NCBI GenBank assembly: GCA_030247885.1
Contig: JAPDRO010000011.1
Span: 930,001-994,000 of the forward strand
Direction: 5' to 3'
Source: Taxawa tesnikishii (nom. ined.)
Lineage: Eukaryota; Ascomycota; Dothideomycetes; Dothideales
DNA length: 64,000 nt
Made by a program: the position numbers and the translations under genes
The notes under the pieces: generated by a model
What the model was told of the DNA's origin: nothing
The model's input: only the letters and a program-made list of their open reading frames with translations
Database searches by the model: none
In this document: positions 1 to 64,000 of the stretch, one piece after another
How the letters are laid out: each line of letters begins with the position of its first letter
Numbering within the stretch: position 1 is the stretch's first letter

Positions 1-132
1 ATCAGCGCACAGACTGCCGCTCGCCGCTTGCCGCTTGCCGCTTGTGGTTTCCTCGGCTCGGCGCCGCGCCGTGTTCATCTCACGTGAAACGACGCAACAT
101 GGGATGGCCCCATCACATTTGCTTTAGTCGAG

Positions 133-3100
133 ATGTGGGACGACGATAACGATCGGTTTGACAAGGTCCCCGTCCTGTCTCCATCACGAAGCAATGCCCA
201 AGAGAACCTGATCGATCTCGACACCGAGGTCGAGGTAAGTGCGAGGCGCTTGCTGCAAGGCAACGGATAATTGAACGACGTCCAGAAACTGCAGCATGCA
301 TTACCACAAGCGACGACAAGGGAGAGGGCGTTGGAGATTGCTATTCGCTCTGCAGAGCTGTCGATGAACGCGTTGAAACTGGCCGACGGGGCGGAGCTGC
401 GGAGCACATACAATGCCCAAGTGAAGACTCTCCTGCAACAAGCTGAGCGGATCAAGACGGGTCCAGATTGGAATTCGCCGCCCAAATCGAAGCCCTTGTT
501 AAGTGCTGGCACGCAGAAAGCTCAACCGCCCAATGTCAAACGTCTCAAAGAACCGGTTTCGACGCGCCAAAAGGCCAAAAATGAGGAGATAATCATCTTG
601 AAGAATTCGTGGGTGAACGGGTTCAAGTTCGTACCATGGGATGGACCACCAAGCGATGTCGTTTTCGAGCTGGACCACGAGAAGGGACTGTTCCTGTGAG
701 ACTTGCCCGAAGCTCGCCTCAGCGTTATCTGACAAGTGCAACAGGGACACACCAGAGTTGAAGCTGTCGCGTAAACAGATGGAAGTCTTCGGCGGCTGGA
801 AGCGCGCAGAAGAGGCTCTGCCGCCTCCCACCTGGATATCAGAGGAGAACTCACAAGCAGGTCCTTCCATGACATTCGCCAAGAAGGTGGATTTGGTACA
901 GGATGCGGCAACGGATTGCTCGGTGGTTGCAAGCTTGTGTGCCGGCACCGCTCGTGCTGAACGTGGACATCCTAAGGTAGGCATATAGAAGCAATGCGAC
1001 TGTAAACGGAACGACTCATCATCAATCTAGCTTCTGAGTTCGATCATTTTTCCTTACGATACAAAGAACTCACGACCAGCCATCTCGGCTAATGGCAGGT
1101 ATATCGTGCGCCTCAACTTCAACGGAACGTACAGACGCGTCGATATTGACGATCGTCTGCCCGTTTCCAAGACTTCTCGGTTTCTCCATGTCATCGACAG
1201 GCATAATCCGGGCCTGCTATGGCCGGCGCTCATGGAGAAGGCCTATCTCAAAGTCAGAGGTGGTTACGACTTCCCCGGCAGTAACTCTGGTACCGATCTA
1301 TGGATCCTGACAGGCTGGATTCCGGAGCAGCTGTTCTTGCAGAGGTAAGCCCACCTTTATTGACGAGTCTCAACTGCATATGGCAGTCAGTCATTGTAAG
1401 ACCTATGTGAAGGTACAATGGTGTCCAAATCTCACTACGATCAACAGCTACTGCAACTTGTGCTGCCCCGAGGTTGGCCGGCCTGCCAGAGGGCAGTGAA
1501 TCAGCCCCAACCCCTTGGGCCAGTCTGTTGACAGCAGGATGCCTTCAAAACGCTTCGCCTTAGTACACTCCAGCTTCACTGGCTGGCCACATGGCCGTTG
1601 GAACGCGTGTCATCTATCAGATCTATGGGCTGACACGAGATAGCGACGACATAATGCCAAACGCCATCTGGAAAAGAATTTTCAAAGCCCACAGCTTCGG
1701 CGACGTCCTGATCACCATAGGCACGGGGAAGATGTCTAAGCGTGAAGAACGAGAGATCGGACTGGCAGGAGAACACGACTACGCCGTCCTTGATATGCGC
1801 GAAGTTGACGGACAGAAGCTCATGCTCATAAAAATCCTTGGTGTGAGGGTACCTCCTGGCGCGGAAGCACGCCCAAACTCAACGCTTCCGGCGAGGGCAA
1901 CTTGACCGCGGATAACCATGATGATGACGATGATCCTCTGCCTTCTTCTCGCGATTTGCTCAATGCGGATGCGCAGCTTTCTCCTGGTACATTCTGGATG
2001 GACCTGAATAGCATCCTGCAACACTTCGAGTCTATCTACTTGAATTGGAATCCAGGCCTCTTCAAGTACCGACAAGACCTGCACTTCCGGTGGGATCTTT
2101 CGCCTAACACACCTGCAGCTGCTTCTCGTGGACGCTACAGCAGTTTGAGCAACAACCCGCAGTTCTCAGTTTCTGTGGAGGACGGCGGCACCGCCTGGCT
2201 GCTGCTCAGCCGACACTTCCAAGATCCGCCGGGCGAGTCAGCATCTGAACACCACCAGACCAATGCAGCGCTGCCCCTCGGCTTTATCAGCCTCTACGCT
2301 TTCGATACCTCAGGGACTCGAGTCATGCTCAGCGACGGCGCCCTTACGCGAGGGCCTTTCGTCGACTCTCCACAAACCTTACTTCGTCTGGACAATCTCG
2401 TGTCGAACCGACCATACACCATTGTCGCCATGGAAGAAGATTTGCCGTCAATGAGGAATTGCTTCACGCTATCCACCTGGGCCAATTCCAAGATTCAGAT
2501 CGATCATGCCATGGACAGATATCCGCACCAGGTCACCGTCAATTCTTGCTGGACTAAAGAAACAGCAGGAGGTGCCACTCACTCTCCGCTGTACGCTCAA
2601 AATCCTCAGTTTGCTATAGTCGTGCCTAGCCGCACACCCATTTCTTTGCTGGTTCAAACAGCAACAGACCACCTCAACGTCCACACCAAGCTCGTGCACG
2701 GTCGTGGCCAACGCGTGCACTCGCTTCGCAAGCGCGACGTCGTGTTTGACTCGAGGGACTATAGACGCGGCTGCGCACTGGCTGAGCTGTCAGAACTCGA
2801 CCCTGGTACCTATACCATCATTTGCTCGACTTTCGAAGCGGGCCAGCTCGGCGACTTCAGTCTCAGGGTCGACAGCACGGTTCCCGTCCATCTGACCCAA
2901 CTCGCCAAAGAAGGCGCGGGCAGGATCAACATCAAGCTCGCACCCGCCACCTTCCTCACCGGCGACCGCAAAGTTGTCGCTCCACTGGTCCCACGTCGTC
3001 TGGCGAAAGTCATGGTTTCCGTCAAACATAAACCAACCACCCCGTTCCAGCGCGCAGCACACCCCGTCGCGAGTGCAGCCTGATCCGTGTCTCCATCGAG

Positions 3101-3349
3101 CGGGGCGTTGGTCCGCATCGCCAGTTCGTCATCACGAGCGGCAACGGCGATTACGCGGATTCGGCGAACGGCATGAGGACGGAGGAAGTCGATGTCAACC
3201 CGACCATGGCCAAGAACGTGGGCATGTGGCTGGTCATCGAGCGGATGAGCACGCCGAGAGAGAACGCCGAGGAGCAGTTTGAGGTTGACTTGTTCTGCGA
3301 CGTGCCGGACGCGATCGGTGTCGGGGTCTGGAGGGCGTGGGAGGAATGA
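133..3349 (+). CDS. palB: PalB/Rim13 calpain-like cysteine protease
   Basis: Signalling protease of the fungal ambient-pH (Pal/Rim) pathway, which in this family cleaves the PacC/Rim101 factor at ESCRT-decorated endosomes. Exons seen: 133-234, 286-695, 745-976, 1031-1344 and about 1644-3349, with introns of 51, 49, 54 and about 299 bp; the last boundary is my best fit. An N-terminal MIT domain lies at about residues 35-105. The calpain core has the Cys in DCSVVASLCA, the His in GEHDYAVLDM and the Asn of an IKNPW motif; C2-like beta-sandwich domains follow to the end. About 920 residues, close to the family length. The frame slips by one base at the A-run 1830-1834, exactly in the NPW motif, and again near 3030-3050; one added base in each place restores conserved sequence. 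I read these as sequence errors, not a dead gene. Confidence 0.88.
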
Positions 3350-4695
3350 TGGTCACGACAGCCGCTGCTACTACTACCATCGCCGTCACAGCCGCGCAAG
3401 TGCCTGCTACGGACCTACTGTCAGTGAAGCAGGTTTTGAAACATGTCATGGACAGCCCCAAGCGCCAGAGGTTGAACGACGGGTACCAAAGCCACGAGTT
3501 GCGTGACTCCCAGTAACTATGTACCATGAAACCGTCAGAATATACCATGATTGAGAAGGCATCCTCCAAGCACGATCTCATCTGCCTTTGTCTTCCGGCA
3601 AACTAGCATCATGCACGAATGGGATCAAATACCCATGTCGAGATCTGTACTTGCCCCATTCAGAACGTTCCCGGAACCTCAACAAAGGCCCTCCCCCACC
3701 CCTAACGTTCCATTTGCACTGTAAGACCCGACTAGGAACCATCGTGGGGCGGAAAACTTCACCGTGGGATCCGTGAAGGGGGTGCCAGAAGCAACATTTC
3801 ACGGAAGCTGCAAATGGGGGAACCCGCCAAAACATCGAAGGGGAAGCCATCAAGGCAACACTTGTTAGCCCTGAGCGATTGTCTTATCACGACATTGCTT
3901 CATGAAGGCAGGTAAGGGGTGGGGTGGGGAGTTGTTCTGATCCTTTTTCCGAAGCTTGCTAGTTACGTTTGTCTTGGTCGAGTTGCCCCGCTATCATTGG
4001 GTGCTGTTCAAATCCCCAGCAGGAAGAAAGACATTGGCTATCCCACATCGGCGAGGAAAGAGTGCGTAGGATTGATCGGATCATCGGTGCTTAGTAAAAG
4101 CTCATATTCAATAGGGTATTCCTTCTGTTAGCTGCAAGGGGAAAGGTGGACGCAATCCGATGAAGATGAAGAAGTACAGATGCTGCCGCGGTTGCTCGAG
4201 CAGCCGAAGCGGCCCGTCCGTTATTATAGGACCTCCAAGGGCCACACGCCGTGGCAATTGTCATGGGATATTGGGCTGCGTAAAGGGGACGGGCGCTTTC
4301 TATGCAGTTTGTCGTCTCACTCAGCCACCAATGCCTTCAATCACGTTTCGTTGTAAGCGCTTCTCTCGCGCACTTTCATCAGCACGGCCGCGCTTGCTGC
4401 GCTTCGGCCATGCATATCCTATTTTGGGCTACCAAGCCAGCCCCTAGCCACACGAAAAAGCACCAGAAACGCCTGCCAGCGCCAAACGTGAAGAAGCCAA
4501 AGCAAAATCATAAATCATCAAGCGCCCGGCGCATGGGCCCTCCAGTCCGCAACATCAGTCTCTGAGCGGATCCTCGAGAAATGCCATTGCGCTATGCGTT
4601 TCCCTGGCCAGCAAGCAGCAGCAACCGGCTTTTGAAATATCCTGCAATGCGGAAAGCCCCGGTCGAGTGAAAGAAGGAAAAGAAGGGTATCATCA
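3350..4695. other. Intergenic, no gene recognised
   Basis: This 1.3-kb stretch lies between the stop of palB and the stop of the minus-strand zinc-finger gene, so it is a convergent 3' region. Only short open frames without recognisable motifs occur. The part near 3350-3500 probably holds the palB 3' UTR. I see no RNA gene or mobile element. Confidence 0.5.
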
Positions 4696-6486
4696 TCATC
4701 TGATATCCAGCTGGAAGGGTTTGAACTGTCCGCCCATGGTCCTGCATTTCGGACACTGCGGCGTCCTGCCGTGCGCCCGCTCGCTGAGCAAGGCCTCGAC
4801 GCAAGCTGTGCATATACCGCAGATGCATTCTGGGCAGGCATAACTGTCCTTGAGCACACTCAGCCGGCGACAGCCGGCGCAGTAGATCTGAACCGGGTTC
4901 GAGAACATGGGCGACGAATCCGATGATAGTGCGCCGGACGGCATGATGTGGAAGTTGGTCCCGGATTGCACGCTGTCGACCGATGTCGGGACGGACTCGC
5001 TTTCGACGGAAGGGAAGGGTTGCAGATCCGGTAGAGCATCGGCAGGTGGTGGAGTAAGCGCGTTCTGTAAGGGTGACGCGGTATACGACTGGAACTGCGA
5101 TCCCAAGGCGAAAGGAGGTAACGAGGTACGTGAAGGAGGGGCTCGAGGGGAGTGGTACGGCGATCCAGCAATCTGAAAGTCCGGATAAGTCCCAGGTGTT
5201 TCAAGACCATGTGCGAAAAAGACACCCACCGGAGTCAAGTCTCTGCTGTCTTCCTCAGTCGCTGATGTCGCCGCATCTATCAGGTCTTCCCATCTCTTGC
5301 CGTACAGAGCTGCTGCATTGGGCTCCACGGAAAACGCCTTCCTATCATGACTTGTCTTCCGCATATGATCCTTGTACTTGTGCCTCTCGTGCTTTGCTTT
5401 TCGAGCTTCCTGTGTCAGAGATGACTTTCGAGGACGGTTGGCGCGACTTGCAGAACGCTGCACGGAAGGGATGGTGGAAGAGCGGGCTCCGGGAGATCTT
5501 GCCAGCGAGGACGGAAGAAGGTGAGGGGTTGTTTGAGGTTGGTCGTTGGTGGAGGTGGGAAATTGATCGGTGAGGAAGTGTTGTTCGGCGGAAAGAGTAG
5601 GGTCTAAGCCAAGGGCTGGCTTGTCATCTGCGACTTGTTCATGGTAGAGATTCTGTCGAAGTTGAGTATTGCTTCCCTGCTGAGTGTGTGCCTCACCTAC
5701 CGCATCACCTTCCCAACCTGCATAGTGTAATTGTGCCAAAGCTGCAGCGGCACTGGCGGCAGGCAGCAACGAGCCCCTCCGGAACTCGCTAGCCGATCTT
5801 GGTATGAAGGCGGTCATGTCGTTGTTGTAGTAGGCATCGTGGGAGATTTGTTGCACAGATCCTTCTCCGAATGAGTTGGACTGGAAATCAACAAAGTTGT
5901 TGAACATGGACAGACCTGCACCGTCCTGCAACGTAGTGTCTGGCAGCAGAGACTGAGGAGCGCGTCGAGAAGGCGGCGACCAGTCCTGGACTGCCTGTGC
6001 TTGTGAATGTGGTTGCGTCTGGGCGGAGCGCTCCGACTGCGGTAGCTTCGACGGCGGTGAGTTGACCATTAGCTCGAAGCTGTCCCTCGTAGCAGGGAGC
6101 TTGGGGATGTAGTACTCGGGATGCGCCCGGCGAATATGCTCCTGCATGGAGCGATACCGTTTTTCCTGTAGACATTGAGTTCAATGTTACTCAGGCGTTC
6201 ACTCTAGGTAAGCGACACAAAGCGACGGTGGAAGCAAAGCAAAGCAAGGCAGGGCAGTGCAAGGCAAGGCAAGGCAAAGCATGGGTAGCGTTCTGAAAGC
6301 GAAGCGAAGCGCATCTCGACCGTATCCTCAAACAGGCAAGGAGTAAGGAGCACTCACGCCCAGACATCTCTTGCGGCAGCCAGTGCCGTCTGGTTGCTTG
6401 ATGGGACATATTACGACTTCTTCGTTCTGGTCTTCCGCGAAGTGGTGGTGGTGGCTATTGCTGCCGTTGGAGAGCTTCGGTGGCAT
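4696..6486 (-). CDS. C2H2 zinc-finger protein with C-terminal RING-like motif
   Basis: Two exons: 6358-6486 (43 codons, start chosen because MPPKLSNGSN leads straight into the finger) and 4696-6165, split by a 192-bp intron with GTGAGT donor and CTACAG acceptor. The spliced N-terminus has a C2H2-like finger: the Cys pair in VVICPIKQPDGTGCRKRC, then EKRYRSMQEHIRRAHPEYYI with the His ligands across the junction. A long, low-complexity Ser/Pro/Gln-rich middle follows. The last 65 residues carry paired CxxC motifs (YCAGCRR, ACPEC, CGICTAC, CPKC) like a RING or treble-clef fold. About 532 residues. This architecture recurs in uncharacterised filamentous-fungal proteins; the function is unknown to me, perhaps a regulator or ubiquitin ligase. 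The open frame is intact, unlike most neighbours. The intron contains a degenerate AAGGC-type repeat at about 6232-6290. Confidence 0.8.
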
Positions 6487-6623
6487 GACCGACCAGCAAA
6501 CAATTGACTTGGTGTGCGCTGGGTGATGGGAGCTGTAGCCGTGTAGCTGAGTAGCTGTGTAGCTGTGTAGCTGAGCTGTAGTCGGAGCTGTGGCTACCCT
6601 TGCCCTGCCGTGCCTTGTGCAGT

Positions 6624-6625
<2 letters not shown>

Positions 6626-6655
<30 letters not shown>
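6626..6655 (+). repeat. (CAG)10 microsatellite
   Basis: Ten perfect CAG units upstream of the zinc-finger gene, probably in its 5' UTR or promoter. It is not in a supported coding frame. Confidence 0.9.
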
Positions 6656-6656
<1 letters not shown>

Positions 6657-7120
6657 GACTCTGCGAAGCCTTCGGTCGCCGTCAATGGCCGGTTCGAGAG
6701 GAGCTAAGGAAGGCGGGCGATCAAGATTAGGTCGCGTTTGTCAGCTTCCTGTAGCGTAGCACTCGAGGCGTGTCGCGAGCTATCATCGACAGGGGAAGAC
6801 CGAGTAGGTTGGATAGGGCGAGACAGGCAATGGTGCGAGGGGCAAATTGACGCAGTTAGGCAAGACGCGTTTCAAGCTTGATCTAAGACAAGGCGCATCA
6901 GAATCAGCATCAGCGTCAGCGTCAGCGTCAGGATTGGGCTGTGCAGTGCAGTGCGGTGCGGTGCAGTGCGGTGCAACAGTTCATAGAAAGTGAGCCACTA
7001 AGACGAGGCGTGCGGCTCGGTTCATCAACAGCCAAAACTGAAGAGGAAGGAACGTGGAGGGAGAGAGAGCACCCCCACTTGCTTGATCTTGATGGATTGA
7101 CCGCGGGGCATCAGCCTGTG

Positions 7121-7158
7121 CACCAGCACCAGCACCAGCACCAGCATCAGCATCAGCA
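7121..7158 (+). repeat. CACCAG/CATCAG hexamer array
   Basis: About six tandem hexamers, drifting from CACCAG to CATCAG. The unit resembles the CAACAC/CACCAG tracts in other intergenic parts of the window (about 12320-12360). Confidence 0.8.
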
Positions 7159-7267
7159 TGAGGTCGGGCTCCGGCTCGGCCTTGGGGCTTGAGGCTTGGC
7201 GCTGAAGAAGAGTGGAATCGGCCAGAACCCTGGCTGCATTGCCGACCAGGGAGCTATGACCTCAGCC

Positions 7268-7310
7268 CAACCGGGCCTGACCTGACCTGACTTGACCTAA
7301 CCAAACCTAA
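7268..7310 (+). repeat. Degenerate CCTGACCTGA / CCTAACC array
   Basis: A run of 5-6-bp units of the form CCTGA, CTTGA, CCTAA, CCAAA. It does not match the fungal telomere unit CCCTAA and is internal, so I call it simple repeat only. Confidence 0.6.
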
Positions 7311-7772
7311 TCCGGTGAAACCGACCTCATTCTCAAACCCTCGTTTACACGAAGCGTTGGATAACACCAACACTAGCACATGCTGTTTGGAGAACGTTGT
7401 AGCCTATCGTTCTGTTTGTTGTTCAGGACATGATCCAGATACTCATGTCTTATCGAGGCAGGCACGTGACAGTCACGAGTCCGAGGACTCGAATGCACTA
7501 ACGAGAGTCTCATTGCAGTACTTTCTATCAGTCTTCCGAGCACCGCCCGACCGCCCGACCGGAGTCATGGCGTTGCTCACCGCCTCCGATCTCCTTCATC
7601 ACGCGGCATCTTCATACCCAACAGCTGCTCCATCATGTTGCCAGCCGGACCCGCCATACCACCCTGCCCCTTAAAGGCCTCCAACATATTCTTCAGCAGG
7701 TTGGCATCAATGTCATTGACCCCTGATCGTCCTCATCCTCGTCCTCATCCTCATCCCCACTTTCCATTTCCA

Positions 7773-9478
7773 CTACTTTCCCTTCCCCTTCCCCTTCCCC
7801 TTGTCTTTATCTCGGAAGCTCTCCGCCACGTCTCTTTTGACTTTGGCATCCAGATTCAGTGCTCCGTGGCCTTTGAGCTCTTTCTCATACATCTCCATAA
7901 TCTTCTTCATCTCCTCATCTTCGTCCCGTTCCATCTCCTCATCTTCCTCCATCTCGAGTGCCAGCTTTCTCGCCTCATCAAGCAAACCCGACTTCTCAAC
8001 CTCATCGGGCGGCATCCCCATCATTTCGCGCATAGCCTGCTCGAACTCCTTCTCGTCAAACGAACCGTCCTTATCTTCCCCTTCACTGTCCAATTCAGAA
8101 GATCCAGTCGATTCGTCGTCATCAAAGTCCATATCTTCCAACTCTTCTGCACCCTCGGCGCCGGCGCTCTCGTCGTTCAGGAAATCCTCGAATCTTGAGA
8201 CCATCTTCCTGAGGTTTGCCTGCGCAGATGCGTCACCAAATCCATCAGTGTCTGCATCTTCTTTCCCACCCGCGAGTTCCTTCTCGAAATCTTCGTAGTT
8301 GATATCCAGCCACTTCTCATCATCCACCGTCTTCGTCCATGTCGAAACTTCTGCATCCGAAGGCAGTTCGTCCTCGCCGTCTTCTATATCCTCCAGCAGC
8401 AGCTTGATCTCCCTCACGGCGCGCTTGTCCTGGTTCTGTGGATCTTGAAGCATCATCTCGAACCCGCAAGTGAGCTTCATGCCGGTGGAAGTTTTAGGAT
8501 CTTTAATGTGCGGTAACACCGAGGTCCACGATAGCGGTAGCGGAAACTCCTGTGATCGCAGCTGCGCGTATCCGACTCTGGTGAACTTCGCGCTGACTTC
8601 GACGAAATCCTCTGGAGGGAAGAACAGTGTTGAGGTGTCCTTGGTTTTGAGTGGCTTCATAGAGATGGGATCCCGGAGATAGAATGCTTCAACTGCAGGG
8701 GAGACATACGAAGGGTTAGCGTGGAGTATGAAGGCCAGCATCCGTGGGATGGAAACGATTGCACGATGTAAAGAGGCAGCTATGGCGCCAGGAAACTCTC
8801 GCAAACGATAGAACGCCTCTTCCTCAATGCCCGATGAATGGAGCAAGGCCTCCGGTGAAGTGGTGATAAAATCCAGCGCCGTTTTGGATGATATTGACGG
8901 GGGTGAAGGAGTCGTATTCTGCGAGGAATGACAGTCTAACGGTATGACCTTCAGATGGCCGTCATTCATCCAGACTCTGTTCTCAGCAACCTCCGGATTA
9001 AGCCACTTGGGCAGAGCATTTGCCGCTTCTATGAGCAAGAACTCGCCATCTGTGTCGTAGACTCGTATCCAGGCCTCAGGGAATTGCTTGCTAAGTTGCC
9101 ACAATAGGTAAACTACGAGCCATTCATCGGCAACAGAATCGCCGAAATTTGTTCTTCCGTGCAGAACATATGGGTTCCAACCTCCTCGGCTGTGCTCCGG
9201 TACTGCTTTACTAGCGTCTTTCAAAAAGTCATCTCGAAGACCCAGTTCCAGTGTGAAAGAATCGCGTTGCCATATGTAATCCCTGAGCAGTTTCCCGTCA
9301 AGTCCTTCGCCGCATCTTGAATCTCTCTGAGTCTCTTGCGGATAGGGACATCGTGCTTCAGCTTGTCGTCGATAACGTAGATTATATATTCCACACAGTC
9401 CTCCGGAAGTCGTTTCGGGAATCCCTCGAATCCCTCGCCAAACCACTTGAAATCATCATCCTGCGGCGGAATATCCAT
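7773..9478 (-). CDS. Ecdysoneless/SGT1-family protein
   Basis: Member of the Ecd (Pfam SGT1) family, linked to splicing and transcription in other eukaryotes and unrelated to the Hsp90 co-chaperone Sgt1. The start at 9478 gives MDIPPQDDDFKWFGEGFEGF, the usual N-terminus. The family core follows: RLPEDCVEYIIYVIDD, then KLLRDYIWQRDSFTLEL, DEWLVVYLLWQLSKQFPEAW and FPGAIAASLHRA. The C-terminal third is strongly acidic (DEEMERDEDEEMKK) and ends in a GKGKGKGK tail. About 568 residues. The conserved block is contiguous across the T-run at 9291-9293, but the frame changes there and one added base joins the halves. It stands head to head with clpP with 158 bp between the starts. Confidence 0.87.
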
Positions 9479-9636
9479 TTCTGCGTCTGCGGCGACAAAT
9501 GAGAGATCAAGGTGAAAGAGAATGTCCAAGCTCCTGCATAGACGCCTCTTCCGTCGAAGCCCACGCTCGGACCGCCTCTTGATTGACCATCTTCACGTGT
9601 GAAGCTGCCTTGACTTGACTCCCGCCCATCACCAAA
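9479..9636. promoter_or_regulatory. Shared divergent promoter, ecdysoneless/clpP
   Basis: Only 158 bp separate the two divergent starts, so both genes must draw on the same upstream sequence. I see no clear TATA box. Confidence 0.5.
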
Positions 9637-10506
9637 ATGTCGCACACTGCACTACGGGCCCTACGCTCAAAAGCCCTCAGCAATGCCACCCGGAACGGGT
9701 TGAGGACGTTCACGACTCTCCCTCCATATCCTCCCACACACAATGCGACACCCGCACGGCCGCCGCAGGGCGCAATGCCCATGCCCTTCGTGACGGAGAC
9801 GGTGGTAAGTTCCCTCTTCATTATCCTGATATGCATATTATACTGACCGTCTAGGGAGGTGGCTGGCATACTTGTGCGTCCTCTCTGCATACTCATCGAC
9901 CATATCACTAATTCCACTATCTGAATGCTCACTAACCACGCCAACCTTTTACAGACGATATCTTCTCCCGGCTTCTGAAAGAGCGCATCATCTGCCTCAA
10001 TGGCGAAGTAGACGAAACCATGTCCGCGTCGATAGTCGCCCAGCTCCTCTTCCTCGAAGCCGACGCCCCGCAAAAGTCCATCTCCCTCTACATAAACTCG
10101 CCCGGCGGCATTGTAACCGCGGGTCTCGCCATCTACGACACAATGACCTACATCCGCTCTCCCGTCTCGACCATCTGCATCGGGCAAGCCGCGTCTATGG
10201 GCTCCCTCTTACTCTGCGGCGGCCAGGCGGGAGAGCGGTATTGCCTGCCACACTCGAGGATCATGATTCACCAGGTGTCGGGGGTTACTCGGGGCAAGCG
10301 AGCGATATCGCCATTCACGCCAAAGAGATTCTGAGGTGCGGCAGCAGTTGAATGAGATCTATATGCGGCATTTGACCAAGAAGCACACGTTGGAGGAGAT
10401 CGAAAAGTACATGGAGAGAGACTATTTTATGGGCGCTAAGGAGGCATTGGAATTCGGAATTGTGGATAAGATCCTGGACAGGAGGGAGAGCGACCAACGC
10501 GACTGA
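9637..10506 (+). CDS. clpP: Mitochondrial ATP-dependent Clp protease, proteolytic subunit
   Basis: Serine peptidase of the mitochondrial matrix ClpXP machine. Three exons: 9637-9804, 9855-9873 (a 19-bp micro-exon giving GGGWHT) and 9955-10506, with introns of 50 and 81 bp. The first ~40 residues are rich in Arg, Ser, Thr and Ala with no acidic cluster, as in a mitochondrial presequence. The catalytic triad is visible: Ser in [10 protein letters not shown], His in RIMIHQ, Asp in MERDYF. The signatures [16 protein letters not shown] and INSPGG are present. The frame slips twice in 60 bp, at the G-run 10280-10284 and the GG at 10335-10336; each needs one more G, after which the normal sequence runs on to ...ESDQRD and a stop. 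About 240 residues. ClpP is absent from budding yeasts but present in many filamentous fungi. Confidence 0.9.
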
Positions 10507-11855
10507 GCGCATGAGACCGCGCCGGTGGAGGCGTGAGAAGAGTACTCTCTCCCCAGTCCCCGAGTTCGTGGGTAGCAGCGATGCGAACGACCGTAGCGTC
10601 GAAGTGCGTGTACTCGCGACCAGTGGAAAAGTCGATAAACACCACCCGAGTAAGGCAGATCAACCGAAAATCAAACCGACCTGCGTGATGCTCAGGTCCG
10701 ACATCTTACGGATGACTGCAATGTTTGGATCAGGGCCATGCAGTCGTGAAGTAGAGGTTCTTCGTCTGCCTAAAAGGTTTCAGCGAATGCCACGATAGTC
10801 CCTCTTTTGAAGGTTCGCCTTACACTGTATGGGCTACGGATACTGTTTTCTATGATACATACTCGTAACAGGTGTTGACTCAACACGGTCAGAACACGGA
10901 ACCATGGAACATTGTTGGCAGATTGCCGTGAGGTTTGGGATATCGAACCCGGGAAGAGCGGGATGGATCAGCTATTGGAGCACAAAAATCCACAAGGGAA
11001 CACGGCGAACTAGGTAAGCGTAGAGTTGTAAGTAGAGAGATAACGACGGCAGAACAGACAGTGACCAGAAACATGTGCAGACCCCGGAACCGAATGAACA
11101 AGCACCACGGCATAGAACCTAAGACAGAGTATCAAGGCAAATGAGTGACAAGGACCCGCAGACGATCAAACCACCCCAAAGCAAACAACATCATACCACG
11201 CTCCTGGGACCAACACGTCTGTTAGCAGCGACTCTTCAGCAGGAGTCGTGATCCGCGGTGTGGTAACCGTAGCTCTTCAACCAAGCGTTGTCGTAAACCC
11301 AAGCTAAATGGATTTGGTCACAATGTTTACATCTGAACCCGGGAGCTCTTCTTTCCAGGGCCTATGGAGCAACAACAAGGACAGGATAATCTGGAGATTA
11401 CTTGTGGCATTTGTTTGTCCTAGGGCGATGGGATGCATCAAGTTGCTCGCTCTGTTTCGCTTTTGTTGCATTTGTAGGTTGCATTATTGTATTTGTCTAC
11501 CGCATCAATATCCTGACAGCATTGACCTTAAGGGTAGAGTTACTGCGGTACAGAACTGAATCCCAGGTTCTCCCTTCTGTGTTCCATCAGCCAAGGCTTG
11601 AGAAGGCGACACCCTTGTGTTACCAGCGTTGAGGTGGCACAAGTGTGACTTCTGCCTTTGCCATGGCATTATCCGATGCCACAGACATGCCATCTGCGCG
11701 TGCTGCGCTTCTCTCTCTTCTCGGCATATCCAGGCCCCTCAGCGAACATGTTGACAAGAAGCCATCAATTCTCCTTTCACCCGTTCTCGGGGCCACTCTG
11801 TTCTCCAGCCCTCCATGCCCGTGGTGTCTTCCGCTACATAGCAGATGCCGCTCTT
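10507..11855. other. Intergenic, no gene recognised
   Basis: Convergent 3' flank between clpP and MED9. Short open frames exist on both strands but none has codon bias or motifs I can defend. The plus-strand frame at 11645-11935 overlaps the MED9 3' end in antisense and is best regarded as chance. Confidence 0.5.
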
Positions 11856-12226
11856 TCACCCACCGCCGACAACCCTACCCTCAACCCTCTCTGCCATCCG
11901 ACTCAACCTCCTCAGCACCTCCTTCTGCTTCCTGATCCGCTCTTCTAGCTCCCGGATCTCCTCTTCCTGTTCCTCCACCGTCCGGTCGATGTCCCCGACT
12001 TTGCTCAGCGCCGCTGTCGCTTTACGAATCTTAGCCTTGATGGCTTGTGCGTTGGTTGCGACATCCTTGTATTGGAGAGCCTGAGTGTCGGCATAAGTGC
12101 TGACGGATGGCTCGAGACGCGACAGAAGGGCGTATAGCGCGGGAGTACGTCGAAGAGGTGCGCAGGTGGCAGCGGTGGTTGTGAGGGAGTGGCAGATGCA
12201 GTGGCGAGAGCTTGTGCTGTCGACAT
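11856..12226 (-). CDS. MED9: Mediator complex subunit 9
   Basis: Small subunit of the Mediator middle module, which bridges regulators and RNA polymerase II in the nucleus. The start at 12226 gives MSTAQALATASATPSQPPLP, then the hallmark HLFDVLP..ALYALLSRLEP. The C-terminal coiled coil reads AIKAKIRKATAALSKV, DIDRTVEEQEEEIRELEERI and KQKEVLRRL, a good fit to the fungal Med9 profile as I remember it. About 123 residues. The two halves are in different frames; the break is at the GGG of 12141-12143 (CCC on the coding strand), where one more C gives the family sequence. No intron consensus is present there. Confidence 0.75.
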
Positions 12227-12836
12227 TGTAGGGAATAGACAATGTCGTCACGCTTGCGAAGGACCAAGCGATGGAGTGACTGCGACCAGATGTTGCAACT
12301 GTCAAAGTGAGGTTGGAGCAACACCAACGCCAACACCAACACCAGCACCGATACCAACAGAAACAGGTTAAGGCACGGACAGATATCGATAACGCTAGCG
12401 TATGTACCCCACAAACCCACCAATCCACTGGTCCACTTCCCCTCCATCTTCCTCTTTTGACAGGTGACCTTCCAGGCTTCTCCAACGCATTTAGCCTCAT
12501 CTATCTCAACAGAGAATGCATCTCACTCAGCGCCCGCCAAGACTGATATTAACCGGCGCATATTCCCAAATGGCTGCGACTCACGAGTGCCTTCACTGTA
12601 GTGACACCACCAAGAGGAACTACGGTCCGGAATTTCCTCCTTGCACTTCCCGCATTCGAACTTAATTGCCGGTATACCCGATACCTGTAATGGCATGACC
12701 GAAGACGAGGGGTATAACACCACCCTCAGCCCCCGCATCATGGTCTTCGTACTCACTACCAGCCTGCTGGACTACACTACACGAGTATAGTCGAGATAGC
12801 CTATTAGTTCCTGTATACAACCATCAAGAGAGCATC
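12227..12836. promoter_or_regulatory. Divergent intergenic region MED9 / dioxygenase
   Basis: 610 bp between two divergent starts. It holds a CAACAC/CACCAG-type simple repeat at about 12320-12360 and nothing else I recognise. A minus-strand open frame across it is low-complexity (Cys/Trp-rich) and is not supported. Confidence 0.45.
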
Positions 12837-13968
12837 ATGGCCGGTCCATACAAGCAACTCACCCAAGAAGATGTCGACCACTTCCTGGCCCACGGTTGGG
12901 TCAAGATCCCCGGCTGCTTCACCCAAGAAGACTCTGACCGCGTCTGCTCCTCAGTCTGGACCCGTCTAGGTATGGATCCGTCAGACAAGAGCACCTGGCA
13001 CACCGAACGCATCAACATGCCATCGCACAACTACTTCTCCGCCGCCGAATTCGCTCCCAAAGCCTGGTCCGCCATCTGCGATCTCGTAGGCGGCGAGGAC
13101 CGCGTTGCCGACTTCAACCGCACCTGGAACGATGGCCTCATCGTAAACCTGGGCACTCCTGAGGGTGACGGGAGGTTGGTGACGGGAAACCAACTGCAGG
13201 GGTGGCACGTTGACGGAGACTTCTTCGTGCACTTCCTCGACTCACCAGAGCAGGGCTTGCTGGTCATCCCCCTATTTACTGATATCAAGGAGGGTGCTGG
13301 TGGAACCATGATCTGCCCCGGTGCCATTCCACACATTGCTAAACATCTGGTTCGTCCCCTCATCCTCATCCTCACCCTCATCCCCTCTCCTACCGTCCTA
13401 CCACCCAACCATACTCCCATCTTCCCCTCCGCCTCCTACGTGTGTTGTACTGACAACCCACAGCACGACCACCCAGAAGGCGTATCCCCGCGCATGACGC
13501 CCCGAGCCCAAAACCCAAAAATGCACCCGGAAACGAACCTGAAGTTCTACAACGATCTCGCCGCCACATTCCCCCTTCCGCTTTCGTCGAAGCAACCGGA
13601 AAGGTCGGTGACGTCTACCTCCTGCACCCACTCATGCTTCACAGCGCCTCGAACAACATGCTCCGCATCCCGCGCATCATCACCAACCCGCCCGTCTCGC
13701 TCAACGCGCCCTTCGATTTCGACCGTGAAGACGAGACCCAGTACAGCGTCGTGGAGCGCAAGACGTTGGCCGCGTTGGGTAAGGATAGGTTGCGGGGTGG
13801 AAGATCGCCGGAGCACGGGATAGAGTAGTGCCGGAGCGGTTGAGGAAGCAGAATGCGATGAAGGAGGAGGAATTGAAGAGGTTGGAGGAGATTAAGATGA
13901 AGGCTGCCAACGTCAGTGTCCGGGAGATTGGGCTCAGTAAGCCTGGTGTCATGGAGAGTTTTACGTAG
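12837..13968 (+). CDS. Phytanoyl-CoA dioxygenase-family protein
   Basis: Fe(II)/2-oxoglutarate-dependent oxygenase of the PhyH family; the substrate is not predictable. Exons 12837-13349 and 13464-13968, with a 114-bp pyrimidine-rich intron. The metal-binding HxD sits in GWHVDGDFF; the distal His is in YLLHPLMLHSAS, followed by RIPRIITNPPV whose Arg can bind 2-oxoglutarate. The C-terminus is helical and charged (RLRKQNAMKEEELKRLEEIK). About 338 residues. The frame slips at the C-run 13571-13575 and the G-run 13794-13797; one extra base in each restores the distal His motif and the C-terminal helix. No peroxisomal SKL tail is seen (it ends ..VMESFT). Confidence 0.85.
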
Positions 13969-14173
13969 TTTGCTCGAGTAATGGATACTGTATGACCTTT
14001 TGCTTCGATAAACCTCTCCGAGCGAGTGAAAGGAAAAGAGGAGTTCCACTCAACGCAGTACAAGGGGGAGTGAATTACAAGATGAGTAACAGACATCCCA
14101 TTCGTGACATTCGTGACGCTAGTTGGTAGATACTCGTACAGCAGCCCTATTTCCGGGTAAATAGCGGATCCTC

Positions 14174-17100
14174 CTAAACCCAATCAACTGCATCACCGGT
14201 ACAGAACCTCCGCAGTAAAAGACGCTGCGCTGCAGAAACTCGAAGAAAAAAAGCGAAAAAAAAAGGGTATCGACGTCGTTCCGACAATAACAAAACGAAG
14301 AAACAACAGCAAGCCCAGGAACACGGCAACGCCAAAAAAAGAAAAAGAAAACGAAAACGAGAAAAGAAAAAGCGCAACACGTGGGCGGCAACACTCAAAG
14401 GCTGCCTCAAAAAGGCTGCTGGCGTGACGAACCATACAAAGCTGTCGACCAGGCGGACGTAGAGCAAACCGTAAAGCACCCGGAGCGTGCAGTCGATGGA
14501 AAGAGCAGACGGAGAAGCGAGAAGATCAAAGGCGCCTCTGATCTTCGCATACAGCTCCGTATCCAGGAAGTTGTAATTCGGGTCAGAGAAGCAGAACGGA
14601 GCTCTCAGGAGCGTTTCCGCAGTCGGACGATCGGCGGGATCACTGTTCATTCCCCAGTCAGTCTTGATTCCACCCTTCCCCATTTTCTTTTCTCTCTCTC
14701 TCTCTCTTCAAACCCTCTATTCCTTTCGGGGGGGGGTGTGTGTGTTTTACTCACATAGTAAAGCAATCGTACATGAAACTCAAAGCCGCAGGCCCAACAA
14801 CACTGCTCACATCATCCGGGATCGGGGGTGCCTGATTCAGACTTCCGAGTTTGTAGATCGCACCGACGGCCTCCTCCTTGCTCCACGGTCTGCGTCCGGC
14901 GAACATCTCCAGCACCACGCACCCGAGCGACCAGATGTCGACTTTGGCACTGTAGCCCTGACTGAAAGCGGCGTTTGGATCGATTTCCCCGTTCGCGTTC
15001 GGGACGTTGAGGGCTTGCGATTGCGCTCGGATCACCTCGGGCGCCATCCAGAAGACGGACCCTTGCATCGAGTTCGTGATGTCGTTGTTGTACGGGTTGC
15101 GGCTGCGTTTGGAGATGCCGAAGTCGGAGATTTTGCATGTGCCGTCGAGGTCCAGGAGGATGTTGTCGGCTTTGAGGTCGCGGTGTAGGATGCCTTCTCG
15201 GTGCAAGTACGCGAGTCCGCACAAGGTTTGGCGCGTCAGGGAGCTGACGACGCTCTCTTCGAACTTGCCGTGCTTGCGCAGACAGCTGCCCACGGAGCCA
15301 CCGCTGATGTACTCGAGGAAAATGGAGATGGAGAATTCTTTGCGCTCGCAGCCGAGGTACTGGACGATGTTGACGTGGTCGAGGTGTTGCATTGTGTCGA
15401 TTTCCTGATCCAGCGCCTTCACCATTTCCCGGATTTTGGTCGGATCCGCGTTAGCGGCTTTGGGGTTTACTTCGACTTGCTTGACGGCGAGTAGCTCTCC
15501 CGTTGTCGTGTTCATACCGAGATATACGCGACCGAAAGTGCCTTTGCCGATCAGTTGACCCTTCATCCATTTGAAGGTTTGCTGGCGCTGCGGGTGCTGA
15601 TGCTGGACGCTGGATGTGGGGAGGCTGTCTTGTGGAATCGTTTCGAGCTGGATTAGCCGACTGCCGCGCGGTGGTTTGATCTGTTCGATCTTTGCGCCGA
15701 ACATCTTTGTGCTCTTGCGCCGCACAATGTCGCCCTTGAGCGTGCTCACGCGGTTGAGCAGTGGGTTTTGCATGCTTGTGCTAGGTGCACGACTGGATGC
15801 GTAGGAGGATGTGGAAAAATTAGGAGTCGTGCCTGGCATTTGGTATGCGCCTTTCACTACTTCGCGGATACTTCTTGTTCGCCCCAGAGCACCCGACTTG
15901 CGCAGATTTCGCTGCGCTACGCTCGGTAGTGGATCTCCGCGCTTCAGGGTAGACTCGTTGCTGCCAAGTGTGTCGGCCTCATCTGCGCTGGACATGGGCG
16001 TAGTGCTGCGACTCCATAGATCAGCAGAGGACGACTTCGTGCCGAGCGTGCTCTGGCCGGTGCTGGAGACGGGGCTTTGCCCACTGCTTGCGCCCGACTC
16101 TTCTTCAACCACTGGCTGATCGAGATCAACGTTCGGGAAGAACTCGTCGAGATGCTCAACAAGTGCCTCGGGAGGTGGACGGTTGGCCCAAACATCACTA
16201 GCGAAGCTCTCGCGGCGCAAAACCTGTTGCTTCCGTCGGGCGACTCGGCCGACCATGAAGTCGAAGCGGCCGACATTGGGTTGTAGTTCGCATCGACATC
16301 CGGATCGTTGGAAGGAGCGCGGGAGTCGCCAGGGGCGGGCTTTTGTGAGTCGGACTTGAAGTTTTGCCTCGAAGTCTTCACGCTAAGCGCTGGTCGAGCT
16401 GGCGATCCTGGTTTCTTCAGGTCCTCGCGAGATGCAGCAGCAGATGGCTTCTTCTTGTTAGCCAGAGGTACAGCAAATAAGCCGTCATCCGAATCTTCGT
16501 CTTCCTCTTGTGGCACCAGGGACGGGCTGTTGGCAAAGGCGACTGGTTCCTGCGGTAGATCGAAGCTAGGTCCATAGCTTCTACGGCTGCTCATACGGCT
16601 CAGGCTCGACGGAGGATGGGCGGTACTGGGGCTCACGTCAGGACTCCTCCGTCTCTTCTGTTCGTTGACATCCTTCACAGACGGGTTTGGTGGAGTCGGC
16701 ATGCTCAGTGTAAGGTTTGGTCGGGCAGCATTAGACAGGTCGATATCGTTCGGAACGTCTTTGTCGTCTTCGAAATAGTCAGGGATCTTAAACGGTACGT
16801 TGCCTTTCGACATGGTGAAGGGACTTCGTGGTGATCCACCATTGGCTGGACTGCTGCGGCCACCTGAGCCATTGCTACCATATCCAATACTAGCGAGGGA
16901 ACGTTGAGGCGGAGGGCTCGTCGCGCTGGAGCCAGTACGTCTTGACTGAGGTGTGCTGACCGACGCTGTAGGCGCTCCAACCATCCCACCCATTTTACCC
17001 GCCCCTACTAATGCAGCGCCGATACCTCCCACTGCCGGCGAATGAGGCATCGCCTTCCTCTTAGCAGGCTCACCATCCTCGGGAATTGATTCATTGGATA

Positions 17101-20100
17101 TGCGCTTGAAGGCGTCAGATGCTTTCCTGTCTGGCCAGCTTGTTCTTCCCTGAATCCCAGGCTTCTTAGTCAGTGAATTAGCCTTGAGAAGAGTAGTCGT
17201 CGGCTCCGGCACAGGTGGAGGTCTACGTGCTGGGACCAACGGTTCGCCCTTCTTGTCCTCCGTAAAAGAGAGGCCGTTTGTCATCGTACGGCGATTGCCG
17301 CGGGGCGTCAAAGTCGATGACCCTATCACGACGGATTCCTACTTCGTTTTGCCGACCGGCAGCCAACCTCTGTTGCCTCTCGGCCAAATAGGCTCTCTGC
17401 TTGCGGTCGTTTTCCCTTCTGTGCTCCTCAGCCTTGGCTTCAAGAATAGCTAGACGTTCAGCCTCCGGCAAGTTTCTGATGTCTTGCGGAGGTACATGCT
17501 GAGGAGCCTCAACCTGAAGCCGTGCATTGACAGCATCAAGCGGGACATACTCCGGTTTAACCAAATTCTGCAGAGGCTTCATTTTGTCAGGAACCAGCGT
17601 TGATTCTCCCGAGCGTACACCAGGCGAGTCAACCTCATCGTTCCCTGTCAACCGTGCGTAAGTCGTCTCATCGAGTGGCTTGGTAGGGAATGCGGTCGCG
17701 TTACTGGTGAAGTTGCCGTTTACGTCCTGGCCGAGTGGTCCTGCTGGAGACTTGCAGAAAAGCTTGAGCGTCCCCAAAGAATCTGCCAAGTGTGCACGAG
17801 TGGACATAAGTAGTGCGTCGCTCAACGGTTCATCATGCTCCGTCGCCGCACGTCCCGGGGATGTGATGTGGAAGGATACATCGGATAGATCCTTTATGCC
17901 GAGATTGAAACAAATGGTTTCGCGTACGGCCTCTATAGTCTCGGTTCCGGTAATGTCAATCAACCGATAGTTCCAGCCGTCCGGTGTTACGAAGATGAAC
18001 TTCTTCTCCGCCTCCTTGACGGTAGGTCCAGCTCTTGTAGGCATGGGCGGGATTTTCTCCGACTCTCCGTTGACGTGGCCGGATTTTCTAGATGCTGGCC
18101 TGTCAAGAGAGGTCTCGCTTGAGTTCATCCCAGACTTGCCGTATGGAATGCGACGTGATATCGCTGGACTCGTAGGAGAATCACCCTCGTGGTCATCTGG
18201 ATGGCCGTCATCTCTTCGCTTGTCCCGTCTCATGAACTTGGGCAAGAAATTCTTGTGCTCTTTCGCGCTCGCAGGCGTTTCTCCACTGGCATGTCGGGTG
18301 CCGTCCGCGGGTGGTGGACGAGATTCTTCACGACCATTTCTTCTATTCTCAACAGATGGGACTTTCGTAAAACTGCCATCGCTCATATTACTAGCGGCGC
18401 TGACCCTGTTGGGGCCAAGATTCGACAAGTGTGTTTCTGAACTGCTGACACGATTGTGTCCGTAATATCTGTTTTGACCTGACCCGGGCGTACCGGCTGG
18501 ACGAGCACTCTGTAGAGCAGGGCTGTGCTGTGGACTGGACTCGAAGCCTTGCCTGTGACCTTGAGCACTTTGTGTTCCTCCAGGATGCAGTTCCGCAGAG
18601 GCGCTCGGGCTATGACGACGTGGTATATCGCCAACGCTTTTCAGGATGCTTTCAGAATAAGCGCTTCTCTCAATGTGTCCGTGATCGCTTTTGGCGGTAG
18701 CAAGATGACTTAGGCTGTCCAAGGTGGCTGCCCGTTGCGCGGAAACCCTTCTTTGGGCTAGCGACCCTGGATTGTTGTGTATACTCAATGGCATCTGCCT
18801 CCCGGGGCTGTCCTCGCCTCCGCCTGCCGTAGTTGGCGTCGATCCAAAAGCTGTGATGTCCTGTCGGCTCAAGTTGGGCGAGTTCTCAACCCCTCCATCT
18901 GTGCCTGCACTTTGGAGGAATTGGTTGGATCCTCTTCGCGGATTTCGCAAGGGAAGACTTGAGGAACTAGCGCTAGGCGCGCTACTTCCACCTGTCTCGA
19001 TGATTCTGCGTATCAGCTTTCTGACACGTCTGCTTTCCGTCCTTTCTTTTGTTTCGTCCCAGACGACTCCAGCAGCAGTACACTGTTTGGCGAGTTCAGG
19101 GAAGATGCCTCCAGAACCGTGCATGAGACCTGCGTTTCTTGACGAGCGCCCAAGCTCAAGGAACTGCGCTCCGTGAATATTCAAATTCTTGAACGTTTCC
19201 TGCCACGCATTTGAGAAACCTTCTGCTGCAAGCCAGATGAGTACACGATCCAAGGGCCATTGGAGATCTTCCGGAGAAGCTGGCGTTTCCCCTGAACCGC
19301 TGTGGTCACGTTGTTGCGGGATATTTTGGGCTTCAGGTCTCGCAAGGGTCGCTGCCTGTGGAGCGGGCGAGGAATATCCTTGTCTCTCGGGGGCCGGCAA
19401 CACAAAGAACTGCTGTCTACTGGAAGGGGTTGGTGGCCCAGGTGGTGGTTGCTGTTGCAGAGCCTGCGCCATGGCGCTCTGATGTACTGGCGGATGTTGC
19501 TGCTGCTGATGCGCTTGCTGTTGGTAATAGTAAACACTCTGGCCGTTCCCAAGAAATCGCGCCATGTCATTGGATGCAGAAAAATCATCGCTGCCGCCTC
19601 TGACATAACTAGGTTGTTGTGGCAATTGCGGTCTCATAGTATGCGCAGGGGTATGCGAACTATGCAAAGGTGGAATCCCAACACCAGGTCCAAAAGAGTC
19701 CGCTCCTGGAATATACGTCGCAGAGACCAAGGGCTGACCGTCCGTGGGCAACGGCGGCATGTTCATGTAAGCAGAGTAATCACTGGGATCATACGCTCTA
19801 GGTTCCCTTGGTGCAGGAGCTGAGGGCAGCGGTGGATAAGCTGGTTGCCTGTTCCATTGGTTCCATCCCTGCTGTGAAACCGGCGGAGGAGGAATCATCA
19901 TGCCATGTGGCTGACTAGCGCTCGGAGGCGGTCTAGGCGGAGGCGGTGGCAGATTTATCCCTCCGGGTGCAGGAGTAGGGTTGACCGGAGGAGGTGGAGG
20001 AGGAGGAGGAACATATTGTCTGGCTGACTGGTCGGCCTGTGCGGCCGAGACGTGACGCTGTTGCGGCGTTGGATAGTTTGTATGCATCATTCCCCGGGGG

Positions 20101-20128
20101 TAACCGGTGTCCCTCTTCTGTACAACTC

Positions 20129-20165
<37 letters not shown>

Positions 20166-20437
20166 GTGACATCGAACGTTTGCGCTCGCGGCCTTGGACT
20201 TGTGGAGAAGGGCGCGGGTGTGCCAGACAGGGCAGGGTAAGGCGAATTTGCGCCGCCGGAGGGTCGCAGTAGTGATGATGGGTCGTTGAATGTCGGGATG
20301 TCGTTCAACACGATTCCACCAGGTTGGAGGTAATTCTGACCGCGGAATGTGCCTGGCGGAGGAGTCGCGTGTCGGTTGTCGACCTCTGAATTGTTGGAGA
20401 GATTGGAGCCGGAGCGATGGCGCGACTGAGGGTTCAT
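14174..20437 (-). CDS. BCK1: Bck1-type MAP kinase kinase kinase, cell-wall integrity pathway
   Basis: MAPKKK acting between Pkc1 and the Mkk/Slt2 kinases. The start at 20437 (MNPQSRHRSGSNLSNN) is followed by a poly-Gln run, poly-Pro tracts, a SAM-like domain (LQWPLDRVLIWLAAEGFSNA) and a ubiquitin-like/Ras-binding-like segment (KKFIFVTPDGWNYRLIDITG). The kinase domain is complete: Gly loop LIGKGTFGRVYLG, Lys in AVKQVEV, HRDLKADN, DFGISKR, GSVFWMAPEV. A 112-bp intron (14643-14754) splits the last part, which resumes as DPADRPTAETLL and reaches YNFLDTELYAKIRGAF. Frames slip near 20092-20100, 17247-17266 (here the sign is opposite), 16258-16259, and perhaps 14528-14530. The conserved C-terminus would stop at KIRGAF; as written the frame runs about 110 residues further to 14174. 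About 1,740 residues to KIRGAF. Confidence 0.9.
14690..14745 (+). repeat. Intronic (TC)n and poly-G/GT tract in BCK1
   Basis: The last BCK1 intron holds a TC dinucleotide run, then a G9-10 run and GT repeats, as read on the plus strand. Such tracts are prone to slippage. Confidence 0.8.
20127..20163 (-). repeat. Coding CAG repeat (poly-Gln) in BCK1
   Basis: GCT/GTT triplets on the plus strand encode about twelve glutamines near residue 100 of Bck1. The tract is in frame with the N-terminus that starts at 20437. Confidence 0.85.
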
Positions 20438-21040
20438 TGTATCCTTGCTCTTCTGTCTTTGGAGATGGCCAACGCGAACAACACCATGTCACTCGGCCAG
20501 CTCTAAGTCATGCTGAAACAGTCTGCAAAGACTTGGGGTGGACGGTGGGCTGCGGCGCTTCCCTCTATCTTCTATACCGTTGGCGCGCCTGGATTTCGGG
20601 GCTCCTTGGCCGCTGGGACGGGACCGGATGCGCCAAAGTGCAACGACCAACGTGGACGACAGCAGTCTCCTCAGACAATGGTCAGGACGGGTGCCTAAGT
20701 AGGTATCGGAGAATTTGGATGTCGCTCTCAGTGCTAGAGAAGTGTACAGTAGTAGAGTTTGGGAGAGCTCGGAAGTTCGAAGGCTTTCATGTCACGCTAT
20801 GTCGCGGGCGGCGGCTGCGCTTCAGCCACAGTGAACGGGAACAGGCACGGGAATGACAGCGGGCGCAACACTGGCAGCTTTCTCTAAGGTGTACCGTACC
20901 ACTTTGGACAAGACTTGGAGTCTCAAAGCATGGACGATGCGTACGTGGGAGCGCGTTGTGGCAGCTTCGGGCGTCAGCGTGGTCTTTGCTTTGGCACATC
21001 ACATCTAACGAGAGCGAGCGTGATCGTCAGGGCACTGCTT

Positions 21041-21095
21041 CTGGAGCACTGGAGCACTGGAGCACTGGAGCACTGGAGCACTGGAGCACTGGAGC
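21041..21095 (+). repeat. 8-bp tandem repeat, unit CTGGAGCA
   Basis: Nearly seven perfect head-to-tail copies, ending in GGAGC. It lies 520 bp upstream of the decarboxylase start. Confidence 0.95.
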
Positions 21096-21136
21096 TTCTC
21101 CAGATGTGGGCCGCACCTTCTGGTCGGCCAAGTGCA

Positions 21137-21187
21137 GGGAAAGAGGGAAAGAGGGAAAGAGGGAAAGAGGGAAAGTGGGAAAGTGGG
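21137..21187 (+). repeat. 8-bp tandem repeat, unit GGGAAAGA/T
   Basis: About six copies; the last units change A to T. It is a purine-only strand, so it could form unusual DNA structure. Confidence 0.95.
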
Positions 21188-21546
21188 ATTGAAGCGAAAG
21201 GGGAAAGAGCTTGGCGAGCTTCGGCCGAGGACTCCGGATTCCGTTCCTTCCAACTTTCGCTTCTGTCCTGTCTGCATCTGCGCGTACTGCCGAAACTCAG
21301 CCGTGAGCTTACATATAAACATCTCCTTATCAGATCGGGTGAACGATCAGGAGACCGCTTCCTTCTGCGGTCACGAGCATGCTGTCGTGGCAGCTTCCAG
21401 ACAGTAGTACGAGCAATGATCACGCCTCTCGCGTATCGGCACCATCTCCCAATGGCTCGCGCATCGCCTCGTCCCCTGATACTGACCATGTAATCCGAGA
21501 GTCTTGCCCGCTCCCGAATCACGTTCATCGTAAGTTCCCAATGGCC

Positions 21547-21554
21547 TATATAAG
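21547..21554 (+). promoter_or_regulatory. TATA box of the decarboxylase gene
   Basis: TATATAAG stands 65 bp before the ATG at 21619, and CAACAACA lies just upstream of the start, as in strongly expressed fungal glycolytic genes. Confidence 0.6.
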
Positions 21555-21618
21555 TCCTCGAGATACAGCAGAGGTATATATCCCCCAAGCTCATCAATAG
21601 CATTTCGACACAACAACA

Positions 21619-23427
21619 ATGACTCCTGATATCCGCACTGCTTCCTTGAGAAAACCGGTCGATGTGGCCCAGTATCTCTTCACTCGTCTGCGCCAGGTCG
21701 GCGTCCGCTCCGTCCACGGACTACCCGGAGACTTCAACCTGGTCGCGCTTGACTACCTTCCCAAGGCTGGTCTGAACTGGGTCGGCAACGTCAACGAACT
21801 CAATGCCGGATATGCAGCGGACGGTTATGCTCGCGTCAAAGGCATCAGCGCGCTCATCACCACCTTCGGCGTCGGCGAGCTTTCGGCAATCAACGCCGTG
21901 GCGGGTGCTTACAGCGAACATGTTCCCGTCGTACACATCGCAGGCATGCCTTCGACGCTGTCCCAGAACAGTGGATTGCTACTCCATCATACCCTCGGTA
22001 ACGGAAACTTTCACGTCTTCGCCGACATGGCGCGGCAGTGTGCATGCGAGACGGTGCTGTTGTCGGACCCCAGTCAAATCGCGATGCAGATCGATCACGC
22101 CCTCCGCGAATGTTACCTACAGAGCCGACCCGCCTATATCGGCTTTCCAACGGACATGGTCCAGAAGAAAGTCGAAGGTGAACGCCTTGAGACCCCCATC
22201 GACCTGTCATTCCCACCCAACGATCCCGAAAAAGAAGACTATGTCGTGCGTGTTGTCCTCCGCACGCTACAGGCAGCAAAGAACCCCGTAATCCTCGTCG
22301 ATGCCTGCGCGATCCGGCATCGCGCCCTGGACGAAACGCACGCCCTGATCTCCGCCTCCGGCATCCCGACCTTCGTCGCACCAATGGGCAAAGGTGCCGT
22401 TGACGAAACGCTCCCCAACTACGGCGGTGTCTACGCCGGTGACGGATCGAACAAAGGCGTACGCGAACGCGTCGAAGGCGCAGATCTAGTCCTTAGCATC
22501 GGCGCCCTGAAATCCGACTTCAACACCGCCGGTTTCAGCTACCGCATATCGCAGCTCAACACGATCGATTTCCACAGCACCTACACGCGGGTACGGTTTT
22601 CCGAGTATCCCGGCGTGCGCATGAACGGCGTACTGCGCAAGATCACGGAGCGCATGGGCAGACTGTCGGTCCAACCGGGCCCGAAGCCCGCCAACGAAAT
22701 TCCAGAGACGAGGCACAGAGAGGACGTCCTCGGCATCGAACCACAGGCTATCACGCATGACTGGTTCTGGCCGCGCATGGGACAGTGGCTGCGTGAGAAC
22801 GACGTCGTCATTACTGAGACCGGAACGGCCAACTTTGGCATCTGGGAGACCCGGTTCCCGGCCAATGTAACGGCCATCTCGCAGGTGCTGTGGGGTAGTA
22901 TCGGCTACGCGACGGGTGCATGTCAGGGTGCGGCGCTGGCAATCAAGGACATGGCGCAGGAGGGAGGCGGGGAGCGGCGAACAATCCTGTTCACAGGCGA
23001 TGGCAGCTTCCAGCTCACGGCGCAGGAAGTCAGCACTATGATCCGCAGAAAATTGAACCCGATCATCTTCGTCATCTGCAATGACGGCTACACCATCGAA
23101 CGTATGATCCACGGTGTTGAAGCGGTAAGTCACAGGAATCGTTCGTTATACTACGATCCCCCAAAAGCTGATACCACTTTCACAGCCTTACAATGACATC
23201 CAACCTTGGCGCTACAAGGATCTCATCCCGCCTTCGGCGCCAAACAAGACGAATACCAAACCCACCAGATCCGCACAAAAGCCGACGTTGAATGGCTTTT
23301 CGAAGACGACGACTTCAACGACGCGAACTGTCTGAGATTTGTCGAGCTGTACATGCCAAAGATGGACGGGCCGAGTGCGTTGCGCACGACTGCGGAAGCT
23401 AGCGCGAAGAACAACGCTAAGGTATAA
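21619..23427 (+). CDS. Thiamine-pyrophosphate 2-oxoacid decarboxylase (pyruvate decarboxylase family)
   Basis: Converts pyruvate or a related 2-oxo acid to aldehyde and CO2 in the cytosol. Exons 21619-23124 and 23186-23427, with a 61-bp intron. The catalytic Glu is in [18 protein letters not shown], the His pair in [17 protein letters not shown] and the TPP motif starts at [12 protein letters not shown] with NDGY about 25 residues later. The C-terminus [15 protein letters not shown] is typical. About 582 residues, normal for PDC. The frame slips at CCC 23227-23229; one more C gives the usual LIPAFGA. Compared with the closely related phenylpyruvate and indolepyruvate decarboxylases, pyruvate is most likely but not proven. 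Confidence 0.93.
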
Positions 23428-23960
23428 TGGGAGGACAAGCGCAGGGGAGGAGACAGAGGTGCTAGTCCAAGAAAGACGCATCTCAGCGCCCAATCATCTA
23501 TCCCGGAGTGTCGCACGCTTGTTTGCGCACTCTACGTGGCAATTGGCTCGGGGCCCCACGAAGATGACGACCACCTGGCTGTCCGACATAACGACACCGC
23601 ACGCGCGCGACGGATGATAAGGTTGTATCGCAAGTTGTGGTAGAGTGCTCGCGGAGGCGATGGACTAGTAGGATTCATGCTTGGTTCAGTCGTAGTCTGA
23701 TTCTACGGCGGTGAGAAGATCTATAGTGTCTGGTACAGCATAGAACAGAACTGCCCAGGTTAGATTAATGATTCAATAATGTGTGGACGCGACGCGCGTA
23801 GTGTCCGCGCTGCTTTCACGCCTGGGAAGATCACGAGCTATTCCATCCAGGGCGCGCCTTGTTATGCGTAGGAGTGGTGACATCACTGGACCAAGAGTCA
23901 CCGGTTTTCTTTCTAGATGTTAGCGCTCCGAACTGTGCTCCATACAAATTTCGAATCACA
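23428..23960. other. Intergenic, nothing recognised
   Basis: The 3' flank of the decarboxylase and the promoter of the acetyltransferase. No motif or repeat stands out. Confidence 0.5.
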
Positions 23961-24781
23961 ATGGCCGTCAATCCTAATGAAGCATCTAACGTTCATCGCC
24001 CGAAAGATCTCATCCCGTTTCCTGCGGCCAGCGACGAATTCCGCGATGCCCGATTTCGTTGTGCGCAAGCCTGCGAACGCTACAATGCACTATCCGTCAC
24101 CTCATCCTCCTTGGAGAGGGCCCAAGCCTGGCAAGCGTAGGTTGAAGCGCAAATAACAAAGGTTCAATCCGGGCTTATATTTTCGGTCAGGATTGTCAGA
24201 GATCAAGCGTGTGTGTACCCCTCAGATGCCCTGCCAGAAGTGCCCATGGTCAAGCCTCCTATCACAGTCTCATACGGCAGTAACTTGTGCATACACCCGT
24301 CGGTTTTCATCAACCAAAATTGCCTGATCGGTGATACCCCCTGTGTCCTATCACCATCGGCGCGCATACGCTCATCGGACCTTTTGTTCGTATCTACGGA
24401 GTGACGCATCCGCTTGACTGGCGGCAACGCAGAGGAAGAGAAGGCCCAAGTCTGGCGGGCGCGGTACGAATCGGTGAGAACGTGTGGATTGGTGACGGGG
24501 TCATTGTCATGTGAGTATACGCATGGCCCTGCCTATGACAGCGGAGCATATTCCAGACGTCTTACTTGTACCGCGCTGACGGCAGCAGGCCCGGTGTTAC
24601 GATCGGTGACGGGGCTGTCATTGGCGCGGCGGCGGTCGTCACGAGGGACATTCCGGCGTATCATCTTGCTATAGGTAACCCGGCAAAGGTTGTGAAGAAG
24701 GTGGTAGTAGATGCTCCTGACGCCGAAGGGTTGAAGTATGAGGAAACTACAGGAAGGGTGCTAGCATCGAGAGACTATTAG
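23961..24781 (+). CDS. Maltose/galactoside-type O-acetyltransferase (left-handed beta-helix)
   Basis: Acetyl-CoA-dependent sugar O-acetyltransferase of the NodL/LacA/Maa family. Exons 23961-24136, 24191-24510 and 24589-24781, with introns of 54 and 78 bp. The first intron removes an in-frame TAG and gives AQAWQAIVRD, matching the N-terminal Mac domain. Hexapeptide repeats follow: [35 protein letters not shown] with the catalytic His in [23 protein letters not shown], and [20 protein letters not shown]. It ends in PAKVVKKV, as the family does. About 229 residues. One frame slip at the C-run 24337-24341 falls just before CPITIG. It sits between two unrelated metabolic genes; no pathway is implied. 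Confidence 0.87.
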
Positions 24782-25140
24782 CTAGTACTACATACCTAGA
24801 AGTAGTATGATAATGTAGGCCGCGGAGTAGTAGAACAGGTAGGGTGATATCATACTAAATCGCAACTCATTAAGCTTTGACTATGATTTATGCATCATCT
24901 TAAGAATATAGTTAAGTCTGAGTCGCTCACTACCGTTTCCGCCTCCTTTTCTTTGTTGCCCTCGAGTATCTTCTCACCACTTCGCTTTGACCCCTGGATT
25001 TGCGCCCCTGCAGAAACAACGTTTGCACTAAGCCGAGCCAAGACCTCGCAGGTAAGTATACATAACCACATTGTCCCTTTCGCTATGGAGCATCCTTCGT
25101 ACGCTCTTGATTCTTTTAACAACAATCTTCTCTCCTTATA

Positions 25141-26747
25141 ATGCTGTCGGAAGAACATGGAACGGGCGACATCGCGGAAGATTTGCATCTGTTGTCGAAT
25201 CTCGAAAGGACAGACACCAACAGCAGACCAATTAAGGCAACGCGACTAGCCAAGGCCCTTGAGGTTCCTTGGTGGCCGATATTGTGCCGTTCATGGAAAC
25301 ATCTTTTGTTCTTTCTACTCCCGACTTTCGTTCAAAGCAGACTCAGTCCACGATCAAAGGCAAAACCCAAAGGCCGAACCCACCCGACAGCATGGCTCGA
25401 CGGCATGCGCGGCCTCGCCGCTTTCTTTGTGTTCTTAGACCATCTGTCATACTCCAACCATGATGTGTACACGGCGTGGGGCACTGGCGAAGGCAACCGC
25501 GAGTTCTTGAGGCTACCTTTGATCAGGTTTTTCTACACCGGCGCAGCCATGGTCGCGATTTTTTCGTGGTGTCCGGATACGCTCTGTCTTGCAAACCGAT
25601 CAAGCTGATGAGAGACGGGGACTGGGGATCCTTGCTGCACACCCTGTTCTCGTCTGTGTTCCGCAGGGCGATACGTCTCTTCCTGCCTTGTGTTGCCTCG
25701 ACGTTGTTGATCGTTTTCCTTGTCCGCATCGGAGTCTACGAATGGACCAGAGAAATCGCAAACGATCCGAAACGTTTCCCAATACGCCGCGAGCACCATC
25801 CCTGGCGTTACGATACGACATCAGAGCAATTGGCAGTTTGGGCTATGAAGATGTGGTCTTTTGTCAACCCGTACACCTTCGACATCAGAGAAGGGGACAG
25901 TGCTATCGACCTTGATGGCCATCTTTGGACCATCCCCGTCGAATTCGTAAGTCACTGTAATGATGATCTTGGCAGCGACTGATCTTACTCGTTCACAGAG
26001 AGCCTCACTCATCCTGTATCTCACACAGCTTGGTCTTTCTCGCCTGAAGCCAACTCTCCGCATGTTTGGCTTGGTTTCGTTGATGACCTGGGCCCACCAG
26101 ATGGAACGGTGGGAGATGATAATGTTTTATGGCGGCTTCCTCCTGGCGGAACTGGACATCCGCCGGCGCGCGAAGGTCGCGACGGACTCCTTTAGCAGTG
26201 CTCCTCTCAGCCCGGAGCCTTCCCGCGCCTGGTCTGCCGTGTACGTCCTGACCTTCCTAGGCGGTCTGTATCTTGGCGGTCAACCAGGCTCACACCTAGA
26301 ACACGCACCTGGTTGGGCTACTCTCAACGCTTGGATTCCAGGACATATCAAACATCGGCAGCGTTACTGGACCGGCTGGGGCGCACTCTTGTTAATTTGG
26401 TCGACATCGATTCATCCGCCACTCCAACGTCTCTTCACGAACAGCCTTGTCCAATACTTGGGCAAGATTTCTTTTCCGCTATACCTTATGCACGGCGCTG
26501 TCATCCACACTGTTGGGTATGGTGCTATGGACCTGTTATGGCGTCTAATGGGAAGGGACACGTTTTTAGAAAGGAAACTGGGTTCTGTATGGCGGCGATC
26601 TGCGTGATCGTCGTCACTGTCTGGGCAGCAGATGTGTTCATGCGAGTGGTAGATGTACCGACCATAAAATTTGCCAAATGGCTGGAGGAGAGGTGTGTTG
26701 TTCGGGAGAGCAAGGAGCAGGTCAGGGTGGGCATTACACCGGTGTAG
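25141..26747 (+). CDS. Acyltransferase-3 family integral membrane protein
   Basis: Transfers acyl groups to sugars or lipids at a membrane; in fungi many sit in secondary-metabolite or cell-wall loci. The hallmark TAWLDGMRGLAAFFVFLDHL contains the DGxRG and the conserved His. Exons 25141-25946 and 25999-26747, with a 52-bp intron. Several hydrophobic helices are visible (HLLFFLLPTFV, LFLPCVASTLLIVFLV, ICVIVVTVWAADVFM), giving about 518 residues and roughly ten passes. The frame slips at T-runs 25559-25564 and 26563-26567; one more T in each yields FFVVSGYALS and a final helix that ends ..VRVGITPV. Donor and acceptor are unknown. Confidence 0.88.
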
Positions 26748-27471
26748 CACTTTGGTAAGCGGTATAGCAGTGTAGCACTTCACGTTGATACACGACATTG
26801 TCACGTAATCTTCGCGCCCAAGCAAGCTAGCCACCGGTCTACCCGAATGAGTTAGCCTGTCTAGGTAGATCTACTATGGGTCAGTTTCGGGTCTAGATAT
26901 ATAGTGTTATACCACTATACTACGAAGTAAAGTACTGCACTAGTATAATGCTTACTTTGAAGTAAGTTATATTCCTTTTATAGGCAGACAGCTATAAGTA
27001 GTAATATATGTTGGGGCGAATATATTGAACAAGGTGGAGCGGTGAACTGCGTCTGGGTCTGTCGAGATAATTGCTAGTAGAGGGTTGGTGTAAGATCGTT
27101 GGTTTCAGGTGGGGAGAAGCAGAGCCGTAGGTGAAGGATAAGAACGATCGCCTGGATTAGAGTTAATATCAAGCTTCAAGCTAGCGCCAACCTTCATCAT
27201 GCAGACCTGAAGGCGCACAGATAGAGTGAGCGAAGTGTGAGTGTCGGTTGAGTCAATCCAAACTCCCAAGTGCTCTGTAACATTTTTATCGCAATCTTAT
27301 CGAAGCTTGACAGTTCTACCTCTCTCATAGCTCCGACACTACCTTTGGACACTATCTCTTAAACGATGCGCCCTAGTCCTAACCTTATCGCTCTGGCAAT
27401 CCGGTTATCACTGACCGAAATCGTGGTCAACATCGTCTGGCATTTCTGCATTCGACAGTAATGTCCACGGC
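26748..27471. other. Intergenic, A+T-rich patch, no gene
   Basis: Convergent 3' flanks. A small A+T-rich patch at about 26860-27010 could be a RIP-worn fragment but shows no ends. The motif GTGTAGCACTT occurs twice (about 26742 and 26770). Confidence 0.45.
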
Positions 27472-28923
27472 TCATGTCCTGGTCTTGGAACGCCCCAGAT
27501 ACGACGCTCCAATACAGAGCGCGCTCACTGCCATCGAACAGCCAGTGAAGATAATCATTTCTTTGTATCGCGCGCAACCGTAATCGTTCAAGTCGACAAC
27601 AGGACGCAACAAAGCCGCACTGATCGGTCCGGCCAAAACGTTTCCGGTACCTTGGGCGAAAGAGAACACACAGAATGTCGGAAGTGCTGCGCTCGGGTCT
27701 GCAGTCACGGCTGTGCCCATTCTGACTCTCATGGCCATAAAAGCGTAGGCGAAGAAGCCATACGAGAGTGCAAATATGACCAGAGGTGCTAGAGACCGTG
27801 CAAGGCCCCAGGCTGTCCATGATACCACTGCCCCGACAACGGATGAGGACAAGAGGAGGATGTTCAGTGACAAACCGCCGTCCGAGAGGTAGCCAAACGT
27901 GAACTGACCGCCCACTTGCGCCATACTCATGAGAGCAAGAAGCATGGCCCCAATGCGGGGTTGAAGCCGAGTGATGAGGCGTACGATGGCAAGTACAATG
28001 ACGGTAGATAGAAACCCAGACTGTAAGCGACTGTCGACAGGAAGTAGAACCAGAAGAGAGGTTCCTTGAAAAACGACCAATTAGTCGGTGCAGGGGCACT
28101 GCTGCGCGATGTAGGGAGTCTCCTCTTCAAAAGAGGAAGTAGCGGTGCCGTCATTATGCATGTTGCCACGGCCAGGGCTCTCAGTGTTGTCTTGTATCCG
28201 TATCTGTTCAGTAGAGCTTCATTAACGAATGGGTAAGCGACACCCGATGCTCCGGATGATCCGAGCATGATGCCCCAAGCAAGACCGCGGCGGGCGACCC
28301 ACCACTCGTTGACCAGGCTGACCACGGGATAGAAGATGATGAGATAACCGACTGTACTGCATTAATTTTGGCCCCAAAACGGCGGAACAGCTTTTCACCT
28401 CCGTAGATAACACCTTGAGTTGCGACGAGCGAACCAACCGTGTCAACAAAAGATCCACCGATAAGTCCTGCAAGGCAGAGAACCCATCCGGCCCAGACCA
28501 TGTGTATCTGATAATTTGCATAGCGTTTGACGAGCGGCGCCATGATCGGCGCTCCGAAGTAAGTTATTCCCGTCGCAATACTCCCCACGTATGTGATGAA
28601 CGGGCTGTTTGCAAACTGTGGAATGCCGGAATAGTACTCTTGAAACACACCGAACGATAACGGGAACCCTGAAGCCATTGTAAGCCGTCGAGCCAGACAC
28701 ATTGCGACTCATCAAGCTTACCCCAAAGGATGGCTTCGAGGACGAAGGCTGCGCACAGCACTCGCCATGCCGACGCGCCTCCATCGACGCGTCCGAGGCT
28801 TTGATCTGTCGTCCGCGTTTCTAACTCTGACAATCGCTCATCTTGTGTACCATTATGAGGGGAGTTGCGGTCCAAGCGATCCGACAAACTGTCAAGCTCG
28901 AGAGAAGGCAATGCTGTGTCCAT
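27472..28923 (-). CDS. MFS transporter, monocarboxylate-type
   Basis: Twelve-helix permease of the fungal MCT-like group, probably at the plasma membrane. Exons 28723-or-so to 28923, 28399-28668 and 27472-28351, with introns of 53 bp (28669-28721) and 47 bp (28352-28398). Splicing yields ILWGFPLSFGVFQEYY and then YGVGYLIIFYPVVSLVNEWW, the hallmark of the family, followed by RRGLAWGIMLGSSGASGV. A hydrophilic N-terminus of about 45 residues precedes helix 1. About 450 residues. One frame slip lies at GGGG 27957-27960, where one more C (coding strand) gives LGFNPRIGAMLLALMSMAQV. The substrate is unknown. Confidence 0.87.
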
Positions 28924-29160
28924 GACGAGGAGATACGGACAGCGGTATGCACTAGATCATGGATCAACAGCGATCAAACCGGTGTTTATATGCCTAATTG
29001 CTAATCGCTGTCACTCATAGGGCGTGACGGATATGAAACAAATTTTTATTTTGTAGCGGTTACCCTCGGCTGACATACGGACATCCTGCAAACTTGTCCC
29101 GTAAATTAACCGTTCCTCTAAGATTTTGACTCCTGAATACCGCGCTTCCGAACTGGTCTA

Positions 29161-29185
29161 TGATACCTCGGCAAAAGTCTGCGTA
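29161..29185 (+). repeat. Left terminal inverted repeat of the Tc1/mariner element
   Basis: Preceded by TA at 29159-29160. Its reverse complement recurs at 41661-41685 with a single mismatch. Confidence 0.9.
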
Positions 29186-29528
29186 ATTCCCCGAATCCTC
29201 CGAATCTAGAAGCCTACCCTCTAATATACTACCCTATGCTCTATACCTATAATACTAGCAATTAACTAGCAAACTAAGTATAGAATAGTTTAGATCTTAA
29301 AGGTTTATATAGTAACTTAAAAATAGTAATTTTCTTTAGTATCTAATATACTAGCTATTATTTTAAAGGTAAGTCTAAATCCTATTTACTATACTTATAA
29401 TATAGTTATATACTATATTACTACTAATATAATTCTAAGTATATATAAGGGTATCTTTTATTCTTTTATATATAAAGTTATTATTACTACTTTATAGATT
29501 TATATTAAAATATAGTTAAAAGAGTTAC

Positions 29529-29755
29529 TATAATAAGGAAAACCTTATATTAAGTTAAGTTAAGACTATAAAAAGTAGCTACGTAAGTAGTAATAAAGAT
29601 AATAGTTAGTAAGATATAAGATAAGAATAAGATATAAAAAGAATAGTTATTAATTAAATAAGTAACTATCTTATATATAGACTAAATAAGTAGAAATTAA
29701 AGGTAACTTTTACGTAACTAATAACTTATAACTATTTAATAGCTACTTTACTATA
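29529..29755 (-). repeat. LTR (3') of copy 1
   Basis: Aligns end to end with 40475-40701 and with 61587-61813. All three are 227 bp. Confidence 0.9.
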
Positions 29756-32700
29756 TACTTTCCTTCCCTCTTAAGTACTCGTCCTCTAAGTACTATATAA
29801 ACTATACTTATTATATGTCTCTAGGAGTTATATAATCTACTTATTTATTAAGGAAAGACGAAAATAAAAACTAGTAAGAATAGTATAAATAACTACTCTA
29901 GTTAAAATAAGTAGTTAAGATAAGACTCTTAGTTAGTATTTATATTAAAAGCTCTACTACGAGGACTTTTACTAGAATTATTCTCGTTAGAAATATTTAT
30001 TATTAATTCTTTTCTTTTACCTTTACTATTAGTATCCTTTTTAGAACTTTCTTTTAAACTAATAGACTTTACTAACTTATTACCTAAAGAGACCTTATTA
30101 TATCTTTACTTATAGCGATTATAAGACTTTATTAAATAGTACTAAGCCTCGGCGTTTATAGTTATATAAAAGTAAATATAAAACTTACGTATAGCGTTAG
30201 CGTAATACTTATTAATAAACTTCTTTCGCTTTTTATTATTAGTACTAAAAAGGATAGCGCGCTCGATTAAGGTACGAGGGTTTACTTACGTAGTACGCTC
30301 TACGATTACTTAGAATACTACGCTATCTATAATATAGGGGATAACTATTAGAAAAGTATACGTAATTATACTATATATTTAAGGATATCTAGAAGGTATA
30401 AATAGAAGTAAAGTAAGCTTTAAGTAACTAAGAGTAAGAGTAGTTTAGTTATTAGTTTTAGTATTAATTTCTAGAGTACTAAGGTCCTCTTTAATAGCTA
30501 TATACTATAGGAATACTATTACCTTCTTCTTAACTAGTCCTCTATTAAAACCGTAAAGGAAGTATAGTAGAGTAATATATACTTCTTTAGCTTTATAAGG
30601 AACTTCCTCTTACTATAAGCTATACTTCTCTTTATCCTCCTTACTTTAGATCTTATTATTAATGCGAATAATAACTTTACTAGAAGTCTTATTATTACTA
30701 CGCTTCTATACGTTATACTACTATTCTTTAAAATACTAGTAAATACTTTTAATTAAGATTATATAGTTATTCTTCGTCTTATTTATTAGGGATATAGTTC
30801 CTTAGATTATATTAGTACTATTACTAGCTAGAAGATAGTCCGGATAGTTATCTAAGTAACGGAATTTAGTCTTACTAACTCTAGTCGCGTACTTATAGTA
30901 GTATAAGTAGGAAACTAACTATTAATTATAATCGGGCTATAAGTATACGTAGGCTAGATAGTATAGTATATCTTAACGGATAACTTACTAAGTATAGCTA
31001 TAATAGACGTTACGTAACTAGCCTTAATTAGATTAACTAGTAGGAAGACGAAGATAATACTTATATATAGTAAGCTCTTTTAGTATATCCTTTATAAGGT
31101 CCTCTTTAAATAGCTAGTCGAATATATTAATATTAATAGTACTATCCTTCTAAAACTAGTTATAAGTACTTAGAGAAATAGACTCTATAATAGCTCTATA
31201 ATCGTATTTTTTAGCTAGAGGAATATAGTACTAATATTTATAGAGACTATAAGTATTAAAAGTACGAGCTAGCCTACGAGACTTATAGAATTAATTTATA
31301 GTTTTAAGGTTAGTTTTAAGCTTCTAAGCTTTACTAAATAAGAACTCTCTTATACGCATAATTAGCTACTTTCTACTAAGGGCTTTAATATAGTATTTAA
31401 CTTTCTAATAGAGTCGGAAAAGGTATACCTTATAAAATACTTTATTATCCTTATTAATAGTACGTAGTACCTTCTTTATTAAGTTAGTAATATTAGGATC
31501 TAATATCTTACTTAGGAGTTAATTAATCTCTTTTTAAAGAGCTTTATATTTCCTACTAATCTAGTAACTATAGCTACTTTTTTCTTTAGAACTATTTCCT
31601 TTATATTTTCCTTATATCGCTCTTTCTCCTCCTCCGAATTAGATAAGATAAGATCCTTAGGTATCTTATTATTATTTATATTCTTACGGAGATTATTACC
31701 GAGGTTATAAGTATTTTATCTACTAGGATTATTATATAAATTAGTAAGAGTATTTAGATTTTAATTAAGAAGTATACTAGCTATTATTCTACGCTTACGT
31801 TCCTTTACTTCCTTCTCTTTAATCTTACGTCTTATTCCTTCTAAAAGTAATAAAAGAGGAGAGCTCTCTAGTATAAGTATATTTATATTATTAATATTTA
31901 TAAGTAGAGTTTAAGCGTAGCTACTATATAATAGTTTAATATTAGCGACTTTATAAACTTCTCCTTACTTATTAATAGTATATCCTAGTATAGTTAGGTA
32001 CTCGTATTCTCCTTAATTAAATAGTAAATATCTCTTAGAATACTCTTTAATATTTTCTAAGTCCCTAGGCTAAAATAACTAACTCTTCTTAGAACTTTTA
32101 CCTCTAGTATAGTTACGATATATATACTTATAAAGGAACGCGTAAACTACCTACTTTATAGTAAACTCCTTTTTAGCTAGTCGTCTTATTTTAAAGAGAA
32201 TTATACTACTAAAGTTAAACTAAAAGATATTTATATTTCTTATAATTTACTATAAACTATAGAGAGTTCTCCTAGCTTTTACTTACTCGTCTCTTCTATT
32301 AAGAAGAAGTCTTTCCGATCGGATAGTATCTTCGAAGTCTTCTTAAAAGTTTAGTTTAAAGGTTATTCTTCTCCTATAGTAGTCCTATAGTAGTAGGAAC
32401 TAGTATTTACTTAGTCTTTCTTTTTCCTAGGAGATTTTATTACTTAAGTTAAAGGCTACGTAGTAGTATTCGTCGTTATTACTAATCCTCTTTACTTCTT
32501 TAAATACTTAGTAAAATAACTCGGAAATTAGAACGATAGGGTTATTAGCTTTAGTAGTACTAATAACTTAACTACTAGGTAAGTTAAGTTACGACATAGT
32601 AAGTCGTAAGTATAGTTAGACTTTAGTAAATATATAGTAAGGAAATACTATCTTCTAGTAGGTTTTTAAGGTGTCCGTAACTACCGTACTTACGAATCGT

Positions 32701-35700
32701 AGTAGCGTTATTAGTAGTAACTTTAGAGCGTAGTTTTTAGAGGATTTATAGTCTAGTATATAAATTTAGATGTTTATTATATATTTTACTTCCTTAAAGG
32801 GAAACATAGTTAATATTCGAAGATTTCGGTTTTAAAAGTATCTTTCCTTTTACTTCTTTCTTATTACTCCTTATTACTATTATTACTTAATCCTTTTAAT
32901 TTATAGTATAAAAGGAACATCTTTTTATATAAATATAAACTTTTTATCCTACGAGCTTTACGCTTTTATTTAGTAATAAGATAAGACTATTATCTTAGGT
33001 AATTAAATAAAGGCCTTATTACGAAAGGGAAATATAAGAATAATAAAGAAATAAATAATAAAAGAGATTATTAAGAGAGTTAATAAAGGAAATTATCTAA
33101 AGAAATAAATAGAAAGATTATTAAAATAATATAGAAATATACCTCCCTTTCTCTATAAGTCTATCCTTAGACTTAAGTTTTTATATAGCTCTTAGAGTTA
33201 TATAAAACCTAGCCTACTAGCTAGCTAGCTACTTTATATAATTCTTATACTATAATAAATCGAATCCTTACGATATGCTAACGATTACCTTTAGGCCTAT
33301 ATTTCTAATATCTATAAGTAATTTGTCCTCTAGTTCCTCGTCTTATAAATTAATTTCTAATCCTTTATCTTTAGGTAAAGGTATATCGCCTTTAGTAGCT
33401 ACTAACTAATCTTATAGCTATTTAGGTATAGTTAGAAAGATAAGCTAAATCTATAGTTTTAGTTAATTTCGAGTATAAGTCCCCTTTATTTTAATATTAT
33501 CTAAGGTTTCTAGTACGTAGGTACTTATAAGAGTAACGCTTTTAATTCTAGAAGGACTATACTATTAAAATAGTAGCTTATCTCTCCGAATTTTCTTACG
33601 TTTTATATTATAAATAAGGACTTCTTATTCGACGTTTAGCTATTCGAACGTAGTATTCTTTTAATTATTAAATTCCTCTACGTTTTACTCTTATATTCGC
33701 TATTAGTATAGTAGTATATTCTCTAGGACTTTATCTTAGCGTATTAACTATTATACGCGTATAGCTACTAAATCTATAGTAGTTTTAATAGTACTTTAGT
33801 TTAGTACTTACTATAATAGGAATTTTAGTTTAATTAGAAGAATAACATCTCTTTTATATAGGATCTATACTAGAGATATATTAATAGATCGCCTTAGCGT
33901 AATTTAGTCTACTTATAAGGTTTTTAGTAACTATATATTTTAAGGCTTACTAAACTCGGAAGTAAGCTTTAATAAGTAGTTAATAAAGTTCAAATATCTA
34001 CGTTTTATTAATCTATTACCTTTAGGATAATAAGTAGAAGTAATAATCTTCCGAATTTTATATTATATAACTAACGTAAATATATAGCTAAAGTTCTTAA
34101 GTCCTTCGTCGCTAATTAGTTTAGCGAAGTACTTATATTTATAAATAACGTCCTTATAAAGGAATCTTATAATAGCCTAGCTATTAGGCTTACGTAATAC
34201 TCTAGCCTCTAGCTACTTTAATATTAATTCTCTAGTAATAACGAGGTATTCCTTACTACTAGACGTAAGTATAGAAATAATATTTACTAACTATACTTCT
34301 CTAAGGACTTACTAGTAAACCGAATATAATTCCTTTATATCCTTATAGTTAGTACGTATCTAGTACTCTAGGTAGCTTACGTAGTATCTAGAAATATCTT
34401 TAAAGGTATTATTTTACTAGTAATAGTTAGCGACCTTTTTATAAGTAGCTTCTTATCCTTAGTAGCTACTTTTATTATATAGGCTTTAAATAATCTTTCG
34501 CCTTTAATCCTCGCTATTAATTACTCGCTATAGTAGTATATTCCTAGTATTTCTCCGAAATAGATACTAACTATAAACTAGATAGTTAAGCGCTTCTTTC
34601 TTAAATACGTAAAATTCCTTAAGATTTATAGTTATAAGCTTTTTTAAAGTCGTAAGGTATTCCGCTATTTTCTAAGATTTCTCTAAGTAACCTTTTACTA
34701 ATAATATTCTAATAGTAGCTACTATAGTTATAGGGTATATTTTAATACTTTTATTAACTATAATAGTATATATAGAAGTAGTAAATAAATCTACGTTAAT
34801 AACTATATTAATATCTTACTCGTTTAGTATATTATCGTTATCCGAAGAATAATAAGGTCTCTAAGATAGCGCATTTATAGTAGTATATTTAGTACTAGGT
34901 ATATATTAAACCTCGAATATAAATAGTCGTATCTAAGCTACTTATTAAGCTATAATAAAACTAGGAAAATCCGAGGACGATTTATTAAGCTACGCTACTA
35001 GCGTTTTAGTATTAATTTTTAAAATAAAGAATACGCTATATAGATATAAGCGTACTTTCTTTAGGGCCTTAAGTACTCCTCTATATTCGCGTTTTCTAGT
35101 ATTATAGCCGGATTTTATAGTCGTCTAGAGGCTACTTTTATATCGTATTAAATGCCGTCTCTTTTTATTATCTCTAGTTAATTACATTAAGATAGCTCCC
35201 TATTTGCGAAGGCTAGAATCTATAGCTAGAATAATAGATCTTACTCCTTTAGTATAATTAATAGACTTTAGTACTAGAGTATTAGTAAGCTTCGCCTTTA
35301 GTAACTTAACTACTTATTTAGCTAGTTTTCTAAAGGAAAATACTACGTCTTTTATATAAGTTTATATAGTAGTACTACTATATATATAAAGTTTTTTACT
35401 TAGAGACGATAGTATAAGCTTAAGCTAAGGAATACTTAAATATTTATAATATTCTTGAACTTATCTTATTTTAAGATCTTAATAACCTTAATAGTATCTA
35501 AATATTTACCTTCTAAGTTATAAATATAACTAACGATCTTAATTCCGAATATATAGAATTAGGATTTTCTTTTAGTAATAATATAACTAGTACGTTCTAA
35601 ATTCGTAAGAATACTATCTAGTTAATAGATATACTTTAAAACGTATTTTTAGATACTAGGTACTACTTCTACGTTTCCTTCTTTATTAACTAGGCCTTTA

Positions 35701-38700
35701 ATACTAATATTATCTAGAAATAGTAATACTACGTACGAAATATATACTTCTAGGATTTTAGTAATAATTCTTACGAACTACGCTACTAAGTTAGTAGCTC
35801 CTTAGAGTAGCGTTATTTATCTTAGTAGTCTTAGAGGAGTTATAAATCCTATTATATCTCTATATTTTATAGTAAGTTCTATTTAATCGTATCTAGAGAA
35901 GAAGTTAATAAGGGACGTTATTACGAGTCCTATAAATTACTTACTAAATTCATTTAAATTTAGGGGTAAATTTCTATTATAAATAGTAATATAGTTAATA
36001 TTTATAGTTATATTAACGATACGGAACTTATTTTACTTCTTCTTAGTAACGAGAAACTATAGATTCTAGTATAAGTTATAATAGTATTTTAGTAATTTTA
36101 CCTTTAGTCGTTCCTATAATATCTTTATAATCTTAGGGATTATTACTTTAAGTATAAGGAACCTTAGAGCTTACTATACCTTATAGAGTATTATCCTAAT
36201 TTCCTAAGGCGATACTATATTTAGTTTAACCTTTCCGATTTCTAAGAAGTCTTATACTAGTATTACTTCCCTATTATATAGTATTTCTAGTAGCAAATCC
36301 TTCTCCTTTAGCTATAGTTACTCTCTAGTTTATAGTTTTATAATACGTTCCTTATTAAGACGAGTACTACGCTAGATCTTAAAGAATTTCGAAATAAGTT
36401 ATTATTTATACTACTTTACTAACTATAAAAGTAGTTTCTCTCTTACTAATACTCTTTCCCTTTAGTTAATAAGTCTTCCTAGAGTTAAGTTATTAAATAA
36501 GGACGAATTAATTAAATTAACCTTATTTACCTTTTACTTATATAGTATCCTTATATATACTATATTGTCTCCTTCCTAGTTCTTTATATAGGAGCGTCCT
36601 CGCTCTTAAATCGAACTAATTATATAAGATAAATCGAATCTTTTAACTATTTAAATCTCGGCTATTTATAAATCTCTAGATATATATAAGAGAAAGGTTA
36701 TAAGCGCGCCTTTTTAGTACTTTTAGTCTTACGTATTATTATATAACTACGTAGACTAGATTCGTATATTTAAGTTATTACTATTCGATTATTATAGTCG
36801 TATTATTCTTCTACTAGTCCTACTAGATACTATATTTAGTATAAGATTTCTAGACTCTAAATTTAGCGCTAAGCCTTTAGACTCTAAATAACCTCGCGTT
36901 CTTAGTAGTAGTTACTAGCTAATTATATTTATATAGCTCCTAGAGTTATATAAAGATTTACTAATAATCTTACTAGTAGCCTTACTATTACTAGCGCTCG
37001 ATACTATACGTATACTTATATACGTAACTTTATACTTAAATCTCTCGTCTCTTACTAGTCTATTTAATAAGGTAAAAGTCCTACTAGTTATAAGGCTACT
37101 TACTCTTTTCCCTACCTTACTATAAGTAGTACTATAGAGTAGTATAGTATTTTCTTTATAGTATAATTTCGATTTATATAAGGATAAATACTAATAAAAG
37201 AAGTAAAGATATTACTAGACCTATTATATATAGTACCCTCCTAGGTACTATCGTTATAGTTAATTACTTTTAGCTTAGATATACGTTCCTATAGCCGTCC
37301 TAGGATAATATTATTAAGGAGTTAATTTATAATAAGGAAAGAGGTAGGAATCCTAATATTACTAAGATAAATAATAACTCCTTAAGTTATACTCTTAAAG
37401 GTACTTTCCTTAGTTACGCTACGTAATACTAGACTTAGCTTATTACTAATAGGAATACTAGCTTACCTTACTATAGAGGTACTTATTAAGTTATATTTAA
37501 ACTCGGAATCGATTAGGGCCTAATATTTACTTAAGTAGTTATTTAGCGATACTCTTATAAATAGACTTTTAGTATAAATAAGATCCTTATTTATAGTAGT
37601 AAATCTATCGTCTTTAAGGGGTTCCTCCTCTTCGTTTATAACTAGTAGTTTTACTTATAATAGCCGGACATTAATTCCTTTTCGATCCTTCTTATTATAT
37701 AGAGAGATAGCGAATTAGTACTATTATTCTTTAATAGAAAATACTCCTATTTACTACTAGCTATTATCCTTAATAGATACGTAATATACTATTAGTTTTA
37801 CGCTAGTATTTCTAGTAACTAGATTCTCCCTAGCGTATTTCGGATTCTAATATTTAGTAAAGAAGTACTTAGCTACTACTAGTATAATACTAATAAGTTT
37901 ATATAATAATAAGGATACTCTTATACTCTTAGTTATTTCGAAGACTTCTTTAGGATCGACTTTCCTTTAAGTTATTTTATCTTATCTTAGCGTCTTTAAC
38001 TATATCCTACTATAAACTTTCTATATAATAAGGAGATCTTTTATACTTAGTTTTAAGCCTTTTACTATTTAGCTTCGCCTTATATTACTTAGTAAAGTTA
38101 TATTTAAAGGTTTTAGTTTTATAGAATATTTAACGTATTATTTAGTTCTTATAGATTTTAAGACTAGAAGCCTACTAGTAGCCTTCTCCTTCTCTTTTAG
38201 CTTACTAATCTAATAGTCCGTAAAATTAGTATTACTTTACTTACTTTCTAGTACTTTATTAGTACGTACTATAATAATACTAATAGTTCTTTAAGAGGTT
38301 TCGACTATATAATACTAAATAGTAACCTTATCTTTAGAGTTTTCTTCCTATTACTAGCTAGTCCTTTAAGTAATACTTCTAATTCCTCTAGAGAGTCTAC
38401 TATAAGGAACCTTACTCGTATAAGGTAGCCTAGATATATATCTTTTTCTTTTTCTTCTACTCTTATTATCCGAATAATTACCTTCTTTAGTTCGAAGTAT
38501 TTTAGTACTTACTTATATTAAGAAGGTTCTCCTTTTTCTTCTTAGTTATAGAGACGTTTTAGAGGCTTATTTCTATTACTTAAGAAGATACTATTACTAT
38601 TATAGTACGCCTAGCCTTTACGCTTATACTCTTTAAAATATATATAGCTATTCGTACTATAACTTAGTTTATAGTAAAACTAGTAATTTATAAGTTCTTA

Positions 38701-40474
38701 AGAGTATATAGGAATAGTATTTACTCCTATAACTAAGGATTCGAAGGCTCTTTAATACTATCCTTTAGTAGTTATAAGTATTACTTTTATAACGTTCTTC
38801 GAACCTTTTTATATATATACTAGTATAAAGTAATTAACTAGCTAGCTTACGTAAATAAATATCTTACTTACTTACTTAGCTAGTTTCTTTATAGCCTTAT
38901 TAGTATACCCTCTACGTACCTAATTAGTCTTAAAGCTTATAGCTATACTCTTTTTCGAAGTATAATATAATTCTACTATTTCCTCGAAATAATTATTATT
39001 AATTATAGGGCCTATAATCCCTTAATAACTAATCTTCTTATTTAAGAACTTCTTAGTTACCTTTATAATCTTTATAAAGTCTTTAAAAGTAGTCGGATCC
39101 TCGCTATTTAACTATATCTTCTAATATACCTTCTTCGATATAGAAGGTACTAGTTTACGTAATAGTAAAGATACTCGTTCGACTATATTTATATACTTAT
39201 TTAGTACTTTCTTTTATAAAACCTAGAAGCGTTAATAGTATCCTTTTTAGTCCTCTAGAGTTTTACCTTTCTAATCCTTAGCCTTCTTATAAAAAGTAGC
39301 TAATATAAACTTAGTATTCCTTAGATAGTTAATATTATCCTTTTAATATTCTCGAAGGATCTTTCTCTTTAAACTAGTCTATTCCCTATTTATATAGGAA
39401 TCTAAAGACTAGATAAATTTAGTAGGTTCTTTATTTATATACTAAGGAAGAGATCTAATAAACTTCTCTAGAGTAGTAAAGTTATTAATATATTACTCTT
39501 TTTAGTCTTTAATAAACTAAGTAATATTACTACTAGTAAACCTTAGAGATTTAGTAGTATCTAGCCCTAGTAAGTTACTACTAATAATAAGGCGACGGAG
39601 ATCTCTAATAGATAAGCCTTACCTTCTACTTATACTAATAAATACCTAAATAGAAGTAGTAAGTTAAACTATAGTAAAAGTAGTTATAGTTTTACCTTAA
39701 CTATTACTAGGAGTACGAATAGTTTAACTATTAAACAAGGACGTCTCTATAACTAATAGAGGCTTAAGATTACTATTTAGAGTAAGTCTAGAAATATCGT
39801 TATAAGTATTAGATAGCATAAAATCCTCGTCGGACTAGTATCCTTTATTAGTAGTATAGAAAGTATTAAACGCTTCTCCTTTTCTAAAAGTAATACTCTA
39901 AGTAACGTTCTTAAATATAGTAAGTTCCGTAGATATTATAGCGTAGTAATAATAGTATAGTTTCCGTTATAATAAGATTTCTAATATTATCTTTAGTAAA
40001 TAAATATAGATTTCTATCTAAAGTAATATTATCGTTTTTATCTTTTATAATAGCTTAGTACTTTATACTTTATTTTTAATCTCTAGTAAGGTTCGTCCTT
40101 AATATAAATATACCCTAGTATTTATATAGTCCTCGTATCTTTAAATCTAACTAGGCCTTTAATACTACTTACTCTTATAAGTACGCCTTCGACTTCTCTA
40201 GTCTAAATACGCTCCGATTTTAGAATAGGAAGCCTTAAGATACTAGCTATATAATACCTTATAAGAGTTCCTTATATACTATATTACTAATATAAAAGCT
40301 ATTTCTAGCCTTTAAGGTCCTTTATATTATCGTAGATACGTAAGTAACTAAAGGGGTTAATCGTCCTCTTAGTATTAACTAGAACCTCTACTATTTTCTT
40401 ACTACTTTATATATTCCTTTTATTAACTATTTCCTTAAGGGCTTTATTTTTCCCTCTAATATAGTTACTAAAAA

Positions 40475-40701
40475 TATAATAGGAAAAACCTTATATTAAG
40501 TTAAGTTAAGACTATAAAAGGTAGCTACGTAAGTAGTAATAGAGATAGTAGTTAGTAAGATATAAGATAAAAATAAGATATAAAAAGAATAGTTATTAAT
40601 TAAATAAGTAACTATCTTATATACGGACTAAATAAGTAGGAATTAAAGGTAACTTCTACGTAACTAATAACTTATAACTATCTAGTAGTTACTCTACTAT
40701 A
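40475..40701 (-). repeat. LTR (5') of copy 1
   Basis: Same 227-bp unit. The adjacent interior sequence, read leftwards, matches that after the LTR of copy 2. Confidence 0.9.
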
Positions 40702-41660
40702 CTACTTTTTAAGTATAGTTTATATATACTTAATAGGGTTTAAATTTAGTAAGTATATAAGCTAGTCTTTTACTAGTTTAATACCTTCCTTTTTAAAAAA
40801 GTTACTATCTTTCTAACTATATATATACTAGCGTTATCTTACTAGAATAATAAGTCCTTATAATATATAGAAAGTAGGCCTATAATAAGAGTATTAATAT
40901 ATAAGTTTACTAAGTACCCTTACTTCTTTAACTTTATATCCCTACGTATAATAATTAATTTAGTCTTATAGTTACTATATATATTAGCCTATACTATTAT
41001 ACGTATATCCTTACTCTTATTAAATAGTTAAACCTTATCTTTCTAGTATACTTAGCTAGTAGTACGCTATATATAAGTAGCTAGTTTATTAGATTTACGC
41101 TCTATAAAATACTTATTTAAAAAGATAACTTTTAGCTAGTCTTTAATACTTTAGTCTTTATATAATTTATACTATTTTCTTTTCTTTTTAGCTAAGACTT
41201 TTAATAATAAAGGTTTCTTCTTAATAATCTAATCCTTAATACTTTAGTCCTTTAAAACTTAGTAGACTATAATATAATTATAATTTAGCTAGAGATCCTT
41301 TAAAAGCTAGTTATAGTTATAAAATAAATATTTACGTATATAACGTATAATTATATACTTTATACGCTTTATATAAGCTTATAAATAACTTATACGAAGT
41401 TTAAAGATACTATATAGTTACTAAGAGGACCTTTTAATAGTAGTACTAATAGTACTAGCTATAAAGTTAAAGATCTCGCGTATTTAACGCTATAGTATAT
41501 TAGTAATAACTATTTTAACGATTTAATTTCTTATAGCTAGTAAGATCTTAGTATTACGACGTCTATTACGTAGTATTATAATAAGAGCACGAGTTTATAG
41601 CGCTATAGTAGTAGTTAAATTGATAGAGTATTATTCTAGCTAACGCGTCGCGCGAATCTA

Positions 41661-41685
41661 TACGTAGACTTTTGCCGAGGTATCA
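41661..41685 (-). repeat. Right terminal inverted repeat of the Tc1/mariner element
   Basis: Followed by TA at 41686-41687. It pairs with the left repeat 12.5 kb away. Confidence 0.9.
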
Positions 41686-41687
41686 TA

Positions 41688-42023
41688 AACCCCTAAGAAT
41701 TTTAGCTCTTTTTAGCGTCTTTCTAAAAACAAAGTCGTTTCAGAGCTATCTAGAAAGACAAGTATAACATAGAGCTAGATGGGTTTACTTCTCTACTTAT
41801 AGTCTAGCTATTACTCGATAGACTAGTAGTATTAGGCGGATCTATCTAACAACTATCTTATCTTCGACTAAAGCTTTACTGACGTGATAATAGGACAAGA
41901 CATTGCAGGCAGCAATATAGATGTAGGTATTTAGTGAGTATCGTCGCCCCCTTCCCTTACAGATCATCATTAATTCCACATGCCACATTGGCCTGCTCCA
42001 GAGGAAGATAAGATGCTGCCACA
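41688..42023. other. Intergenic between transposon island and F-box gene
   Basis: The sequence returns to host composition within about 200 bp of the transposon end. It contains the presumed promoter of the F-box gene and nothing else I recognise. Confidence 0.5.
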
Positions 42024-42955
42024 ATGCCATCGGTCGCAGACGTTCTGTCCACATACGAACTTCTTGAATTAATCCTGAGATACCTCGATGTTCGTACACT
42101 TCTCCTCGCCCAGCGTGTCTCCCATTTCTTCAAGGCCGCAATCTGCACCTCGCCCCTCCTCCAACAGATCCTCTTCTTCCGCCCCGTCCCCGCGGCCGTT
42201 CCAAAAGTCCGAATGCCCTCAACATCCGGCGCAGCCAACAGCGCATCACCCGCCGACCACTGCTTCACAATCAACCCACTGCTCGCACAATACTTCATCC
42301 CTTGGTTCGCCACCCTCTACAACTCACAATCTCGCAATCGTGTTTTCAGTGACTTCTCCTCCCTGCACGACTTGCCTTGGAACCTTTCCGGCTGGCACAA
42401 ATCCTTCTTCGCGTATCCTCGCGCCAGCTGGCGTCGCATGTATCTCACGCAACCACCACATCACCACCTTACCATCCGACTAACCTGCCAAGGGATGGGG
42501 GATATTACTGTGCGGTCGCCACCCTCCCCTTCCCCGACGGCGTGCGCATGTGCGTGGTGTACGATATCACGCAGCAGTACGTCACGGTCGACGAGACGGA
42601 GCATGGATTCCGGCTTTTCGTATCCAAAAGCGCGGAGAGCGCTGTGGTGGGGATGTGGAGAATGAGTGAGATCGAACGCTTGCGAAGGGTTTGGCCGGAG
42701 GGCGAGACGCTTTGTCTGGCGTTGCAGGAGATGCAAACATGTTGTGTGGATTTCTTCAGAGAGCCCAATGCGAGGCAGTGGATTTATTCTGACAGGATAG
42801 GGCGGAACAAGTGGGATGCGGACTACTGGAAGGAGCTGAAGTGGGAGAAAGACGGAGCGGAATTGAGTGCTATGTTCGGGGATGATATGGTGGGGGATAC
42901 TGTGTCTGAGGATGCTGTGTTCGAGGATGAACTATTTGATTTGATGGCTGTGTGA
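42024..42955 (+). CDS. F-box-like protein
   Basis: The N-terminus carries an F-box-type helix set, YELLELILRYLDVRTLLLAQ then RVSHFFKAAICTSPLLQQ, which in fungi links substrates to Skp1/Cullin ubiquitin ligases. The rest (about 260 residues) has no domain known to me; short blocks such as PWNLSGWHKSFF and ASWRRMYLTQPP are typical of the large Dothideomycete family of lone F-box proteins. The acidic C-terminus ends ELFDLMAV. About 310 residues, single exon. The frame slips at GG 42524-42525; one more G gives TVRVATLPFPDGVRMCVVYD. It sits directly beside a transposon island, usual for this fast-expanding family. Confidence 0.72.
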
Positions 42956-44359
42956 TGCCAGGGCTGGCATTACGTTGCTACATACGCATCAAACGCATAG
43001 CTACGTTTATATGAAGCCGGATATAGTAATGCTTGTATAGCCAGAATCTCCATGTAGTTAATGTAACTAACGGGGAAGTGGATTAGTTCAAGACAGATAT
43101 TACTAGACCTTGTCAGGTAGGTGAGAGCTTGACATTGTAGCGGGCTAGCTTAAGGGTGGATGACCCAAACTAAACTCAGTCAAGAGGCTCACTTTCCGAG
43201 CTAATATATCATCTCGTCAGTTATGTCAGTCAGAGTCAAGCCTAGTAGACTTAAGATATCTTTGATACCTATTTGTCTCGGAAAGCTCGATCTTTCCCTA
43301 ACCCGTAAACCGATTTCCAGTGACAAAATGCTTTGGGCCAACCTCGTCCCATTGCCCGCAGTATGCCACACAGGAAGCCCTTGCTCGGCCAAAGCCACTG
43401 GGGAGTCAATCTGGAAAGCGTACGAGGCAGCGGAGGCTCGATATGGATTTCGGCTCGCGCACCGCTAAGGAAAGCCATCTACATGGGCCTATATTGAGAA
43501 CCCACACGTTCGCCTCAAAGTTTGGTGTTTCGTGTCGAAATGCGTCGGAAACTGTGCAATGCAGTCTCGGGGCAGTCCTTACAATCCAGTCCAACCTCTG
43601 GATGACCTCCTCTTGTCGCTCTCGGCGAATTTGACACAACGCCTCCCAGTCATTCTGACGATGACCAGCTTGTAGCTGTCGATCCGGTAGCGAGACCGAT
43701 GCAAGACTTCCAGCAGGCGTTTATTGCTACAGCGCTCCGCGAGCCATTTCCACAGCATCTTGCCGTAGTTGAGTATCTCAATGTCCTGGCGTCTCCCGGC
43801 ACATATGACTAAATCTTTCGGCTGGATGCAAATCTGCACGTGGCATATCAGACTCTGCGCGGAGCGCTGCACCTATGCACCGCGTCGCTCTCGCAATCCC
43901 AGATCCCAACGGGGAGTTGCTCTTGCAACGATATCTCTCCTCTCTTCACGTTCCATACTTCGGTGTGGCACTGCACAAGACTTGCACAAAGACCCTCATC
44001 GGAAAGAGAACAGCATACTAGCGATGACGACAACAAAACACTTTTCGGAACGAGCAGTTGGCAGCAAGGTCGGTCGTCGGTGGATGATGTTGCAGCATAG
44101 AGCGAACCGTGCCAGCCTTAGCGAGGTAGCGCGGGTGGTCGGCGCTCGGAGCCCCGACAAAGCGAGCCGTGCATTCACAACCAATCGGAACCATCGCCTT
44201 GTGGCTGGGGGTTACCTCTCGGATCCCGAGCGCTTATACCCCGACAACGACCAGAACCAGTACAAATTCACGCGGCAATGCACACTCACTCAACGCTGCC
44301 TCTCTTCAACCTGCATCACCTCCTTAACACCAACAACACTCAGTGCATTGCAATCTGCT
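42956..44359. other. Unassigned stretch, possibly a gene relic
   Basis: Normal host composition with several modest open frames on both strands, notably minus 43406-43639 and 43579-43872. The latter reads LWKWLAERCSNKRLLEVLHR in a helical pattern. I cannot match any family, and no start-to-stop model stands out. A worn gene on the minus strand is possible; the last few hundred bases are the monooxygenase promoter. Confidence 0.35.
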
Positions 44360-45609
44360 ATGCGTGTGCTAATCAGCGGCGCGGGCATCGCTGGCCCCAC
44401 ATTGGCGTGGTTCCTGGCTAAGACGCCCTCACGCATCACCGTCCTGAGAAGAGCAATGGCCTCCGTTCAGAAGGCCACAACATCGACCTCGACGGCAGCG
44501 CGATCAACATCGTTAAGAAGATGGGCATATTAGACGAAATCGAACGGCTCCACACTACGGAAGTAGGCACACGAATCCTGGGCTCTGACGGGAAAACCAT
44601 CGCCTCATTTCCCTTCAAGAAAGGCTCGTCCATCGACCCTACCTCGGAATATGAGATTCTACGCGGGGACTTGGCAACAATTCTATATGAGGCTAGCAAG
44701 GACCGCCCACATGTTGAGTACATGTTCGGTACCACGGTTGACAAGGTTCTGCAGAACGGTAGGGACGCTGTCAAGGTCCGCTTAAGTAACGGCGAGGTAC
44801 GCGAGTTTGACCTTGTGGTGGCAGCAGACGGTCAATGGTCGAAGCTACGAAAGTTGTGCTTCCCTTCAGAATCCGTTCAAGTGGTCGACAAGGACATGTA
44901 TATCGTCTACTGTACAATCCCTCGCCTGCCTGAGGACACTAATTGGTGGAACTGCTACATAGGCCTGGAGTCGAGAGATATTACCCTCAGGCCCGACCCA
45001 CACGGCACTATCAGAGCAATGTTCACTAAAATGCCGTGCGATGACACGCAGAGGAAGGCTTGGCAAGACGCGATTAGAGGTGACAAGGCAACGCAGAGGA
45101 AGCTCTTCAAGGATACGTACGCAGATGCAGGATGGCAGGCACAAAGAATCCTAAACGCTATGGACAAGTCACCCGACTTCTACTTCCAGGCAGTCCAGCG
45201 GATCAGGATGTCCAAATGGTCTAGTGGCCGTGTGGTCTGCTTAGGAGACGCCGCCTTTGCTCCGACGCCGATCTCAGGGATGGGTACCACTTCAGCCATC
45301 CACGCAGCATACATACTTGCAGGCGAACTCAGCAAGCTCGATGAAGGAGAACATCCTGCTCGCGCTCTCGAGGCGTACGAAATTGCCTTGCGCCCGACAA
45401 TCGAGAAAATCCAAAATTCTCCCGATTACCCGAGCGTCATGCATCCCAGGACAGCATGGCACATATGGCTGCTTCAATCAACCATGTGGGCAGTTACACA
45501 AGTCGTGCAAATTCCCTTTGTGGCAAGCAGGTTCCTGCAGAGCCGCGAAGACCATTTCTCGATGCCAGAGTACCCAAAACTCAATGAGGAGAGCTCACCG
45601 AGACTCTAG
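44360..45609 (+). CDS. FAD-dependent monooxygenase (aromatic hydroxylase type)
   Basis: Flavoprotein hydroxylase using NAD(P)H and O2. The Rossmann motif GAGIAGPTLAWFLA begins at residue 7. The DG motif appears as VVAADGQWSKLR, and the second FAD motif as GDAAFAPTPISGMGTTSAI. No signal peptide. About 416 residues, single exon, usual for the salicylate-hydroxylase/TetX-like group. The frame slips at a G of 44446: one more G gives ITVLEKSNGLRSEGHNIDLD. Neighbours (PKS fossil, pump, regulator, P450s) suggest that it tailors an aromatic polyketide; that is inference from context. Confidence 0.88.
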
Positions 45610-45853
45610 CTGACTTCTGCGAACATAGTCTCGTGCTACGGAGGGAAAGGATACTGGGAAGGGATACTGGGAAAGTCGGTCATCGGAAACGTGACTAAGG
45701 CCGGTCTCCGATGTCGTGGCCATTCCTGTATGGCGAGCAGACTCTTGCAGGGTGGCGAAACCCATTGTCCACTGCCATGTACCCGGAACTGGATTAGGAG
45801 AGCTAGTCCGGCTGACTTGCGTAAACATGACATCGTGACACGCAAGGAGAGGA
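45521..45853 (+). repeat. Imperfect tandem duplication of the monooxygenase 3' end
   Basis: About 125 bp at 45521-45645 (last codons plus 3' flank of the monooxygenase) recur diverged at about 45725-45853. Shared landmarks in order are GGC.AGCAG, TGCAG, GCGAA, TGCCA, TACCC..AACT, AGGAGAGCT, CTGACTT and AACAT. The second copy no longer codes for a matching protein. Confidence 0.6.
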
Positions 45854-45924
45854 TCTTGTGTCGTGAAAGCGTCATGAAGACAACATTGCGATTCTTACGA
45901 ATCGTCTTCTCGCGTCTCATCTTG

Positions 45925-47260
45925 CGCGCTTGCCAGTGGCCTGGCGCGAGTACTCAGGTCCATACGAGTGCAGCTACTCGCCCCTGAATCTGCCGAAGTA
46001 CAAGTGGAATGAGACGAACTACCGGATCCCTCACTACGGCACGTGGGCGCTTGACAAGCACACTACAAGCACGGCGGACTGAGACAAAAGGCCCACACCA
46101 CATCAGGCCGATCCAGTCGTCCCTGCGTACGTCTTTGGTCCACGAGGTCTTGAAGGAGGCTTTGGAAGGTACGACTGTTTCTATAGTTGCCATGTCCGAC
46201 ATCCAGTATCCAGACTTCTTAGAGGCCGTTCACGGTCACCGGATGAACAGTTGTGGTGTGGCCACATCAGTAAGTCAAGGCGAAACCTCTCCTACCCTGT
46301 GCTGTGCTTGCTGACCATCCACGCAGTCAATCTGGTCTGGCATCGCCCTGACTATCGATAAACACACGTACCGCCTCGTTCGACGGTACGCCAAGGACGT
46401 ATACATTGATCTGTGAGGGTTCGAGATGATCCATGCTCAAGTCGCCAGCACAAGCAAAGGTGTTTCACAGCCACTGCGAGTCGAGGCTTGTTTGGACTTC
46501 TCCACAAGCTCGATGTCTATCGCATGGTACGATGTCGATGCTACTTCGGGCGTACGAGCTGTAGACCATCTTCCGTCTGAAACTGTCCGCTTTGAAAACC
46601 CTCAGGTTTGGCGCACAGAGTGGAACCGTGTCTCTCACCTCATCACCTGCCGTATCTGAGCGCTGAGGCAGATGGTGGCTGCAGGAAAGGCGTGCAGGTT
46701 GTCGAAAAGCATGGCATACACACTTTGCAAGAACGTCAAGGACTATGCGGACAAGTATCGCGGCATGGACAGCGTGGCTCTGAACGATTAAGAAGCTGTG
46801 GCCGCTGTCACTCTGACGAAAGATCGACGCGGCACCTGGCACACACCACCACACTGGATTGACAGCGTCTGCCATCTTGCCGGCCTCATCATGAGTGGCA
46901 GTGACGCTTCCAACACAAAGGACCTCCTCTACGTCACACCCGGCAGCGAGAGCTTGCGCTTCCTGAAGCCGCCCGGGGCCGGCGGCCGTTACTGCAGCTA
47001 TGTCCGCATGTTCCCGTTGCCAGTCGAAGCGGGTTCAGCTGCATGCAGGCGACGTCTACGTGTTGCAAGACGAAGTCATCATCGCCGCGCTGACGCAGAT
47101 CCGCTTCAGACGCATGATCAGCATCTTCGCACCTCCAAACACAGAGCCAGGGTCATGGTTCTGCAAACAAGTCAAGTGCTGCGCGTGCCTCCAAAACGGC
47201 GGACAGGCAAACTGCTCCTGCGAAAACCGAATCGCACGCACCGCAAGTGAAGTCGACAAC
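45925..47260 (+). pseudogene. Fossil of a non-reducing polyketide synthase (product-template region)
   Basis: Scattered blocks in several frames match one stretch of a fungal non-reducing PKS: the linker after the acyltransferase ([20 protein letters not shown]), then the product-template domain with the PT His in [15 protein letters not shown], then IWSGIALTIDKHTYRLVRR, VASTSKGVSQPLRVEA and [20 protein letters not shown], and the outer PT part near 47000-47130. The ketosynthase, acyltransferase, carrier and release domains are not seen in the window. It is broken in several places and truncated at both ends; it looks like an old relic. The closest groups I recall are the pigment/anthraquinone-type PKSs, but the product cannot be told. 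Confidence 0.8.
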
Positions 47261-47717
47261 TTCCGTAGCTGTTGCAGGAACACCCGCGCTACAAAAGATC
47301 AATCGGGGAAACATGATACGGAAGTCAGAGTGTTGCGTTAACGCAATCAAGTGGCACGCTCGTTTGAATAGCGCGCTTTTTGTGAAGTACCCCACGTTAG
47401 CGTTTGTGGGGTACGTTATTTTCCTGGAGAGACATTCGTTATGCACCGTGTCCCAGACTGTGAACTGGTTCCCCAGCTCCCCACATCGGTCAATGTGGGG
47501 AGCTGAACCATGTAAACTTTACTTGGCTCCAGAACCAAAAGAGATGGCACCCCTGCCCAGGCTGTTCTCCGCGGTCTGGATGGCTTCTGAAGGAGTGGGG
47601 AAGTGCAACGTGTAGATACATAGACCACGCTTCGCCATGATCGCTTTCTCGTTCTGCTAGATCTGGAGTTGCAAACTCTGCTGAACGTCACGCTTGATTT
47701 ACTGTGGCCACGACAAC
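47261..47717. other. Intergenic, PKS fossil to efflux pump
   Basis: No coding sequence recognised. It serves as the promoter of the pump gene. A pair of CCCCACATCGG/GTGGGG-like inverted motifs lies near 47480-47505. Confidence 0.4.
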
Positions 47718-49781
47718 ATGCCTGAGCTCATCAAGAACCATGCGGACATCGAGTCTACGCATCTCGAGGACTTGTCGCTCGAGGCCTTGCCAGTTGACTT
47801 GGATGATCCTCACCGAGCTGCCTTGGAAAACAATCCAGACCACGCCGAAAGGCCGTCATTGGCGACCATACTTGCAGTCCTGGTGAGTACAGTCTTCCAT
47901 GCGTTCTTGTTGATATTGACCAGAGCATAGTCCCTGGCGCTTTCCTACATCTGCCCGATCTCGTGCGGATTTATACTCGTCACTGGTATCATCGTGCGCG
48001 TGGAAACAGATCTCGGGGCCACGTCGGGCCAGATAACCTGGCTCGTTGGTGGCTGGTCCATCGCCTCGTCCGTATCTTTCTCAATGGCGGGTAGTTTAAG
48101 CGACGTTTTCGGCAGGCGATACACTATAATATCCGGCCAACTTATTTGCATCGTCGGCTCGGTATGCATTCGACCTGTATCGCGGTATTCTTCGTTAACA
48201 CGGTCCAGATCATCGCTGCTACGGCTCACAAAGCAAATGCTATCATCATTGGATCAACCTTCTTGGGCTTTGGTTGCGGTATCATCTTCGTTAGCTATGC
48301 TGGCATTTCGGAACTGCTACCCAACAAATGGCGGTCAGTACAACACCCTCTTCTGTGATCGTGTCGGACTGAGTCTCTTCAGGGGCGCCGGCCTGGCGTC
48401 GACGGAAGCCGCGATCAATCTCCCATGGGGCATTGCTGCCGTTCTCATCGCTACCTTACTGGCTGTGAGGACTTCTCAAGGCTGGAGATGGTGCTACTGG
48501 CTCGGCGTGATCTTCGGAGTCGTTAGCTTGCTTGGCACTTTGACCTTCTATTTTCCACCATCGCGACCACAGATGGACTACGAAAAGACCCGGTGGGAAG
48601 AGTTCAAACAGCTTGACTTCGTTGGACTTGTGTTGTACACCGGAGGCCTCACCACATTCCTCGTTGGCTTGACCTGGGCTGGGCAGGCAGGCCATGCCTG
48701 GCGAAGTGCCTCCGTTATTGCTCCCATCATTGTTGGATTTTTACCTTGGCAGCGTGTTTCGTCTATGATTTCACCGTCGCCTCCCGACCACTGTTCCCAT
48801 TGGAGATATTCAAACAGGTCCGTGACTTCACGGTCCTACTTGGTATAGTTTTCGTTGCCGGTACGTTCGTTTTGACCATTACTCCGATCAGTGACTGACC
48901 AACGTAGGTATGATATTCTATTCCATGTCGGCTTTGTTGCCCCAAGGATCCCTCTTTATCTTCACCAATGATCCATGGGAGATTGGTTATCTTGCATTAC
49001 CCAGCGGCATTTTACAGGTGAGGTCAAACCGCCACAAGGCCGCTGTGTTATCGCTAATGTCCTCAAGTTCCTCTTCGGCGCTGTCGCATCGGCACTCCTG
49101 GGCGTCTTCAAGCATCTAAAGGTGCAGATGCTCGTGGCGCTTTCGATCCAGACGATATTCACTGCGTGTCTGGCAGCTGCGATACCTCAGAACAAGATCG
49201 CATGGGCTGCGCTGCAGGCGTTCTCGACTGGACCGTTTGCGCTGGTTGTCCTTGCCTGCTATGTGATCGCGGGCCTCAACATTCCCTTGCGATACTTAGG
49301 GCTTGCGTCTGGGCTTGTCGGAACATTCAGAAGCGCAGGTGGTAGTGTCGGCAACGCTATCTTCAACGCTATCTTGAACGGAGTCGTCTCTCGCGACCTT
49401 GCTCCCGCCATAGCGGAAGCAGCCATATCGGAAGGATTCGACCCACAGCATCTGAGCGCCTTGATTCCTGCAACAATCGAGGCTGCTGTCGGGGTGCCTG
49501 GTGCATTCAGCGCTGTTCCCGGCATCCAACCTGCTATTGAGGAAGCAGTGCTCCGTGCTTTCAGAGGAGTGTATGCGAAAGCATTCCGAATGATCTTCTT
49601 TGCCACGATCCCGTTCGGAATACTGGCTATCATATTTGCTTGTCTTATGCGCGACCCTTCGAAGTATTTGACCAACCATACCGCCATCCATATGGAGAGA
49701 GAGGGCATGTTCAAGAACTCCTATGGCCACCGAGACCAGCATGTGAAGAAGACGCCAGTGGATGATGGAGAGCACAGGTGA
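47718..49781 (+). CDS. TRI12-like MFS efflux pump (DHA2 type, 14 helices)
   Basis: Proton antiporter of the fungal trichothecene-efflux-pump group, which typically exports cluster products or xenobiotics across the plasma membrane. Exons: 47718-47882, 47931-48161, 48209-48333, 48383-48860 and 48908-49781; introns are 47-49 bp. A hydrophilic acidic N-terminus of about 50 residues precedes SYICPISCGFILVTGIIV. Motifs: QITWLVGGWSIASSVSF, LSDVFGRRYTIISGQ (motif A), ELLPNKWRGAGLASTEAAIN and INLPWGIAAVLIATLL. The C-terminal half has AGLNIPLRYLGLASGLVGTF. About 620 residues. Frame slips are at T-run 48738-48742 and at GG 49017-49018, each cured by one base. Confidence 0.87.
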
Positions 49782-49960
49782 TAGACGGGCCGGGGACTGA
49801 TTTATCGACACTGTGTTCTCTCGTTCTTTCCTTTCATTGGTTCTTTGCACGGGAGTTTTCCGTAAACTCCACCGAATCTTATGGGAAAAGGCATCAGTAC
49901 GAGATAGCAAGAATAAAAATGTTGTCACAGTAGACAACGATCATTGATCTGTGCATCTCC

Positions 49961-52775
49961 TTACGCTTTCTCCGTCATGTCGCTCATGACGCGTAAGATG
50001 TGACAGAACTCGCGCGCTTTCCATCGTCCGACCTCCTGGAGGAGCGCAAGGTAATCCAAAAAGATCAACCGTGCAGATTGAAATCCACCACGGTGCAGTA
50101 TGCCCGAGAATGCAATGAAGCCGCCATTTACGATGAAGTCTCTTGCAGCACAGCTGTCTTCTCCATCACCCGAAAAGTTCGTGTCATTATCAACTAAACC
50201 AGCTAGGCCGACTTTAGTCCAGTCAATTGGACCGACAATTTCGAAGATCTTGCCAATGTCCCCCTCGTCTTGATTGTCGCCTAGCGCAAAGAGATACAGT
50301 CCAAGAACGAGGGCGGCCGAGAACAAAGCCGTCTCTGTATGAAAGAAAGTCATGTCGACTGTTCTCCTGTGCCTCATGACAAAGTAGGTTTGAGCGGCGT
50401 GGAGGCAAGCTCTACGTGCTGGAGGCGTTAAAGCCCAAAGCTTGATCTTGTCGATGGCTTCACGCGCTTTTCCAGGACCGCGGCGGCCGGCGGCGTTTTC
50501 GAATAGTGAATGATCTGAACAGATATAGAGACAAGTGATGTTCCAAGATACCAGACAATTCAAGTTGGTCTCCTCAAAGAACTCCGCGTATACCCGGTAT
50601 ACTTCCACAAGCAAGGACGAAACCCGCTGAGCTTGAGGATTTTGGCCCAACAATGTTCTGGTTTGACCTTCTGGGTTTCTGCCTTGCGGGTCACACTCCC
50701 TCAGGTGGTGGTCGATGTTCGCTTGCGATAGTCTAGCCCACAGTGTCGAGAGCAGACCAAACATGCCCAGATGGTCTTGCAAAGGAGGTAGAATTGCTGC
50801 GTCTTGATAGATCAAAATCGAATTGCCACGAGGAAGGGCTTGATTTCCTGAGAGACTTCGCCAGACCACTGCATCACAAGCGTTAAAAAGCTCGATTCGA
50901 CAAGGGAGTGAGAAGTGTCTCGTGTCCGATCGAATGACTGGTTTGACTTCGAGGCTGTGCGCATAAAATGCGTCAATCATGATAAGACAAACGGTGAGAC
51001 TATAATCGGAGATTAGTGTCAATACAGTTGAGTGATCCTACTATTGAGGCTTGAGCTACCGTTTTGTGCTTTCCACGCGAGCCCATGCTTTCCAACGTGC
51101 GGTATCATTTTGGGTATGCTGGATGATGGCATCGCAGATAGGGATCTCCCCTCATAGACGAAGAGACCGTGCCATTCTGACATCTATCGCAAGCTTAGCT
51201 TGATGGAGCAACGACGATGCGACAGACACAAACCGTTAAAGTCTCACGATACAGCATCTTGAATTGATCGTCCATTGCTGCGCCCTGACGCCGAATCAAT
51301 CGTGTGTCCGAGATATTGGCGATGTATCTGAAGACTTACTGGTGTGATAGTAGCGAGCTGAATGACTAAAACGGCTGATGCGAGGACCGACAAGAACACA
51401 TGTGGCGAACAGCTCGATAGGTTCTTCTCTGCAAGCTCCGAGCGACATTTCCTTACTATGAACTAGTTTTGGTTAGCCGGGCGTACAATTTTCGTCACAA
51501 CATGGCAGGAAATCAGACGATTACCGGAAAAACTACTCGCACGAACTCGATCAAGCCTTCGTCATCCAGATAAGCGAGCCCAATCAGACACATTGGGAAG
51601 AGGAGAAATTCCGGAACCAGTGGAGCTTGGAAAGTGGGCTCGTGAATGATGGGCAACATGGCTTGGAAGCGACGAAAGTAGATCGTCAAGGCTGTGGCGA
51701 GCACCCTGTGGTTGGGAACACGGAGATGAGGCTGTGATCCTCTTTCTACTATGACCTTCGGAGTTCCCGAATGTGGAGGCGTATCCGTTACTGAGGCCGA
51801 GAACCCATAATATTTTTCAATGCGTGTGCGACATCTATCATCGAATCGGTACATTCCTTGCTTGTCCAAATCCGGAAGCTGAGCATCGGAGTGTTGCGAT
51901 GCAGCATCGGCGAAGACGTTGTCAGTCCTCATTCTAACGATTTCCTCCCAGCAATGTTTCAGTATGCGCGATGGCTGTTGAGGTCGCCTCAAAGGCCAGA
52001 GGCGCTCGACCTGGGAGAATCGGTTATCCGGCATGCCCTCCACTGGCGGTGCCGCAGAATGTTGATCGTTCTGGACATCATAAGTAGATGGAAGGGGTTC
52101 AGCCCAGTCGAGAGAATCGAGGTTCATAGGAGCCCAGAAGTCGAGCGAGAGGAAGGGCACTTCCATTGAGAGGCTAGCTTCGACCATGCTGTCGTCAAAG
52201 ATCGGGAAGGTCCAATCGCCCTCGGACTCTTGATCTTCAGCCATTGTTCCTGTCACTGGGATATTTTGCAACTCAAGATCAAAGTTGGACGTGACGGCTG
52301 CTGATTGCTCTTCGGGCGCATAGCCATCGATGTCCATGCGACTAACGATGGACTGTCGGGTATCAACCCCAACAAGGTGTGATGGCAGAATCTCTGCAAT
52401 ACTAACAGGACAGGAAGAGCTGGGTTGCCCACTGCCCTGGCGCACGTACATATCAGCGTTCGATTCTAGGCTCGCTGGCGAAAGTACCTCAACAGTCGAA
52501 GATCGGAGACTGCGTAGAGGCCTTTGACTGGATACGCGGCTTGCGCGACGTTGGTCACGTTCCCTCCTGAGCTCGTTATCCTGCGTGTGGTGCTGTTGTC
52601 TAATGTGGCGAGATAGCACATCACTGCGCGCATAGCAGCGTCCGCAGCTGCCGCATTCGAAGGGTTTCTCTCCAGTGTGGGCTCTTTCATGACGACTGAG
52701 ATGCTCGGCCTTTGAGAATTTGCGCTGGCAAAAGCGGCATCCTCTGGTACTTGGATCCGCGTCCGCGTCATTCAT
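49961..52775 (-). CDS. C2H2 zinc-finger transcription factor with fungal-specific TF domain
   Basis: Probable pathway regulator. Two classic fingers occupy residues about 13-62: CRFCQRKFSKAEHLSRHERAH, then TGEKP, then CGSCGRCYARSDVLSRHIRQQH. A Ser-rich and acidic linker follows, then the start of a fungal-trans domain (YFRRFQAMLPIIHEPTFQAP, CLIGLAYLDD) at 51513-51650. The C-terminal half resumes at 49961-51022 (LLVEVYRVYAEFFEETN; ALFSAALVLGLYLFALGD; SARLIFLDYLALLQEVGRWK). The 490 bp between are split by introns or another frame slip I cannot settle; an exon candidate lies at about 51300-51460. Total about 850-900 residues. Expressed divergently from the first P450. Confidence 0.82.
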
Positions 52776-53837
52776 GCTTTGAACCTCGTCCCTGTTTCCT
52801 TCTTGACCCGCACCGTATCGCTTATCCTACGACTTGACGTTGCCACGCCTATGTTTCCAAACTAGTTTCCGCTGTTACAGTACTCAAATTCCAGCTTCTC
52901 CGGGAACAGTTGATGCTTGGCGGAGAAGCGTGACTTCTGTGGGGGTGCGGGGGAACTCTACAGACCATGGCTGCGTTACGTAATCCTAAGAACACGTGCT
53001 GACTAGATACACATCTTTTAGCAAGTACACTCACTCCAGAGCGTGTGTTGAGCCGATTGAATGTCGACGTCTATGTCTGCACGATGCCGAACCCAAAGTT
53101 CAGAGTCGAGCCCACGTTGAGACATTGACAGCCACGCTCAGATCATCTTTGTAGACTGCAGAAGACGCACCAAACCAATAGCAGTCACCACGAACACGGA
53201 ATGCAGCACGACCCATCACAAGGTGGTCGAGCGCGCATCTAACCGAGTAAGAACCCACGGTTTCCTGTCCACTTTCCGGCGAGCACACATGAGTAGCGCT
53301 GCGACGACAGATGGCATCTACGGAGACACGCATCTGGGAGAATGACGCGTCATGCGTTGTTATCGGCTTGTAGTGTTACTCGAATGGGGTTCCGCTGGGT
53401 TTGTTCGAACTCCTGGTTTGGAAGCAAGCCCTGTATCCGCTTTGCAGCTCCCTCAAGCCACAAACGGTTTCGCCCAATCAATTTCGCTCCCCACCTCATC
53501 TCCTTAGATGTGGGGCTGCACATGATTGGATGACTACCCCACTCTTTGTCTCTGGAGCCAGACGCCGTGTAGACTAATCACGTCTTCTATACATCTTCGT
53601 AAGGTGCTCTACTGGATAGGACATTGTGGGGACCCTGCTCACATTTACTCGTCCTACAGCGGGAATGGAAGATCGGCTGTCCCACATGCGGATGTGTGAG
53701 AATTACGATGCCGGCAGGTCAGCTGTGGAGCGTCGGACATCGAGAGTTCGTCCTAATAAGCATGGTCTCGCACCTGCAGGAGAGCGTGTTCGAGACTTAG
53801 ATTTCGAACACCCGATCCTTTCAATTTCCCCTGCACC
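52776..53837. promoter_or_regulatory. Divergent promoter region, regulator / P450-1
   Basis: 1.06 kb between two divergent starts. No coding region, repeat or clear operator seen by eye. Confidence 0.45.
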
Positions 53838-55543
53838 ATGGTTGCTGGCACTTTGACCACGTTAGTGTCGCGTTCGACGGCATGGTTGACGGCTTCCACT
53901 CGAGCGCATCTATCCCTAGTTGCTGCAGGTTTCGTCGTCCTCGGCATTGTTTTCTACGGACTTATCGACTACGGACGAGTCTTGGCAAAGAGGCAGAAAT
54001 TGCCCCCGGTCCGTTTCCTTTGCCTTTTGTAGGCAATCATTTTCAGATCAAGCTCCCACGGCCATGGTTATGGCTAGACGCCCTATCAAAGCAATATGAT
54101 AGCTCGATGATAACAATATGGCATGGCCATAAGCCGAGCATATTCATTCACGATGCCTGGACCATATCGGACATGTTGGAGAAGCGCGCGAACATCTATT
54201 CGTCTAGACCACCGCTAGTGATGCTGGGCGATTCGAGAGGCGCTACGGAATATGATCAGGCAGTCCTTGCATATGGAGATGTTTGGAGGCAACACCGTCG
54301 CCTTATGCACACAGCCGTCGGCACGCAAGCCGTCCGAGCATACCGTCCGCTCCAGGATAAGGAGATCAAGGTCATGATGCGCGATCTGCTCTCACAGCCA
54401 GATAACTTTGTGAAAGCAATCGAGCGATACTCGGTGTCCGTCGTTTCATGCATTGGATTTGGCCGGCGCATCGACAAGATGGACGACAACGTCGGTCAAG
54501 TTGCACTCAAATTCATGGAAGGAGTCGACTTGGTCATACCTGGTATGTTCCTCATGGAGTCAATGCCTATTCTTCTGCAACTGCCCCGTATGATATATCC
54601 TCTCAGCGCCAAGAGCTTGGGAAATGGAAAGAAGATGATCCAGTTCTTCTCAGCCTTGTGCAAGGAGGCTGGCATGTCCACGCAAGACAACTTCGCCAAG
54701 GGTCTTCTCAGGGCACAACAGCAGAATGGTTTGCGCGATGAGGAAATTGCATTCCTGACAGGCAATCTCATTGGTGGAGGCGTCGATACTACAGCAAGCA
54801 CTACAATCACTTTCATCTTCGCCATGTGTGTTTTTTCCGACGTCCAAAAGAAGGCCCAAGAGGAGCTTGATCGAGTCGTTGGGGATAGGATGCCGGATTG
54901 GCAGGATGAGGCTCGATTATCATATATCCGGGCCCTGGTAGATGAGACCCTGCGGTGGAGAACTGTGACCATTCTCGGAGGAATACCGCATGCGAACACT
55001 GAGGAAGATGTTTTCGGAGACTATGTCATCCCAAAGGACACTTGGATTGCTGGCAATATCTGGAGCATTCACCGCAATCCTACCGACTTCCCTGAGCCGG
55101 ATATCTTCAGGCCAGAGCGATTTCTCAACGAGAAGAAACCCTTCCCTAGTAAGAAAGGCCATGCTGCGTTTGGATGGGGCCGCCGAGCATGCAGCGGACA
55201 GCCACTTGCCGAACAAGGATTATTCATGACTTTTGCCCGACTTCTATGGGCCTTTGATCTTCGTCCAGGCTTGGATGAGAACGTAAGTATTGCTTGCAGC
55301 ACCCAGCTCATGTGACGTACACTGATACTGACGTTACTGGCTCCACAGGGAATAGAACAAAAGCTTGATATCTTTGCCTTCACCGAGTCAGAGAACATGC
55401 GTCCTGAACCTTTCAGAGTGCGAATCTCTCCACGTACTGAGCAGAAGAAGGCACTTATCCTAGAGGAGGCTGCTCACGCGAGAGATCAGTTAAGAGAATT
55501 CGACGGAATTACGAAAGTCGAACTAGAGCCGCTCGAGATTTAG
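53838..55543 (+). CDS. Cytochrome P450 monooxygenase 1
   Basis: Membrane-anchored ER P450. The start at 53838 gives an N-terminal anchor, LSLVAAGFVVLGIVFYGLI, and a Pro-rich hinge KLPPGPFPLPFVGNHF. The I-helix is GNLIGGGVDTTAST, the ExxR motif is in DETLRWR and the heme loop is FGWGRRACSGQPLAEQ with the Cys ligand. Exons 53838-55282 and 55349-55543, with a 66-bp intron. About 546 residues. The frame slips at C-run 54003-54007 in the hinge; one more C joins anchor to core. The N-terminal half resembles fungal O-methylsterigmatocystin-oxidoreductase-like P450s (CYP64-type) as I recall them; the substrate is unknown. Confidence 0.9.
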
Positions 55544-56225
55544 CATAGTGCATGTTTAGATGTTCGTTACTCGGATTTTGTAGAGGGGTGATCGGCTAGT
55601 TGTGCTGTAACATAGGCATCGCCCAGGGGTACTTCATAGGAGAGGTGTCTACATTCAATAGCTCTGTTCTCATAGACCGAAGGACCGTGCCTCTCACATA
55701 CGTCTCTGCCTATTTGCACAAGGTAGGAGATTCAAACTTGCTGCGATCCGTCTCTAACAACGGAGACGTTGATAGGCTGATCAACGCATACGTGACTTCC
55801 CTTTGGACGTTCAATCTAGCAGGGGTACATGAGCTCGTCTCTCTTATGCCTCCTAGGTCTTCTTATATGTGCATGATAACATCAGGGAATATGGGCTGGA
55901 CGGCGAGGTGATGCTGGCTGCTCTATGAGATACCTGGAACTTCATTATATACTTCACGAACGTAAGCTCGACATTGGGAAGTACCCTTGATGCTCAACTT
56001 TATCCGCACTAACTTGCGTCGAAAAGGAATTTGTTCCAAACGCCGACTACTCCTGGGGAACCGAGCGGGGTAATAGAACAGAACCGAGGCATCCGGGCAT
56101 CCCCCTTAGAAGCTCCCCATACAGACTTACCATGAGTTGTCCTTCTCTTCCATAGTGTGTTTTAGGATAAACCCTTCCTTTTTGAGGAGGCATCGTCAGC
56201 TGTTACTTGAGAGCTCAGTAAAATC
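55544..56225. other. Intergenic between the two P450 genes
   Basis: No gene recognised. It holds the 3' flank of P450-1 and the promoter of P450-2. Confidence 0.5.
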
Positions 56226-57795
56226 ATGTTTGCCCAGATGTTCACAACGTCCCTAATCGCAGGAGCTCTTATCCTTGTTTATCTAGGTGTCTTTGTTATC
56301 TACAACCTTTTCCTGCATCCACTACGAGACTATCCAGGACCCGGATTAGCCAGAATCTCCGGACTGTGGAAGTTCATAGGCAATTTGCAAGGACGCAAAG
56401 CGCACCGTATTCATCAAGCGCATCTGGCGTATGGACCTGTAGTACGGACCGCTCCTAACGAGCTAGACTTTTCGGATCCACGCGCAGTGAAGGACATCTA
56501 TGGCTCGAGCGCATTTGCGAAGGAGGATCGCTTCTACTTCGCCAAGCGTATTTTCCATGAGAACCATCTGCTGAGTTTTCGCGACAACGAAGTGCATAAG
56601 CAGCGCAAGAAGCTGTTGCAACGAGGGTTTTCACAGGCCAGCATGCTTGAGTTCGAACCGCAGCTAGGCAACAAAATCAGTACCCTGCTAGATCAGCTAT
56701 ATAAAGCCCCGCAACCAGTCGACATCTACCAATGGGCGCATTGGCTGGGCTTTGACACAATTTACCACTTGATGTTCGACGAGGATCCTGGCTCAGTGAA
56801 GGAAGGACAACCGCACTGGGTTATGGCCTATATGCGGGCTTGGCGACCGACCTTTATATATAAGGAGATGTTCCCTCAGCTCGAGCAATACGGCCCCTAC
56901 GTGCCCGGATATATCGGCGACTACTTTCGCGCAGTGCAGAAATGGAAGCATTACGCCACGGACCTTGTGAAAAGCTGTCGTACAAGAGGCACGAAGACGC
57001 CCTTCTTGTCCAACGCCCTTGCTGGAGAAGATGGTGCTCTCGGCCGCCCGTTAACAGATTCCGAGCTTGCGGAAGAGTGCATGGGCGGAATGTTTGGCGG
57101 TAGTGGGACCACGGCCAACACGTTCGTCTACATACTCTGGGGTGTTCTGCGCAACCCAAATGTTCACCGCAGGCTATGGGATGAGCTCAGTGATGCCTTT
57201 CCAGATCACGATAGTGTACCCAGCGCGGCAGAGTGCGCCAAGCTACCGTATCTCCAGGCTGTTATCAACGAAACCTTAAGAAGAAATCCTACTATCATTG
57301 CCACACTACCACGTGTTGCAGTAGAAGACACACAAGTCGCTGGCGTGCCAATCCTGAAGGGAGTAAGTTTCACTTCATCTTCAACCAGTAATTCGCAGCT
57401 TACTGTGCTATAGACCATCGTCTACGTACAGAACTACACCATCCATCGAAATGAGGAAGCCTTTCCCGACCCCGAAGCCTTCCGCCCTGAACGTTGGCTA
57501 GACGAGGAAGGCGAGGATTTGCGGAAAGTGGCGTTCAACCCATTTTCGACCGGACAAAGACAATGCGCGGGCATTAAGTATGGAAACCCAGACGAAGCTG
57601 TAGAAGGCTTGCAAGCTGACCACGAAACGTAGTGTTGCCAGGATGGAGCTCAACAAGCTTGTCGCGGCGTTTTTCCTGCGCTTCCATGCAGAGGTCGATG
57701 CCTCAATGACAGAGGATCAGATGGAGATGTTTGACCAGTTTAGTGCCAGTCCTGTTGGTGGTCGGCTTCTGATAAGGGTGAGGTTAAACCAATGA
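56226..57795 (+). CDS. Cytochrome P450 monooxygenase 2 (CYP65-like)
   Basis: Single N-terminal anchor (LIAGALILVYLGVFVIYNLF), then NLFLHPLRDYPGPGLARISG, typical of the benzoate-hydroxylase/isotrichodermin-hydroxylase clan. The I-helix is MGGMFGGSGTTANTF, ExxR is in INETLRR, and PERW and the heme loop FSTGQRQCAGINVARMEL are present. Exons 56226-57362, 57414-57577 and 57633-57795; introns are 51 and 55 bp. About 487 residues. No frame slip is needed anywhere, unlike almost all other genes here. Together with P450-1, the monooxygenase and the pump it fits an oxidative tailoring set. Confidence 0.92.
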
Positions 57796-57946
57796 ACGAG
57801 GTAGAACAAACGGCAGAACCAAATTCTACTCTTCCTGTTTTTGATGAGCATCGCGGAAAAAATTATGCGGGATGCATGCTACGTGCTCAATTAAGATAGC
57901 GTTAGAGTTTGAGCTTAAAATTGCACCCACTAGAGTCATATAAGGG

Positions 57947-58303
57947 CTAAGTTATAGTTTCTTTTATTTACTAGGTTTTTCTAAGCTTATAATAACTAGC
58001 TAAGATAATATCTTACTTATTAGAAAGTTAAATTTCTTAAAGTTATAAGTATCTTTATTTATAATATTATATATTACTTTTATTAACTAAATAAGTATAA
58101 ATTAAGACTAAATAACTACTAGGTCCTTATAAGTAGCTTACTAGTAATTATATAAATTACTTTTTCTTTAAGTTTTATAAGGCGCTTTAATCTTAGCTTA
58201 TAGTTATATTAAGAGTATTATTTAGTATATTACTCTTATAATATTAATTAGAGTATAATATATACTACTATAATATATCTTTTAGTTTAAATTTACTTAA
58301 ATA
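57947..58303 (+). repeat. Direct repeat, copy 1 (A+T-rich)
   Basis: Shares a colinear sequence beginning CTAAGTTATAGTTTCTTTTATTTA with 59477-60003, but lacks about 170 bp of its middle. It abuts the left end of the pogo-like element. It may be part of an older element. Confidence 0.7.
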
Positions 58304-58305
58304 TA

Positions 58306-60152
58306 ACGTGTTTTATAAGTAAGTCGACTACTTAAGTAAGTCGACTACCTTACAAAACTAAAATACTTACGTAGTAATATTACGTAATACTATAATACTT
58401 TATAGTAGTTTATAGAATAGTATATAATTATTTAGAAACATCGCTATCTTTTATATCCTTTATTTCTACTTTATAAGTATAAGAGTTATACTTAGTTTTA
58501 TTATAATAATTATAACGCTACTTTACGTATACTTTCTTTATAGCCTTCTCGCCGTTATTACTACTACTACCCTCCTTAGTAGCAACTAAATTAGCTACCT
58601 TACCTACTATTAGAGTCTCTTCTATTCGTATATATTACCTTTTATAACTCTTACGCTTTATAGTTACCTTAATTACGTCTTATAAACGCGCTATTTCTTC
58701 GTATATTAATACTATCTTATACGCTATCTACTAAGTACTCTTAGTTAACTACTTAACTTACTTATTTAAAGAACTTACTAGAGACTTTTAATGTTTTTAT
58801 ATATAATTTCGAATTAGCGTTAATTACGCCTTTATTTTGCTAGTATTACGTAGTATTTTCGCCTCCTATTTAACTATACTTAGTATAGGCGGCGTTAGCG
58901 TATATAGCCTTATATTTAACTTCGATAATATAGCCTCTAAGTTATATAAAACTAGCCTAGCGCTTTAAAACTCTACGTAGATATTCTCCTATATAAATAC
59001 CTTTTTAAAAGCTACTTTAAAGGTAATTAAAAAGGTTTCTTTTATAATATAATAAACGCGACTATATACTAAGGCTAAGATCTCGTTACTATATAGGCGC
59101 TTTAGTAGTAAGTAGTAAATAACGTTAAGTAACTATAATAAATATAAAGAGTATAAAGGTATATAGAAAGTTATAATATTATTTTCCTTATAGTAATCTT
59201 AAAATTCGACTAAGTAGTAGCTCTCGTAGCTATTAATAATAAGTAGCCTATATACTCTAATAGTATAAGCCTTTGTATACATATTAAAGTACTTAAGCTA
59301 CGCGAGCGTAAACTTATTATTAGTCTAACTAGTAAAGGAGACCTTAATAATTTAGTTATAAAGTAAATTGTTAAATTAAGTTAAGATAAGGACCTTACTT
59401 ACGAAGATAATAAAGAGTAAAATAACGCGCCCTATAGCCTCGATACCTTATATTAAAGTAACTTACTTATAATTACTAAGTTATAGTTTCTTTTATTTAT
59501 TAAGTTTCTCTAAGCTTATAATAACTAGCTAAGATAATATCTTACTTATTAAAAAGCTAAATTTATTAAAGTTATAAGTATTTTTATTTAAGATATTATA
59601 CTTTACTTTTATTAACTAAATAAGCGTAAACTAGGGCTAAATAACTACCGAATCCTTATAGGTAACTTACTAGTAATTATATAAATAGCTTTATTACGTT
59701 CGTAACTTAAGCGTATACTTAATAAAGTTATTAACTTAGTTCTTACTAATAGGCTTCTTATTATACTTTCTTAGTAGTTTATTTACTATATTTTATACGT
59801 TTCCCTTTAAGAGTAATATATTATATAAACTCTCGTCTAGTATATACTATATTATTACTTCCTCTTTTAGTTTTATAAGGCGCTTTAATTTCGGCTTATA
59901 GTCGCATTAAAAGCGCCGTTTAATACGTTAGTTTTATAGCGTTAATTAGAGTATAATATATACTACTATAGCGCGTCTCTTACTTTAAATTTACTTAGAT
60001 ATAATATTAGAGATAGTAAAGTATATATTTCCTTTAGTATAAGTATATTACACGTTACGTTATTAAGGTATTACGTAATGTTACTACGTAGGTATTTTAG
60101 TTTTACGAGGTAGTTAACTTACTTAAGTAACTAACTTACTTATAAAATACGT
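58306..60152 (-). mobile_element. Pogo/Fot1-like DNA transposon A, incomplete
   Basis: About 80-bp terminal inverted repeats (58306-58390 and 60070-60152) begin ACGTRTTTTATAAGTAAGT and are flanked by TA at 58304-58305 and 60153-60154. On the minus strand from about 59470 to 58450 RIP-worn frames follow a CENP-B/pogo DDE transposase: ..AIGRVILLFIIF, LLIINSYESYYLVEF, FYIPLYSLYLL and LKRLYSNEI. The end carries a Cys/His-knuckle-like pattern and an acidic tail near 58450-58520. The N-terminal DNA-binding half is missing; a direct repeat stands in its place. Length 1,847 bp. Confidence 0.75.
59477..60003 (+). repeat. Direct repeat, copy 2, inside the pogo-like element
   Basis: The longer copy. 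It occupies the place where the N-terminal half of the pogo-like transposase would be expected. Confidence 0.7.
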
Positions 60153-60154
60153 TA

Positions 60155-61586
60155 CTTACTAGCTTCTTATTATATTTTACTAATAGATTATTAGTTATAT
60201 TTTTAACTAAACTTCTTATAAGTATAATTTCTTTTAAGTTTAACTTAAGTATATATTAAATAATAGCTTCCTCTTTAGCCTTAGTAAGCTTCCTTATTAT
60301 AAGTATATAATTATATTTTAATATAGTCTTAGCGTTTTACTTTTTAAGAGAAGTTTAAGAAATATTATAGATTTTTATAGCGTATTACTTACTTAGAGTT
60401 ACGTTATTTTTAAGCGCTTATATAGTTAATATAAACTTATCTTTAGTAGAAGAGAAATTTATATTATAATATTAAGGTAATATAAACTATAGAGTAGTAA
60501 ACTAAGTAGAGTAGTAAACTACTAAGATACGACTCTTTTAATTTTAATTACTATTTACATATTATAATAATAATATAGTTAGAATTTAAGTTACTATATA
60601 TATCTCTAAGTACTTTATTTTTCTTATCTTTTAGCGCTTCCTTAATTAGACGCTTACGTAGTTGTCTACGTAGTTTTTTAGTAAATAACTCTACTTTAGC
60701 TACCTTAGTTATTTTAAGTACTTCTTACGTACTAAATACGAACTTTCCTTATAATACGACTTACTTACCTTTCTTTCGAGTCTTTTATATATTAAGAAGC
60801 TCCTACTACTTTTTACTTACTTATATAATATAATGTTCTTACTATACGTCGCTTTAAAAGCGCGAGTTATTTACTTTATATAGCGCTTTATTAAAGAAGA
60901 AACATCCTACGTAGCTTTAATCGCTAATTTAAGTATTATATTTACTTCGCGTAACTTAGTACTATTTAGTAGAAAGCTATCTAGTAGTAAAAGGTTTAAA
61001 TTAAGTTATTATAGAAGTATACGAGGTTATATACTTATTATAGTTAGCTTTATAAGTAGTTTATTAAGTATTATTATAAGGCTTAAAGGCTAGAAACTAA
61101 CGCCTTTTTACTTACTAAGAATACTACTAGCCTTAAGGGCCTTTACTTTTACGTAGATATATATTTCTATTTATTTTATACGCGATATATAGTTAAAGTC
61201 GACTCGTAAAGTAGCGTTAGTCTTTAAAGTTAGCGCGTACTTAAGCGGCGTAAATATACTAATATTAAGTAGCTAAAGTATATATAAATAGTATAGTAGT
61301 AAGATAAGTAAGTCGATTATATTCTCTATATAAAAAGTAATTACCTTTATAGTTATATAGTTACTATAGCTATTTATAATTAGTATTCTTTATATTATAA
61401 AGTCCTTTAGTTACGTTAAAGACTTAAAGATAATAGTTAGCTACTATAAATTATAACTATTAAAAGTTTAGCTATTACTACTAGTTAAGAACTTTTAGTT
61501 TAAAAGCGTATATATAAGTACCTATATAGTATTAGTATATTTAGCCTTAAAGATAATTAAGGGTAATATAGCTTTCTTAGTAGTAT
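60155..61586 (-). mobile_element. Pogo/Fot1-like DNA transposon B, fragment
   Basis: Minus-strand frames from 61580 downwards read PLIIFKAKYTN, LIINSYSNYITIKVI, LLNISIFTPLKYAL and, near 60620, a basic helix RKRLIKEALKDKKNK. This is the DDE core and C-terminus of another fungal pogo-type transposase, distinct in sequence from A. It is cut at 61586 by the LTR element, so its N-terminal half lies outside the window if it survives. Ends were not found. Confidence 0.65.
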
Positions 61587-61813
61587 TATAGTAGGGTAGT
61601 CGCTAGATAGTTATAGGTTATTAGTTACGTAGAAGCTACCTTTAATTCCTACTTATTTAGTCTATATATAAGATAGTTACTTATTTAATTAACAACTATT
61701 CTTTCTATGTCTTATTCTTGTCTTATGTCTTATTAACTACTATCTCTATTACTACTTACGTAGCTACCTTCTATAGTCTTAACCTAACTTAATATAGGGT
61801 TTTCCCTACTACA
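61587..61813 (+). repeat. LTR (5') of copy 2
   Basis: The best preserved of the three LTRs; its 10-bp ends TRTAGTAGGG and CCCTACTACA are inverted repeats of each other. Confidence 0.9.
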
Positions 61814-64000
61814 TTTTTAGTGACCGTACTAGGGGAGAAACAAAGCCCTTAAGGAAATAGTTAATAGAAGGAGTACGTAGAGTAGTAGGAGAATAGTAGA
61901 GGTTCTAGTCGATACTAAGAGGACGATTAACTCCTTTAGCTACTCGCGTATCTACGACGATACGGAGGACCTCGGAGGCTAGAGATAGCTCCTATATCGG
62001 CGATATAGTATATAAGGAACCCTTACAAGGCATTATATAGTCGGCGTCTTAAGGCTTCCTATTCTAGAATCGGAGCGTATCTAGACTAGAGGGGTCGAAG
62101 GCGTACTTATAAGGGTAAGTAGTATCGAAGGCCTAGCTAGATCTAGAAACACGAGGACTATATAGATACTAAGGTATACCTATATTAGGGACGAACCTTA
62201 CTAGAGATTAAAAATAAAGTGTAGGGTACCGAGCTACTATAAAAGATAGAGACGATAGTACTACTCTAGATAGAGATCTATATTTATCTACTAAAGATAG
62301 TATTAGAAATCTTACTATAACGAAAACTATACTATTATTACTACGCTATAACATCTACGAAACTTACTATGTCCGAGAACGTTACTTAGAGTATTACTTT
62401 CGGAGAAGGAGAAGCGTTTAGTATCTTCTATACTACTAATAAAGGACACTAGTCCGACGAGGATTCTATACTATCTAATACTTATAACGATGTTCCTAGA
62501 CTTACTCTAGACGGTAATCCTAAGCCTCTACTAGTTATAGAGACGTCCTCGTCTAATAGTTAAGCTATTTGTACTCCTAGTAATAGCTAAGGTAAAACTA
62601 TAACTACTTTTACTATAGTTTAACCTACTACTCCTATTTAGGTATCTATTAGTATAAGTAGAGGGTAAGGCTTATCTATTAGAAATCTCCGTCGCCTTGT
62701 CGCTAGTAGTAACTTACTAGGGCTAGATACTACTAGATCTCTAAGGTTTACTAGTAGTAATATTACTTAGTTCGTTAAAGACTAGGAAGAGTAGTATATT
62801 AATAACTTTACTACTCTAGAGAAGTCTATTAGATCTCTTCCTTAGTATATAGATAAAGGACCTACTAAATTTATCCGGTCTCTAGATTCCTATATAGATA
62901 GGGAATAGACTAGTTTAAAGAGAGAGATCTTCCGAGAGTACTAAAAGGATAATATCGACTATCTAAGGAATACTAAGTCTATACTAGCTACTCTCTATAA
63001 GAAGGCTAAGGATTAGAAAGGTAAAACTCTAGAGGACTAGAAAGGATACTATTAGCGCTTCTAGGTTCTATAGAAGAGAGTACTAGATAAGTATATAAAT
63101 ATAGTCGAACGAGCGTCTTTACTATTACGCGGACTAATACCCTCTATATTAGAGAAGGTATATTAGAAGGTATAGTTAGATAGCGAGGATCCGGCTACTT
63201 TTAGAGACTTTATAAAGATTATAAAGATAGCTAAGAAGTTCTTAGATAAGAAGATTAGTTATTAAGGGATTATAGGCCCTATAACTAATAATAGTCGTTT
63301 CGAGGAGATAGTAGAATTATACTATACTCCGAAAAGAGTATAGCTATAAGCTTTAAGACTAATTAGGTACGTGGAGGGTATACTAATAAGGCTATAGAGA
63401 AACTAGCTAAGTAAGTAAGTAAGATATCTATTTACGTAGGCTAGCTAGTTAATTACTTTATACTAGTATATATATAGAAAGGTTCGAAGAACGTTATAAG
63501 AGTAATACCTATAACTACTAGAGGATAGTATTAGAGGGCCTTCGGATCCCTAGCTATAAGGGCGAATACTATCCCTATACGCCCTTAAGGACCTATAAAT
63601 TACTAGTTCTACTATAAACTAAGTCATAGTATAAATAGCTATATATATCTTAAAGAGTATAAGCGTAAAGGCTAGGCGCACCGTGATAGTAACGGTATCT
63701 TCTTAAGTAGTAGAAATAAGCCCCTAAAACGTCTCTATAGCTAAGAGGAGAGAGGAGAACCTTCTTAGTATAAGTAAGTACTAGAATACTTCGGACTAAA
63801 GAAGGTAGTTATCCGGATAGTAAGAGTAGAAGAAGAAGAAGAAGATATATATTCGGGCCGCCTTATACGAGTAAGGTTCCTTATAGTAGACCCTCTAGAG
63901 AAATTAGAAGTATTACCTAAAGGACTAGCTAGTAATAGGGAGGAAGACTCTAAAGACGAGGTTACTATTTAGTATTATATAGTCGAAACCTCTCGGAGAA
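61587..64000 (+). mobile_element. Fossil Ty3/gypsy-type LTR retrotransposon, copy 2, running off the window
   Basis: The 227-bp 5' LTR is at 61587-61813, followed by the primer-binding zone (TTTTTAGTGACCGTACTAGG) and about 2.2 kb of gag-side interior. It is colinear with copy 1 read from 40475 down to about 38.2 kb. Orientation is opposite to copy 1. It is less RIP-worn than copy 1 but still broken in many places. It has inserted into pogo-like fragment B. The 3' end lies beyond the window. Confidence 0.85.

What the first reader, a model, noticed from the sequence alone, without database searches (positions are those of the whole stretch)
1830..54009. About twenty one-base homopolymer shortfalls break almost every conserved gene
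Frame changes fall inside conserved motifs at 1830-1834, ~3030-3050, 9291-9293, 10280-10284, 10335-10336, 12141-12143, 13571-13575, 13794-13797, 20092-20100, 16258-16259, 23227-23229, 24337-24341, 25559-25564, 26563-26567, 27957-27960, 42524-42525, 44446, 48738-48742, 49017-49018 and 54003-54007. Each lies at a short run of one base and each is cured by exactly one more of that base; only 17247-17266 has the opposite sign. Independent genes on both strands share the pattern, which decay would not produce. This is the signature of under-called homopolymers in a long-read assembly. Automatic gene models here will be split or wrong.
Basis: partly seen in the sequence, partly recalled or inferred. 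Interest (0 to 1): 0.7.

Follow-up and report, generated by a model that had tools for sequence, protein, structure and literature searches.

The report
Missing-base errors in a fungal assembly
The broken genes in this stretch of a fungal genome are almost certainly a sequencing and assembly error, in which single bases were dropped, often where one letter is repeated, and not a biological feature.

Summary
The window lies in a 29.4 Mb genome of 34 contigs, a filamentous fungus by its gene content. All 20 listed frame changes are present with the sign of one missing base; one further site (17247-17266) has the opposite sign. They touch 14 of 17 genes that I recognise. Introns do not explain the best cases: in ClpP, found once in the genome, 11 profile positions span 31 bases instead of 33.

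The cause is not local. On 20 other contigs a coding-frame model with equal priors lost to 10 extra bases (29:2 at a stricter prior). Five conserved domains elsewhere are split with no room for an intron, all with the missing-base sign. Runs of C, G and A fall off sharply after five bases, and outside the window runs of exactly five sit at missing-sign breaks three to four times as often as short runs. A published nanopore study reports base callers that cap runs at 5 bases.

Qualifications: only 9 of 20 sites have a run of five or more within 6 bases; T runs show no deficit in GC-rich sequence; split domains elsewhere are rarer than in the window. No reads were available, so the platform is inferred. 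Artefact; low interest.

The parts
1564..3346 (+). PalB-type calpain gene, two listed frame changes, both of missing-base sign
   Evidence: Peptidase_C2 (weak, E = 0.0014), Calpain_III and PalB_C pieces in different frames; frames
7776..9592 (-). SGT1-family gene (Pfam SGT1), one listed frame change, missing-base sign
   Evidence: SGT1 profile from position 35 on one side; no match on the other side; frames
9936..10503 (+). ClpP protease gene, two listed frame changes within about 55 bases, both missing-base sign; the only ClpP found in the genome
11859..12247 (-). Unidentified conserved-looking gene, one listed frame change, missing-base sign
   Evidence: frames; not scanned against Pfam
12699..13965 (+). 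Phytanoyl-CoA-dioxygenase-like gene, two listed frame changes, missing-base sign
   Evidence: PhyH match very weak (E = 0.23); naming partly by eye; frames
14754..20507 (-). Long protein kinase gene (Bck1-like MAPKKK by its layout, recalled), two listed changes of missing-base sign and the one of opposite sign
   Evidence: Pkinase E = 5e-56; frames
21601..23424 (+). Pyruvate decarboxylase gene with one intron and one listed frame change, missing-base sign
24141..24511 (+). Hexapeptide acyltransferase gene, one listed frame change, missing-base sign
   Evidence: Hexapep E = 5e-7 on the downstream piece only; frames
25120..26744 (+). Acyltransferase-3 family gene, two listed frame changes, missing-base sign
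   Evidence: successive profile stretches 2-42, 51-133, 143-298 in three pieces; frames
27475..28956 (-). Major-facilitator transporter gene, one listed frame change, missing-base sign
   Evidence: MFS_1 E = 5e-9 upstream, no match downstream; frames
42012..42952 (+). F-box gene, one listed frame change, missing-base sign
   Evidence: F-box E = 6e-5 upstream, no match downstream; frames
43769..45606 (+). FAD-dependent monooxygenase gene (open frames of both pieces), one listed frame change, missing-base sign
   Evidence: DAO 1-44 (weak) upstream, FAD_binding_3 49-345 downstream; frames
47931..49778 (+). Major-facilitator efflux gene of Pfam TRI12 family, two listed frame changes, missing-base sign
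   Evidence: TRI12 193-279 and 370-566 in two pieces; the piece between gave no match; frames
53760..55312 (+). Cytochrome P450 gene, one listed frame change near its N-terminus, missing-base sign
   Evidence: p450 2-436 in the downstream frame; frames

Best explanation
The frame changes are consensus errors. Single bases were lost, preferentially where a run of C, G or A of six or more was written as five, and also at shorter runs. An error-prone long-read assembly, most likely nanopore data from a base caller with a five-base limit and without adequate short-read polishing, would do this across the whole genome. Shown: the frame changes, their sign, their spread, the shortage of runs above five for three of four bases and the enrichment of runs of five at breaks. 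Inferred: the platform, the lack of polishing, and that the real genes are intact.
For: 20 of 20 listed changes have the missing-base sign. ClpP is 2 bases short with no intron. Frame model: 51 lost against 13 extra in 264 kb, 41 against 10 outside the window, 29 against 2 there at a stricter prior. Five split domains outside the window, all missing sign, and one GH92 domain split in L010. C, G and A runs of six or more: 2, 3 and 11 seen against 15.6, 16.6 and 31.3 expected by geometric continuation. Outside the window runs of exactly five lie at missing-sign breaks in 9 of 42 cases (14 of 48 with longer flanks) against 6-9% for runs of 1-3. Published: base callers other than Scrappie capped runs at 5 bp (PMC5889714, passages).
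Against: 7 of 20 listed sites have only runs of 2-3 within 6 bases. T runs of six or more are not short in GC-rich sequence: 21 seen, 16.1 expected. Under two other settings of the run test outside the window the missing-sign share at runs of five was 4 of 20 (with 2 of 20 extra-sign) and 3 of 22, and within the window the test has too few runs of five to show anything (1 missing and 1 extra of 6). Only 3 of 51 lost-base calls of the frame model have a run of five or more within 10 bases, though its placement is loose. Domain splits outside the window are rare, five in about 93 kb of matched sequence. A fungal nanopore study found over-prediction of run length more often after polishing (PMC7500977, passages).
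Confidence: 0.93

Rival explanations
1. The frame changes are ordinary short introns misread as frameshifts.
For: This fungus has many short introns: most neighbouring domain pieces are offset by +46 bases or more (64 of 71 pairs), and one such intron sits next to the listed change in pyruvate decarboxylase.
Against: At the best-tested sites there is no room: ClpP is 2 bases short and the acyltransferase 1 base short (coordinates). Introns would not share one frame sign in 20 of 20 cases.
Confidence: 0.02
2. The genes are real pseudogenes that decayed by small deletions.
For: Deletions often outnumber insertions in decaying genes (recalled), and the neighbouring AT-rich blocks show strong RIP-like mutation.
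Against: The changes hit unrelated genes, some expected to be needed (the only ClpP found; a CCT chaperonin and an HSP70-family gene elsewhere), the rest of each frame is kept open, and breaks favour runs of five.
Confidence: 0.03
3. The sequence is right and the cell reads through the breaks by transcriptional slippage or -1 ribosomal frameshifting.
For: The sign is the one that a -1 shift, or one added base in the RNA, would correct, and many sites lie at runs.
Against: 7 of 20 sites have only runs of 2-3 nearby, the effect would be needed in most genes, and a limit at five bases has a known technical cause.
Confidence: 0.02

Closest known systems
Homopolymer truncation by nanopore base callers (PMC5889714, passages read)
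   Same: Runs capped at about five bases, excess of deletions in the assembly.
   Different: There T and A runs were capped too; here T runs show no deficit in GC-rich sequence. The platform of this assembly is not known.
Nanopore-only assemblies of the fungus Drechmeria coniospora (PMC7500977, passages read)
   Same: Conserved fungal genes broken by indels that were mostly in homopolymers; fewer than one-sixth of 305 conserved genes predicted full length before polishing.
   Different: After polishing, errors there were more often over-long runs; here missing bases dominate.

Membership tests
Homopolymer truncation in a long-read assembly | Lost bases outnumber extra bases, across the whole genome | tested here: met
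   20 of 21 in the window; 41:10 outside it, 29:2 at a stricter prior
Homopolymer truncation in a long-read assembly | Runs above a limit are too rare | tested here: met
   C, G and A yes, T no, in GC-rich sequence; no fungal genome of known quality was at hand as a control
Homopolymer truncation in a long-read assembly | Breaks concentrate at the longest written runs | tested here: met
   9 of 42 and 14 of 48 runs of five outside the window, Fisher p = 0.001 and 3e-5 with runs treated as independent; weaker under two other settings
Homopolymer truncation in a long-read assembly | Reads show longer runs than the assembly | not testable with these tools
   No reads are held
Spliceosomal introns | A segment of about 45 bases or more lies between the coding pieces | tested here: not met
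   ClpP -2 bases; five other domain splits at -7 to +17 bases; not tested by arithmetic at every listed site
Pseudogene decay | Changes spread over dispensable genes with other signs of decay | tested here: inconclusive
   Changes also hit ClpP, a chaperonin and an HSP70-family gene; substitution patterns were not tested

The most novel reading that the evidence does not exclude
The written sequence is correct, and this fungus lacks C, G and A runs above five while reading most genes through single missing bases by polymerase slippage or -1 ribosomal frameshifting.
Probability: 0.02. Interest if true: 0.9.

Novelty: not a real feature. Interest (0 to 1): 0.1.

Why it matters
Anyone using this assembly for gene counts, pseudogene claims, cluster annotation or protein trees would be misled: genes would be split, truncated or given false tiny introns. 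It matters as a quality warning, not as biology.

Tried and rejected
Introns were considered and rejected where the frames abut. A first frame model with loose intron rules bridged breaks with many intron calls (583) and ended at 23 lost and 8 extra bases; it was replaced by one with a fixed donor, branch-point and acceptor pattern. Retraining that model made coding calls swell and extra-base calls rise (62:28 after three rounds at prior 1e-4, 96:56 at 5e-4), so the single-round version was used (66:22 at prior 3e-4). All versions lean to lost bases. A strict version of the run-length test left only one run of five to judge outside the window.

Fifteen frame-break calls outside the window, one for each locus that had a lost-base call at the strict prior, were checked with Pfam on both flanking pieces. 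One (GH92 N-terminal domain, L010) is split within the domain, one (nitrite reductase followed by a Rieske domain, L020) is split between domains, and 13 of 15 were uninformative.

Full report
What the window is. It is bases 930001-994000 of contig C3 (1,029,562 bases) of a 29.4 Mb genome in 34 contigs. Gene content (a PalB-type calpain, a fungal transcription factor domain, a TRI12-family pump, P450 genes) and many domain offsets of 46-65 bases that look like short introns point to a filamentous ascomycete. That is inference; the species is not known.

Observation. Printing all frames around the 21 sites shows a change of coding frame at each. In 20 of 20 the change is that of one missing base; at 17247-17266 it is +1, equal to -2. 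The genes lie on both strands and are unrelated.

Support at single genes. ClpP is the best: profile stretches 6-121 and 133-181 stand in different frames 31 bases apart, where 33 are needed, and the frame between carries a Clp motif (best E = 0.004). ClpP was found only once in the genome. In the acyltransferase 23 bases separate profile positions 42 and 51, where 24 are needed (coordinates; the first piece is below the family's cut-off). Pyruvate decarboxylase follows a solved enzyme to residue 485 in one frame and yeast PDC from residue 500 in another. The monooxygenase and the TRI12-family pump show successive parts in successive frames. For several other sites the piece on one side gives no family match, and the change rests on reading the frames.

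Not local. In 264 kb (the window plus 20 stretches of 10 kb, one on each of contigs C1-C20) a coding-frame model with fixed intron signals and equal priors called 51 lost and 13 extra bases in 156 kb called coding (window 10 and 3, elsewhere 41 and 10), and 35 and 3 at a tenfold stricter prior (elsewhere 29 and 2). Nine of its 10 lost-base calls in the window lie within 40 bases of a listed site, and it missed 11 of the 20 listed sites. None of its three extra-base calls in the window is the listed opposite site. Of the 20 other loci 17 have at least one lost-base call; the three without are L004, which is AT-rich with no coding called in the runs, L012 and L014. Long open frames are no shorter in the window than outside (N50 1122 against 732 bases).

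Domain arithmetic. For neighbouring pieces of conserved families I compared the bases between them with the profile positions between them. Of 71 pairs, 64 lie at +46 bases or more, as introns or inserts would. Six lie at -7 to +17: ClpP at -2, and five outside the window, all with the frame sign of one missing base (a CCT chaperonin and an HSP70-family gene at exactly -1, kinases at -7, +8 and +17, the last two with a small insert relative to the profile). One lies at +38 and is ambiguous. Against my reading, five splits in about 93 kb of matched sequence is a much lower density than 20 sites in the 34-36 kb called coding in the window. Short or weak halves are not reported, and only the best candidates are scored, which explains part of it. 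Whether the window is worse than average stays open; the frame model and open-frame lengths say that it is not.

Run lengths. In GC-rich 1-kb slices of the sample (231 kb), runs of six or more number 2 for C, 3 for G and 11 for A, where geometric continuation from runs of four and five gives 15.6, 16.6 and 31.3 (Poisson p below 1e-4 each); T shows no deficit, 21 against 16.1. Markov models of higher order, which learn the shortage, predict less of it. No fungal genome of known quality was at hand as a control. Outside the window, runs of exactly five lie at a missing-sign break in 9 of 42 testable cases (14 of 48 with longer flanks; Fisher p = 0.001 and 3e-5, runs treated as independent) and at an extra-sign break in 0 of 42 (1 of 48); runs of one to three give 6-9% missing and 4-5% extra. 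Two other settings gave 4 of 20 missing with 2 of 20 extra, and 3 of 22 missing with none extra. In the window the same test had 1 missing and 1 extra of 6, or 2 and 1 of 11 with longer flanks, too few to judge. Of the listed sites, 9 of 20 have a run of five or more within 6 bases (background 1.3%) and 13 of 20 a run of four or more (background 8.6%). The other seven need lost bases at runs of two or three.

Known counterpart. [quoted passage not shown] Passages of PMC7500977 describe nanopore-only fungal assemblies in which conserved genes were broken by indels mostly in homopolymers, although over-prediction prevailed after polishing. Of PMC8812927 I saw only the start of the abstract in the search listing: residual long-read errors are most commonly homopolymer-length errors.

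Conclusion. It is an artefact and a quality warning.

Noticed in passing
window 28500-41500 and 57500-64000; L004: AT-rich blocks (GC 23-33%) with very strong RIP-like dinucleotide indices (TpA/ApT 1.7-2.1, substrate index 0.01-0.26), against 0.5-0.7 and 1.1-1.3 in the gene-rich parts.
   Followed up: partly
contig C2: L046 (91400-92100), L047 (543076-543776), also 446853-447545 and 965093-965785: A kinase-like stretch is present twice with 701 of 701 identical bases and twice more at 95%, all on contig C2. Other kinase hits on C2 also come in look-alike sets. Unmutated copies are odd in a genome with such strong RIP; recent duplication, a mobile element or an assembly duplicate could explain it.
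   Followed up: partly
window 43769-57413: A possible metabolite gene group (monooxygenase, TRI12-family pump, zinc-finger factor, two P450 genes) lies between two AT-rich blocks; no backbone enzyme was recognised in the pieces scanned.
   Followed up: no
genome G000: No 5.8S rRNA match was found (0 matches, 39 of 883 candidates scored), so the rDNA may be missing from this assembly or was missed.
   Followed up: no
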